Source of the DNA: Scenedesmus sp. ARA3
Taxonomy: Eukaryota; Chlorophyta; Chlorophyceae; Sphaeropleales; Scenedesmaceae
DNA length: 64,000 bases
Assembly (NCBI GenBank): GCA_004335835.1
Contig: RWJK01001054.1
Coordinates: forward strand, 60,857-124,856
Direction: 5' to 3'
In this document: piece after piece, positions 1 to 64,000 of the stretch
Layout of the letters: every line of letters begins with the position of its first letter
How positions within the stretch are numbered: the first letter of the stretch is position 1
Notes under the pieces: model-generated
Told to the model about the DNA's origin: nothing
Databases searched by the model: none
The model's input: only the letters and a program-made list of their open reading frames with translations
Made by a program: the position numbers and the translations under genes

Positions 1-3000
1 CAGCCCGCCAACTGCAGCAGTGTGCAGCGTGTGCAGCCGCACCTGTGTCGTGAGCAGGAACAGAGGCATGGCGCTGCCTGCCGCCTGGAAGCGCTCCACA
101 CACCCGACTGATCCTTCCACACACATTTGGCCAAGCAATGCTTGAAGGTGCGCAGCTTTGCAACTTTCATGCTAGACTGTCCATCGTTACATTTGACAAC
201 CCGCATTTACAATAAATTTAATTTGTTGCCCACAAACGCACCTGTGTCGTGAGCAGGAACACAGGGATGCTGCTGCCAGCCGCCTGGAAGCGCTCCACCT
301 CCGCCTGCCGCGCGTCAGTTGAGGACATGCTGCCGTCGATGCGGCAGAAGGACCAGCCTCGGGCAACAACGGCGGCCTGCGACAGCAGCAGAAGCGACAC
401 ATGCTGTATCAGCAACAGGCACAGGACATGCTGCCGTCGATGCGGCAGAAGGACCAGCCGCGAGCAACAACGGCAAACCTGCAGCAGCAGCAGCAGCGGC
501 AGCAGCAGCAGCGGCAGCAACAGCAGCAGCAGAGGCACAATCTGTGTCAGCAAGAAGTCATGCTGCCGTAGGTGCGGAGGAAGACCAGCATCGCGACACC
601 ACAGCATCCTACGGCAGCGGCAGCAGGACAAGCTGTTTCGGCACCAATACATGCTGTCATGGACGCGGCAGCAGGACCAGCTGCGCGTCACCGCAGCAAC
701 CTGCAGCAGCGGCACCACCGCCAGAAGACAGCGGTGTCCTGTCTCAGCACCGACAGGGACACTCAGCAGCCAGCAAAAGACAAGCTGCTTACCATGCGGG
801 CAGGAAGGCAAGTGACGCGCTGTCACAACGCCCGCGCTTGTGGCTTCTCCGACAGGCAAAACTTAAAAAGCAAGCCGCAGCCACACCACCTTTCACTCTG
901 CCCACCTGCAGTATGTCCAGCATGACCCTGCTCTGGCTGAACGCCAGCATGCGCTTGCCGCTCCTTCGACAAACTCAAGCAGGAAAGAACACTGAGACTT
1001 TTCCAGCCGCCCGCACCCACCTGCAGTATGTCCAGCATGACCCTGCTCTGGCTGAAGACCAGTGTGCGGTGCCCCCCAGCCACCAGCCCCTTCAGCAGGT
1101 CAGCCACAAACAGCGCCTTGCAGGAGGCCTCGGGCCCCTTGGTGCGGATGCCTTCTAACAACCGATCCTGCAGCCCCTCGGCTGCTGCCCAGGTCATGAA
1201 CTCCTCACTGAAGCCTACGGCACGATGCAACACAAAATCAGCAGCACAGTGTAAGTGCCAGCACAGCGTGAATTTATGTATATGGTTTGGGTGGTGGCGC
1301 CTTGCAGGAGGCCTCGGGCCCCTTGGTGCGGACGCCTTCCAGCAGCCGATCCTGCAGCCCCTCGGCTGCCGCCCAGGTCATGAACTCCTCACTAAAACCT
1401 GCAGCGCAGCGCAGCACAAAATCAGCAGCACAGTATAAGTGCCAGCATAGCGTGAATTTCTGTATAGGGTTTGGGTGGTTGCTCCTTGCAGGAGGCCTTG
1501 GGCCCCTTGGCGCGGATGCCTTCTAACAGCCGATCCTGCAGCCCTTCTGCAGCCGCCCAGGTCATGAACTCCTCACTGAAGCCTGCAGCGCAGCGCAGCA
1601 CAAAATCAGCAGCACAGCATAAGCGCAGCATAGCGTGAATTTCTGTATGGGGTTTGGTGGTTGCGCCTTGCAGGAGGCCTCGGGCCCCTTGGTGCGGATG
1701 CCTTCCAGCAGCCGATCCTGCAGCCCTTCTGCTGCTGCCCAGGTCATCCTCACTGAAGCCTGCGGCACAATGCAACACAAAGTGAGCAGCTCAAAGTGAG
1801 TGCAAGCATACTGGTGAACTGATGGTTGATGGTTTGGATGGTTGCCCATTGCACAGATGGCTATGGGCCCCTTGGTGCGAATGCCTTCTAGCAGCCGATC
1901 CTGCAGCCCTTCGGCTGCTGCCCAGGTCATGAACTCATCACTGAAGCCTGCAGAGTAAACAGCAATGCATAAGTGCAGCCATAGCAATGCAGAAAAGCTG
2001 AGCTTAGCCCATTGATGGCTGATAATGTAGCTGGCTAAGTGCAGTCTACAGTTGTGTGCCCTCAATTCAGCACCGATTGTGTGACTTCATGCAACCAGCA
2101 GTAGCAAGAGAGCTGCACAGTAAATAACAGCGTGCAGGCTCACCCGCATCATCCAGCGATGCAGCCACTGCGGCGCGGCTGCGGGCCGCTTTGCTGTTGA
2201 AGCCGCCGCCGCTGCCGCTGCTGCCATTGTCTGACTCGCTACCGCTGCCAACCTCGTCGCCACTGCCGCTGTTTTCAACACTGTCATAACCGCCATTTTC
2301 ATCATCGTCATCATCCACGATAAAGTCGTCCATGCTGCTGCGGCGCTGCTTGCTGCCCTTGCCGCTGTGCTTGGACTTGCCCTGCTGCCCACGCCTGCTG
2401 GCTGCAGCGCAGCAAGAGGAAAACAAAGTGCCACAAACAAGCGGTGGCAAGGGCAGATGCTGTCAGCAGGACTACAGGCAGCACAAGCTGCAATGGTTGC
2501 AGCAGGCACAAGCTCTGCATGCGTAGCTAGCTAAGGTGGTACTGTCCCATCTAATGCACACAGTTGACTAGCACCTCATCATCAGCAGATGCACATCGGA
2601 GAGACTCCAAGGCCCCAAAGCCGCAAGCCCGAACCAGCCGCACCTGTGAGCACCAGCTTGGTCGCGCGCTCGCTCAGCAGTGCCGGGTGGTCGCACACCT
2701 TCTTCAGCACCGTCAGTGCAGCCAGCGGCGACTTGCTGCTGTTCAGCGCTGCTTTCACGGCATCAGAGTGCAGGAAAGCTTCATATATATGCCGCTGCAG
2801 CGGCTGCAGGCGCAGCCATATGACTAGGTCATGCTTGGTACCCATCATAGCAGGCACAGCAGACCCTCCAACTGTTGTTGATCCTGCTGCTGCTGCTCCT
2901 GCTGAACTCCCGCTGCTGCTGCTGGCCGCACTTGCTGCTGCCACCACAGTGCCTGAACCCCCGCCACTGCTGCTGCTGCCGGCACCCGCTGCACTGCTGC

Positions 3001-4526
3001 TGCCGCTGCCACTGCCAAAGACCTCCTTCTTCTCCCTGCGCAGCATAAACGGCGCCACAATGCGCCGCAGCTCTGCTGCCTTTGCTGCTCCGAGCTCCCG
3101 CACCCGCAGCCCTGCGCTGCGGTCCTGCCCTGCTGCAATCGGCTTTTCAAAAGCCGATTTGAACTCGCGAGGGCCCCCCAGCAGGCCAGGCACAGCAAAG
3201 TCGAGTAAAGCGTGCAGCTCTGCCAGGTTGTTTTGCACGGGAGTGCCGCTGATGATGACTCGGCAGACTGCACGCAGCTCCCGCAAACGCTGCGCCAGCT
3301 GAGTGCGCGCGTTCTTGACCTGCACCATGTGCAGAAGACAGCACAGCGCAGCGCAGCACGTCGCGATGGAGTTAAACTGAAGCGGCATACGTTCAAAGCA
3401 GATGCAGACCCATCAAGCAAGGGCTGCAGTGGGCGCTGCTCCCATGCACCCCTGCCAAGCAGATGACGGGAAGCAGCGTTCACCACAACAAGGAAAGCGC
3501 TCGGCCGAGAGCAGCCGCCGTTGGTCAGCCGAGCAGCACCCTGCATCACCTGCTACACCTCACTGAGCAATATGTGCATCACAAGCGCCATCACTGCTCC
3601 ATGCACACATGCTCACCGAACTGTAAAGCATGCTGCTGCAGGATCCTGTGCGCCGTTGTGCCCAACTGTACGCTCACCTTGTGTCCCTCGTCCAGTATGA
3701 TGTAGTCCCACAGGATGCGCCTGCCCTCAGGGGGAGACAGGCTGAAGGGGTCCTCCTCGTCCTCAGCCTCATCCGTGTCTGCAGCAGCAGCAGCAGCAGC
3801 AGCAGCACCGCAAACGATCACGAGGATGAGCATGCCGTCACAGGCCAGCTTGAACAACTGCAACCGCCTGCTGTACGTCCATGACCATGACCGCACACAA
3901 CACCGCGTACATGCTGATTGTGAAGAGAACGAGGGTAGTTGCATGTGGGTCCCGTTTGTTTGTGTTCAGATCGTAAAGCCACCATACTAACCCTGAGCCA
4001 ACCCAAGCCCCCAAACCACCCAGACAAGCCTCACCTCGCGCCGCCGCACCCAGCCCCGCGCGCAGCTGCGCCGCATTGTGCAGCACCATGCCATACGTTG
4101 TCAGCAGCACGCCGCCCCTGCCTGTCACCGCACGCAGCGCAGCCGCGCGCTCGCCCTCGCTGCTGCCATTAAAGCAGTGGCTGCGCGGCCCTTTACCACA
4201 TGACGTACTGCTGGATACGTGCTGATTGCGCACCATCACACGCCCCCTGAGCCACTGCAAATCTTTAAAATCAGATGCAGCACAGCCTCACCTCGCGCCG
4301 CTGTACCCAGCCCCGCGCGCAGCTGCGCCGCATTGTGCAGCACCATGCCATACGTGGTCAGCAGCACGCCGCCCCTGCCTGTCACAGCCCGCAGCGCAGC
4401 AGCGCGCTCGCCCTCACTGCTGCCGTAGAAGCAGTGGCTGCGCGGACCCATGCCGCACACACGCAGCTCCTTCTCCCAATGCGACAGCAGCGTCTTCGGG
4501 GCCACAATCATGGCCCGAATGGCCCC

Positions 4527-4573
<47 letters not shown>

Positions 4574-6856
4574 GAGGTTTATCATATGCGTTGCCGTGCC
4601 TGCTGCGCTGCAGGGCGCCCGCCAGGAATGCGGAGCACTGCATCGTCTTGCCCAGGCCCATGTCGTCAGCCAGAATGCCACCCTTGCGCATCCTGCAAGG
4701 CAGAGCAAAGGATTGAATCAGGAAGCAGACAGCAACACAGTCGTTGCGGTGAGTAGTGAAAGTAGCAAAGGCTCATGTCGTCAGCCAGGATGCCGCCCTT
4801 GCGCATCCTGCAAGGCAGGCAGAGCATGGATTGGGTTGGCCAAGCAGCCAGGAGCAGAGTCACCACAGTGATCACTTACGGTAAGACAGGCCAAGCCGTC
4901 AGCCAGGATGCGTCCCTTGCGCATCCTGCAAGCAGGCAGGGCAAAGCGCATGCTGTAACAGTGCAAGCAGTGCGAGGGAGTCAAGTATGACAGCCAGAAT
5001 GCCGCCCTTGCGCATCCTGCAAGCAGGCAGAGCAAGCACGGCAAAAAGCGTCTGAGTAAGCAGCCAAACAGGAAGGAGCACCACAGAAAGTGCCAGCAGT
5101 CTGAAAGTCCTTTGTAAGCCAGCCTTTGCAAGCCAGTCAAGGGTTCTCCCTTGCGCACCATGCTTGCAAGCAAGGGCATGCAATGCAGCGAGGCGGTGCG
5201 AGCAAGGGGCGAGATCCATGTGTGCCTGCGGCTGCTGCTGGTGCCATGGCTGCCGACGGCACTGCTTGCAGCCCCACCCCTCGCCAGCACTTGCGGCTGC
5301 AGCCTCTCATCTGTGCAGCAACCACAGCCACTTCAACGCCCTGCACCTGGTGCTGCTGCCATGGCTGCTGTCTGCGCTGCTGCAGTCACTCCTACACTGC
5401 CAGCACTTGTGTAATCACGCCTCACCTGTGCAGCGCCCACAGCCACTTGACGCCCTGCTCCTAGTGGCACTGCCATGGGTGCTATAGCGCTGCCAGCATT
5501 GGTGTTCCGGCCTCTCACCTGTGTAACGATCACAGCCACTTCACGCCATGTACATGGTGCTGCTGCCATGGCTGCTGTCTGCGCTGCCGCAGCCACACCA
5601 ACTCTGCCAGCACTTCTGCTTGTAATCACCCCTCACCTGTGCAGCGACCACAGCCACTTGACGCCCTGCTCCTAGTGATGCTGACATGGCTGCTATAGCG
5701 CTGCCAGCATTGGTGTTTGCAACCACCCCTCACCTGTGCAGCGACCACAGCCACTTGACGCCCTGCTCCTAGTGATGCTGCCACAGCTGCTGGCTGCGCC
5801 GCTGCATGTGTTGATAATCAACGCTCACCTGTGCAGCGACCACAGCCACTTGACGCCATGCACCTGGTGGGGGTACAGCTTGGCAGCAACCTTGGCCTCC
5901 AGGCAGAAGCCGCCCTCAAGCACCAGCGACCCAGCAGGAGCAGCAGCTGCTGCTGCTGCATCGGGCTGCTGCTGTGCTGCATCTTCAGCATCGTCTGCGC
6001 CGCTGCCAGAGCCTGCGCATGCATCATCGTCAGAATCTTCGTCCTCGTCATCAGAGCTAGCAGTAGCAGCAGCGGCTGCAGCTGATGTCCGCTGCACTGC
6101 CCTGCCTGCTGCTGCTGCTGGCTGCACAGTGGTCTGCAGCGGCTTTCTGCTGCGGGGCACAACAGCAAGTTCCTCATCATCATCCTCACTGCTGCTGTTG
6201 CTGTTGCTGTCTTTGCTGCTAGCATCTTCGATCTCATCTGTCACATCATCGCTAGCAGCGTCATCATCTTCTGTTGCATCTGCTTCCTCGCTGTCACTGG
6301 CTGCTGCTGCTGCTGCCTCTTCAACCTCACTTGCATCTGTGGCATCACCGTCTGAAGATGCAGCAGATAAATCCAAATGCGGTGCAGCCTTCCTGCCACG
6401 CTCTGCTGTTGTACTGCCAGTGCTGCTAGCAGCTGCTGCTGCAGGCTGCCTTGAAGTGGCACCTGCTCCTCTGGCATTGCTGTTGCTGTTCGTGCTGGAT
6501 GACAGACCAAAGCCCTGAAGCATTCCTGCAAGCTCATCTGCATCATCCTCTAGTTGCTGCTGCTGTTGCTGCTGTGATGCAGCAGCATCGCGCCTGATCA
6601 AGCGGCTGCGTCCCTGCTTGCTGCCACCAGCCTGGCTAGCTGCTGTGCTGCTGCTGCGCTGCTGTTGAGCATCGTCATCACAATGGTCAGAGTCGGAGTC
6701 GGGCAGTGGCAAGAGGGCTGCTTGAGCACTTGCGCTGTGTGGCCGGGCAGCAGCAGCATCAAGCCTGCGCTGACGCTGTGCTGCTAGCTGCTGTATCAGC
6801 TGTGAGGTGTTCTGCTTGTCATCTGACTGATTGCGTTCGCGCCTGCTGCGATCCAT
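1..6856 (-). CDS. SNF2-family DNA translocase, ERCC6L/PICH-like (5' part; continues past the left edge)
   Basis: Exons by splice sites and phase: 5829-6856, 4292-4692, 3678-3778, 2644-3319, 2144-2401, 1021-1214, 242-376 (about 931 residues before the edge). The N-terminal ~310 residues are acidic, Ser/Ala/Gln rich and low complexity. Core motifs follow in order: Q-like region ending GVKWLWSLHR, Walker A DDMGLGKT (~residue 353), the Ia block with IVAPKTLL, DEGH (~505; the family usually has DEAH), SGTPVQNN, a KHDLVIWLRL block and CDHPALLS. RIDGSM and FLLTTQ of the second helicase lobe sit in the last exon. Block order and the KxDLxIW signature match ERCC6L/PICH better than Snf2 or Rad54; that family remodels nucleosomes and acts on ultrafine anaphase bridges. 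An acidic insert with a MDDFIVDDD motif separates the lobes. Motifs V and VI lie outside the window. Seven exon junctions are duplicated inside its introns (listed separately), so alternative exon use cannot be excluded. Confidence 0.88.
43..105 (-). repeat. Donor-side copy of SNF2 exon 7
   Basis: A second copy of the exon 3' end (encoding VERFQAAG...FLLTTQ) followed by the same GTGCGG donor as the exon ending at 242. It differs by a few substitutions and lies in the intron downstream of the real exon, or is an alternative exon. Confidence 0.75.
427..702 (-). repeat. Acceptor-side copies of SNF2 exon 7 (3 copies)
   Basis: The 5' part of the exon that starts at 376 (GWSFCRIDGSM region) recurs with starts near 478, 607 and 700, each after a CAG or TAG acceptor-like dinucleotide. 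The copy at 478 is nearly identical; the others are more diverged. All lie upstream of the real exon, inside intron 6. Confidence 0.7.
906..960 (-). repeat. Donor-side copy of SNF2 exon 6
   Basis: Repeats the 3' end of exon 6 (FSQSRVMLDILQ) with a GTGGGC donor; the real exon ends at 1021 with GTGGGT. It lies just downstream in the same intron. Confidence 0.75.
1300..1947 (-). repeat. Four tandem acceptor-side copies of SNF2 exon 6, period about 177-188 bp
   Basis: Copies start after acceptors at 1398, 1582, 1759 and 1947; the full exon starts at 1214. Each carries the segment encoding FMTWAAAEGLQDRLLEGIR plus intron sequence that is itself repeated. The 1759 copy lacks six bases (the FM region). 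Only the 1214 copy continues into the ATPase lobe sequence, so it is the one joined to exon 7. Confidence 0.85.
4035..4205 (-). repeat. Donor-side copy of SNF2 exon 2 (long)
   Basis: About 165 bp repeating the last third of exon 2 (GSSEGERAAALRAVTGRGG... to AARG) with the same GTGAGG donor. The real exon ends at 4292. A possible acceptor precedes the copy, so it could act as an alternative exon. Confidence 0.8.
4528..4572 (-). repeat. (CTG)15 run encoding poly-Ser inside the SNF2 ATPase domain
   Basis: Fifteen perfect CTG units on the + strand (CAG on the coding strand, read as AGC = Ser). The run lies between motif I and motif Ia, a place where the family normally has a short loop. Confidence 0.9.
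4771..5163 (-). repeat. Four acceptor-side copies of SNF2 exon 2 in intron 1
   Basis: Copies of the exon 2 start (MRKGGILADD) preceded by a TTGCAG acceptor end near 4808, 4926 and 5017. A degraded copy ends near 5163 with CAAG in place of the acceptor. Real exon 2 starts at 4692. Confidence 0.85.
5311..5785 (-). repeat. Five donor-side copies of SNF2 exon 1 in intron 1
   Basis: The exon 1 end (GVKWLWSLH) plus GTGAG donor recurs with exon-side ends at 5734, 5637, 5519, 5426 and 5311; real exon 1 ends at 5829. Spacing is 93-118 bp. The 5311 copy has its donor GT changed to AT. Several copies are preceded by an AG that would define a 29-nt micro-exon, which would shift the frame if included. 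Confidence 0.85.
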
Positions 6857-7249
6857 GACTGATTGCTATCACAGTGCTGTCCAGGGCAAGCTGCACAGGC
6901 AAACAAGAAGGCAGCTTGTCGTTCAGAACACAGCACTGCTCTGTGCTGCTAACGACCGCGGCCTACGGCGTTCATGCATGCATGTACAGGCCTAAACACC
7001 ACAGACAATGAAAGGTCGACCGGCACTCCACAGACGCAATGGGCGCCCATAGGAATGCTGCAATTTGAACTTGACCACGGGGTAATGACATGACATGCTC
7101 ACATCTTGCAGAGGCCCGCTAATGGATGGTCTTGTTTGCCAACGAACGTTTGTAAAGTGCTTACGAATGTCTCTCGCTTGTACGTGCGTCAGATCGTGGT
7201 TTGATATCCTTGCCGTTGCCCCACTGCCCACCGGGCCGTGACCACTTGC
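6857..7249. promoter_or_regulatory. Divergent intergenic region between SNF2 gene and plastid membrane protein gene
   Basis: 393 bp between two start codons pointing away from each other, so both promoters must lie here or overlap it. No TATA box or other defined element was identified. Confidence 0.5.
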
Positions 7250-7921
7250 ATGGCAACGCAATTCGCCCTCAACTTCAGTCTCGTTGGTTTTCACAACATA
7301 TTACAAAAGTATTGCTCCCGGCCACAGCGGGTGTCTGTTGTGCGCCGGGCAGCAAACCCACAGCAGCAGCAGCGGCAGCATGTGGCCGAGACAGTAGCAC
7401 TACAGTCGGAGGCTAGCAGCCCAGCCGCGTACTCGTCAGCACCGCAGCCGCTTCAGGAGCTAGTAGAGGATGTGCAGCACCTGGAGCAGTCCTTCCTGCA
7501 GCCTTCTGCAGCCCCGAGCCCTGAGCCTGCTGCGGCAGCACCAGTAGTAGCGGCCAGCAGTGCAGCAGCAATTGCAGCTGGTTCTGCAGCTTCAGTGGCA
7601 GCTGGACCTGCGATTTCCCCTGGTGGACTCGACAGCAATGCCTTGCGAACGCAGCTGCGCAGCACATACATCCGCCAGGCGCTGCCTCTGCGCAGGACGG
7701 TGCGCACAGCGGAGCGCAAGCTGGGTGCGGAGCTGTCAGCAGTGGGCTTTGCCATAGTGCTGATGGTGGCTGTCATCATGTATGACAGGGGCTGGAATAA
7801 CTTGTTAGATCGCCTTGATGATTCGCTGCTGGGCGATGTGTGCTGCATGATTGCTGGGCTGGGCATGGTGACTGGCGTGAGGCTCATGGGGTGGCAGCCC
7901 AAGGACTACTTCAACGTCTGA
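7250..7921 (+). CDS. Uncharacterised protein, probably plastid-targeted, two C-terminal membrane spans
   Basis: Single exon, 223 aa from the first in-frame ATG at 7250. The N-terminus (MATQFALNFSLVGF..., rich in Ser, Arg and Ala, low in acidic residues) looks like a chloroplast transit peptide. An Ala/Ser/Pro/Gln-rich linker covers roughly residues 40-130. The conserved-looking part is the last ~90 residues, with two hydrophobic segments (SAVGFAIVLMVAVIMY and a shorter one before RLMGWQPKDYF). I do not recognise the family; a small thylakoid or envelope protein is an inference. It is divergent from the SNF2 gene. Confidence 0.65.
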   Translation: MATQFALNFSLVGFHNILQKYCSRPQRVSVVRRAANPQQQQRQHVAETVALQSEASSPAAYSSAPQPLQELVEDVQHLEQSFLQPSAAPSPEPAAAAPVVAASSAAAIAAGSAASVAAGPAISPGGLDSNALRTQLRSTYIRQALPLRRTVRTAERKLGAELSAVGFAIVLMVAVIMYDRGWNNLLDRLDDSLLGDVCCMIAGLGMVTGVRLMGWQPKDYFNV

Positions 7922-7939
7922 CGGACTTGCACCCAGGCA

Positions 7940-7944
7940 TGTAA
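7940..7944 (+). terminator. TGTAA polyadenylation-type signal
   Basis: TGTAA, the motif commonly used for polyadenylation in chlorophyte nuclear genes, 18 bp after the stop at 7921. The short distance makes it a candidate, not proof, of the 3' end. Confidence 0.45.
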
Positions 7945-10867
7945 ATTGTTGTATGCTAGTTAAAACGCAGTAGCTGTAGTGTGTATGCCGGCTCAGTGCT
8001 GTGCAGGCTGAGGTGGCTGCAGATTGGAGCACTTGTGCAAGAGTGCCATATGATCGTCACGAGTTGCAAATGTATCATCACACCTGGCGAGGCATGACCT
8101 TTTTGTGCTGATGCACCAGGCCAGGCACAATCGTGGCCAATTGGCTCAGTTTCCTGCTTTGGATGTGCCTGCTTTGGATGTGGAGCATACCACATGTTGC
8201 AGTTGCCATCGCCTCTGGCGGGTGTATGTGAATTCCTATCTGTACCGGTTCGAGCCCTTGTATATTGAGCATAGTGTTGTTATGATTGGCAGTGTAGGAT
8301 CGCTGTGTGAGCAGCACACCATTTTGGCACGGAGAGTCGAGGCTCGTGAGAGTTTGTTGTGTTGGTGGAGAGTGCGTTGGTGCTGTGCTGTTGGTACAGG
8401 CTACATGCCTTCTCTGTCAGTAATATAGCGGAGGTGGAGGTGGGGTTCTCAGCGCATTGGCGCAGCAGCCACTGCTGACTGCAGGGAACACAACATCAGC
8501 AGCCCAGTGCATGCTAGAGATACACTGGTGTGGCATTGTGCAGATATGCTGCTGCCAGCTGTGCAGTGTTCAGCGGCAGTTGTTCAGCTTACACGCAATT
8601 GCGATGCAGAAGCAATCATGCCAAGTGATGGGATGGGGAGCAAAGAGTGGTTTAATGATCAGCTTTGTGATTTAGCTCTGCAATTTGAGCTGTCTTGGCC
8701 TGCTGCGGGTGATGTTTGGTATCATCTGGCCACTACTCTGCTCTGTGCTGCTGTGGATCCTCTGTGGCACATGCCATTGTCACACATGCTCCTTCTCTTT
8801 GTTGGGTACAGACAGACTGCAGCCCAAGTATCAGTGGTTCCATGGAATTCGCTGATACTTAGGCTGCAGTCTGTCTGTACCAACAAAGAAAAGGAGCATG
8901 TGCTGGCCAGCACCCAGCGACTATGAAGTATGTTGACTCTGCCGTGATGCGGCACGGCAATGTTTTCCACATCAGCGCAGAGCTGTGTGCTATCCTAGGG
9001 TTGTTGCACGTCAGCAGCGGCCCTGAGTGGCATGCATGTGCTGCATTGCTTGCACGTACAGCCAGATTAATTGCCTGGCGCGTGCTGGCAGTTGAATGCT
9101 AGTGTCTGTAGGTAGTTTGGCGAGTAGTTCCAGCTGGGTGGTTTTGAATGCTGTTATTTCATTGCTGTTTGCAGCACCAACGCTGCAGCCCCAAGTACAG
9201 CAGCGGCTGGGCATGCATGTGTGCAATCAATGCTAGCTGTGTTTGTGCTATGGTTTGCTGCTGGGCTCATCACCAACTTGACCATGTGCTGGGTGTGGTG
9301 CTTGATAGGATGTCGTGTCTTTTGTACTCTGTCGTCACGGCGGTGCTGTTGTAATCGTTTTGGCTAGCTTGGTGTGTCAGCATTCATGTGGGCATGCTGA
9401 TTTGTAATGACCTGATCATGGCGGCAATCCCACTTGTCCTAGAAAGCACCAAGAGAGGAGCCTCCACTGGCAGTTGTGTTTGTGTCGTCGACGCTGCCAG
9501 CTGCAGTCAGCACCAAAGGTGGTGTTTGCTGGTTGTGTGGTGCAGAGCAGCAGATGGGGGATTCCTTCACGTAGTGGCATTGTGCTGGCTTGTTCATCAG
9601 CTAAGCTGCAAGTGTTTTTGCAGGTATGATATCAGGATTACAAGCTCGCCTACGCCACACATAGCCCAGCACTCGAAGATTCAAACAAAGTCAGGCAGCG
9701 CCAACACAAGCTCTAACCATACACACATGAGTATATTGAGTTACGTTACATTGGACAGCTATTTCAGTCCAAGGAGATCACATTTCATTGCCACGATCAC
9801 CATGCAGAAAACGCGCAATGTACAGTGCAACATTCTTGCATTCACTCACGACACCATTCTCACTCGGCTTGGCGTTGGGGTACCAACCAGGACACTCAGC
9901 ATGCAGCAGCTGCACACTGCATATGTGTAGCTGAAGAGCACCAACGCTGTGAAGCAGCGCACATCAAGGACATAGGGTGTTACCAGTGCAGCTGCAAGCA
10001 TTTCATACCAGCAAATTACTACCTGAGACAGTCACCCAGTGCCCCACTTGAGCATCTGCAGAGAGCAGCAGTCACAGAGCAGCAGTAACAACTGGCAGCC
10101 AGTGCACAGTCACCACGGCCGCAGCACAACGAACACGCTTTTGCTGCACACTAGCCTGCCACCACACAACCAGCAACCGGCAGCTGCTATTAGGATGCAG
10201 CAACGCAGTTACACCAGTGTACGTACATGCACAGTCTGAAAGAAACCTCTGGACAACAGTTGCGACTGCCAACAAAGCTGCACCTACCACCAAACCTGGA
10301 GGTGATTGCATTGCAAGGGCATAGTATGTAAGTCGTTGAAGCCCAACAACCAAGAAAGCCCCCGAGCAACAGGAAGCACTAGTGCAGGCCATTCTAACAT
10401 ATCACGCTGATGACGCTGCGGCTGCACGCGTCCTGGCGGTGCTTCAAGCGAGTTGGATGCATCAGATGTTATCCCAACCACAGGTCCATCCTGGTAAGCG
10501 CTTACCCCAGCTGATTAGCTTGGCCATGAAGCTTCGCAAACTTTACGAACAACTGCGACTTGCCAAACACGACGATTGCCGCAGGAGGCTGCTGGCAGCT
10601 AGGCCAAAAGGCTCGCTGCACACAACAGCAGCCAACGGCAATCCAGCGCCCTTCAACACTGTGAGTCAGACAACGCAGCAGGCGAAGCCCCTTGGAGGCC
10701 CCTGCTGTGCTTCTAGCCCCTGCTGTTATGATACCCTTGGCCATAAGAATACTGCACATCACTCGCCTGCCTCCTCCCTGGACTGCCTCTCGCTGATGCA
10801 AGGTGGCCCACACCACGTGCACACATGTTTGGCATGTGATCATGCATTGCTGCCAGCTGCTGTCAGG
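7945..10867. other. Long intergenic region without a supported gene
   Basis: About 2.9 kb of less G+C-rich sequence. Open stretches of up to ~190 codons occur but lack recognisable domains and consistent splice sites. The only clear structure is the hairpin at 8785-8900. The right part must hold the 3' UTR of the RBR gene on the minus strand. Confidence 0.5.
8785..8900. repeat. Near-perfect long hairpin (about 51-bp arms, 13-nt loop)
   Basis: Left arm 8785-8836 and right arm 8850-8900 are reverse complements apart from about three mismatches and one extra base. The loop centres on the palindrome TTCCATGGAA. It may be a small foldback element or a miRNA/siRNA-type precursor; sequence alone does not decide. 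Confidence 0.85.
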
Positions 10868-13800
10868 CTACTTGTCGTAGTACCCTCCGTGCACGGCGCT
10901 GAGGTGGGCATAGCACTCAGTTGCCGACGCAAACACCTGAGAACAGAGGTTGCATAGGTGGCTGTGGCAGCTGCCGCACTGCAGGCGGTTGCAGCCGCCA
11001 TCCTTGTAGTAGGGCGCTGCGCATCTGCCGCAGGGCTTGGTGTGCTGCTGCACCCACGCAGTACTCGCTGAGTAGTCCTGCAGCCCAGCCTGGTACCTGT
11101 GCGTGCAGCACACATGATGTTTGCGTCAAGGGTAGCACAGCCCGAAGGCATATAGTGGGATTCTCATGACCCCAAACTGAAAGTCAAGTCAAGGTGGCCA
11201 CTACATGCACATACAGCAGGAAGCGTGTTTGCAGTCTGTGACATCAGCAATTGCTGCCCTGTGGGGTTGGGGCCCAGCACCAGTGGCACTCAGTAAGCAC
11301 ACAAGTGGGAGTGCTGCATTCTGCGCAAGCTGACGGATGTTGGCTGCCTCACTCAGCAGCAATCAAACAGCAATTAGACAAGCACTTACTGTTGGCATGT
11401 CTGGCCCTCGTGCCAGGTGCACATGCAGCTGGTGCAGTAGGCCTCCAGGCAGCAGTCGCACTCAAACTTCAGCGCTGTCCCCTTGAACACCTGAGCAACA
11501 AACACACGGCGCGTGTCAGCAGTGTTGACGTTACTGTTCCCAGCCCACAATTTGCCTAGCTGCTGGCTACGCTGCCATCACAGCAGTCACTTGCTCATCC
11601 TCACTGCCTTCATGCCTTCAAAAGGTATAACTGCTGCTCAGCACATGCTGCTAACAGTCTATTTGTGAGGCGCACAGCATGTGCAGCGGACCTTGCGCCC
11701 AACCCACCTGTTTACAGTTTGCCGAGAAGCAGGGTTTGACCCCTGCACCAGCGTTCTGCCGCATGTACAGGCTGAGGGACTTGTCCAGCGCTTTGTCATA
11801 CTCCGCTGCCGGCCCCAGCAGCATCTTGATGTCCTCCAGGCACAAAGGCTGCTGACAGCCCGCCTTGCAGCACACCACGGGGAACTTGGCCTGCTCTACT
11901 GCACTCTTAACCCCCATTTCAGCACAATCCTGGCAATACATGTGCCCGCAGGGCTCCATGATGTGTCGGCTGCCAGGGGCCACCTCATATGTGCATACTG
12001 GGCAGATGGTGTCTACCAGTTGTGCATCTGTCAGCTCCCGCAGCTGCTTGTTGTGTTGCCTGGCTCGCTTCTCCAGATTCACAACACTCATTTGCACATT
12101 CATGAGGGATGCCGGGTTCCCCTCAACCTTGATGCGCACGCTGCCTTGTTCATCAACCAGCTGGCAGCTGCTGCTGCCAGTTTCCAGCACCATCTTTGCC
12201 AGCTCCTGCGCGCCCTGGCTGCCGCACAGCATGGCGGCAGCTGCAGCACTCACGTGGACAGTGGTGACCTGGCTGTTGTACCTCACACTGGCCAGAATAC
12301 CGTCTACTTCACGCATGGCGTCCTCAATGGTTGGCTTCTCACCAAACATCCTCAGCCTGCTGCTTTCCATCTCTGCTACGACCACCACGCCGTGGACGTC
12401 TTCAATCTGAACAGCAGCAGCCAAGAGACGCGAATCAGTATGAGGCAGACCGGCAATGAAGGCACTGCAATATGTGATGATCATGGGCAGGTGATGGCAT
12501 GCTGTCCAAAGGCTATGCAGGACAGCAGCACACAGTTTTATTGATGAAAAACAGCGAATCTGAAGTAACAGAGCTATGCCAATTCTGTTGCTATCAACCA
12601 TTTTTTGAAAACAGCCAAGTGAATAAACCAACACAAATGGCAAGCACAGTTTGCTGCACCTACCGTGTCCAGCACCTCCCGGCGGCGGCCCGCCGGGTCT
12701 TTTTTGGCCAGCACCAGCATATCCTCGCGTGTCAGGATTCTCTTGGTGTATGGCAGTTCCACAACAAGGGTGCCCTGCAGGATGCCCTCCACTCTCTTTC
12801 GCGCATCCACCAGCTCCACCTGCGAGGTGCAGTACACATGTACCAAATCAAGCAGCCATCGCCGCTGAGTCGTTGAGGAATTGTACAGATGGTGGTCATG
12901 GTTGCAGCAGAGCCAGGTGACAGCAGGATGTTAGCCAATGGTCCCCAATCCGCAGGTATCTAGCTGCTACTAGCGCACGCTATCAGGGTTTGCAGATCAC
13001 TTCAACCAAAACCCACATGGTAGTACATACACACACACCCCTGACAAGCGGTTTGCTCATGCATCCAAGTCAGCTGGAAATGCCGCCTACCTTGATGTCA
13101 GCCCATGAAGGCGCCCCATACTCCTCAGGGTCTACACACAGCTTGATCGAAGCCATGCCTTCCAAAACATCCTGCGGCAGCACCAGCTCCAGCCAGGACA
13201 GCGCGTGCAGCTGCTGCGCTGCGCGCAGCTGGTCCTTCAGCGCGTTGAACTTCCTTGCGGAAATGCACGCTGTGAACTCTGCATCTTTCAGCGCCACCTC
13301 CAGCGCGCCTCCCCTCCTGCAGAGCTTGGGGAAGAACTTGCCATTGAGCGCTGCGACAGCATCGGTGCATGCTGTCATGCTGGGCAGCCTGTTTTGCAGC
13401 AATGGCAGGCAGTGGCATAATGCATCACGACATCATGTTCGTAAGAAAAGTGTGCAAGGGTGCATGTGTTGTGCATTGATTGCATGTTTGTACGTGCTGC
13501 TGTGGAGAGCTGTGGAAGCATGGCGCGCCCGCGCCCTACAACACGAGTTGCCACAGGCCAGTTGCTGCCTGCTGAACATCATGTGCATATACACTTCGCT
13601 GCATGCACAGCCGTACACACCTCACATGCATCCAGCCTTTGCCGGTCTCTCTGTCGCCCTTGAAAGGCTTCACATCAAACAGCTGTGCGCCAAAGGGAGC
13701 CAGCATCCTCCAGATGAGGAAATTTCTGTTGTCACCCTGCAGGGGCTGCGCGCACTGCAGGTCATACGTCACCTGCACCTTGAACACCTGCACACATGAC

Positions 13801-15819
13801 ACAACAGTTACAGCAGTCGGCTTGCAGGCCCAATCGTGTTGCTGATACCTTCGTTACACAATAGAAGGAGTGCTGTGGCGCTGGCATAAGCGCATGAAGA
13901 TCATGCCATTGAGCAGCAAACCGTTGCTGGAGTTCAGCAAGCCATATGTGTTCAGCCAGGTGCTCAGCACACGGCAACGGTTTTTGTTCTTTCTTCCGCC
14001 CACCTGCGTCATGGTTGCCTCTCTCTGGCCCTGGATGAAGGGCTGCAGGCTGCTCCACAGTGCATGCTTCTGGCCGCCTGTCCGCACCAGCACGTCCTCA
14101 AACGCCTGCGCTGCTGCCTCTGGGGTCTCAAAGGTAAACTTCGCGCCATCGCTGCCTGACCACTTCATGAAGTGTGGATTGACATCGCCCATCTCAGCCT
14201 TGAGCTGCCGGGCAGCGTCACGCGAAGCACCAACAGCGAACAGGCTGGTTGCTTCGCGGCCTGTGAGCACGTGCCTGATCAGGCAGCCCTGCTCCACCAC
14301 GTAGCGTGTGCTGCCGACAATGGACAGCTCGTTGTACTCCTGCAAGCAGCAAGCACCAACAGATGTGAGCACACACAAGCTCAGACAGCAGCAGGCTGTG
14401 CTGCCTGGCGCACGGCACTGCTGACAGCCGGCAGTGCAATGCAAGCCACGCGTGTGATGGTGCGCTGCTGCCTGTTACAACATTCCAACATTGAATGAAT
14501 GTTGCTTGGCCTGCAAAACGCCAGTTCGGCTCCTTGCAGCGCAAACATGTCGTCACAGCTGCCGCTGCAAATGTACGCGTGCTGCGGCACATAAAGCACT
14601 TGCAATGGCTGCGTAATGAACGCTTCAACAGTGCACTCACGCTTGCCACGCTGCGCCGCGCGTCCTCCAGAATCCTGTCCATCTTGTCACTGGCTATTGT
14701 GGCCCTTGCAGCCTCCACCTGCACCTTCAGCCTGTCCTCAGCCTCCACGTAGCTCACCGGCGCGCCCACCTTGTTGCTGAGGCCTGCCAGATCGTCCCCA
14801 TAGTAGGCCCTGCAGGGTGGGTGAAAGCACACAACAGCGTGCGCAACATACATTCATACCACCAATGACAGGCAAAAATGCTCTTCTGCAGGATTTGCCT
14901 GACTACATAGCTGGGCCTGCCGCTGATTGAAAAGACAATGGAAGAAGCAGCAACGTTGGCAATTGTGTGCTTTGTAGTCACAATCAATGAAGTTCAGTGC
15001 TGCCGCGCATAGCTGCCACATAGGACACAACAACCATACGGCATTGTTACATACTGTTCAGGTTGCAGGAATGGCAGGCCAAGGTTTCAAATCCTGTACT
15101 CACCTCAGTCTGTTGTACATGCTGGTCCCGAACAGCTTGCTGCGCACCACCACAAGCGCGCTGCTGCTACCGCCCTGCTGTGTTGGCTCAGGGTGGGTGC
15201 GGGTGCAGGTGCTGCCCTGGTCCCTGCATGCTGCACCGTACCTGCACACTGCAGGGTGTGTGCGTGGGGCTTGCTGTCCTGCAGCAGCGTCAGCAGAGCC
15301 TGGCCACTGGAATCCTGCAAAGTGCACATATGTGCAGCTGGTGTTGTTGCACCTGCCCTGAAACCTGCAGAGCTCGTTGGGGCTGGGTGGTGGCTGCTTT
15401 ACCTGACCTGCTGCTGCAGGAGCTGCCTGCTGTGCAGAGGGTGGGTTGGGAGCCCTTGCAGGAGCAGGAGCTGAGGGTGGGGTGCGCTGGGTGGCTGGGC
15501 GCGTCAGTGGCTCATCGCTTGGTGGAATGTACATGCCAGCAGTTGGCAGCCTTGCGCCTGAGGATCTGCCAGCACCAGAAGAGGCAGGATGCTGCGAGTT
15601 GGGGCGCGGCTGGTAGTGAACATAGGAGCAGGCGTCTCCTTTGTTGCATTTGCGCTGCGCATCAAACTTGCACACTCTGTGGTGCGTGCGGGGCGGGGCG
15701 CTGGTGCTTGGCCAATTAAAGCCCTGGTAATGGACGTATGTGCACTGGGTGTTTGTGCACCTATCGCCTGACTTGCAAACTTCCCAGTGGTGGGGTCCCT
15801 GCTGGCGCTGTTGGGCCAT
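10868..15819 (-). CDS. CCCH zinc-finger / RING-IBR-RING (RBR) E3 ubiquitin ligase
   Basis: Nine exons, all in phase, 956 aa: 15104-15819, 14641-14809, 14004-14339, 13621-13787, 13091-13388, 12664-12819, 11708-12406, 11390-11490, 10868-11096. Exon 1 encodes four CCCH fingers of C-x5-8-C-x4-6-C-x3-H type, suggesting RNA binding. The middle ~350 residues have no domain I can name; a KH-like fold near REVLDTV/IEDVHG is possible. The C-terminus has RING1 (CPVCTYEVAPG...CGHMYCQDC), an IBR (CDCCLEAYCTSCMCTWHEG) and RING2 (CGRCAAPYYKDGGCNRLQC). The KDGGC cysteine aligns with the catalytic Cys that RBR ligases use to carry ubiquitin as a thioester, so the enzyme looks active. Plant proteins linking a DEAH helicase to an RBR share the C-terminal layout; no helicase motifs are seen here. 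It stops with TAG and is head-to-head with the gene at 16522. Confidence 0.87.
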
Positions 15820-16521
15820 GCTGGGCCTGATGCTAGAGGGCTGCTAGTGTTGCCTGCATGAAATCAATACAAGCTAAAAGGTCAGCAGGCTCTGCTTTGT
15901 ATTGAAATAGATTGATGGGGACATATATTGCAGCTTGCTCACGCTACTCAAGGGGCGAAAGGCCTGTTCGCTTGACGCTAGGGCAGCTGGCTTATGCATA
16001 CGCATGGACTGCAGCACTGCTCCTGTCACGCTTTGCGCTATTCAACATGCAATACGCAACCCATTGCATGACTGCAAGAACACAAATGGTGGCAGGCTGG
16101 GTGATGCGTACTTGCGCCTGAAATCAGCTTGGCGGGATTGCTTTGAGTAGTTGAAACTGCTGTGGTTATTGACTTGCGTTTGCTGTCAGGTAAGGTTGTC
16201 GACTCCAAAGCTCACTTTATGCTTTGCAAGAGATTGCTTTTCCTATAGGCCGCATGGTCTGCAAGGCCGGCTAGCCGAGTGAGAGATGACAGCTGCCAGA
16301 AAATCCCGCAGCTACTGCCGGCTTAACAGCCAGATTAGTCGTAACTATGCCTCGCTTACACCAAGCATCATTCAAGATGTGTATTTCCTGCTTCGTGTCT
16401 GGCACTTCGTGTTTAGTGGATTCAACAATCCAAAATTTCTGGAGCTCTCCTACAACCTGCTCCTGTTGTTTTATACTTGAGAGCTACTCAGCTGTTTTAA
16501 CGCAAAGCAAGTCTTTCTATC
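15820..16521. promoter_or_regulatory. Divergent intergenic region between RBR and Cys/His-rich genes
   Basis: 702 bp between two divergent ATGs. No defined element was found. The shared location would allow co-regulation of two zinc-finger proteins. Confidence 0.45.
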
Positions 16522-18457
16522 ATGCCCTCTAAGGTGCTTCTGCTGAACCTAGGCTCCCAGTGGAGCACACAGCATGTTGAGCAGTTGGTTGCCAACGCAT
16601 ATGGAGTTCTGCAAGAAGCTGCACCCGCTGGCCTTAAATGTGGCCTGCACGCCATTCCTGGCAGCAATCAGGTCCGTGAGTTCAGGAGCTATCTTTATCA
16701 GCAGAATCTCTATGGGTATCTATGCAAACAGCTTGCTGCTGACTTGGCACCGGGCATGACATGAACAGCAAGCTGACAGCTGCAGAACTGCTGGCAGCAT
16801 CAACAGTGCATGTTGCAGCAGATCATGTGACGAGGACCTGAATTTGTATCTCAACATTGTTGCCATCTTCTTCAACTCACCCTGTCAACATGGTTACACT
16901 GCCTTTGCAGGTGTGCACCATCACATGCCCTTCAGGCGCAGCAGCCACAGAGCTGTCAGCAGCATTGGAAGCGTATGGCCAGCTGCCCTACATCCTCATT
17001 CCTGGAGAGACAGACGCTGCTGCCAAGCAAGCCTTTTACTGCTCCAGGTCCTGTCCTGCAACATGCGACATTGACTGTGCACAGTTCCTGGAGGGCAGGC
17101 GCTGCAGGTATGCCTGCAGCATCAATGAGGGCAAAGGCCTGAGGCTGCCTGAGGAGTGCTGCCCCTTCCGCCACCCTGTTGGATCCACAGACGCATGCAG
17201 CATGTGGCAGGCAAAAGTCACCTGTGCAGCCGGCAGCCGCTGCAGCAAGAGGCACCCGCATGCGCTGCTGCTGCAGCACCTGCAGCAGCGCTTCCGGCAG
17301 CGCCCTCCACCTGAGCCTGTAGTGCTACCATGGAGGGCTGCAGCCCGCATTCCTGAAGTGGCACCAGCACCACCAGCGCCAGCTTCCTTTCATGCCCGTC
17401 CTGCCTGGCAGGAGCCTGACAACTCAGGCAGGCGGGCAGCAGGTGCAAGGCCCCCACCACGTGCACAGGCGGCACGCAGACAGCAAGCACCTGTGGTTGC
17501 TGCACCGGCAACACCACCAGCAAGGCCAGCAAGGCCAGAACCAGCAGCACAAGCAGCGCCGGCAGCAGCAGCAGCAGCGCCATCAGCAGCCGGCAGGCAT
17601 GTAGCTGCTGGCCGCAACCCTACCGCTGGCACAGAGCTCTGCCCGCATGCTGGATGCATGAACCCCGCCTGCCCCAACCGCCACCGCAACGAGCAGCAGA
17701 GGCTCAACACCATTGAAGAGATTCTGGCCCCTGAGCAGCTGTTGCGTCAGCCAGCCATCCCTACAGAGGTGAAGCAGATTTGCGGCAGGCTGCACAGCAG
17801 GCTGCACGCGCTGACTGCTGACAGCAAGCCCCCTGCAGAGCTGAGGACGCAGCTGCTGTCTGTGGTTGATGCCTTCGACCAGGCCAGGTCGTTTCCTGCG
17901 CTGCCATACCATGCGTACGATGGAGTGCAAACGCAGTGTCGGAAGCTGGCTGAGGGCATTGTCAAGGTGAGGCTGTGCCATTGGTGGTCAGCAGCACGTG
18001 TGCTTGCATCTGAGAGCCGCCCAGCGCATGCAATCGCATGCAATCAGTGGGATCACCCTTGTGTGTGAAGAGCTAAGGTTGAGTGCAGCTTTCAATAAAC
18101 TGGTCAGCTGCAAGTCTCCATCTTGTGCAACTCACATACATACTCTAAAATACAAGGGCAGCAATAACCACATTCAGTTGGGTGCCACTCACCTCCCTAT
18201 GCTTTCTGCCTACGCTACTGCAGACCCTGCTGCACAACCAAGGGGTGGTGACTGAGCACTTTGAGCTGGCAGCTGGCATTGGACCTGACAACAACCTCAA
18301 GGGAGCACTGCACGTGCTGCGGGGGTACGGCAATGATGGATCCCATTACAGCATGACAAACCCCATGCCCATGATGCAGCACCGCTGTGATGTGCTGGTG
18401 CTCATGGGCAGCATGGCAGCATATGCTTATGATAAAATGCTGCAGCAGCTGCTGTGA
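16522..18457 (+). CDS. Cys/His-rich zinc-finger protein, uncharacterised (479 aa)
   Basis: Exons 16522-16671, 16911-17966 and 18224-18457 join in phase to 479 aa. The first donor (GTCCGT) is weak, so exon 1 is the least certain part. Clusters of Cys/His include CSRSCPATCDIDC..., CAAGSRCSKRHPH (~residue 150) and CPHAGCMNPACPNRH (~residue 305, C-x4-C-x4-C-x3-H, CCCH-like). Between them lies an Ala/Pro/Arg linker of roughly 120 residues. The C-terminal third is helical. The divergent neighbour also carries CCCH-type fingers, so the pair may have a common origin or both act on RNA; that is inference. No enzymatic motif is visible. Confidence 0.75.
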
Positions 18458-21395
18458 GAAGCTGCCAAGGCTGCAGCTGTGCCACTTATTAGTGCATGGC
18501 AGCACAGTGCTATGACAGCTGTAGCGGGCGGGCTGTCCAGAAGGCTGAAGCTGTTTCACTCGCTGCTTCAACACCTGGTTCAACACCTGAAATAGATTGA
18601 TGACGTGCTGTGGTACAGCTGACTGTTGCGCCCCCGGTTATATGGGTATCAGTTGCAGTGCAGTGGCCCGGAGTAGTATCATCATGCCCCTCTCCCTCTA
18701 ATCTGGAATAGGGATAATCATGTTACCATTTAAGACATAGCAACGTCGCCATCGGCCCGGAGTAGTATGTCACCGGGGTTGGGCAGTCTTTTGGTCGCTA
18801 TGATGCTGATGCTTACGTTGTCTGCCAGTCTGGTTGGGGCAGAGTAGGTTGCATTTTGGGGTCATGTACAATCGTGTTGGCAGGTATCGCTTCAGCAAGC
18901 AGGATGGATGCTGTCTCATCTGGTTGAGCTGGGAATGAGTGTGATTTTGACCCACATTGTGCTGCTCTATCGTACATGTATTTGGCTGGATGTGAGTATA
19001 GAGCTGTACATGCCCTTGCGCCGCACGTGGTGTGCAACTGCCCGTCAAGCCTGACCGGCTGCAACTTGACATCATTAGGTGTGCTATGCGCGGTGGCAGA
19101 TGCAAGCCATGCTTTGAGGGTCTGCTGCATCTAGAGTGACGCCAGTGCACAGGCTGTTACATCAGCAACCAACAAAATGCTACTTCAAAAGTGCAGCAAA
19201 CGCATGCCTCTCGCTTGCCCAGGCAGGTTGTGTGCATAAAATGTAAGCGCCCAGGGGGTGCTGTGCTGCTCAGGTTTGGTAGGTATTCTTGCTGTTGTTC
19301 ATGGGCCGGCTTGTGAGAGCAAACATCAAATTGAGCTGCGAGTGGCGCTGCTTCGCACTGATATGGTTGCAGCTACTGCTTGCAAAACGCCACCTTCCAG
19401 CAGTTTGGTTACTCGTGTGAATCCAAGGGATGGTTGCAGTGTTACAACCTACGTGGTGGCATGACAACGTGTGGCAGTGACAGTTCCACCTCAAGTGCTG
19501 GCTGTGCATGTTGGCCATGGCTTGCATATGGACATGTTTACATGACGTCACATGTTGTCACGGCCTGGTCATGGTGGCAGTGCTTCTTGTTGCTGACCAC
19601 TTCATAGATGAAAGAAGGGGCTTTGTGGCGCAATGTGTTGTATGCCGTTGGATTGACGCCAAATTCTTGCTACACCTTGCAATGCTGAACATTGTGGCAG
19701 GGTGGCTTTGATTTTAACTGGTGGGCACCGTGCTGGGTTGCAGCACCTGGTAAGCTACAATCAATTTGACACATATACTTATCAGGCTGTATGCGTGGTG
19801 TATGGTGGCTCCATCCTGGTGCTATGCATGCAGCCGCAGCACCTGAACAACTGCAAGTGGTCAATTTGCTCTGCAACCTGGTGTCTGCTGCTGCTTGGTG
19901 GTGCGCACAGCTTGACTGGGCTACGCGGACTATCCTTATCCTGCAGATATACTTTCCCCGGCCTGCATATGCATGGCATAGTCACTGTTGGACATGCATG
20001 GCATGGTCACTGTTGGCCATATCTTGAACAGGTGTACACATACGTTTTACATCTGTTCTGGGCGTGACGCGATTTGCGGTGAACCAGTCAAGGCATCGCT
20101 TGTGTAACCTGAACCCTGCTTCACTAATGCAGGGTGGAGGTTACAGAAGAGACTTAGGGGGTCAACGCTACGTAGCTGTATGCCTTGCGTGTCTCAGAAG
20201 CTGCCAGGGGCTAAGCTATCCCTGTGGCTGGCGTAAATTGTGCTCCCTCCTGTTGATGCTCCAGTGGGGCGCAAGGCCGGTGGCATTGATGCTATATATG
20301 GCTTGATGGCTAACATGATGATGATGATGGCTGTTGTTTGTCGGCAGCTGCATTGGCCAGGCTCCAATAATTATGAGCAAGACAGTTGTCAAACAGCAGC
20401 TGCTGCAATCAGCCGTCACAGTGCCGCTAACACTGTAGCGAGGCTCTAAGAAATATAGCATGTCAGGTCTGGCTGTGCTGCATGCCCTGAGAGCACTATC
20501 ATGTATGGTACATATGGCTTCTGCTTGCGTCAGGCGTTGTTACTTTCATGGTGTTAGAGCCGGACACTGGGTAACTTCAAGAGCAGGCCTGCTCTCCTCC
20601 TCCTAGAAGTTTTGTCGTGGTATACTGGAATGTCTCTGGCTGGACAAACAATAATCTGGCAAACCTAATTCCGGGACCCAAAACGTTGCCTTGTAAGGTA
20701 TACGTAGTTGCCACAAAGGTGCGCCTGACACCCACATCCCAGCAGCGTATGGACAAAATAGCAAGGGATGCAAAGCAGAAACGTTCACACAGCCTGGTGT
20801 CAATCAACATGCCAGTGTAATCACATAAATGTGATTGTGAAATGTATATACCTCTTGATTGGGGCGATAACACTGCTACATGTGTGTGCTGTACATCATA
20901 CGCCACCGCACACACTTGACTGAAATCGCCAGCCGCCCCAACCAAGCGATATATTATATCACTAGCTTAGTGATGGCAGGGGTGGCCCTCTCAATGCTGC
21001 AGCTAACCACCCTAACAAGCTGGCTTTTTAAAGAAGACCGTCACCTACTGCACACGTCTAAAGTTAACGCGTCTCAGCGCTGCACATGCGGTACAGTACA
21101 ATGCGGTGGTACAACTGAACCAGAAATCTGGGGTGGATCCTGGATACCATGTATAGGCAAGTGTACAGCTGTCAAAGTCAACACAAACCAGCCAAAAGAG
21201 ATGAAACCACTATGTCTAGCCGACAGGCTACCCGTCAGTAAATGCCATCGGCGGTTGTGAAAGCAGTGGCACATTCATACACTCAGGGCTTTCTCACAAG
21301 AAAGATGACACTGCCCACAAGCTTGGAGCTCCTGCCAAGTTTCTCAGTCATTTCGATTGTTTGGGTGTGTACCAGCTTGCTGCACTGACGCAGCA
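18458..21395. other. Intergenic region without a supported gene
   Basis: About 2.9 kb. It holds a pair of GGCCCGGAGTAGTAT motifs about 90 bp apart (near 18666 and 18756) and a 25-bp tandem pair at about 19969-20018. An open stretch at 20617-20820 (contains VYWNVSGWTNNNL) looks mildly protein-like but has no partner exons. The left part must contain the 3' UTR of the 16522 gene and the right end that of the J-domain gene. Confidence 0.45.
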
Positions 21396-24300
21396 TTACT
21401 TGAAGTACTCGTACTTGTCTGTCAGCTGCTTGGTGATTTCTTCTGCCAGCACCTTCCAGCTGAGCTCCACGCCACTTGCGCCCTGCTTGTCTGGGTGGTA
21501 TGCCAGGATGGCCCGCTTGAGCAGCTCCTTGCCATGATCAGCATCAAACACTGTGTCAGGCGCCAGCCTGCACACAACAGCAGCAGCAGCAGCAGCAGAA
21601 GCAGCAGCAGCAGGGCAAGGTGTGGCAGTGGTGTGTGTCGATGTAGCTGCCAGATGGCTATGGCTGCAAATTCAATCCCAAGGTGAATATGCCAGATTGT
21701 CTGCGCATGCTGTTGCATTGCGCTGCACTGGCAGCTGTGCTGTAACAGTTGCCTGTACAGCTGTGTACACACTCTCCACAGTGCGTCGCAATGCTGGCAA
21801 GCGCCTGCAGCTGTGCCCAGTTTACACTCATTTTCAGCTTGCAACCGCCGGCCAGCCCAAGCCAAAGCCTCTGACCTGTTCGCTTCGTTGAGTGGCGGGT
21901 GCTTGCTGTAGCAGTGCTTGATGAGCTCTGCCCAGCCCTTGCTGGCCGCAGCTGACAGCGCCTCCAGCTCAGCATCCAGTGCCTGCACGGGCGGTGGCAG
22001 AAACACACAGGCTAACAAAGTTCAACTGACGGTGAGGGGGACAAGCGTAGAGAATTTAAGAGATGTCTTTCGTCGTGAAGTATAAAATGTGAAGTGTGAA
22101 GTCATGTTGATAGGCAGCATAGCACAGTGCTGGTGCAGAAGAGACAGCAGCATCCATAACGGCAGCATCAGCAATAGCAGCAGCACTGGCCGCACCTCCC
22201 GTATGGGTGCCCTGTCAGCCTCCTTCAGCTTCTCCTCTGCTGCTGCCTTGCTGGCCTGATACTCACTGACGCTGTCGCGCGCCTCCTGCATGAAGCACAC
22301 GGTAAGCGCATGTCAAGCAAATGTACCACAGCCTGTGAATCAGAGCTGTTGGGATCAATGCTGCAGCAGCTCATGTTTTATGGCCATGCAGGCAGCAGCA
22401 CTCACTGCCAGTACATGGCATGCAATGAAACACTGTCAGCATGCATTGTATTCCGGGAGAGCCATGCGACATTTGGAAAGACGCAAGCATGTACTGCACG
22501 AAACCCGGTCAACATGCATTGTATTGCATACAGCACAAACATACACTGCAGGGAAACAACAAAAACCAGCATGCAGTGCAGACATGCACTGCACGGGAAC
22601 AATACCGGCATGCAGTGCAGACATGCACTGCACGGGAACAATACCGGCATGCAGTGCAGACATAACTGCAGCAAAACCGTAACAGCGTACAGTGCGAGCC
22701 TGCCGCCTCACCCTGTACCAGTCTTCCATCACGAGGCTGATCTTGTTTGGCAGCGACTCAAACAGCCGCAGCACACGCATGAACGCATCATGCGAGCGCT
22801 CCTCTGCACTGCGCGGCGGCAGAGTGTCAGCAACAGCGGCGCCTGCTGCGGCTGTACGGGGAACCAACAGGGGATTCAGAATGGCTGCCGACACCTGTGC
22901 GCAATGCAGCATGACAATGTGTCAAATGGCGCAGCAGAGGCTGTTGAGAAGCAGCGCACAGCAGGCTTAACAGTGCTGAATGAACAGTCACACTGTGGCT
23001 TCAAAAGGTTTGCACACATGGTCACAGGCAGTGCAACGAGCAGCAAGAGGGCGATTCTGGCACACTGACATGCCAACTTAAGGCAGCACAGCTTGTGAGA
23101 GCTCGTCCAGTTGCCAGCACCATGCGAAGGTCAAGCAATCATCCATCGCAGTGGTATTTGTGCACACTTTTCTCCTCTTTTCTGACTTCAATGCATCGAG
23201 CACACAGTTGTTACGTCACAGGGCACGGCGCTGTATGCTGGCACTGAGCTCGCCCTAAAATGGCATTTCATGTCTTGCCCAGTTCAATGCGTAGCTCTGT
23301 TCACACATAAAAGCTCAACACAGTATCACAAGCCAACCTACCTTGTACAGGTGGCCCAGGCTGCTGAGCGCCTGCGCCTCAGCTTGTGCATCACACCCCC
23401 TGGCTAGCAGCACAGCAGACTTGAGCCGATCCACTGCAGTCAGCAGCCCATCAAGCTCGCATGCCTCCTCCTCTGCTGCTACTGCTGCTGCTGTTGCCTG
23501 TCTGTCCAGCCTGTCGCTGCGCTGGCGCAGTGTGCGCTGCATCTGCTGCTCCCCCTGCAAGCGCTCCTGCATACACATGCCAACCAGTAACAAGGTCAAG
23601 GGTGGAGACCGTTGACTTTATTGTGACGACCACTGAGGACTGCACGCTGTGTATGTGATGACACAGTGTTCCGCATATGTACGTCTTCCCGGAAAGCAGC
23701 ACAGTTTAGCTGCTGCAATTGCAAGCCGTGACGTGATGAGTGCTGGGTGCATGAGCAGCAAGCAGCTGAGTGTTCCCTTGTGGGTAGAAGGTGAAACTGG
23801 CGGAGCTGATGCCGCGGGGTTTGCAACAGCAAGGCATTGGCACATGTAACTCTGTGTAACTCTGTGTTATCAAGTGCCAGTAGAAGGGTCTTGCTAGTAC
23901 CAGTGCAAAACCCCAAGCCTTACACCATTCCGGTGAAGCTCTACTAGATCTAGTCCGGTGAAGCTCTACTAGCTCTACTAGATCTAGTAGATCAAAAGTG
24001 GGTCCTTCCATGTGTGCGCCGCACCTGCGTGCTCTTGGCTCTGTACTCCATCACGTACAGTTCCTGTTCCAGTGCCAACAGATCCGTGGCAACATCATTC
24101 TTGCCAGAGTCCAGCGCAAGCTGCAGGGTGAAGCCCGGACAGATCAGCAGCAGCAGCAGCAGCAGCGACATCTTGGCCAGAATGAGCAGGCAGCATGCAG
24201 CACCGGCTGCAGCTGCCTTGTGCCATCAACCTATTGGCATTGTCCGTCTACAATCCTCAGCCACTGCAACCTGCTGCAGAAAGGTAAACAAACAATGCAC

Positions 24301-25745
24301 ATATATACGCGGCATGCACAGCTGCAATGCGGCATTCTGCCAACAACCACAACTTGAAGCTGCATCTACTTCCTGCACACTGCCATTCACACCAACCTGT
24401 AGCGCCTCTATTAATGGCCTGTTGCATTCAGCCAGCAGCTGCAGGCAGCCCCTCCAGTCAGCTTCAGCAGGTGCTGTAGCGCGGCTTCGTGTTTCACCAT
24501 CCGCTGGGCTCCGTGCATCACCATCTGCAGGGCTCGATGTGGCAATGAGCTGTGCAGCCACGTCCTTGACAGCCTTGAGCAACACTTGCGATGAGTACGT
24601 ACGCCATGCATACGTATCCTCTGTAGCAAGGTGATGAAAATGATTGCCATCAGCAGACCGGAGAAAGTTGGTGAGGTACTAATGCATCAGCAAAGGACAC
24701 ACCAGTTGCAATGGCAGCAGCAAAAATACAAGTAGCTCAAAGCAGCCAGTTTTACAGCAGCCCTCCATGAGCCTCTGATGGGCTCCTGATTGCGACTTCC
24801 ACGCCACTGCTAGTTGAGGCATGAGAAGATGGCAATCGTCACAAAGTTGCTACCGTGGTTTCAAGCCTACCTGGCATCCCTGCTTGCAGCTCTGCCAGCT
24901 GCCGCAGCACCTGCCCCATGTTTCGAGGAGAAGTCTGCAGCAGCTCGGTCATCTGATCCAGCAGAAGGTCAATGGCCGCATATATGTCCATCCAAACAGC
25001 ATCCTGCCAGGCCTTGCTCTTGTGGGCATCACGGCCTTTAGAGCCAAAAGGAGAATGTCCGAGGTTGGGGTTCAAGATTGTGACGTACACACACGGGCAG
25101 TGGTCGCAGCAGGCAGTGCTAGTGAGCTGGCGGATGCCTGGTCCAGGAGTTTCACATATGTTGTTAGACGGTGTGCTGTTGTGTGTGCTGATGGCAAGCC
25201 AATCAACCACAGCATGTTCTTGCACTGGCCAATAAGTCAGCATGCTGTAGCAAGCATTGCAGCCCAGGAGCAGAGCAAGTAGGGTGTGGCATGATGTGTA
25301 TGCAACCAGCTGCAGTGCCATTCTCAATACTGGGATCAAGTGCTCATCAATCATGTTGCCCCCCACCTGCCACAAACGCCTGGCACCTGTGGTGCACCGT
25401 CTGCAGCAGCAGCTGTCGCTTGCTGGATGCTGTGCTGCTCAAGCTTGCCAGCTGTGAGTTGGTGGCGCCAAGGTTCTTGTGTATGCTAGCCCTCCCATCC
25501 AATGTGCTGGCCACCTGCAGGTGGAACAGTTGCGGTAGGCGTAAGGCTTACTCACAAAGCAGCTTTCGTATTCATGTGACGGGCTTCCGATAACACACGA
25601 CCCCCACCTGCAAGGCTTTCTCGTATAGACCTTTGGCTACATTCAGAAGGTTGAGCTTGTCATCGGCATGCTTCGCGTCTGCAGCACGGCCATAGTACAG
25701 ATTCCCGCGTTCCCGGAGCCTGGCAGATTCGGAAGGCGCGGACAT
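21396..25745 (-). CDS. J-domain co-chaperone with C-terminal J domain
   Basis: Ten exons in phase, 503 aa: 25608-25745, 25367-25514, 24871-25035, 24397-24584, 24025-24120, 23342-23566, 22712-22894, 22196-22285, 21876-21982, 21396-21567. The N-terminus (ARLRERGNLYYGRAADAKH...GLYEKALQ) resembles a TPR or MIT-like helical hairpin. A long helical, partly coiled-coil middle follows. The last exon carries LLKRAILAYHPDKQG, with the HPD triad essential for stimulating Hsp70 ATPase. The J domain is at the extreme C-terminus, as in auxilins, rather than N-terminal as in classical DnaJ. No Gly/Phe region or zinc finger is present. Role as a client-specific Hsp70 partner is inferred; the exact family is not identified. 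Confidence 0.85.
22569..22672. repeat. 39-bp tandem repeat (about 2.6 copies) in an intron of the J-domain gene
   Basis: Units start at 22569, 22608 and 22647. Each contains a near-palindromic core (TGCAGTGCAGACATGCACTGCA, 22 bp with mirrored ends, here shown only by position 22573-22594). It lies in the intron between the exons 22712-22894 and 22196-22285. Confidence 0.85.
23931..23995. repeat. Short direct and inverted repeats (CTAGATCTAG) in an intron of the J-domain gene
   Basis: CCGGTGAAGCTCTACTAG occurs twice, about 24 bp apart, and the second is followed by the palindrome CTACTAGATCTAGTAG. It looks like a local duplication in the intron between exons 24025-24120 and 23342-23566. Confidence 0.7.
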
Positions 25746-27083
25746 TCTGTGGCTGCAAAGAAAACCAGCTGAAATACTGAGACACAAACTAAAGGAAAGT
25801 TTTTTGTGCAGCTGTCGACCTGTTTGGCTGGACGGGTATCGGGGAGGTTGCGCTCTGGCAAGGAGCAGACAATCAGCTGGTAAGAAGAAATGAGGGCCCG
25901 GGTGCAGACATGGCACCGCTCTCAATGTAGCGATTACAGCCGACTGGAGCCTCGGCTGTAGCCGGGGTTTTGCAGAGGTCTAGCTGCTGAGAAGGTGGGC
26001 GAGCATTGTTCTCCTCATGGAATGCATGTCGAACCACCGCTCATACAAAAAAAATAATAGCAATTATACCGTCTCTTGATTTCTATCAGGCGATATACAC
26101 CGTTGCAGTCCGATCGCCTGCTAATTTGGGAGGATGGTGGGCTTGGCGGGTGCTGACTCAGCACATGTCATGCTCAGCACATGTCATGACATAAAGCACA
26201 AAAGAGGACAGCGAGGCGTAGGTGACAGATGCATCGATAGCCTGATAAATTTCAAGCAGACACAGCTTTTGTTTGGTGTCCAGCTGGGAGCTGATGAGGA
26301 AGGCATAAATCTTCCGGGCCTGTGGCGGATGTGGCACCTGCAAGTGGCAGCAACTGCTAGCTCGCTCCTGTCGCTTTCCATCGCCTCTTGCTTTCTAGCA
26401 CTGCATTGAACAGTTTTGACTGTTCGGACGCTGCTGCTGATTGCAAGCTCTCAAAGTCTCTGACAGGCAACGCACTTTGGATGTGTTACGCAACACAGGT
26501 ATACCTTGGTTGGCCTTCTTGCTATGCTGGGCCAGCTGCATGCAGAACTGCGCAGTTCCCTGTGGACCCGCCCTGTTGCAGTGTAATGCATAATACCAAA
26601 GTTAAGAGGCAGTGGCTGTCAGTCAGAGTTGAACTTTGGCGGCATTTTTAACTTCAGGCAACGGCAACTGCCCAGAATTGACAGCAACCATGACGTGACG
26701 GTGGCAATGACAACACTCAACATGTACAGTCACCCTTCCTCAGGGTGCTTTGCATCGGTGTGAAACCTCCTGCCAGGTCCAGCTAAGCCTCTTTCAGCTT
26801 AGTCTTTTCAATGCTTCAAGCAAGGACTACCCCAATACTACACTGGCTGGGCATACCGTGCAGCGGACAGGTGCTACAGCCAACAGCAGCACGGTAACAC
26901 AATCATGATGATGGTGTCGGCATGGCGTGAACCCTACTCATAAAGTTCTGCCAAGCAGGCCAAGTCAAGCAACATTACTAGCATGCATTGCCCCTACATA
27001 CACTAAACTATGCGGCACAACGCGTTAGTGCCCAAGTAAGGCTCAGCCATGGCCTGGCGAAGTTTGCATCAAAGGCCGCACAC
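25746..27083. other. Intergenic region without a supported gene
   Basis: About 1.3 kb holding the J-domain gene promoter (left side) and the 3' flank of the secreted-protein gene (right side). No coding pattern, tRNA or repeat was recognised; a short duplicated CAGCACATGTCATG motif lies near 26160. Confidence 0.45.
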
Positions 27084-28103
27084 TCAATGCTTGAGGCGGC
27101 GCCCAGTGGTCTTAGCTGCCTGCTGGATCCACTGGATTGCGTTCCTGCAGCCGTCATTAACAATGTTGCTGTAGAAGCCCATGAACTGCTGCCCGCTGCA
27201 CTGCTGGTAGCCCTTGAAGTGGTGCCCGCAGGGACTCTTGTGGTGGTCCAGCGCATGTGCCTGGCAGACGCCGTACGCGATGTTGGCACACTGACCCAGG
27301 GACACTGGGAAGGCCCCCACGCTGAGGCCAGGGGGAGCATTGCTGCAGTACTTCTGCAGGGCAGGAAGAAGAGCAGGCACGGCACATCAGAACCCGGGCG
27401 TGACAGACGGATAGATTGCCGGTTCACGCGCCTGGCAGGACAGTATGAAGCATGGTCCGAGCCCCAGGCCTGAGCTGGCATCTGTTGGGTTTGTGTGCGC
27501 ATATGCATGGCTGCTGCCAGACGCTGACAAGAAAACAAGGCAAACAAGCAGAGGTCCCGGCAGCTCAAACTGCCACAGCAGTGAAGAGTGGATTGTATCC
27601 TGGAACTGATATGTGTAGCCCCTCTGTTACTGTACAATCACATGGTTTGGTGTGTTGGCTCACCATTGTCAGGTCGCATGCCTTCTGTGCCTCTGGGCCT
27701 GATGCCAGGGCCCCATACCCCTCACACAGCTGCCCATTCACTGTGTTGCCAGCGGGTGGAGCCTTGGGGCAGGTCTGCTTGCACACCTGGTAACAGCTCT
27801 GCATGCCTTGGCAGTCCTGCAGCAGTGGGCAGCCGGAGATCGGATATTTGAGTGTTGGTTGCTTTCGTGCAAGAATGGGTCAGGACTCCTGGCTGAGCCA
27901 GCCTGAAACGGTGCAATTCTTTAAACTGTGTGTCCGAGGTACTGCTGAAAGCCAACAACCGACAGGCTGGTGCAGCTAGCTAAGTGTGGCGAGCACAGTG
28001 TGCAAGGCTTGCTCACCTTGCACTCGATGCATGGGGCAGCTGCAGCCACGGCAGCGCATGCCAGCAGCACCAAGCCGACGGTAAGTCCTGTCAGCTTTGC
28101 CAT
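27084..28103 (-). CDS. Secreted Cys-rich protein (169 aa)
   Basis: Three exons, all phase 0: 28017-28103, 27664-27816, 27084-27353. The first exon encodes a clear signal peptide (MAKLTGLTVGLVLLACAAVAAA) followed directly by CIEC. The mature part has about 15 cysteines in patterns such as CQGMQSCYQVCKQTC and CGHHFKGYQQC, consistent with a disulphide-stabilised extracellular or wall protein. I do not recognise the family. There is no membrane span after the signal peptide and no catalytic motif. Confidence 0.8.
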
Positions 28104-28522
28104 GTTGCTTGCTGTATAGAGTTTAAACCTTGAGCGTGCTACTGCTTTGTCAAACTGTTGTTTTGAACCTGTGTCTAATATATTGAGTTGAAAGGTTGAA
28201 AGTCTCTAACGAGTGAGTCTGACAGAGTGATTTGCTCTCTTGTTGGGCAGCAGACTTAGCGAAGAGCAAGGTAGAGAGAAGATTGTATAAACACAGTCCG
28301 TATTTCAACATATATACGCCTTGCAGATGCCAGATCGATCGTCACTCTCGGCCCAAAAGCTCACAAGTGTGATGGTCGCTGGGCCGCGTTTGGGCGCGCA
28401 GCAAGCTCCATCATTGATGATATACTTTTTTTTATGTTTACTCTATCAAATTGCTAAGCATTTCAAGGTAAGAGGTCACTGACCGACTTGCAAGTCGACC
28501 ATCACACATGTGAGGCCCAAAT

Positions 28523-28759
28523 TTAGGCTGAGAGTAATGATTGAATGAAGTGATGGGCCTCGTTATGGTCTATTAATTCTTGATAAGTCTTTCTTGAGAC
28601 AAAACAGGCCACCAATATGCGAACAACAGTACGACCAAACTCGTCATTGGCCTGAGCCCCATTGGAGTGGTTGGGAGGGGCAGCACATGCGCGGCAGGGG
28701 TTCGCCAAGTTGCCCACCACAATGCAAGTTGCGACGAGCGCAACCTTCTTCATGATCAT
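28523..28759 (-). CDS. Possible small secreted peptide (78 aa), doubtful
   Basis: An uninterrupted reading frame begins MIMKKVALVATCIVVGNLA, which resembles a signal peptide, and contains CRAC. It overlaps the stop codon of the BTB gene by four bases on the same strand, which is unusual for a eukaryotic nuclear gene. It may simply be 3' UTR of that gene. Confidence 0.25.
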   Translation of the reverse strand: MIMKKVALVATCIVVGNLANPCRACAAPPNHSNGAQANDEFGRTVVRILVACFVSRKTYQELIDHNEAHHFIQSLLSA

Positions 28760-30748
28760 GCTTGATGAGCTTTTACATCAGTGACAAGTCGTGCTGCAGT
28801 ACTGGCTGCTGCTGCCTCTGCAAACGCGCAGCAGAACTTTGCTAGACACCAGCGACGCAGAACGTCCTGCCAAACTCCTCGCATCAGCTGCTGAGTCCCA
28901 GCTGAACGCTGCAGCGGCTCGGATTTGGTACCACGTGCATTTACTATGCGTAAAAGTGTCATGTACTCCACGCTGTGCAAGTGCAGCTGCAGCAGCATCT
29001 CGCCTGACGTGGGCAGGCCTGCTGCCGCCCATGCCGCCTTATCCCAGCCGTCGCCAGCCATGGGCGGCAGGTCAGCAAAGTATCTTTCCCATCCGCGGAA
29101 GCTCCTGCCATCCACACAAATGGGATGCAACTCCATGGCCACGCCACCCCAGCTGAATGTGCATTTGAGCTTGAAGAACATGTCCGTTGGCATGGCGCAG
29201 GGCCCTGCAAACAGTCCCACAACGGTGCCACCATCCCGCTGCTTGCAGTAGACCTTCATCCTCCACGCCATGCCACACAACGGGGGGCTGCAGGGGCTGC
29301 TGAGGTTGCACATCCGGCCCGTGCTGCGGCTGTCCTTGCAGGCCTGCTTTAGCTGCTCCATTGGCAGCCGCCACTGCAGCCGCACGCCATCAGCCAGCGG
29401 CCTGATCTGGTGGGGGCCCAGCAGCCAGCTTGCAGGAACATCACTGATTCGCTGCAGCCCTCCTGCAAGCTCATCGCCCTTGGCAATGCGCTGCAATGAC
29501 TGCAGCCGCTTCAGCTGCTCTGCAAATGCACTGAGCAGACCCTGCTGCGTGGCGTCTGCTGCACCCACAGCGCACCACAGCGCAAAGGTCGACAGCTGCG
29601 GGGCGCGCACAAGCGGCGCCAGCGCTGCCTCTGCAGCTGCTTTTTGCCTGGAGCGTTTCTGAGCCTCCACATACTGCTGTGCTGTGTACAGCACGGTGTC
29701 CTCTGCTGCCACACGCAGCTGGTCCGAGCTCAGCAGCAGCTGCACTGCTGGCAGCTTCAAAGCCAGCAGCAGCCGCTGCAGCTCTGCATCCGCCCACACT
29801 GCCTCCAGGTCACCCAGCTGCGCAACCAGCAGGCGCTGTACACTGCCGCCCGTGTCCGCTGCTGCGATCGTCGCCAGGTCTGTTGAGCGGCCCCCGCAAC
29901 AGCTGCTGCGTTTAACAATGGCAGGCAGCAGCTGCAGCAGGCAGGCAGGCCAGGCAGGCACGACTGCAAGCTCCTGCAGTGCTGCAGCTGACAGGCCTCG
30001 CTCTGATGTTGCTGCAGCTTTCAGCGCTTGCACTGCCTGCTGCAGCGCCGTCTCTGCATGCACCATGTCTGCAATGACCACTGCGTGCACCAGCTGCTGC
30101 TGCGCAAGGCTGCTTATAGAGTCTGGCATGCCGTACAGGGCTGCAATGACTGCCTCTGCTGCTGGCAGCTGCTCTGCAGTATCCACAGTTAGGTGCACGG
30201 CAGGGCGCTGCGCAGTTGGTGCGCTGCTGGCTGTGACACTTGCAGTGCTGCAGCTGCTCATTCTGCTGGTGCTGCTTTCAGGGGGCTCTGGCTGCCAGTG
30301 CTGTGCCTGCAGCCAGCAGCAGCACGCACAGGGATGTACGAGACATACACTTTGAGCATCAAGTTGCCCTGGAGTTTGCCAGTAACCAACAGCCATTGTA
30401 CATTAATGCACCGATGAAACTTTCCTTGCATACATACATACAGCGCCACTGCTGTGCATGTGCCGTGCTTTTGACGACACTGTGCGATGTGACGCCACTT
30501 CTTCTGCTTGTGCTGCCTTCACCGACCTGTGCCTTGAAGTATTCGCTGGTGAACAGGATCAACCTGTGGCCTGGCAGCACTGCCAGCTGCAGCGGAGCGC
30601 TGCCATTGCCACTGCTGCTGTTGTGCCTGGCGCGCTGGCGTGCTGGGCCATCCTCGTGGGCATTGTCTACTTGCTGGCATCTTGAGCATATGATCAGGTC
30701 GATGTCTGATAGTTCTGTCTGCTTGAAGTAGCCTGCCAACGAGGCCAT
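28756..30748 (-). CDS. BTB/POZ domain protein (left copy of the inverted duplication, intact)
   Basis: Two exons in phase, 590 aa: 30527-30748 and 28756-30306. The N-terminal ~120 residues have BTB features: LSDIDLII, then LPGHRLILFTSEYFKAQ, the conserved His-x-x-(I/L)-L-x-x-x-S-x-Y-F stretch. A helical region follows (LVHAVVIADMVHA..., QQAVQALKAA) like the end of BTB and a BACK-type linker. The remaining ~350 residues are unidentified, with conserved Trp/Gly blocks (ADLPPMAGDGWDKAAW). BTB proteins commonly act as substrate adaptors for CUL3 ubiquitin ligases; that role is inferred. Compared with the copy at 38897-40818 it has about 68 extra C-terminal residues after HSVE. It is divergent from the F-box/LRR gene at 31177. 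Confidence 0.8.
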
Positions 30749-33700
30749 GCTGTTGCCTCCTGTGCCTTGTGCTGTGTGCTGCTTGGCCTGCTCACTCTGC
30801 AGGTGGTTGCGTGCGCTGGCTAGCCAACTGGCGGGCTGCGAGCTGCTTTGCTCCGCCTTTTGAACTAAACAAGTCAAGATTACTCGTCGTACCGCAATAT
30901 CCCCGGCTACAGAGTTACTTGATAAGGTGCTCGCTGATCATGAGTGACATGCTGTCATGTTGACCTGTTGTGGACATTTCTGGACCTAAATCAACACAAA
31001 GCGACGGAAAGAAGCCTGAGAGATTGGAGTGGACGGCAACAGTTTCAGAGTTCCCGCCTGACATCATTTGAACTGCCTGTGTTGGCTGCAGGCTGCGGTC
31101 TGCAGAAGTATTACTGCCACAATTTAAGGCGATTTGGAGGCCAAACAACATTAATCTTGTATGCCCTGGGCTGAACATGGCAAAGGAGGTACGGAGGTTT
31201 GGTGGCCCTGTCTTCACAGCAAGCAGTTGCAGCCGGAGCTTGTAGGCCATGTACAAATTTCTCATCAGATGTGCAGCATAGAATATATTCTGCTGATTCA
31301 GCTGTCACACAGCAAGCACTGCGGCTCAAGTCTTCCATGCTGCCGAAACCTATCTGTCTGCTACACTGCGTCCAATCCTGCTGCAACCGCGCTTGCAGAG
31401 GGAGCAGCTGCTGCTGCAGCTGCCGCCTGATGTGCTGGCCATGGTCCTGAAGCACATCAGCATGCGGGAGCGTGTGCGCAGCTGCTCGCTGGTCTGCCAC
31501 GCCTGGCGAGCAGCGGCAGCAGCAGCGACCACAGCTCTCATGACAACTGTTGCAGCCAACAGCAGCAGCCTGAGTCACTGGCTGCGTGCACACGGCGGCA
31601 ACTTGTCACATATCAGTGTGGACCATTTTGGTGTGGCTGATCAGCAGACCCCGTGTTTCCCATTTGGGCAGCTGACGCAGCTGCGCACCTGCTACTTGCA
31701 TGACTGCCTGCTGCAAGCGGAGCTAGCTGCTGCAGCGACTGGCAGCAGCTTAGTCAGCGCACAGAGCATCAGCAAGCATGACCCCAGCAGTACCAGCAAC
31801 CCGCTGTGCCACCTGAGCAGTTTGACCAGCCTGCATCTCAGTTACATAACGTTTGACCGTGTCAGCCTGCGCAGCTTGTCAGCACTCAAGTCACTGCAGG
31901 ACTTGACACTGGGCAAACGCATGTGGATAGCTGTGGAAGGCAAGAGGCAGCATCAACCAGCCGAGGACCTGTGCCTGCAGCAGCTGACGCAGCTCACGTG
32001 CATACAGCTAGAGGACCCCTGCTGCTTCCCAACAGCAGCTGTAGCACCCTTCAGCTCGCTGCAGCAGCTGCAGTGGCTGCAGATGCAGCACAACTTGGCG
32101 CCTGCCAAACGTGCTGCCAGGCTGCTCGCTGCGCTGCCAGCCTCTCTCACACACCTGGAGTTTGCGTATGCTGGTGAACAGCAGCTGCAGTTCCGCGATG
32201 TGCCAGCCATCGCCGGCCTCACAGCGCTGCACACCCTGCGAATCCGGCGCTGGGATAGCAATGCGGACATCACGAAAGCAGAGGAAGCTGCTGCCACCGG
32301 CGGCTTGGACCCGCTGCTGCTGGCCCGCATGCAGCAGCTGCAGGTGCTAGAGCTGGGCTGGCTGGGCAGGGGTGCGCTGCCTGCGCTGCTGCAGGTGATG
32401 CCGCAGCTGAGCAGCCTGCGGCGGCTTGACCTGCAGTGTGAAGCTGTGGTGGCGCTGCCGGCGAGTGAAGCAGCCAGGTGCGGGCTGACATAGTGCAATG
32501 AAGCACGTGTGATTCGGTGTGCATGTTGCTGGTGGTTCCCTGCAACCCTTTATCCTTAGCGGTCTTGTTGTGGCGCCGCCTGCCATTGCCCAATGAACCA
32601 GCTGCACCTTGACATATCGTTCGTTTGTAGCTGAGTCGCATCCAAATGGCACAGCATCTGGACATGTGGCGGTTGCAGAGCTCAAGCGCAGGGCTGAGAC
32701 CATGTATTGGGTTAGCTAGCACGCTTGCCTGACACACGGCCCGGTGCCTCCCGCCAACTCGCCTGACAACCGTGTACCTGCTTCTGCTACCCTGCTGCAT
32801 TGCCTGATGTCCGCTGCTGCCTGCCCTGCTTCAATTTGAATCCCACCAGGTACTCAAACCTGCTGCCTGCCTCCAAGCACCTGTCCAAGCTTGTGCTGCG
32901 CGGCACCGCACGCATGCTGCCCGACGCGCGCTACGGCTGCCACCTGTTTGCGGGCCGGCAGCTTCCTCAGCTGCAGCAGCTGGCACTTGGCTGGGACCCG
33001 GAAGCAGCAGATGATCCTGTAGAAGATGCAGATGATCTGCCGCCGCCCTTTTTGGACAGTGAGGCAATGCAGGCCATGGCCGGCTGCTGCCCTGCGCTGC
33101 ATACGCTGCTGGCGCCGGGCTGCGTGACGGAGGATGCGCAGCTGGCGCCGCTGCTGCAGCTGACAGCACTGAGCGCACTGTTCCTTGCAGGAGACGAGAT
33201 AGATGACGATTTCGCTGAGCAGCAGCTGGCGCTGCTGGTCGGCCTGAAAGAGCTGCGCGTGAACCTGGCCTCAGAGCTGACTGATGTTGGCGTGGCGCAC
33301 CTGACGGCGCTGACTGGGCTGCACAGCCTGATTTTGGAAGACTGCAGCATAAGCGAAGACATGAGCGGCATTCTTCATGATGAGGGCAGGCTGGAGTTGC
33401 ACTACCGTGAGGTATGCGTGTGTTGCTACTGCTGCTGCTGCTGCCCCTGCTGCATGCTTGTAGTACCACAGCCAAGCCGAGGGTGTGAGTGTGCCTCATG
33501 TCGTGGCTCTGCGTGGTTTGTGAGTAGGCACGCCAGCATGCAATGTTGTCAACACCGTGGCGTGCCGCTTAGCCACAACACATGCATGGACGCCACTGTG
33601 CTGCACGCCTTGTGTGCATTGGTGCCTGGTGTTGTGGTGCTCGTGCAAATTGCGGCAACCAACACACCAAGCTGCCGCGCACTCAATCCGCCCTCTAACA

Positions 33701-34320
33701 GAGTTGCACTCTGGCATCATTGCTGTAGTGCAAACTGGCATTGCTGCAGTGCGCCACATATACACAAACATACTCCTATCCAAGTCCTCCTGGAAACCTG
33801 GCTCGCCCTGCGGTGATGCATGCTGCTGTTGCGTGCTGCTGCCACAGTCCACTGGCGAAAGCGTGGCGCAGCAGCTGCGCCCGCGTGCCAGGCGTGCTGT
33901 GCTGCTAGCGGCGCTGGAGGCTGAGGAGCAGGCAGGCGGCATGGAGGCGCCCGGTGAGGCACAGCAGCGCTGCGCCGCATGAAGCAATGCGCTAGTGCAG
34001 CAGCGCTGGCGTGGCCCATGTTGATGCAACAGGCGACGCATGCAGGAATGAACATTGGTAGCAATAAAGCTTGTGATTCGCAGCTGCTTTGCCGGGTATT
34101 GGTCAAAAAGTGGTGTTGGGCAAAAAGGCAAGTGGAGGCAGGCGCTTGCACACCCGGAGCTTGCTTCACCGCATCAATTTCGAGATATCATTTTACGCTG
34201 CTGTGTGCTGCAGGTGCGCTGCAAGCGCTGCTGGGAGCGCACTGCGGCTCATGCCAGCAGCTGCGCGAGCAGCTGGAGGCAGCACAGGCACGCGCTGACG
34301 CTGCAGAGGCGGCAGCTGCC
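28983..34320. repeat. Left arm of a large inverted gene-block duplication
   Basis: Carries a BTB gene (-) and an F-box/LRR gene (+). The same two genes occur in mirror order at 35300-40815. Intron positions and phases match exon for exon. Homology at the outer end stops at the HSVE codons of the BTB gene. Confidence 0.85.
30749..31176. promoter_or_regulatory. Divergent region between BTB and F-box/LRR genes (left arm)
   Basis: 428 bp between the BTB start and the proposed F-box start. The counterpart in the right arm is 38153-38896. No defined promoter element was found. Confidence 0.4.
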
Positions 34321-34455
34321 AAGACGAGTGCAACTCTGACGACTGTTGCTACGCTCTTGAAGATGGTGCTTCGGCAGGTGGCAGCTGAACGAAAGGCACA
34401 CGCTCAGCAGCTGCCCCAGCAGCCTGCTGCTGCGGTGCATGTGGAGGGGCAGTGA
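31177..34455 (+). CDS. F-box / leucine-rich repeat protein with C-terminal coiled coil (left copy)
   Basis: Exons: 31177-31188 (tentative 4-codon start exon, ATG then donor GTACGG), 31399-32477, 32850-33411, 33848-33953, 34214-34455; phases fit, ~666 aa. The F-box-like region (LPPDVLAMVLKHISMRERVRSCSLVCHAWR) lies at ~10-45. LRRs follow through two exons (LTSLHLSYI, LQVLELGWLG, TALTGLHSLILEDCSIS). Exon 5 encodes a coiled coil (SCQQLREQLEAAQARADAAE). F-box/LRR proteins normally recruit substrates to SCF (Skp1-Cul1) ubiquitin ligases; that is family knowledge. The main exon has no ATG before its acceptor, so an upstream start exon is required; the one proposed is only phase-compatible. Confidence 0.8.
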
Positions 34456-35207
34456 TGGAGGACACGCACAGGCAACTCCGTGAAGACGGGTTGTGATGTT
34501 GGCAGAGACAGGTGGTGTTGTGTGCTCGCCTTGCTTGCCGGCCGCTGCATGCAGCCCGATAAGCACACAGGTATCTGTGAGGTACCTGGTACGGTGCTAC
34601 TTGTGGCATGCAATATTGCATCAATGCACAATAGTAGATGTCAGCGCCAAGCCGGTTGACTGATGCGTGACATGCGGCGTCAGCACAGAAAGCATTTCTG
34701 GGTCCGCTGGCGCTGGTTGCAACCAACTCAATTGGGTTGTTTGGATAGACTGTTGAGCAATTATAAGGGTTGTTGCAGGGGTTGCATAGTATTTTGCATG
34801 CACTGACGAGTGCGCCATCGTGTTGTTGCCGTGGTGCTACCATGGCGTGCCAGTGCTCCTGATGCCCAATGAGCCTGTCACTGGCTCCCCAACGGGCGAG
34901 GTTACTTGTGTCACTTTTAAATGTGATTTGCATAATACTGTTACATACCTCCGCTGATTTAACATAACAGACCGCGCACAAAAGGCTTGGGGGCTGCTTG
35001 GCTGCAATTCCGAGTTATAAAGAGTCTTTATATGGCTGACAACTTCCATCCATAATGGCGCCACGTACATGCAGGCATTTGACTACATACTGCGCTGCAT
35101 GCAGCAACCAAATAAAGATTCGAGCGCCAACACAACTAGTCTGCATGGAGCCGCCTGTCTGCATCAACCACCACTGCACAGTCCACATGCGCTGCAGCAG
35201 CAGCCCG
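34456..35207. other. Centre of the inverted duplication (spacer)
   Basis: Non-homologous sequence between the converging 3' ends of the two F-box/LRR genes; loss of homology begins inside their last exons (about 34320 and 35300). It includes a short dispersed repeat near 34861-34897 that resembles 59130-59165. Confidence 0.6.
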
Positions 35208-38152
35208 CTAGCGCAGCTGCTGATCCTTCGCCTTTGCAGCATCCAGCTCCGCCCTCGTCATTCTCAGCTGCTGGCTCGCTTTGAGCCACCGTGCAGTCAT
35301 CCTATCCACCTCTGCTTCTGCAGAATCAGCGCGCGATTGCGCCGCCTCCAGCTGCCCACGCAGCTGCTGGCATGACCTGCAGTGGGCCCCCAGCAGCGCC
35401 TGCAGCGCACCTGCAGCACACAGCAGCAGCGTACACAGCGCAATCCAGATCAGCCACTCGCAGCCTGCCGCCTGCAGCCCATGTGACTGCGCACCCTGCA
35501 ATCTTCCAGGCGTGCCTTATCGAGGCACCAGGGTCACCCTGCTCAAGTTCCTTGTCAGAAGCTGCATTGTATCAATTCAAAACAACCCACATTCAGCACT
35601 GCTGTGCCAGTCCCGTGCTTTACTGTGCTGCAGTGTTGCGCCCCCCACCCCACCCGCCCACACACCCTCACCGGGCACCTCCATGCCGCCTGCCTCCTCC
35701 TCAGCCTCCAGGGCTGCCAGCAGCGCCACTTTGCCACAACATCATGCTGCAGCGCTGCCGCCTGCCCCACCCATAAACCCCAACCATGCTCACCGGGCGC
35801 CTCCATGCCGCCTGCCTTCTCCTCAGCCTCCAGCGCCGCCAGCAGCGCCGCCCGCCGGCAGCGCCGCCGCAGCTGCTGCGACACACTTTCGCCAGTGGAC
35901 TGACACAGCAGCATAGCAACAGCAGCAGCAGCAGCAGCGGCAGGGTCGTGCCGCATGAGGAGGTAGGCACAGTGGGGGCGGTGGATAGGCATGTGCTGAT
36001 GATGGGCACAGCTGCAGCTCTAACTGGTAGAACTGCCACATACGAGCCATGCAGCACAGCGGCATTTGTGCAGTCCAACAAACAACAGAGCAGCTGCGGC
36101 CAACCACTCTATCAGCACACCACGCGCTGCAACTGTACCTGCCTGCGCAACTCGCACATCTCTGTGTGAAAAAGCGCGGGACACACTCTCACTCACTTTT
36201 TGGTAGCGCAGCTCCAGTAACCCTTCCTCATCCGCATCCTGCATTCCTTCGCTGATGCCGCAGTCATACAGCGACAAGCTGCGCAGGCCAGTCAGCGCAG
36301 TGAGCTGGCCCACACCCTCATCAGTCAGCTCTGCGGCGTAGTACACATGCAGGTGCCTCAGGCTGCCAAGCAGAGTCAGCTGCTGCTCCGCGAACTCGTC
36401 GTCTATCTCATCTCCTGCAAGGAAGAGCTCGCTCAGCGCAGTCAGCTGCAGCAGCGGCGCCAGCTGCGCATCGTTTGTCACACAGCCCGGCGCCAGCAGT
36501 GTATGCAGCGCAGGGCAGCAGCCGACCATGGCCTGCATTGCCTCGCTGTTTAAGAAAGGCGGCGGCAGATCATCAGCATCCTCAACAGGGTCATCTCCGG
36601 CCTCTGGGTCCCACCCAAATGCCAGCTGCTGCAGCCGAGGGAGATGCCGCCCCGCAAACAGAGGGCAGCCGTAGCGCGCGTCGGGCAGCATGCGTGCGGT
36701 GCCGCGCAGCACCAGCTTGGACAGGTGCTGGGAGGCCGGCAGCAGGCCGGAGTACCTGGAGGGCAGGCGGGGCAGAGCAGGCGGCAGTGGCGATCAGGCA
36801 AAGAGGAGCGCTAGCAAGGCAGTGGGTTTGAGGCGGTACAGCGGCAGCAGCAGCAGCAGCAGGAGAGGAACAGCTTGGACTTCAAGTCAGAGAGCATCAG
36901 GTGGTGCAGGGGTGTGGTCAGGTTGTGTGAACAGGTCCGCCTGGCACGTTTTCAACCGAAGCACATGCTGTTTGCAAAATGTTTAGTGACGCGCAGGTGC
37001 CATCAGCAACCACAGCATCATGGCCACTCCATTGCGCTCAAGCCCGCACCTGGCTGCTTCGCTTGCTGGCAGCACCGCCACAGCGCCACACTCCATGTCC
37101 AGCTGCCGCAGGCTGCTCAGCTGCGGCATCACCTGCAGCAGCGCAGGCAGTGCGTCCCTGCTCAGCCATCCCAGCTCCAGCACCTGCAGCTGCTGCATGC
37201 GGGACAGCAGCAGCGGGTCCAGGCCGCCTTTGCCATGTAGTTTGTAACAGCTCCAGCGCTGGATGCGCAGCGTCTGCAGCGCTGTTAGGCCAGAAATGCC
37301 TGCCACATTGCTGAGGCCTAGCTGCTGCTTGCCGGCCCATTCAAATTGCAGGTGGGTGAGCGAGGCTGGCAGCTCAGCTAACAACCTGGCAGCCTGCTCA
37401 GGCCTCAGAGTTTGCTTCAGCTCCAGACGCTGCAGCTGCTGCAATGCGCTGAAGGGTGCTGCAGCTGCTGTTGGAAGGTAGCAGGGGTCCAGCTCGATGC
37501 GTGTGAGCTGCGTGAGCTGCTGCAGGCACAGCAGATGCTCCTGCTGCTGTTTGGCATCGCAGTGCACCTTGATGTCATTGCCGAGTGCCAGATGCTGCAG
37601 CGCTGTGAGAACTGACAAGCTGCGCAGGCCTACTTTGATGAAAAAGCTGTCAATAAGTATGTGGGACAGTGACAGCTTTGTTAGGCTGCTGAGGTCGCAC
37701 AGCGGGTGGCTGCCACGGCTGGCCCCCTGCCTGCTGCTGCCCTGCGCGCAAGAAAAGCTGCTGCGACCTTGTCTGCTGCTGCTGCTGCCAGCTGCACCAG
37801 CCGCTAGCTCCGTCTGCAGCAGGAATCCGTTCAAGCTGCAGCTGCGCAGCTGCGTCAACTGTGCGTAAGGCAGGCACAGGCTCTGCTCATTACGGATTGA
37901 GGTCAACTTGAGCTGTGTTAAGTTGCCGCCATGTGCACGCAGCCACTGCGTCAGGCTGCTACTGCTGCGGGAGGCAAGTTCCTGCGAGATGGCTGTGGTG
38001 GCTGCTGCTGCCGCTGCTCTCCAGGCACGGCTGACCAGGGAGCAGCTGCGCAGGCGCTGCCGCTGCTTGATGCGCTGCAGGACCAGGGTGAGCACCTCAT
38101 GTGGCAGCTGAGGTTGCTGCTGCTGCTGCTGCTGTCGTTGCCGCTTCTTCTT
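35208..38152 (-). CDS. F-box / leucine-rich repeat protein (right copy; start exon not identified)
   Basis: Exons: 37050-38152, 36197-36755, 35794-35899, 35208-35410; ~656 aa without the start exon, all in phase. F-box-like LPHEVLTLVLQRIKQRQRLRSCSLVSRAWR, LRRs (LQVLELGWLSR, LTALTGLRSLSLYDC) and a final coiled coil (QQLRGQLEAAQSRADSAEAE) parallel the left copy, including an identical 106-nt third exon. The last exon diverges after SAEAE and ends with TAG. Reading stays open upstream of the acceptor to 38317, but the left copy has a splice site at the same place, so the true N-terminus is unresolved. Presumed SCF substrate adaptor. Intron 3 carries a duplicated donor-side junction. Confidence 0.78.
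35672..35737 (-). repeat. Donor-side copy of the third listed exon of the right F-box/LRR gene
   Basis: Repeats the 3' half of exon 35794-35899 (AALLAALEAEE...GGMEAP) and its G|GTGAG donor about 122 bp further into the intron. The left-arm gene lacks this copy, so it arose after the inverted duplication. Confidence 0.8.
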
Positions 38153-38896
38153 CTGCAAGTAGGGTTGCAGTGGAGATGGATGCAGAGTAACAGGCGTACG
38201 GTGTGGCAGGTGAGTTGTTATGTGGCAGCATTCAGGGCTTGAGCTACAGTGTGTGTTGTGAAAATGCTCAGCAGCCCACACGCTGCCCCTTTCATGTCCT
38301 GACCTGCTATAGCACATTTAGAACAAGAACAGGATTGTACACATAGCTTGACGGCTGTGCTGCAGCTATTTGGTGCAGATACTTGCTGTGGCTCTCCTGC
38401 AGCAACCTGCTACTGCAGGTGTTGCAATGTAGCCTGGTCTAGAAGACCCCTGCACCTGCTTTGCCATGCCTGCTCCTGAGACTGAGACACTTATACCAAG
38501 TTGCGTTCAAATGCTGCAAATGTGAAGCAGATCTTCGCCGCAGTTCTTAGGCAACAGACAGTTTAAATGGTGTCAGGCGGGAGCAAGAACGTGCCACGCA
38601 TTGCCTTTGGTTCACATTTCTTGCCGTCAAAGTCCACGGTTTACAATCATACCTGCGTGAACTGTCACATGATACGCTAGCACCGCAACATGTCACACAT
38701 AATCAGCGAGCACGTTGTGAACTATCCTCACCGTGTGCAGTGATTGTGAACTAACTGGAGAAAGATTCGTTTATTTCTGCCGAAACTAGGTTCCTTGTAG
38801 CTTGCAAGTCAGGTAGCCCAGCAGGGCCACCTGCAGGGAGGTGTGCGAGCCTGGCAGGCCAAGCAGCACACAGCACAAGGCACAGGAGGCACCAGA
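38153..38896. other. Region between the right F-box/LRR and BTB genes
   Basis: 744 bp. It should contain the start exon and promoter of the F-box gene and the promoter of the BTB copy. No clear ATG-bearing exon equivalent to that of the left arm was found. Confidence 0.4.
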
Positions 38897-40818
38897 ATGG
38901 CCTCATTAGCAGGCTACTTCAAGCAGACGGACCTTTCAGACATTGATTTGATTAATCTGCTCAAGACCAGCGGAAGCAGACGAGGCCGATGAGGATGGCC
39001 CAGCACACAAACGCGCGAGGCGCAACAGCAGCAGTGACAATGCAGCAGTGGCAGCAGTGCAGGAGCCGCTGCAGCTGGCAGTGCTGCCTGGCCACAAGCT
39101 GATCTTGTTCACCAGCGAGTACTTCAGGGCACAGGTTGGTGTGGCACGGAACATGCACAGCAGTGGTGCTGTGTGTCTGCATGCTTGAAGGGTAACGTTG
39201 CACTACAGTTCACTAGCTGTCTGGTGCTGGTGATCCCATGGGTTCTTGGTGCTGGTGATTCCAAGCCCACTGATGTTTGAAAGTATAAATAGTATGACCC
39301 TTGTGCCATACGTCAGTGGCGCAGACCGGGCAGAGCAGTGTCGCCATGTTTGTCTGCATTCACACAAGGGCCTCTGCAGTCTGATGCACTGTAAGGGCTA
39401 TAGCTTGCTGGTGAGCCGTAGGCAACTGATGCCTCAGAGTGACTTGTATACTGCATATGCTGCATCCGCAGGCGCAGCACTGGCAGTCGGATGCTTCACC
39501 CAGCACCAGCAATGCAGCCGCCACATGCAGCTGCAGCGCTGCTGCAGCCGCGCAGCGCCCTGCCGTGCACCTGACCATCGACACTGCAGAGCAGCTGCCA
39601 GCAGCAGAGGCAGTCGTTGCAGCCATGTACGGCGTGCCAGATTCTATAAGCAGCCTAGAGCAGCAGCAGCTGGTGCACGCAGTGGTCATTGCAGACATGG
39701 TGCATGCAGAGGCTGCACTGCAGCAGGCAGTGCAAGCGCTGGAAGCTGCAGCAGCATCAGAGCAAGGCCTGTCAGCCGCAGCAATGCACGAGCTTGCAGC
39801 AGTGCCCGCCTGGCCTGCCTGCCTGCTGAAGCTGCTGCCTGCATTTGTCAAGAGCAGCAGCTGCTGCAGATGCGGTGCAACAGACCTGGCGGCCAGCAAA
39901 GCAGCAGACACAGGTGGCAGTGTGCAGCGGCTGCTGGTTGCGCAGCTGGGTGACCTGGAGGCAGTGTGGGCAGATGCAGAACTACAGCGGCTGCTGCTGG
40001 CTCTGCCGCTGCCAGCAGTGCTGCTGCTGCTGAGCTCGGACCAGCTGCGTGTGGCAGCAGAGGACACAGTGCTGTACACAGCGCAGCAGTATGCAGAGGC
40101 GCAGTACATAAAGGCAGTGCCAGGCACCAAGCAGCTAAAAGCTCTAGCAAAGAGAGTGCTGGCACCATATGTGCGTGCCCCGCAGCTGTCTGCCTTTGCG
40201 CTGTCTTGTGCTGTGCGTGCAGCAGACACCAAGCAGAAGGGAGTGCTTGGCGATCATGCTGAGCAGCTGAAGCGGCTGCAGTCATTGCAGTGCATTGCCG
40301 TGGGTGATGAGCTTGCAGGAGGGCTGCAGCGGATCAGAGATGTTCCTGCAAGCTGGCTGCTGGGTCCCCGCCAAATCGTGCCGCTGGGGGATGGCGTGCG
40401 GCTGCAGTGGCGGCTGCCAGTGGAGCAGCTGCGGCAGGCTTGCAGGGACAGTTTGTGCTTACGCCTGTGTAACATCCGCAGCCCCAGCTGCAGCCCCCCA
40501 ATGTGCGGTGTAGCGTGGAGGATGGTGCTCAAGTGTTCACAGCAGCGCGGTGGTACGGTTGTGGGGCTGGGTGCTGTGGTGGACTCCATGCCAGAGGGCA
40601 TGTTCTATAAGTTCACCTGCACACTCAGCTGGGGTGGTGTAGTGAGGCCGATGAGCACTGCGTGCTTGTCAGGTGACAGGTCATGCGGCATTGCAAAGTA
40701 CTTTGATGGGCTGCCGCCCATGGCTGGTGACGGCTGGGATAAGGCGGCATGGGCTGCTGCAGGCCTGCCCGCTGCAGGCGAGATGCTGCTGCAGCTGCAC
40801 GTGCACAGCGTGGAGTGA
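38897..40818 (+). pseudogene. BTB/POZ gene copy with a +1 frameshift in exon 1
   Basis: Exon 1 (38897-39134) starts MASLAGYFKQTDLSDIDLI like the left copy but has one extra base in ATTAATCTGCTCAAG (left copy ATCATATGCTCAAG). Translation runs into a TGA about 30 codons in. Beyond the shift the other frame again matches the left copy (LAVLPGHKLILFTSEYFRAQ) up to a GT donor. Exon 2 (39472-40818, 448 codons) is completely open and closely similar to the left copy. The break is therefore young, a sequencing error, or bypassed by another start. The copy ends at HSVE-stop. Confidence 0.7.
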
Positions 40819-41605
40819 CAGCGATCGGATGCAGTGTTATCACCACCCAGCTCTGAAGCAGCGCAGGTGCAGCGAGTGTGTGAAGGCGTGCAAAATCATG
40901 GCATCTTTCAGCGCTGCGGCTTCTGTGCACCACTGGTCGTATGCTGCGACGCATGGATGTGCAAGTAGCAGGACGTGGAATTATCACCAAAGTCTTGCTG
41001 TGTGCTGCTTGCTGTGTTGCGCTTGGAGTTCTGCACTGCGCAGTTGCATGCATCCTGTTTCCCCTGTTGCCTGTTTGGGTGGGTGCTGCATGCCCTTCAA
41101 GGGCAAGTTGGTGTTGAGGCTGTGACTGAAAACTTGTGAACCTCGTAAATCATGTTTTGCTTGTTGGAGAAAAGAAACCATTGTTTTGCCAGAACAGCCT
41201 CTGTCGCATGCATCCATATGTACCGCTGACAACTGGCATTGTTGTAACTGCTGTTCACACTGTGATGGTGAACATCGGCTGCACTGCTCGCCCTCTCGAT
41301 GCTGTCTGCACTGATGCAACTGATTTACGAGTATTTAGAATTTTTTGTGCCTCTGGGATGGTTCGCGGACTTCGCAATACATCGAGGCCGAGGGTGACAC
41401 CGCCTCTTGGAGCTCCAAGAATGCGTCAAACGTGCTTTAAGCATGCGAGTAACAATGGATCTCTGAAGGCTCGCGGCACAAATGCAGTCGCGCATTGGTA
41501 TTGAACTCACATTGGTCACCATTGCAATCTGAACCTAAGCAACTCCTTTGATCGCCCGACAGCACGACCCACTTCCGTCGACATTGACAGTTGCTCCTGC
41601 TCAAC
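40819..41605. other. Intergenic region without a supported gene
   Basis: About 790 bp between the BTB copy and the plastid lumen gene. It should include the promoter of the latter; no repeat or coding pattern was recognised. Confidence 0.45.
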
Positions 41606-42754
41606 ATGGCTTGCATCAGCTTCCGCCAGGCCAGTTTCAAGCAGGGCACTGCCAAGCCGGCAACACGCCGTGCTGTGCGTGTGATGGCAGTGCACCAGCC
41701 CAACAAGCCAATGACTGACTTCGTTGCTGCTGCTGCAGCAGCAGTGCTCTTGGTGAGTGGGATTACCTGGGTCCATCCTTGCACTGCCTTCAAAACTGCA
41801 CATTGGCGTCTTGATGCAAACAGCGGAATGTGCTTTTATCGCTCTTTGCACGCCTGTCAGGATCAACCGTCAACCTTGGACCTGGGTATGCCATCTTGGC
41901 ACAGCAACTGCTGTTTGTTATGCATGCATAATAGCGCAGTGCAGTTGCGCACTCATGCTGGCAGCAACAAAATTCTCAGGTAGCATAGCAATCATCTTCT
42001 CAGCAGCAGCACGTGCATAACATGTCCACATGGACAGCACACAGCCATCAACGCGCCGAGCACAACTTTTTACACCTGTCCCTGCTGCTGCCCTGCCCGT
42101 GCATCTCTCGTCAGTGCTCTGCTGCACCCTTCCAACACCCGCCCGTTTCCCTCCACTGCCCTCACGGCACCACCTGCAGGCCTCCGCCAGCCCTGCTCTG
42201 GCCTCCGTTCCCCTCAACCGCGCCATCATTTTTCAACAAACCATACGCAACGAACCATTCTACTTCTGCTGCCCCTCCCCTGCCCTCACCCGCACCACAT
42301 ACAGGCCTCCACCGGCCATGCGCTGGCTGTCACCTCTTCAACCCGTCCATCCCTTCTCAGCAAACCTCAAACATTCACTCACCCTGCTGCACACTGTGCT
42401 CCTCTGCCTTCCCATCCCCTGTCTTACCTCCGCAGGCCTCCTCCAGCCCTGCGCTGGCTGCCACCCCCGTCGACCCTGCCATCCCTGAGCTGGCGGGCCC
42501 CGTGGGCAAGCTGCTCAACAAGCCATCCTGCTCTCCCCGTCCATCACCCCTCAACAACTCTCTGCTGTACTTCACCTTGCTAACCTTCTACTGCTACCCC
42601 CCTTACCGCCGCAGGCCTCCTCCACTGCTCCTGCGCTGGCCTCCTCGCCCCTCAACCCGGCCATTCCCGAGCTGGCGGGCCCTGTGGGCAAGCTGATCAA
42701 CTAGCCACACTGCCAGCGGCTCTCACCTCTCATCACCCCTCAACAACTCTCTGC

Positions 42755-42800
<46 letters not shown>

Positions 42801-43827
42801 GTTACTCATCAAGCCATAGCATCAACGCCATCTCTCTGCTGTACTTCACCTTGCTGATCTCTTCCTGCTACTCTCCTTACCGCCGCAGGCCTCCTCCACT
42901 GCTCCTGCGCTGGCCTCGCCCCTCAACCCGGCCATTCCCGAGCTGGCTGGTCCCGTGGGCAAGCTGCTCAACAAGCTGGACGCACAGGACCCCCCTAAGG
43001 GCGTGCCAGGGCCCAAGGTGGAGGGACAGTTCCGTGAGTACCCCTGGCTTAGTAAGCTGCTGGTGTCTTGCATTGCGTTGCTGCTGCCTAAAGCAGTGCC
43101 AGGGCCCAAGGTGGAGGGACAGTCCTGTGAGTACCACTGGTTTGATAAGCCGTTAGCGTCGTTCATTGCACTGCTGCTGCCTAACTTGACACGAAACTGG
43201 CCCTCCACTTTGGGCCAAGACTCTAACAGCTTATTGCCTAAGCCCAAAGTGGGGAGCCGGTTCCGTGAGTACCTGCAGAATCAGTGCTGCTAATATATGT
43301 GGAGGCTGGTAGGCCAGCTTGCCGAGGTGCAGGGTGTGCTCGCAAACCTACCTCCTGTGGATGATGCACTGTTGTTGGGGGTGCTGTGACACTCGTTTGC
43401 TCAACAGGCTGCAGGGTGTGCAATTACGCTTAGCACGTGGTCAGCCGCACAGCTCTCTGTGCAGCCGTGACAAACACCTGCCCACAAGTGATGTTGGCGT
43501 GCAGGACACTCGCTGCTGCTGCTGCTGCTGCCGCCGCCGCCGCTGATCCACTTGGCGCTGCTGCTGCTGCTGCTGCTGCCGCCGCTGCCGCATGCCATTG
43601 TGCTTATTTTCTGCGTTTTGTTATCTGGCAGTGAACACACTCACCGCTGTTGCTGCGGGTACATGCTGCATCCCTCTCGCTACTGCTGCCGACCTGCAGA
43701 GGCCGAGCCCAATTCCGGCCTTGCCGGGATTGACGCCAAGCCCGAGGGCCTCAGCTGGAAGAACTTCCCAAAACCCAGCAAGAACACGCCAGCAAACCAG
43801 GAGAAGGCGATGGGCCGAGGCTTCTAA
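41606..43827 (+). CDS. Probable thylakoid-lumen protein, uncharacterised (139 aa, or 170 aa by alternative splicing)
   Basis: Exons 41606-41752, 42889-43033 and 43700-43827 join in phase to 139 aa ending GRGF. The N-terminus (FRQASFKQGTAKPATRRAVRV) is transit-peptide-like. A hydrophobic stretch (FVAAAAAAVLLASSTAPALA) ending in an Ala-x-Ala motif then looks like a bipartite lumen-targeting signal. The mature part (PLNPAIPELAGPVGKLLNKL...) is small and Pro/Lys-rich; I do not recognise it. An alternative is a GC-AG intron from 43820 to 43935 and a last exon 43936-44036 (GANPAKARALALENSP..., TAG stop), which also keeps phase and gives 170 aa. Both flanking introns carry splice-junction copies. 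Confidence 0.68.
42180..42700 (+). repeat. Four acceptor-side copies of exon 2 of the lumen-protein gene
   Basis: Copies begin after CAG acceptors at 42180, 42305, 42436 and 42615; the real exon starts at 42889. Each starts GCCTCC and encodes ASxxPALA or close variants. The two nearest the real exon extend to PAIPELAGPVGKL and the farthest ones are most diverged. Confidence 0.85.
42756..42800. repeat. (CAT)15 microsatellite
   Basis: Fifteen perfect CAT units in intron 1 of the lumen-protein gene, between the last junction copy and the real exon 2. Confidence 0.95.
43095..43268 (+). repeat. Two donor-side copies of exon 2 of the lumen-protein gene
   Basis: Copies of the exon 2 end (VPGPKVEGQ) plus GTGAGTACC donor finish near 43130 and 43266; the real exon ends at 43033. 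The second copy is more diverged (KPKVGSRF). Confidence 0.82.
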
Positions 43828-46759
43828 ACTAGGGCTTACACACACCACCAAGCCCTGCTCAAACGGCACACCCCTGGCAAGGCCTGACCCCTGGCTGACG
43901 ATGCTCCTGCTGGTGTGCGCGTGGTGTGCCTGCAGGCGCCAATCCCGCCAAGGCGCGTGCCCTGGCACTGGAGAACAGCCCCGCTGGCAGCCCTGGGGCG
44001 GAGGCCAAGGCAGCCCGCGAGCGGCTGGGCAAGTAGGCTTGAAGTTGAGGAAAGCGGGCTATGTGCATCTGACTCATGCCTCAGTGCAGGATGAACGCTG
44101 GCGTTTTTTGTGGTGCAGTGTGCAGCAGCTGGAAGCTGGTAGGCTGCTGATGTGAGTGAGTTGCGCCGATGGCGGGGTGACTGAGTTGCCGCCAAGTGCT
44201 GTGTTTGAGCAGGTGGCGATCTGTGGCTGGTTGCGGCGCAAAATTACCTCCAATCTTGTCCAAATTGGTGCTGCTGTTGTTTGTTGTACACTGCCGTGGA
44301 GAACGTGGTGCAGTGCAAGGTGTACTCCAAGAATTTCAGGTGTTCAGATCCAACGTTGGCAAGCAAAGTTTGCGATGACAGCGCGGGCTGCATTTGCAGT
44401 TTTCACCTCTGGCCATGTTGGTGGTGGTCGAAGCATTTGTAATCTCATCGTTGAGAGACTGTATGGCGGTGGCTTGCATGGTCGGTCAACTTGATGTCAC
44501 GATGCAAAGCTGAAATATAATCCAGTGTGAAGCAGGCAGCAGGCCACCTGGCACGCACCCAGCAAAGCAAGCAACAGCAGAGCTGACGCTCAGCAGGCAG
44601 GGTTTCACCAAACACTTGTTACCACACTTCCGCGTTGCCACAGCTGGACAATCATTGCCGCTGACACTTGGCCAAGTGCTAAAGCAGCCGCTTGCTGCGT
44701 GCTGCAGCACCACCCCTCCTGTGTGCTTCACAGATTGGAGCCATACAAATTCCTGTGATGGACAATGTGACGGCTGTTGAACAGGACCAACATAGCAAAC
44801 TAGAGCGACCGATACACCAATTGCAAAGAAGAGCTACTGCCAGCAGGTCTTACTCACAGGCCAACTGCCAGTGGCACAGGATGTGCTGCAACATGTGCTG
44901 CATGCTCCGACTAGCCTATTGAGTTGATGATCAAACGGGTTGGTAATCTGCAGCAGCGCTGCAACCCAGCCGAGCCACCAACTGGGCTGTGGCACGTGCC
45001 ATTCACCAAAGATGCATTTCAAAAAGTCAAGCCAGTTTACTACTAGAATAGCAGAGAGTGCCTGTCTCAACCCCTACCACAAAGCAGTAGAGGATCACGC
45101 ATGTATCATGCGGACAAGGCACAAGCCGCAGCAGTGCCATTGCTGCTAGCTACATGTCTGTAAAAGTACAAGTGCACCCACGATGAACTCACACTCCAGC
45201 ACAATGCACCACCCACTCCAACTTCACAAGGCGCGTGGAGCTGTCACATGCTCACGAATATGCACAACGAACAGCATGCAAAACGCTGTCATGCTCTGGT
45301 TGATGGCTTGGCATGCATGATGGTCACAGCCAGGCCGAGGCTTCACAGCTGCCAATGCATTGCGCAGTACTCAGCACCTGTCATGTAGCTGTTGCATTCC
45401 TGCACGTCCATTGCTGTGGCAGTCTGACAAACTCAAGGCATGAGCGCCAGCAAGGACTGGCACCAGCATGCTGGATGCAATACAAGTCCTGCAGAACGCA
45501 CACAGCATCTGCAGAGCCAGACGACTGTGCATATGCTTCCCATTGCCCCCCCCCATGTTGGCAGGCAACCATCAGCTGTTGATGGCGCCACATCCACCAC
45601 GGTTGGATGACAGATTTGGTGACAGAATTAAAACCGACAAGAGTGCATTGCATATTAACAGTGTGCTGTACTGAAACTTGACGACCCAGAAAATGTGTGC
45701 GCAACACGCAAGCTAGCATCGCCAGGAATAGGATCAGAGTTGTGTCTCCTCAGCGCGACAGATGTTCCCAGATCAAGAAGCAGTTCTAACTCCAACGAGC
45801 AGCCAGGTGCGTTTGACTAGTTTTGTGGCCTAGTCAACAGCAGCCGCCACCGCAGCAGCAGCAATGCGTCACTCAGCACACGCAGCACACAAAACTCGTA
45901 GCGTCGAGCTTCTGACACAGAGCTCGTCAGGCACTGCACACAAACCTCTGGAGCCAGACACTTCACAAAACAGCCTGCAATTGCCCCTTTCTACTAGAAA
46001 GTAGAAGCGTAGTACAAGTCTCCAGAGTATGATACACAGCCATGTTGCAGGCCAGCAGCAGTGGATCTGCCGCCCGCACGTCTTAACAGCGCATGTGCTG
46101 TTAAACTGCAGTGCTTGTGCTGCAGCCGCAGCCAGCGGCGGCATTAGAACTGCACGGGAATCATGCTCAAACCTACAGCAGCGCACGCACACTGCAGAAC
46201 CCCATGGGCCAGCAGCGACATGGCAGCTGTGCACTGCACATTCAAAGCCACACTTGCATGTGTCCTGCCACACAATGCCTCACCCACGACACTATACAAT
46301 TACAAGCACCCGTAGACTATGCAAGCCGGCAGCTGTGTGAGCAGCTGCATAGCCTAGCGGGAGCCACTGCTTGCAGGACACCCTTGATGTGACAGTCACA
46401 CCACGTGGGGACAAGATCAGCACTCTACCATACTGACCCAAATGCACAGCCCTTTAGTAGCCCACTGCCCATGTCACCCTGGCGCAAGCCCCCAACAGCA
46501 GCATCAACACTAACACTGCAAAACCCAACTTTCCAAAATTGCCAATGACCGCTAGGCGGTGGCACAGGCCAACAGGCCGACAGCACCCGTGCTGACCATC
46601 TCTGTCCGGCCACAACCAACCATTGTCGCTAGTCTGCTGTGCTGCTGCTAGCAGCCTGGACATATGGACTACCAGCAGCGCACTGCATAATGCAGCTAGC
46701 ACGTTGACTCGGCATCTGCTGCTGCCACCCCAACCTGCTGCTGCTGGCGCCACAGCGCC
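43828..46759. other. Mostly non-coding region
   Basis: About 2.9 kb. The first 200 bp include the possible alternative last exon 43936-44036. The rest shows no recognisable gene, tRNA or mobile element on either strand. Confidence 0.4.
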
Positions 46760-49160
46760 TCAATCACCAGCACTGGTTGCACCAAGTACCTGCAGCAGGC
46801 GCAGCAGCAGGCACAAAAACACCAGAGTAAGCGGGGCACCACGAAACCACGAGCGCAGCACTTGCTGCAGCAAGCACGCTCCACAGGTGCAGTTGCCGAC
46901 AAGGTCAGCAGCAGCAAGCGCCACCGCCGCCCAGGGCTGGTTCCGTTGCTGCCAGCTTGCTGCGGCAGCTGCAGTGTGCATGCATCGCATTGCTACAGGC
47001 CTGCCTGCACCAAGCCAAACTGCTGACAGCAGCACTCACGGGTATGAGCAGGTTATGGATCTTGTCATCTGGTGGGTGTCCAGCGTGTTGACCCAGTGGA
47101 AGGTGACATGGCGCGCCACCTCACGCAGCTGCTTCGTGTAAATCAGCAGCTGCTGCAGCAGCGCTTCAACCTGCTGTGTCCGGCTGACCAGCCTCCCAGG
47201 CACGGACTCAAGCCCATTCAGCACACTGCCGTATGATATCGATGAGCAAGGCACTGCAGCATTTGCTGCATGCGGCGCTGGCGCTGCTGCTGCTGCTGCT
47301 GCTGCATCGTGTGCTTTTGGGGAGTCACCCGCTGCTGCATCCGGCGTGAGCAGATGAACAGCGGTTGCTGTTAGTACCGCATTTGCCGCAGCTGCGTTGA
47401 GCTGTGCAGAGCCGGAAACAGCCTCTGCATGGCCTTGCAGCTGCTGCAGGTGCTGCACAGTCTTCTGTGCTTTTGCAACAAGGGGCCGCCGTGCCTCCTG
47501 GTACAGGTTAAAGCTGATTGACAGTGCCTCCACCTGTGCTGGGGACAGCGCAACTTGCGCTCCTACATGCGCCCAGAGTCCTGCAAGCAGCAAGCACAAC
47601 GACGCTCAGTACAACGCAGCCCAGGTGCCAGGATCCACATGTAACTACCCTCTCTCTAATCAAATGCATACTCCAGCAGCACTGGCAGCAGGAAAGCAGC
47701 ATGAGCAAAGCTCAGTCCTGCTAGCAGCAGCTTTCCTGCAAGCACTCCATGAACAGCTGGCAGTGCCAGAAGTCGGGCGCTGCTGGTGCCAAGACAACTG
47801 CTGTGTTCCATGCATGTATGATCCTGACTCGGCTCACCGTCTGGAGGCGATTCTGGCTGCAGCGTGTCCAGGTTGAGGAGGCACAGCTCCATGAGCTGCT
47901 GCTGCGCACCCATGTGCTGCACACAGGCAAGCAGCCATACAAGCAGCCAGCAGGCATGTGGTTGGTTAGTGTATAGTCAGACGTGCCTGCAGTGCCTGGC
48001 GGTCCTAAGCCAATTGCTGCTGCCAACCAGCTGCAGCTGACGCTGCTGTTCATTGACTGCTGTTGTGTGCTTGCTCAGCACCCTTGCTGCATCACCAGCG
48101 CACACACAGCGTGTGCCGAGTGCGGTTTCGTAGTGTGCAGCTTACACTTGCTGCTGCTGTGCTTCCTGCAAGCATCTTCACGGCTTATTGGACCGACCAG
48201 TGCCTTACATGCCCCAAACCATGTTCAAATATGTACCAACATATACTTGACATATGTCTGAACCAGCCATACTCACCAGCAGCATGCAGAACTGCCCATA
48301 CTGCTCCACTGCTGCCTTCAGGCTGTCTTCCGTTTGAAATCCAGACCAGGGTGCAGCGCATGCTACTCTGCAGAGTGCCAGCCGCTGCGTTAGCTGCCGC
48401 AGCTGCACTGCCAGCTGCTTGGTGCTGGCATGCTGCACCTCAAGCACTGCTTCAGGCGATACAGAGGCGCGCAAGCGCTGCGTGTTGACCGCTGCTGCTG
48501 TGCTGCTGTCCGACTGATTGGTCAAACATGATGCAGCATGCCCAGCATGTTGCAGCAGGTCAAACGTAACAAGGTCTGTCTCGGCAGCTGCCAGCAGCGC
48601 ACTGCTGTCAGCATGTGGCTCTGCTGCTCCTGCTGCCACTGCAACACAACTGAGCCTGTACAGGCTGTCGCCCTGATCCGCCAGCATCAACACCAACACC
48701 TGCAGGACACCCACGCAGGAAGCAACCATGCACGAGCTGAAGAGATTAACAAGTGAAAAATACATGTCTTCTGCCCCATGGTCTGTACATAACCTCCAGA
48801 AGGTGGAACTTTGAGCTCTGCCAAGCAGGAGTGTAGCAGCAGGTAGCAGCCAATCAACGCTGCTGCGAAGGAGGCCCAGCAGCAGCAGGAAATTGATCAA
48901 CGATGCGTCAACAGACATCAAAGGTCCCAGCACGCATCTTCTGCAGCTAGCACAGAATGGAGAACTTGATTACTGCAGAACGTGGTGCCACGCCACCCTG
49001 TAATGCAATCACAGCCATATTTGATATTATAACTTTGTGATTGTTGGCAAACCTGCTCCTTCTGCCTGAGCTGCTCGTTCTCCCAGGTGAGCTCGTGGGC
49101 TAGGCTTAGAAGACGGTGCAGCTGGCGCTGCAACTTGCGCTCGTCATACAATGCAGTCAT
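46760..49160 (-). CDS. Helical/coiled-coil protein with possible C-terminal membrane anchor; apparent frameshift
   Basis: Exons 49053-49160, 48277-48699, 47838-47916 and 47040-47580 join in phase (start [36 protein letters not shown], a coiled coil). The fourth exon has an Ala-rich middle and helical ends ([23 protein letters not shown]). It ends at 47036 with SITCSYP-stop in the open frame. One frame over, the same bases read [10 protein letters not shown] and lead, in phase, across a GTGAGT donor to exon 46790-46864 ([20 protein letters not shown]), a hydrophobic tail ending at 46760. A one-base loss near 47070, a sequencing error or a missed intron would explain this. No family was recognised. 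Confidence 0.55.
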
Positions 49161-50338
49161 TTGAGCTACTGGGCACTTCGATCAGCCCATCTGAAGCAGG
49201 TATGAAAGCTGCAGTAATGGCTCCGCCACTCTGAGGGCCCTCTCAACAGCAACTGTTTCTTCAAACTATACAATTACATCTTAGATGAGGCTTTAGGACA
49301 TCAAACACGGCCATATATGTAGCTGCGAACCTTGTGCAATTATGTCCATCACGAAGAGGCGTCACACGTACAATTGTTTTGTTCCGTATTCGGTTGAGTA
49401 CACTGTTTGAAGGCCTGCCTGTGCTCCCTCTGTGCTCAGAATGGCTGGTCACTGCCGGTGTATGCTCAGCGGGCGATGACAGGGCGTCATTGACTACCGA
49501 ACAAGAGGGCATAGCGGTTCCCCTGCAGGCAGAAAAACTACCAAGGCTGATCCAACTTTCCAATCTATCTTGATCAGCCTGTGACATGAGGTCTACGTCC
49601 AGTTTTTCGAGGTTACCCTCCCCCGCCTGGATGGCAGGTGGAGGTCATGAACCACAGTCACAGGTTCCGTCCGCAGCTGCACGCATACATTGACGAATAG
49701 TCAGCAGCAAGGCAGCAAATGCGTTTCGCCAAATATGGCAGAGCTTGCATGAGTCTGAGCTGCACTGCCAGGCAACATGACAACAGGAACGCCAGTCAAA
49801 TGTTGACACCAGTGGCAGCGCACTGCCATGGCCCCCAATTGCAAATCAATGGTGCCCATGGGAAACACCCTGCAACTGTGCTTTTTTCACGCCAGACTGG
49901 CACTTCTAAGCCCCAGTGGCGCTTGGAGCCACTTTCATTGTAAAGAGACAGCGCACAAAGCATTATCTGCCGCAGAGGCATGACACACAATTTACCAGCG
50001 CGTCGCAAGGGACAGGGTGCCAGTGCACTTACCACAAGCCTTGAATTGAACAAAACTTTTGCCACTATGGCAATGCTGTTGATCCGTTGCAGCCCTGCAT
50101 GTTCTCCGGCAGCTGCCTTGACAGTTGCTGCCCACCAACCTTTAGATATAAGCTGCCAACAAAGACAGAACATGTTGTGAAGATGGACAGTCTATGTTGT
50201 ACAACCAGCACACCAAGGAGCTGTGGTGATGCTGAATCAGCAGTGCAAAACAGAAAGCTCCCATATGCTGCTTCAGGGCTCCTTCTCCTGATCCCAGCTG
50301 TCCTCAAGGCTCTGCCAGAAACAAGGTGGCACATGCAG

Positions 50339-50383
<45 letters not shown>

Positions 50384-50522
50384 GCCAGCACAGTTGATGT
50401 CCCACCATCATTCAAGCAAGGAAATTGGGATTGCCTGGCATTGACTGCGGAGACAGCAAGCAACACCAGCAAAGCAGCCAAGGAAAGAAGCCTTGCTTGG
50501 CACACAATGCAATGACAGCAAA
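49161..50522. other. Region without a supported gene
   Basis: Holds a 108-codon open frame at 49261-49587 (-) with no identifiable domain, and an imperfect AGC run at about 50341-50390. Promoter of the coiled-coil gene must be at the left end. Confidence 0.4.
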
Positions 50523-52751
50523 CTACAAACGGGCAGCTTCTGATACGAGCTTGTGCTGCTTCTCAAGTTTGTCTTCAATAAAAGCAACACCAAATCTTAA
50601 AGAGCAAGCTATGCATGTACCTTTGAGCAGCTTGCACACCCCAAAACTCCATAGCAGCTGCAGCACCCACGTTCATACACCCATGTCTAAACACGCATGC
50701 ACCCTGATGGTGCCGCAGGCAGCTGCGCACCTGCTTTGCCCGCAGCACTTCACTCCTCCTTTCAAGCTCCCTGGCATCCTTCCAGTCCCTGCAAGCCGCA
50801 TGGCAGCAGTTGCAACCGCCACCTGAACTCCAACCCTCAACTGCCATGCGGCTGCTTGCATTTGATGATGATGAACTGCCATGTGGCTGCATGCAGCCTG
50901 ATTTTTTCGTGGCTGCTGCACTCTTCAGCTGCAGCATGCCAGCACATGCCGCAGCAGCATGACGCGCTGCCATCACAGCGCAATGCTGCAGTGCTGCAGT
51001 GGTCAACCACAGAGCAGCACCGCTGGCACCGCAGCTGCAGCAGCACGCTCTGCAAGCCCACCCTCTGCTAGCTGCCTACCGTGCTGATTGCCTGCATGCC
51101 TTGCTGGCTGCCTGCCTGTCTCGCTGCCTGCCTGCTTTGTTTGCCGGCAAACAAGGGCCTCACAAGGCCTGGCCCCATGCAAGGCCCTCTCTGCTGTAGC
51201 CCAGCCGCACCTCATGGCTTTGGTTAAGCACCTGTCCAGCAACAAGAGCCGTGGCTGCACCGCAGATTTTCAGCCATGAGCCTGTCAAACATCAATAGGC
51301 AAGGCCGCACCTCATTGCTTTTGTGATGAACCTGTCCAGGCCCAAGATACGTTGGAAGGTGAGCGCCAGCAGCACCAGCAGCAGCACTGCGCTGCTGACT
51401 ATGGAGGGTGCATCCATGTAGAAGCCGCGGCTACTGAAGCTGCAGCAGCGCAGCAGTGCAGGAGGGAGCGGCAGGGCAGCCAAAGATACACACACAGCAC
51501 ATAGTTGGGAAGTAGATGGCAGGTTCGTTGGCTCTGCTGTCGAGTGCTTTGCTACCTGCTGGGTTGCAGTGTCTGCCAGCTTCCGTGATATTTTAATTTG
51601 TAACTTACCTGCTGCATCTTGCAGCCAGGTCAGAAAAAGAAAGACCAGAAGCTGCTGCTGTGTCCATCACATTTGAGCTCTCGTGACAGAGCCAGCCTGA
51701 ACAGGCCCACAACCTCCAACCAGTGGCTGTGTGCCGCACCTCTCCACTGACACGCGCTGCATGCCATTGCAGGCGTACTGCCGGAGTCATTCTGTGGGTC
51801 TGCACTCTCCCCCTCTCCTGCTTCCACTGCATCAGTCCACTGACAACTAAATAACTGGCGCTTTGCTGTATTAAGTCGCTATGCATCCTGTACGTCTAGT
51901 GGTGGCCTTGCATTGCACTGCAAATGTCTTTGCTTGACACCAATTGTAACAAGCATTCTTATGCTTACACCCTCAAAACAGCTGTGTGCCGCACCTCTCC
52001 ACTGACACGCGCTGCATGCCGTATGGGTCATCCATGCCAGGGTTGACTTCTACCACTCGCTGCAGCACACCCAGGTTGCTAGGCGCTGCTGGGCTGCTGG
52101 CACGGCAAGAGGACAAAAAGAAGCAGCACGGGCAGTGAAGTTCAGCAGGACATGCCATATGCTGGCACACGTGTTACTTGATGCCTTACTGTTTCACATG
52201 ACGACACTCGACATTATAGATAGACAATCTTGAAACATCAGTTGGCATGAAGTAGTGCTGCTGAGTGTGTGCCCATGACCTCTGTGCCTGCCAGCAGTGG
52301 AGCGCCGCTGTGTGCACACACACACGCGTGTGCACACAGCGCGACGACTTATGAGTAGATCTGCAACTGCCTTAAACAAACATCAGGATGTACTTTAGGG
52401 CATTAGATTAGCACCATTGCCAACACACCTGCTGAACTCTTTTGGTGCTGCTTTGCAGGTCACTGTGCTCCTGCCAGCGCTGCTCTGTGTGTAGTAGAAG
52501 TTGCGCTGCTGTTGTTGTTGCAAGAAAACTGGCGTACAGGCCTGATGGCTTATGCACCCTCTCATTGGTGCTGAAGTTGTTTGATGTACAGCTTGACTGC
52601 TTTGCATGGCAGGCTGCATGTTGCCAAGCTTCACACAGCAGTGCAGCAGAGTTGCTGTGGTCTGTGGTGTCACACCACTGGTGTGCGCAGCAGCTTGCGT
52701 CTTGCAACAGTCAGCAGCAGCAGGGAAAAGCAGGACAAGCACACGGATCAT
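50523..52751 (-). CDS. Probable plastid-targeted single-span membrane protein with C-terminal coiled coil (228 aa)
   Basis: Exons 52429-52751, 51995-52093, 51311-51439, 50703-50788 and 50523-50572 join in phase to 228 aa, TAG stop. The long N-terminal exon is basic and Ser/Thr/Gln rich and ends STVTCKAAPKEF, a typical algal transit-peptide border. The mature part has GVLQRVVEVNPGMDDPYGM, one hydrophobic span (SIVSSAVLLLVLLALTFQRI) and a charged helix (RDWKDARELERRSEVLRAKQ) ending KLEKQHKLVSEAARL. The donor of the fourth exon could instead be 50731, but then the last exon is out of phase. I do not recognise the family. Two introns carry donor-side junction copies. The gene is 115 bp head-to-head from the Tpt1 gene. 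Confidence 0.62.
51211..51240 (-). repeat. Donor-side copy of the membrane-span exon
   Basis: Repeats the exon end LDR-x-x-TKAM and GTGCGGC donor about 100 bp downstream of the real exon end at 51311. Confidence 0.75.
51740..51766 (-). repeat. Donor-side copy of exon 51995-52093
   Basis: Repeats GGCATGCAGCGCGTG...GAGAG and the donor GTGCGGC about 255 bp downstream of the real exon end at 51995. Confidence 0.78.
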
Positions 52752-52866
52752 ACGGCTGTTTTGCTAGAGAGGCCGGCATCAACGTCACGGTCACACTTGC
52801 CAGGTGTTCATTGCCGGGTACATGTCTTTCGAATCAAGGTGACAACTGACACCTTCCGAATTGATC
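52752..52866. promoter_or_regulatory. Compact divergent promoter region
   Basis: Only 115 bp separate the ATG of the plastid protein gene (-) from that of the Tpt1 gene (+), so the 5' UTRs and core promoters must be very short or overlap. Confidence 0.5.
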
Positions 52867-54995
52867 ATGAGCAGCGTCACCTTTCGACACGCTCGACTGC
52901 GTCTCGTTCGCCTATCGTCTTCGTTAATCGTGTGCATACCATTCTGCGCACCGGCTGCTTCCTGTTCGCTTCGTCAGCTTTGGACAGCTCGGCAGCAGAC
53001 CAGCATGTCAACAGGCACTTCCGGCGGGGTGCGGAAGCCGCAGCCCGCCAGCCGCAACGTACGCATCAGCAAGGAGCTTTCATACATGCTCAGGCACGCT
53101 CCACCACCTGGCAGCATGGATGAGCAAGGTGAGATGCTGGCAACAGCAGCAGCAGCAGCAGTCCAGGCTTGCCGCTGTGGGCGGCGCACTGCTGACCATG
53201 GTTGACAGTTTAATGTTTAGTTGCTTTTTATACCCTTGGTAAACGTTATGCAGGCTTTGTGTCAGCTAGTGTGCTGATGGCTCACATGAAGAGCAAGCCC
53301 ACGCTGCAAGAGCTGCAGGAAGTGATAGAATCAAATGACAAGGTGCGCCACACTATCAGCAACTGCACCATCAGGTGGTTTAACGTGAGCAAATAATTTA
53401 TGCAAGCATCCCCTGAACAAGCCAACAGATCGGCAGCCGCACTGTTCACCAACTCATCTCATGCAGCAGCAGATTCTGGCATGTCGGCCATACGTGCTGC
53501 GCTTCATTCAATCTCAATGCCAGAGGTGCAGCGGCTCATTTTTGGCCCCATGCACCTGCTGCTTTCTCCAGATGCACCTGTCTGCATCTGTCATCTATCA
53601 GGCTGGCACGCGCCTCCACAGCCCACAGCCAACACCCACTTCACCCAGCTCTGGCCACCAGCCACATTTCACCTCCTTCAATACTTCCGACATTTTATGT
53701 ATTGTAACACGCTGCAGAAGCGCTTCGTGCTGGACGATTCAGCCAGCTCTCCTCGCATACGGGCCGCCCAGGGCCACTCCGTGCAGCTGCAAGCGCCGGT
53801 GCTGACGCCAGTCACGGACGCAAGCAGCGTACCATGTGCGGTGCATGCCACCAGCAAAGAAGGGTGAGCATCAAGCAGCCTGCTCCTTTGGTTTCAATGA
53901 CTGTCAACAGGGCCAGCTCTTGGCTGTTGGAGCAGCCGGTGAGCCGTGCGAAACGGCGCATGCTAACATCAAGCAGTGGCGGCCTGCACCCTTCTGCAGC
54001 AGCTGAGGTTCAAGATCCGCTAGCGCTGCTGGGTGTGCAGGTTCACCTTGCATGCCTGCAACCTGTCGTTGCTCATGGGCTGCTGCTGCATGCCCTGCCC
54101 TGCCCTGCCCTGCCCTGCTGCTTGCATGCCCTGCCCTGCCCTGCCCTGCTGCTTACATGCCCTGCTCTGCCCTGCTATGAAGCTGGGCGGCCATTCAGGC
54201 CAGTGGCAGCCTGCTGCACGTGCAACTTCACATGGTATGCCTGCAACCTGCTGGCTGATGCACTGCTGCATGCCCTGGGTGATTGTTGTGCAGCTGGGAG
54301 GCCATCCAGGCCAGTGGCAGCCTGCTGCGCATGAGCCGCAGCCACATCCACTTTGCCACGCAGCCGCAGCTGCTGCGCGCCAACAGCTGGGCCAGCGTGA
54401 TGCTGCGGCTGAAGCTGCAGGTAGGTAGGGCGCTGCGCAGCGATCTGTGGTTGCATTTGGTCAGCTGGGGAGCCGAATGGCGGCGGCAACAGCAGCAGCA
54501 AAGGTTGCAGTAGTACAGCCAGAGTTACGCTGGCGTGTCAGGGGATAGCCCAATGTGTGCGGAGCAGCAGCCGTAGCGGCTTCCGCAAATGCAGTGTACT
54601 TGCTTCCCTGGTGCTGCAGCAGCAGTTGTGCACATGTGCAACAATTTTAGCACGGCATGCAGTGTGCGTGTGATGCATGGTTTCTGACACATTCTCAGCC
54701 GCAGCTGCCCCTGGCACATACACATTATCGCTTGCAAGAAACGCTAGACATTATGCTGCATCGGCCGAAGTAGTTGCCTTTCACCGTGTGGCTGCTGCGC
54801 GCCTCTGCTGCTGCGCTCCTCTGCTGCTATGCTGCTGTGCTGCTGCAGGAGGCATTAGATGCAGGGCACGCCTTCTTCCTGTCCTCCAATGGCGTGCTGC
54901 TGTGTGAGGGGCCGCTGCCTGTTTGTTTCGTGGAGCAGCTGCAGCAGCAGCAGGCTGAACAGCTGTGGCCAGGCGCAGGGCCTGGCGGGGAGTGA
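52867..54995 (+). CDS. TPT1: tRNA 2'-phosphotransferase (Tpt1/KptA family)
   Basis: Five exons in phase, 256 aa: 52867-53128, 53254-53342, 53718-53863, 54294-54420, 54849-54995. The core matches the family: ISKELSYMLRH, GFVSASVLMAHMK, RFVLDDS...RIRAAQGHSVQL, VHATS, LLRMSRSHIHFAT and AGHAFFLSSNGVLL. The Arg/His residues of the LRH, RxxQGHS, HxT and SRxHIHF motifs correspond to the conserved catalytic set. The enzyme removes the splice-junction 2'-phosphate left by tRNA ligase, transferring it to NAD+. The first ~60 residues are extra and Arg/Ser-rich; translation could instead start at the ATG at 53005, or the extension may target an organelle. Intron 3 holds an acceptor-side junction copy. 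Confidence 0.9.
54090..54175. repeat. CCCTG pentanucleotide repeats in intron 3 of the Tpt1 gene
   Basis: Two runs of four to five GCCCT/CCCTG units separated by GCTGCTTGCATG, with a third decayed run. Confidence 0.85.
54183..54245 (+). repeat. Acceptor-side copy of Tpt1 exon 4
   Basis: Repeats the start of the exon at 54294 (CTGGGAGGCCATCCAGGCC... as CTGGGCGGCCATTCAGGCC) after an AAG acceptor-like site; flanking intron sequence CTGCAACCTG is repeated too. Confidence 0.75.
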
Positions 54996-56798
54996 GCGGA
55001 GCCCTACTTGATGTAGTGGTTCAACAGCATGTGGCACACTGACAAGTGCTGAATTCGTCCACCTACCAAGGCTGCCCCGCACCAGCAGCCATCGCCTCGT
55101 CATCAGCAGCCGCAGCAGGGTACCTAAGCAGCCGACAGCTTGCAGGAAAGCCTTGCAGGAGCTGACGCAGCATGCCTGAGCAGCTGACAGCTGGGGCAGC
55201 CTTGCAGGAGCTCACGCATGGCAGACAGCCCGCACCTCGCAGCCCCAGCAGCACCAGCAGGCAACCGCTGGTTGCCAGCTGCAGTTTCTCCAGTACCATC
55301 ACAACGCCTGACAGCATCAGTCAGCCGATACACAGCTCCGGCACCCGCCAGGCCCCCTTGCAGCGCTTCCCTTTGAGGCACTGGACGGGTGCAGCCCGTA
55401 GCACGCATGCGGCGCATATGCTGGCATGCAGGCAGCCGCGTGTGCTTTTGTCAGACTGTGGTGGCAGCGCCGGAAGGCCAGCCCTGCAGCCGTGCATGTG
55501 CGCAGCCCGCTTGTTGTTCCTGCCAGCGTGCATATTCATGCTACGCCATCTGCGTGTGATGGAAGACACGTCAACAATGCTGGCTCGTTTGCAGCATGGT
55601 ACATTTGACAGATGGTTCAGGCATTCACTTGCCCATGTGCGCATGCATCACTTTTTCCAGCGGCTGGGATGCTCGGGACATAGAAATTCCGGGTAAACAG
55701 TTGTTGGTCGCTGGGAATGAGGGCGACAGTGTGGCACCTGAGCCTGGGGCACTGTGAGAGTGCCTGTTGGTAATGCCATAGAACCCTCTGCCCTGGGTTG
55801 TCAGGATATGATGAGAGCACGTGTTGCCAGCTGGCAGAAAATGTTGTGTGAAAGCCAGTGTGCATGCATATGCAGAGGTGTAGCTGCATGCTTATAAGCT
55901 GCTGTTACACTTGAACTTCTAGGGCTGAACTCTGACGAACCACTGCTCGCTCTGTGCACCTGCAAGGCCTTCAACTTCCAGTCTAGCGATCGCATGCACA
56001 GCGTGACCACTATCAATATACCTGAGGACGTGGAGGACCCCGCTGCAGCTCCTCTGCTGATCCCCACAGCTGGTGAACAGTCGAGCAGGCATCAACCCGG
56101 ATCGCTGCGCATACAGCTTCGGCACTGCTGGAGCGAGTTCTTCTGATACGCACAGTGAGTTTGTGGATGGTAGCTATCCTCGGCACGGGTGCAGAGCTAC
56201 ACAGGTGCCGGATCAGCAGCTACTGTAGGGCAGGTGCTTGGCTGAGTGCAGCAGGCAACAACCAGTCTTTCGTCGTAAACGCAATGAAGTGGCACCTGGC
56301 GCGAAAGCAACAGCCATACTTCAGCACCAACCGGCTGCTACATCAGATGCGCATGCAAGCAGCTGCACCTGTATGATGCCCTGCTGCTGCCTTGCTTTCG
56401 CTCCTGCAGGTACATCGTGCCAATCATTCTGGTCAACTGCTTCCTAGTGTTGGGCCTGCTGTACTTCTTGCTTTCAAAGCATTGAAAGCAGGCACAGGCA
56501 TCTTGCTCTGCTTATGACGTGCCCTGCTTCAACTGCACATATCACAAGTGCAGCAGCAGGCCACTGAGCCCGCAGAGTAGTAACAGCAGCGAGGAACCAG
56601 CACCAGTGTGATTTTGGAGTGCAGTGTCAGCACTGGTGCGCTTAAAACTTGGCATATCAGCGATAAGCTCCTCAGGCAGCTGCAGTTCAGACGCAGCAGC
56701 AGCGCGGTGACATTCGAGTGCTGCTGAGCAACACAGCAGCACTTCTGGCTCTGCAGTAGCTTAGAGGGTTGCTTGGTCTTCAGTTACCTCGTGTTTAG
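54996..56798. other. Region with possible coding fragments but no resolved gene
   Basis: A likely last exon on the + strand at 56410-56485 encodes YIVPIILVNCFLVLGLLYFL-SKH-stop after a CTGCAG acceptor, a C-terminal membrane span. Possible upstream exons near 55921-56155 (contains NSDEPLLALCTCKAF and AGINPDRCAYSF) could not be joined in one phase. Short duplicated segments (CCTTGCAGGAGCT) lie near 55150-55215. Confidence 0.35.
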
Positions 56799-57635
56799 AT
56801 GGCTACGGCCGTCGCCAACCGCGGCACACGTGCAAGCAAGCAGCAGCAGCAAGGCAGCCCTGCAGCAACCATGGCAGGCAGCCACGGCAGCAGCCAAGCA
56901 GCAGAAGCAGCCTTTGAACTTGAGGAGACCTTCCCACTCAACAGCAGCAAGCCATCTGGCCCCACCACCACCTCTACCCGCAACAGCAGCAGCAGCAGCT
57001 GGGCCGTCAGCAGCTACAGCGACCCACTGGTACTGGAGTCCCACACAGCCTTTCAGGCGCTGCTGCTGGCACCACTTGTAGTGTGGTGGCTGGCCATTTT
57101 AATGGGCATGTGGGTGTATGAGGGACTGCCACATGGTCAAAAGGTCTACCACGTGATGCTGTGGTTTGACCGGGGCCTGCTGCGGCCTGCAGGGCCACTG
57201 GTGCCCTTTGCGGTGCTTGCAGCGCGCGCAGGTGTGCACTGGCTAGCACACCAGCTGCAGTCTGGAGAGGCCGGCAGGGGTGTGGTGCAGCAGCAGCAGC
57301 AGAAGCAGTGGCGGGCAGTGAAGCTGGGGAGTCTGGCGCTGGGTTGCATGGCGGTGTACAGCAGCATGGCTGTGGCGAGGCTGGCGGTGTATTTGACGCA
57401 CTACTTCCTGCTGCAGAACAGGTGAGCGCTGCTGCTGATGTGTGATCAGCGATGCAGCTGTTGGGTGCTCGGTGCCATCAGATGCATGCATGCATGAGGT
57501 GCCAAGCAGGTACTGCAAAACAGCTTCTGCACACCTGCTGCTCGACCTCTTCGTATTGCCTGCCTGATATGTCATACATTTGCCAGTTTCAGTTCACTCA
57601 CGGGCTGCGTCTGGCTCTGCTGCTGCTGCTGCTGC

Positions 57636-57678
<43 letters not shown>

Positions 57679-57764
57679 TTGTTGGAGTTTCACATCGTGT
57701 CGGACCACATCTTCCTGGCAGCCACCATGCTCATCTGCCTGCAATGCTGCTGCCACTGCTGCTG

Positions 57765-57819
<55 letters not shown>

Positions 57820-57901
57820 TTGTTGGAGTTCCACATCGTGTCGGACCACATCTTCCTGGCCGCCACCATGCTCATCTGCCTGCACTGCTGCTGCTGCTGT
57901 C

Positions 57902-57937
<36 letters not shown>

Positions 57938-58092
57938 CTGCTGGAGTTCCACATCGTGTCGGACCACATCTTCCTGGCAGCCACCATGCTCATCTGCCTG
58001 CACTGCTACTGCTCCAGCTGCTGCCGCCGCCGCCGTGTCTGACCACATCTGATCACATCTTGCTGGCAGCCACCATGCTTACTGCCCCTACA

Positions 58093-58124
<32 letters not shown>

Positions 58125-58865
58125 CTGCTGGAGTTCCACATCGTGTCGGACCACATCTTCCTGGCAGCCACCATGCTCATCTGCCTGCACGCGGAGCTGG
58201 TCTGCCTCATGTCAGACATGCTGCGCACCATCCGCAGCGGCAGCGGCGGCAGCAGTGATGCGGTGTCGTGGCGCGAGGGCGCGCTGACGCTGCTGTTTGT
58301 GGCTGCGCTGTTCCTGTACCTGTTCACGGCAGCGGACATGTACTACACGGCCAAGTACTTCCACTTCCCACTGGTGAGTGCGGCTGGCATCAGGGTGGCA
58401 TTAGGTTGGCCTGCAGTGAATGCTGTTTGCAGCGTCGTATGGCGTTCGCTTGTGATTGATGCCAAGTACTTCCACTTCCCGCTGGTGAGTACGGCTAAGC
58501 CTGCGTGGACTGCTGATAGATTGATGCGGCCTGAGCTTCTGACTGATGCTGCCAGTGGCTGCGCTCTGTGTGGGGACAGTCGGCGCACAACGTTACACCT
58601 CTATATGTCTATGCGTGCTGGCTTTGGTTGGTTTGCAGGCAGGTCTGTCAAGTTCCGCGCTTTCGACATGCGCCAACGCAAATATGCATCTTGGTGCACT
58701 CCAGCTAGTGCCTGGGCATGCTAGGGTTTTCACTGAGCTGCTGCCGCGCTGTGGTGCTGCTGCTGTCTGTCCGTGCAGGAGACCTTTTTCACGACTGTGC
58801 TCGTGTTCATCATGTTCCAGCTGCCAGTGGTGCTGTGGCTGACGCGCCAGCGCGAGCTGCAGTGA
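56799..58865 (+). CDS. Six-span membrane protein, uncharacterised (319 aa)
   Basis: Three exons in phase: 56799-57421, 58124-58373, 58779-58865. The N-terminal ~65 residues are Ser/Gln/Thr rich and low complexity. About six hydrophobic segments follow, including ALLLAPLVVWWLAILMGMWV, LGCMAVYSSMAVARLAVYL, HIFLAATMLICLHAELVCL, LTLLFVAALFLYLF and TVLVFIMFQLPVVLWL. Short polar loops include YHVMLWFDRGLLRP and DMYYTAKYFHFPL. I do not recognise the family; no transporter or enzyme signature is evident. Exon 2 has three to four acceptor-side copies upstream and one donor-side copy downstream. Confidence 0.78.
57620..58110 (+). repeat. Acceptor-side copies of exon 2 of the six-span gene, each led by a CTG run
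   Basis: Copies start at 57678, 57819 and 57937, each after (CTG)n-CCAG, and are nearly identical to the first ~65 bp of the real exon at 58124 (EFHIVSDHIFLAATMLICL). A further partial copy lies near 58036-58080. Confidence 0.9.
58455..58483 (+). repeat. Donor-side copy of exon 2 of the six-span gene
   Basis: Repeats AKYFHFPL and GTGAGT donor 110 bp downstream of the real exon end at 58373. Confidence 0.82.
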
Positions 58866-59600
58866 GCTGTGAAGGCAGCCTGCGGTTGAGAGGAGCAGGG
58901 GATACAGTTGCCAACTGTGTGGCGGTAGGCGATCAGGCAGCTGGTTGTTGAGGAGTCAGGCACCCCAACTTCTGACAACATGACAGCTCTGCTGTGCTGG
59001 TATGTTGGAGGGTTATGCAGCACCCACCCATGCTGGTGTCTGTAGTAGCTTAAACAGTCGGCTGCTTCTGCAGCCGACTGTGTAAGCCCACTTGTACTAG
59101 GCGACATATGCGGCATGTGAATGTAGTAATTGCCCAATAAGCCTGTCATTGGCTCGAAAACGGGCTGTGTTCCCGTCGTGTAACATACAAATCGTGAATG
59201 TTCAAGTATGATGGTGTTATAATCTGGCATGCCTGCGCAGGCCGATAGCGTACCACTGCAGTCTTGTACTGCACTCGGCCACTGCAGCAACTGTGGCATG
59301 CTGGTTGCTGGTTTGGGACTGCCAGATCCGGTTGATTAGGTGGTTGCCCAGCATGGCTACAGACGGGCAATGGCATCATTGGCTTGGCAAAGAGTGTCCT
59401 GACCTTCGTGTAACGTTTGAACAAAACTGTCTTCGCACCACCTTGTTCTCACGCAGACATTTCCATCAAGGTAGGGTGGCATTCATGTACTTGTCTGGCG
59501 GTGCAGGACCAACAGCAACATGGCATTCCAACACCCACGATTCTTCACAGCTAAGAGGCCACCACTGTTACCCGTGTAAGTAAACCGCCGATTCACTTAT
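58866..59600. other. Intergenic region
   Basis: Holds a dispersed repeat at about 59130-59165 that resembles 34861-34897. No gene was recognised. Confidence 0.45.
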
Positions 59601-59603
59601 TTA

Positions 59604-60195
59604 GGGGGCGGTTTAGTTGAAGCTGAGACACCCAGATGCTTGGTACGGGGGGTAAGCGACAAGCGAGGTTTGGCTGGAATGCGCTTGAGGGGCGGGGGGG
59701 GGTAAGCAGTAAGCATAGGGTTTCCCTTTGGCCAAAATCCGCCATCGCCATTGGCCCAAAATTGCACTCCCGTTGCACTCCGGTTGCATTTCTGAAAAAA
59801 TTCATTTGTGGTTTTCTCGCATAATATTGAGCCACCGGCCGCGAAACTGGGCAAACAAAGGTTTTCGAACATGCAGAACCCGAATCCGGGAAATTTTTTC
59901 GGCTCGCAGAGGGTGCAGACCCGTAAATTCCTCAAGATTCCATTTTGACAGTTGCAATGCAATTGCATCTCCATTGCATCCCCGCTATGGCGGATTTTGG
60001 CCGAAGGGAAACCCTATGCAAGTTGGTCACTGCCAGTCAGCACACTGAACAGTCAGTGACAGCCCAGCACAGGGAGGGGGGTGAAGCGGCAAGCGATTTT
60101 CAGAAGCGACAGCTGTTGCCTCGCTACCCCCCGGTAAGCGGTTGTTCTTCCTCCACAGAGCAACTGGGTGTCTCAGCTTCAACTAAACCGCCCCC
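59604..60195. mobile_element. Non-autonomous foldback MITE, PIF/Harbinger-like
   Basis: 592 bp with terminal inverted repeats of about 37 bp that start GGGGGCGGTTTAG, flanked by TTA on both sides (59601-59603 and 60196-60198) as a 3-bp target duplication. A second, inner inverted repeat pairs 59712-59745 with 59987-60020. No transposase is encoded. A TTA/TAA target duplication and G-rich ends fit PIF/Harbinger-derived MITEs; the family assignment is inferred from these alone. Confidence 0.82.
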
Positions 60196-61360
60196 TTAAT
60201 CATTTGTTGGGCTGCGATCGCAGCAAAAATCACCATGGAATCGGAAAAAACAATACGAACCCATTGCCGTTGAAAAGTCATGCGTGCGCCTTGAATTCGC
60301 TCCGTAATCACCATATCACCCACTCTACTATTACCCGTTTTCGCTTAGCTGAAGCTGTAGACTTTCGCGGGTAATGTAATGCCATGAAGAGCTCTCAAGC
60401 AGCAACAGGAGCTGCAGCTGTCCCAAGCAGCGTGTGCCCGCTGCACCTGCTGGATCCGAAGATGCGTGTGGCTGATACAGTGTAATGCACATGACAATAA
60501 CATGATAACTGTGCTATTAGCATGCCGCGAGCTTGCACCACCACTGCCCACTTGTCCAAGGTCGTCCTATGCTTGCTGTTGCCAGGAACCTCAGGTTGAC
60601 CGCATACATCCTCTCAACTTGCGGGCAATTGAAGGTGATCAACAATGCAGATTACAACGGTCTATTTCAGTTGTACCGCTGAACTCTCAACATACGCCCT
60701 GTGTAACCAGAGCAGTGTAACCAGAGCAGACGGCACCGGTCTCGGTGACAGTGCCCGGTGTGAACAGCAACGAGAATCGTCGAAGCGACCGCGATTTTCA
60801 CACGGTGGCAATCGGCAAACGCTGAAGCATCATCAGCACTTCGAATCTGGCAAGGCAGGCTGATGCAAGCACGGTGGAGCAGCTGCACACAGGGCTGGCA
60901 GCAAGGGAACGATCAGTTAACTGTTTTTTAGAAGCTTCCAAAGCCGGTAAACCATTCATTTGTGGAACACAGCTTGGAATGGAGCCCTTGCAGGTGGGTC
61001 CACCAACGTACAACCATCAGCAGTAGTTTGCAGTATCTGCAACCACAGCCTTTCCTGGTTGCAGCAGCATACCTGCACCCAGCTAATCATTCACATCATA
61101 GCTATGATGCGTGAGTGTAGGATGAACCTGGCCCCACAGTTCACTGACATGCTGGCTGCTGCTGCTTCTGCTGCTGCTGCTGCTGCTGCTGCCTTGAATG
61201 CTGCTGCTTTGTTCCTGGCTGCTGCCCTACTCTGCAGCCAACTGCCACAGCCTTCAAGCATGGACTAGCACTGGACCTTGCACTGCAGCACTCAGCACTC
61301 AGCACAGACCCCAGGATCCTGTGCACAGCAGCGCAGGCATGCAAGGCGTGGCAGCAGGCA
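60196..61360. other. Intergenic region
   Basis: No gene recognised. The 5' exon(s) of the LRR gene downstream probably lie at the right end, with a (CTG)n tract near 61155-61190. Confidence 0.4.
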
Positions 61361-61620
61361 GTGCAGCAGTGCAGTGCCTGCAACACAGTCGTGGTGCTGG
61401 GACCCACAGTATCACTGCAGCAGGCATGCAGCTTCAAGCGCTGGCTTTGCAAGCATCCTGGGCTAGTAAAGAGCTTCAGCGCCAGTTTGCAAGCTGGGTC
61501 GGGCCAAGACGCCTGCCACATAGAGGCAGTGCAGGCGCTGCTGCAGCAAGCGTTGGAGGAAGCAGCGTGCATGCTTGCTGCTGCCACAGCAGCAGCAGCT
61601 GCTGCGCCCTGGCATGGCTT

Positions 61621-61658
<38 letters not shown>

Positions 61659-62905
61659 GCTTGCTGCGCTTGGCTAGTTTCAGCAGCACCCTGCCTGGTG
61701 CGCCGCGCATGCTGCTGCCACTGTCGAGCGGCCACCTGACACACCTGCAGCTCGGATTGCAGGGCAGCAGGGCAGCAGATGGCCCCTGGCTAGCAGCAGC
61801 ATTGCCGCAGCTGGCTAGCCTGTAGCAGCTTCAGTTGTCGGCCCTCTATCAATTGCCCGGCAGCTGCCTTGCGGCGATCTCACACCTCACCCAACTGACA
61901 TCGCTGGAGGTTACCGGCGGGCATCTTGCTTTCACAGACCTACAGCAGCCCCTGCAACAGGCGCTGGCGCAGGCGCTGCGGCTGTGTGTGTTGCGCATTG
62001 AAGTGCTTTTTGAAACTCCCGTGCTGGATCTGTCAGCACTGACTCAGCTGCAGGACCTCACTGCAGCCTTACATCCTGGGCTGACAGTGCTGCCGCCGCA
62101 GCTGCAGAGCTTGCGTGCAACAAACTGGATGGCGGACGACGTGCTGCAGGCAGTTGTGCCCCTGCAGCAGCTGAGGTCGCTCCACATGCGGGTGGACTTT
62201 GAGCAGCAGCAGCTGCTGCACCTGGCGGCCCTGCCAAGCCTGCAGCAGCTCAGTCTGGAGATGTCTGAGTTGCAGGATGCGGCGAGAACAGCAGCAGCGT
62301 GGCCTCTGCTGCCGCAGCTGCAGGCGCTGGACGTGTGGTGGGACGGTGCCACAGAAGATTACCCAAATGCGCAGCAGCTGGCGGCTATTTAGGCAGGCGC
62401 AATGGCATGCACGGGCCTGACAAAGCTATGCTTGAGCGCAGTGATGGATGATGGTAATGACAGTGTTGCTGTGTGTGCTGGGCTGGCAAGGCTGATGCGG
62501 CTCAAGGAGCTCACCTTGTTCCCTGGGACCTCCCTGGTGCCGGGCGATGCACAGGTGTTGACGGCTTTAACAGCGCTGACTCATCTTGCGTTGAGTGGCG
62601 TGGGGGGTGTTGAAGAGGAGGACGTAGTTGCGCTGGCACACAGCATGCCGCAGCTGCGGCACTTGGAGCTAGGAGGGCAGGATCTGAGGGGCGGGGTGGG
62701 CATGGCAGCAGTGGGCACGTTGACGCAGCTGACAGAGCTGTTTTCAGAGAACAGCGACATGACAGAGCAGGGCTTGATGCAGCTGACGGGGCTGGTGCAT
62801 CTGCAGGTGTTGCACCCACCACCATTCCTCCATGGTGTTACGCAGGAGGTGGTTGACAGGCTGTGGGCAGCAGTGCAGGAGCAGCAGCTGCTGTTGCAGC
62901 AGTGA
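61361..62905 (+). pseudogene. Leucine-rich repeat gene interrupted by two in-frame TAG codons
   Basis: One reading frame is open from 61361 to 62905 (TGA) except for TAG at 61823-61825 and 62390-62392. The frame shows LRRs throughout (LTQLTSLEVTGG, LPQLQALDVWW, LTALTHLALSGVGG, MPQLRHLELGG). The N-terminal part (SFKRWLCKHPGLVKSFSASL) resembles the start of chlorophycean LRR proteins. At the first TAG the LRR pattern predicts Gln (PQLASL-x-QLQL), so CAG to TAG is the simplest change. No ATG starts the frame, so an upstream exon is needed. Other genes in the window end with TAG, so the codon is a real stop here. Probable pseudogene; readthrough is possible. Confidence 0.7.
61624..61660. repeat. 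CAG run encoding poly-Gln in the LRR frame
   Basis: About a dozen uninterrupted CAG units, read as Gln. Confidence 0.9.
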
Positions 62906-63397
62906 TGTGTGCGCACTGCCACCGGCTGATGGAAGCTTGCAGCGTGCGCCTGTGAGGTTGTATAAGCATTACCTTGAAGATGATACACCTACGTGTGTCC
63001 TTCGGCCAATGGTATTCCCTCCTTGTAACTTGCACCAGCTAGTGCCACTGTCACCACTGCCGCCAGCCCACTCAATAACTCGCTTTTTTTCCGCCAGCCC
63101 ACTTTACAAGCCCCACCCCACTCAGCCCAACCCCCCGCACCAAAAAGCTTGAATTTCGGGTTTTTTTTTGTTGTTACCAGGGGGAACGAAGTTCTACTGG
63201 CTAGTCACACGCAATAGTCAGGCGAACCTGATTGCAGGGGACACAAGGCAATGCCTCCACCAGCAAGACACGTCTAACACCCCTATGCAGGAGGAACCCA
63301 GCACCCGGACCAAAAAATAAGCAGAGGAGTTCTAGCTGCAGACAGGACCATCAACAAGACATACTAGTGATGAAAACAGTGAAGTAGAAAGGGTGGC
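62906..63397. other. Intergenic region before the satellite
   Basis: About 490 bp with a T9 run near 63163; nothing else recognised. Confidence 0.45.
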
Positions 63398-64000
63398 ACA
63401 GCAGCAGCGGAGCCTGCAGCTCTGCAGCAGACATCTGTCGACTGTGATGTGCCCGGGCAGTCTAAGATCCTGCCGGCGGGCGACAAATCTGCAATAGGTG
63501 CCCTTTAACCCTGGTTGCAGCGCCGGCATCTTAGATGCTGCTACAGTGCTGCTGTGACGGCTGCCGCTGTTTGGGCAGGCATAGCAGCAGCGGAGCCTGC
63601 AGCTCTGCAGCAGACATCTGTCGACTGTGATGTCCCCGGGCAGTCTAAAATCCTGCCGGCGGGCGACAAGGCTGCAATATATGCCCTTAACCCTGGTTGC
63701 AGCGCCGGCATCTTAGCTGCTGCTATGGTGCTGCTGTGACGGCTGATGCTGTTTGGGCAGGCACAACAGCGGCGGGGCCTGCAGCTCTGCAGCAGACAAC
63801 TGTCGACTGTGATGTGCCCGGGCAGTATAAGATTCCGCTGACGGGCAACAAGGCTGCAATATATTTTACTTAGCCCTGGTTGCAGCGCCGGCATCTTAGA
63901 TGCTGCTATGGTGCTGCTGTGACGGCTGACGTTGTCAGGGCAGGCACAGCAGCAGCGGGGCCTGCAGCTCTGCAGCAGACAACTGTCGACTGTGATGTGC
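63398..64000. repeat. 183-bp tandem satellite (at least 3.2 units, continues past the right edge)
   Basis: The same point of the unit recurs at 63412, 63595, 63777 and 63960, i.e. every 182-183 bp. Units differ by scattered substitutions and contain CCTGCAGCTCTGCAGCAGAC and CAGCGCCGGCATCTTAG. No conserved coding frame is evident. Confidence 0.92.

Follow-up and report, generated by a model that had tools for sequence, protein, structure and literature searches.

Genes of Scenedesmus sp. ARA3 carry many local direct repeats, among them copies of exon ends with their splice signals that lie in the adjacent intron. We give about an even chance to the explanation that these repeats arise by recurrent local direct duplication within genes, with a displacement of 100–150 bp, and are tolerated since splicing uses the copy that is joined to the exon. 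The direct orientation of the copies, their local origin, their modal offset, their bias towards genes (ab initio models) and the neutral decay of arrays are observed, whereas the duplicating process, which could be slippage, unequal exchange or staggered-break repair, and the tolerance through splicing are what we infer. One feature is outside this explanation: where donor pairs are gapped, the splice signal and the exon portion before it are far better kept than the adjoining intron.

Local direct repeats in the sampled genome

The sample comprised 337 kb, namely the window (the whole stretch of 64,000 nucleotides analysed here) and 29 stretches from the same 87-Mb genome. In this sample we found 397 direct pairs and 130 clusters of local direct repeats, which make up about 13% of the bases and have a median copy length of 90 nt. 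Local inverted matches numbered 33, and 26 of these were palindromes matching themselves. The copies are beyond chance: for the first 253 kb a third-order Markov control gave 0 pairs against 251 real pairs, ruling out a chance origin.

The original prediction had described tandem copies in six unrelated genes. Self-alignment and sequence reading confirm that the copies are real in the assembly; the limit to six genes does not hold, given 130 clusters in 337 kb. The description as tandem is right for 45 of the 130 clusters, which run head-to-tail with no unrelated spacer as minisatellites and other tandem arrays do, and wrong for the remaining 85, in which at least 25 unaligned bases separate the copies (gapped clusters; a masked microsatellite accounts for part of the gaps, the CTG runs in the "six-span" gene being an example). 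The smallest offsets of the tandem clusters range from about 74 to 151 bp (10th to 90th percentile). Below 200 bp the offsets of gapped and tandem clusters are alike (KS p 0.58) and both peak at 100–140 bp; over the full range they differ (KS p 0.037), which counts against the explanation that we prefer.

Spacers scored above the control maximum against a neighbour in 10 of 40 gapped pairs with at least 88% identity, the controls overlapping the spacer in some rows. When spacers were compared with the rest of the sample, short matches were obtained for 22 of 75, among the matches listed mostly of 17–65 bases. DNA queries with three units, one spacer and one copy-plus-spacer revealed no dispersed family in the 87-Mb genome. 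Full-length matches of these five queries were confined to their own locus, one unit giving in addition two short low-complexity matches elsewhere, and the spacer queried alone had one match in 87 Mb. The view that introners do not explain the copies is thus upheld.

Duplicated junctions in the window

Copies had been predicted at a minimum of 12 junctions on both strands. Both strands are indeed affected, and 11 junctions were confirmed in the window (Table 1).

Table 1. Real exons and their junction copies in the window
Feature	Position	Strand	Details and basis
SNF2 exon 1 (real)	5829..6856	-	donor 5828/5829; PF00176; open spliced frame
Five intron copies of SNF2 exon 1 end with donor	5225..5802	-	junctions near 5310, 5425, 5518, 5636, 5733 (spacing 93-118); self-alignment, sequence reading
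SNF2 exon 2 (real)	4292..4692	-	acceptor 4692, donor 4291/4292
Three intron copies of SNF2 exon 2 start with acceptor	4769..5035	-	junctions near 4807, 4925, 5016
SNF2 exon 2 donor copy, 165 nt	4027..4191	-	last 157 nt of exon and 8 nt of donor
SNF2 exon 3 (DEGHK motif)	3678..3778	-	PF00176; open spliced frame
184-bp tandem array, 4.6 copies	1113-1953, with pair 901-1068 (within 901..1953)	.	self-alignment
Right F-box gene, real exon end with donor	35745-35849 (within 35626..35849)	-	donor 35793/35794
Right F-box gene, intron copy of exon end with donor	35626-35727	-	self-alignment
Left F-box paralog exon, unduplicated	33875..33953	+	paralog comparison
"Lumen" gene exon (real)	42889..43033	+	acceptor 42889, donor 43033/43034
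"Lumen" gene, three or four intron copies of acceptor with exon start	42149..42755	+	junctions near 42180, 42304, 42436, 42615
"Lumen" gene, two intron copies of exon end with donor	43087..43273	+	self-alignment
Gene at 50.5-52 kb, two exon-end/donor-like pairs	51204..52020	-	51304-51347 with 51204-51247; 51967-52020 with 51709-51765; gene models weak here
Tpt1 exon	54294-54420 (within 54178..54420)	+	acceptor 54293/54294; PF01885
Tpt1, partial intron copy of acceptor with exon start	54178-54217	+	self-alignment
"Six-span" exon	about 58121-58373 (within 57675..58373)	+	acceptor before 58121, donor 58373/58374
"Six-span", upstream copies of the exon's first 70 nt	57675, 57816, 57934; partial 58048	+	CTG runs in between
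"Six-span" donor copy, last 24 nt of exon and 12 nt of donor	58461..58496	+	self-alignment

For SNF2 exons 1 and 2 the junction copies were recovered both by self-alignment and by reading the sequence. When spliced, exons 1, 2 and 3 give an open frame that reads ...YPHQVHGVKWLWSLHR-MRKGGILADDMGLGKT..., containing what we take to be SNF2 motifs. The exon 1 array compared with the real exon has a pN/pS of 0.95 with 4 stop changes, and the donor copy of exon 2 differs by 9 synonymous and 2 non-synonymous changes. The spacer at 4192–4283 does not clearly resemble the sequence on either side (score 20 against a control maximum of 19). Two further exons of this gene, numbered 6 and 7 in the original prediction, could not be established: the 184-bp array exists, but no Pfam domain was found at 901–1953.

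One donor copy was confirmed in the right F-box gene. It is absent from the left paralog, which counts for local duplication. The F-box itself was identified by Pfam on the left paralog, through which the right gene is supported. F-box paralogs with a pS of 0.21–0.32 retain a weak similarity in their introns (scores 34–78 against shuffled maxima of 23–29). Self-alignment and sequence reading bore out the acceptor and donor copies of the "lumen" gene, and the acceptor copy of Tpt1 is present as one partial copy. PF01885 matched an upstream Tpt1 exon with 46.2 bits, over the cut-off of 26, and the start of the exon listed in Table 1 with 24.4 bits, below it. In the "six-span" gene three full acceptor copies, a partial one and a donor copy were found; the three acceptor copies show 6 synonymous and 1 non-synonymous change in all. 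At the "plastid membrane" gene predicted at 50523 two donor-like pairs do occur in a weak gene model. A Pfam search gave no match for the "lumen", "plastid membrane" and "six-span" genes, whose labels are those of the original prediction only.

Position of the copies relative to genes and junctions

The gene models used here are ab initio and imprecise, and they were seeded with our own consensus strings. The gene finder, in which the splice matrices were kept fixed and exons had to reach a minimum length, was run twice, with the duplicated bases neutralised ("masked") and without; self-training with retrained splice matrices was discarded, as it drifted into CTG repeats. Key results (the division into gapped and tandem clusters, the AGGT enrichment and the AGGT end bias) were also checked without gene models.

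According to the ab initio models 15 clusters are intergenic against 59.8 expected, and the concentration of clusters in predicted genes is strong. Junctions are present in 71 of 109 genic clusters, compared with 62.7±5.0 when units of the observed offset were placed at random in genes with exon interiors excluded; the other gene models gave 73 of 106 against 61.8±4.9. We regard this placement null as fairer than an earlier one that took the alignment length as the unit and showed a larger excess (58 or 67 of 130 against 31.6 or 31.8). The prediction of local duplication centred on splice sites is supported as to local duplication and, with the junction-bearing share only slightly above random, weak as to centring. 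A several-fold junction enrichment within genes, which had been expected beforehand, did not appear in the random-placement test.

Donor copies had been said to lie only downstream of their exon and acceptor copies only upstream. The geometry of any duplication straddling a junction must yield this arrangement, because only one copy of the junction remains attached to its exon, all others becoming intronic. The placement rule by itself is therefore no evidence for targeting.

Borders and divergence of the copies

In gapped donor pairs the similarity extends 24–115 nt into the exon, whereas on the intron side it ends after 0–17 nt in 28 of 30 rows, a set for which at least 20 exon bases were required and in which 2 clusters occur twice; mirror cases dropped from it are restored in the AGGT-end and exon-only tests. 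This stop at the splice signal was missed by the original prediction and is a stronger result than the centring. Over 35 gapped donor records the identity is 75–95% in the exon and 96% at +1/+2 (inflated, as records must cross the border), and then falls to 75% at +3 to +6, 54% at +7 to +9 and about 31% from +15. In 31 cases AGGT is found close to the 3′ end of a copy and in 7 close to its opposite end, the largest bias of all 256 4-mers, and occurs in 93 of the 130 best pairs against 68.9 expected, at the top of the 136 strand-symmetric 4-mers. That AGGT is the most enriched 4-mer counts against plain local duplication.

Plain tandem duplication followed by neutral decay predicts that most donor pairs of at least 88% identity share at least 20 intron bases. 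At this identity 15 pairs were exon-only and 5 were not (16 and 7 with the other models), whereas simulated duplication with neutral decay, run for donors only and with no microsatellite masking, gave ratios of 11:139, 15:96 and 22:50 at three indel rates (Fisher p 7e-11 to 4.5e-4; other models 1e-10 to 1.1e-3). Ordinary decay is therefore weakened as a full account of the sharp donor edge, and the edge counts against plain tandem duplication. The acceptor edge bias is equivocal: the ratio is 16:14 with masked and 33:8 with unmasked models, and acceptors of at least 88% identity comprise 7 exon-only, 3 intron-only and 6 of both kinds (or 11, 2 and 11).

Copies of the tandem class look neutral in their sequence, with a pN/pS of 0.56 (27 donor records) and 0.68 (24 acceptor records), 16 stop changes and a loss of GC at differing sites (268 in the real against 220 in the copy of 457). 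Divergence in the gapped donor pairs is rather like that of coding sequence (pS 0.232, pN 0.064, 26 pairs), a signal that is weaker in the wider set of 35 (ratio 0.39), and gapped donors and acceptors together show no GC loss (138 against 142 of 265). The coding-like divergence of the gapped donor pairs and the lack of GC loss in gapped pairs of both kinds count against tandem duplication with neutral decay.

Possible origins of the copies

Under the explanation that we prefer, gene bodies would repeatedly acquire small direct duplications with a displacement of typically 100–150 bp. A duplication within an exon would survive only if in frame; in arrays wholly within one exon the offset is a multiple of 3 in 10 of 13. 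A duplication that is intronic or straddles a donor or acceptor would be tolerated, splicing discarding all but the exon-joined copy, and as exons and introns are short relative to the unit, many surviving duplications would straddle a junction. Some loci would enlarge to arrays in which the additional copies undergo neutral decay. Provided that the copies are real DNA, introns in this genome have a dense supply of material for growth and of cryptic splice sites, a single genome suffices to date and polarise the events, and the influence of splice junctions on mutation becomes testable.

The two-copy pairs might instead be two diverged versions of one junction that were juxtaposed by haplotype recombination or in a heterozygous assembly, which we consider unlikely. 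False heterotype duplications in assemblies are documented (PMC9516828; see also PMC2864568) and likewise give adjacent diverged copies of exon pieces. Such an origin agrees with the coding-like divergence without GC loss of the gapped pairs, with their homogeneous synonymous divergence (26 pairs, chi2 31.8, 25 df, p 0.16), with copy donors as strong as the real ones (median score 6.92 for both, 35 records) and with the scarcity of near-identical pairs (at least 96% identity in 6 of 85 gapped clusters and in none of the 45 tandem ones). The sampled stretches contain two N runs, one of which (125 N, stretch L005) separates copies, but this is the only cluster of the 130 with an assembly gap between copies, which by subtraction leaves 129 without N. 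Furthermore, arrays of three to six copies are incompatible with two haplotypes, offsets below 200 bp are as in arrays, and no second full-length SNF2 exon 2 was among the matches found in a genome-wide domain search (best candidates only). Should the pairs be juxtaposed haplotypes after all, fine-scale false duplications in heterozygous algal assemblies would mimic biology and inflate introns. Alternatively, the splice site might itself be the boundary of copying, so that the exon end and the splice signal are copied into the adjacent intron, for example if a break occurred or the template was switched where an R-loop, or RNA bound by the splicing machinery, ends. The fall of identity just past the splice signal, the short intron side, the 3′-end bias of AGGT and the single genomic match of the spacer queried alone all point this way; acceptors, however, show the bias weakly or not, offsets below 200 bp resemble those of ordinary tandem arrays, and coding-like divergence is unpredicted. 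We regard this origin as rather doubtful. The same holds for its further-reaching form, which we also think rather improbable, in which a mutation process tied to splicing or transcription copies only the exon end and splice signal, at about one detectable event per few kilobases, and builds and renews the introns of this lineage from decayed copies of flanking exons. As to copying anchored by splicing or R-loops in general, donor pairs do end at the splice signal, but young pairs are few and the acceptors equivocal.

That the copies are kept for a function, as alternative splice sites or in-frame alternative exon ends, is very unlikely, and the splice-site redundancy or alternative exons that had been proposed find little support. 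The low pN/pS of gapped donor pairs, 2 stop changes over 50 exon/intron pairs compared with 9.6±3.1 if all change were neutral, and the 44 of 85 gapped clusters whose offset is divisible by 3 would fit a function, although this frame excess may come partly from repeats within exons. A good opposite splice site within 44 nt is no commoner than at random positions, neither for 35 donor copies (0.11 against 0.23) nor for 23 acceptor copies (0.04 against 0.08), which agrees with the original prediction that whole-exon duplication does not explain the copies. No preference for an open frame is seen past 45 copies, which together with the opposite sites weakens alternative or mutually exclusive exons. 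Indels break the frame in 65 of 88 cases in exon-labelled columns, and read-through stretches are open and divisible by 3 in only 8 of 48, which speaks against read-through alternative sites as a general rule. Introners and mutually exclusive exon duplicates likewise provide extra intron sequence with splice signals; unlike these, the units tested here are undispersed and the copies have one splice site only. Known routes of intron gain, by introners or by intron birth through tandem duplication of an AGGT-bearing exon segment, are hardly credible: AGGT is enriched in the copies, but the five DNA queries found no dispersed family, and none of three cases that were read has its second copy as the acceptor of the next exon. 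For SNF2 exon 2 (exon 3) and, judging from the next P450 match, for a P450 gene the next exon lies beyond the copy, and the donor copy of the "six-span" gene has no AG at its border.

Relation to known systems

An AGGT model has been described in which tandem genomic duplication gives rise to introns (PMC3443670; PMC4974935). It shares with our case a local direct duplication with AG/GT and a coding sequence that stays intact through splicing, and repair of staggered breaks similarly leaves direct repeats on either side of an insert (PMC3443670). Here, in contrast to the AGGT model, an existing intron is lengthened, often with several copies or a spacer, and the second copy does not act as acceptor of a new intron in the cases read; in contrast to staggered-break intron gain, the copies range from tens to hundreds of bases in length and do not create a new intron. 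Minisatellites differ in that most clusters here are gapped and gapped donor pairs finish at splice signals, and false heterotype duplications differ in the near absence of N and the presence of multi-copy arrays. Among the open papers listed in literature searches, we found no relevant account of introns that contain pieces of exons or duplicates of splice sites.

The genome-wide domain search, for which best candidates only were considered, also returned an SNF2 paralog on C964 with motif I present twice, 109 bp apart, as well as partial repeats that match the same end of the profile in P450 genes on C855 and C278.

Extra copies of exon ends in the window

By self-alignment and reading of the sequence we found 11 junctions in the window where extra copies of an exon end with its splice signal lie on the intron side. 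Both strands are affected, as originally predicted, but the predicted number of at least twelve junctions was not reached. The SNF2 gene is the clearest case (see table): in its intron 1 the end of exon 1 recurs five times, the start of exon 2 recurs three times upstream of that exon, and intron 2 contains a single copy, 165 nt long, of the end of exon 2. For SNF2 exons 6 and 7, which had also been named, a repeat array is present at 0.9-2 kb, but no exon could be placed there. The right F-box gene does carry an extra copy as predicted, and its inverted left paralog has none, implying a gain in one lineage or a loss in the other.

Coordinates of repeat features in the window and elsewhere in the Scenedesmus genome
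Feature	Sequence	Position	Strand	Remarks
SNF2 exons	window	5829-6856, 4292-4692, 3678-3778	-	joined open frame with SNF2 motifs
Palindrome, 120 bp	window	8783-8902		90% self-complementary
Similar palindrome	sampled stretch L013	7982-8075		96%
Two-gene block with F-box gene, twice, inverted	window	28962-34498, 35128-40816		aligned pieces 74-92% identical; introns diverged almost past alignment
Six-span gene copies	window	57675-58190	+	two sequence types, CTG runs between copies
Six-span copy	window	57934	+	zero coding changes against the real exon
Six-span copies	window	57675, 57816	+	three synonymous changes each; 57675 also one non-synonymous
Two nested inverted repeats	window	59599-60200		arms 42 bp (95%) and 36 bp (94%), spans ~600 and ~300 bp
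Repeat copies on both sides of an N run	sampled stretch L005	9414-9704		N run of 125 bases; pattern expected for unmerged contig ends
SNF2/P450 genes, one domain stretch partly repeated at close spacing	G000 (same genome), contigs C964; C855; C278	near 120.2 kb; 20.3-21.0 kb; 3.9-4.3 kb		

Local direct repeats in the sampled genome

The genome comprises 87.27 Mb in 1567 contigs, the window being the final 64 kb of contig C741. To us, its gene content and splice signals suggest a green alga. We self-aligned the window plus 29 further stretches of at most 10 kb each (337,216 non-N bases in total). With microsatellites masked, a threshold of 42 bits and a distance below 1.5 kb, this gave 397 local direct pairs in 130 clusters covering 13% of the bases. 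In the first 253 kb there were 251 real pairs, compared with none in a third-order Markov control of that sequence. There were 33 local inverted hits in the whole sample, including 26 self-matching palindromes. Cluster density varies from 11-12 per 10 kb (stretches L019 and L021) to zero (L004 and L006).

That introners are not the cause was upheld by a search of the 87-Mb genome, in which full-length matches of three tested units were confined to their own locus; one of the units had two additional short low-complexity hits elsewhere. One spacer searched separately gave a single genome match, and a P450 copy with its spacer matched solely its own locus.

The copies had been described as tandem. 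This applies to 45 of the 130 clusters, which are nearly head to tail, but the other 85 are gapped, with at least 25 unaligned bases between copies, some of the gaps being masked microsatellite. Below 200 bp the offsets of both classes have the same distribution (KS p 0.58), with a peak at 100-140 bp in each, which hints at one origin; over the full range they differ (KS p 0.037). Offsets are a multiple of three in 44/85 gapped (p 0.0003) and 15/45 tandem clusters, and arrays wholly within one exon (10/13 with such an offset) may explain part of the gapped excess.

Placement of the copies relative to genes and junctions

The predicted placement rule, downstream of donors and upstream of acceptors, holds at the 11 window junctions but is largely a matter of geometry, because a tandem duplication across an exon border leaves one copy joined to the exon and the others in the intron. 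We therefore compared the clusters with random placement of units whose length equalled the observed offset, excluding units wholly inside exons. Junction-bearing clusters numbered 74/130 versus 37.9±5.1 (79 versus 38.1±5.4 with the other of our two gene-model sets, which differ in whether duplicated bases were neutralised). Most of this excess arises because the clusters sit in genes, only 15 being intergenic versus 59.8 at random, a provisional figure since the gene models are ab initio. Among genic clusters alone 71/109 are junction-bearing versus 62.7±5.0 (other models 73/106 versus 61.8±4.9), so that support for the predicted centring of the local duplication on splice sites is weak. The 23 clusters with at least 92% identity and free of N include one intergenic and 15 (17 with the other models) junction-bearing clusters.

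Edge and divergence of the copies

Donor pairs firmly show an edge at the splice signal; for acceptor pairs it is uncertain. The signals are GTGAG at donors and TGCAG at acceptors, from a gene finder seeded with our own consensus. In gapped donor pairs with at least 20 exon bases (n=30) the aligned part extends 24-115 nt into the exon and, in 28/30 rows, 0-17 nt into the intron. Over 35 gapped donor records the exon part is 75-95% identical; identity is then 96% at +1/+2, 75% at +3 to +6, 54% at +7 to +9 and ~31% from +15. Exon-long, intron-short pairs outnumber their mirror image 46:9 (masked models) and 70:3 (unmasked) at donors, with 16:14 and 33:8 at acceptors. Independently of gene models, the 4-mer with the strongest enrichment in the copies is AGGT (93/130 versus 68.9 expected), which is also the one most biased to their 3' end (31 versus 7; 121 clusters of at least 40 columns).

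The intron part (+7 to +56) exceeds the random 95% level in 8/35 gapped and 18/30 tandem donors and in 11/22 gapped and 18/26 tandem acceptors; among records with 93% or higher identity in the exon part, the counts are 1/8, 2/3, 2/4 and 3/6, respectively. We simulated tandem duplications over 137 clean donors, with introns and copy decaying neutrally and the real exon constrained. At 88% identity or more, exon-only versus other pairs were 11:139, 15:96 and 22:50 (0.15, 0.4 and 0.8 indels per substitution) compared with 15:5 in the real donors (other models 16:7). At this identity the acceptors comprised 7 exon-only and 3 intron-only pairs, with 6 showing both (other models 11, 2 and 11).

Gapped donor pairs diverge in a coding-like manner, with 98 synonymous, 77 non-synonymous and 3 stop changes (n=26; pN/pS 0.27, or 0.39 in a wider set of 35), compared with roughly 0.57 that we estimate for a neutral copy and a constrained exon; reading frames were taken from the coding score, which brings error into all pN/pS ratios. 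Acceptor pairs gave 0.63 (n=16) and 0.41 (n=21). GC at differing sites of gapped pairs is the same in real (138/265) and copy (142/265). Tandem-class copies look neutral: their pN/pS is 0.56 and 0.68 with 16 stop changes, 0.95 in the SNF2 exon 1 array, and they have lost GC at differing sites.

Origin of the copies

The copies do not resemble cassette exons or mutually exclusive ones, since the opposite splice site is not commoner beside them than at random positions and no in-frame extension beyond them was found; the suggestion that they supply alternative exons gains little support from these results. Of the read-through stretches, 8/48 combine an open frame with a length that is a multiple of three. 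Among indels, 23/88 in exon-labelled columns and 28/212 elsewhere are multiples of three. The AGGT model of intron gain (PMC3443670) requires a new intron between two copies. It fails in the three cases read: the next SNF2 exon and the next P450 match of stretch L029 lie further on, and no AG is present at the border of the six-span donor copy.

Recurrent local duplication within genes seems to us the best overall account, with an even chance of being right. Segments of 100-150 bp would duplicate repeatedly, those in exons would be filtered by reading frame, and those at junctions and in introns would be tolerated. Neither the sharpness of the donor edge nor the coding-like way in which gapped donor pairs diverge is explained by this. 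Both would be partly explained if two diverged haplotypes were set side by side, whether in the cell or by the assembly, which we consider unlikely, and also by copying anchored at splice sites, which we consider quite unlikely. Homogeneous synonymous divergence, copy donors as strong as the real ones, the scarcity of nearly identical pairs and the one case of an N gap lying between copies would fit an assembly error; against a pure error of this kind, 129/130 clusters are free of N, arrays have three to six copies and both cluster classes share one offset mode.

CAG/CTG repeats are extremely frequent throughout the genome, with 7524 + 7705 exact matches to an 18-base CAG pattern.
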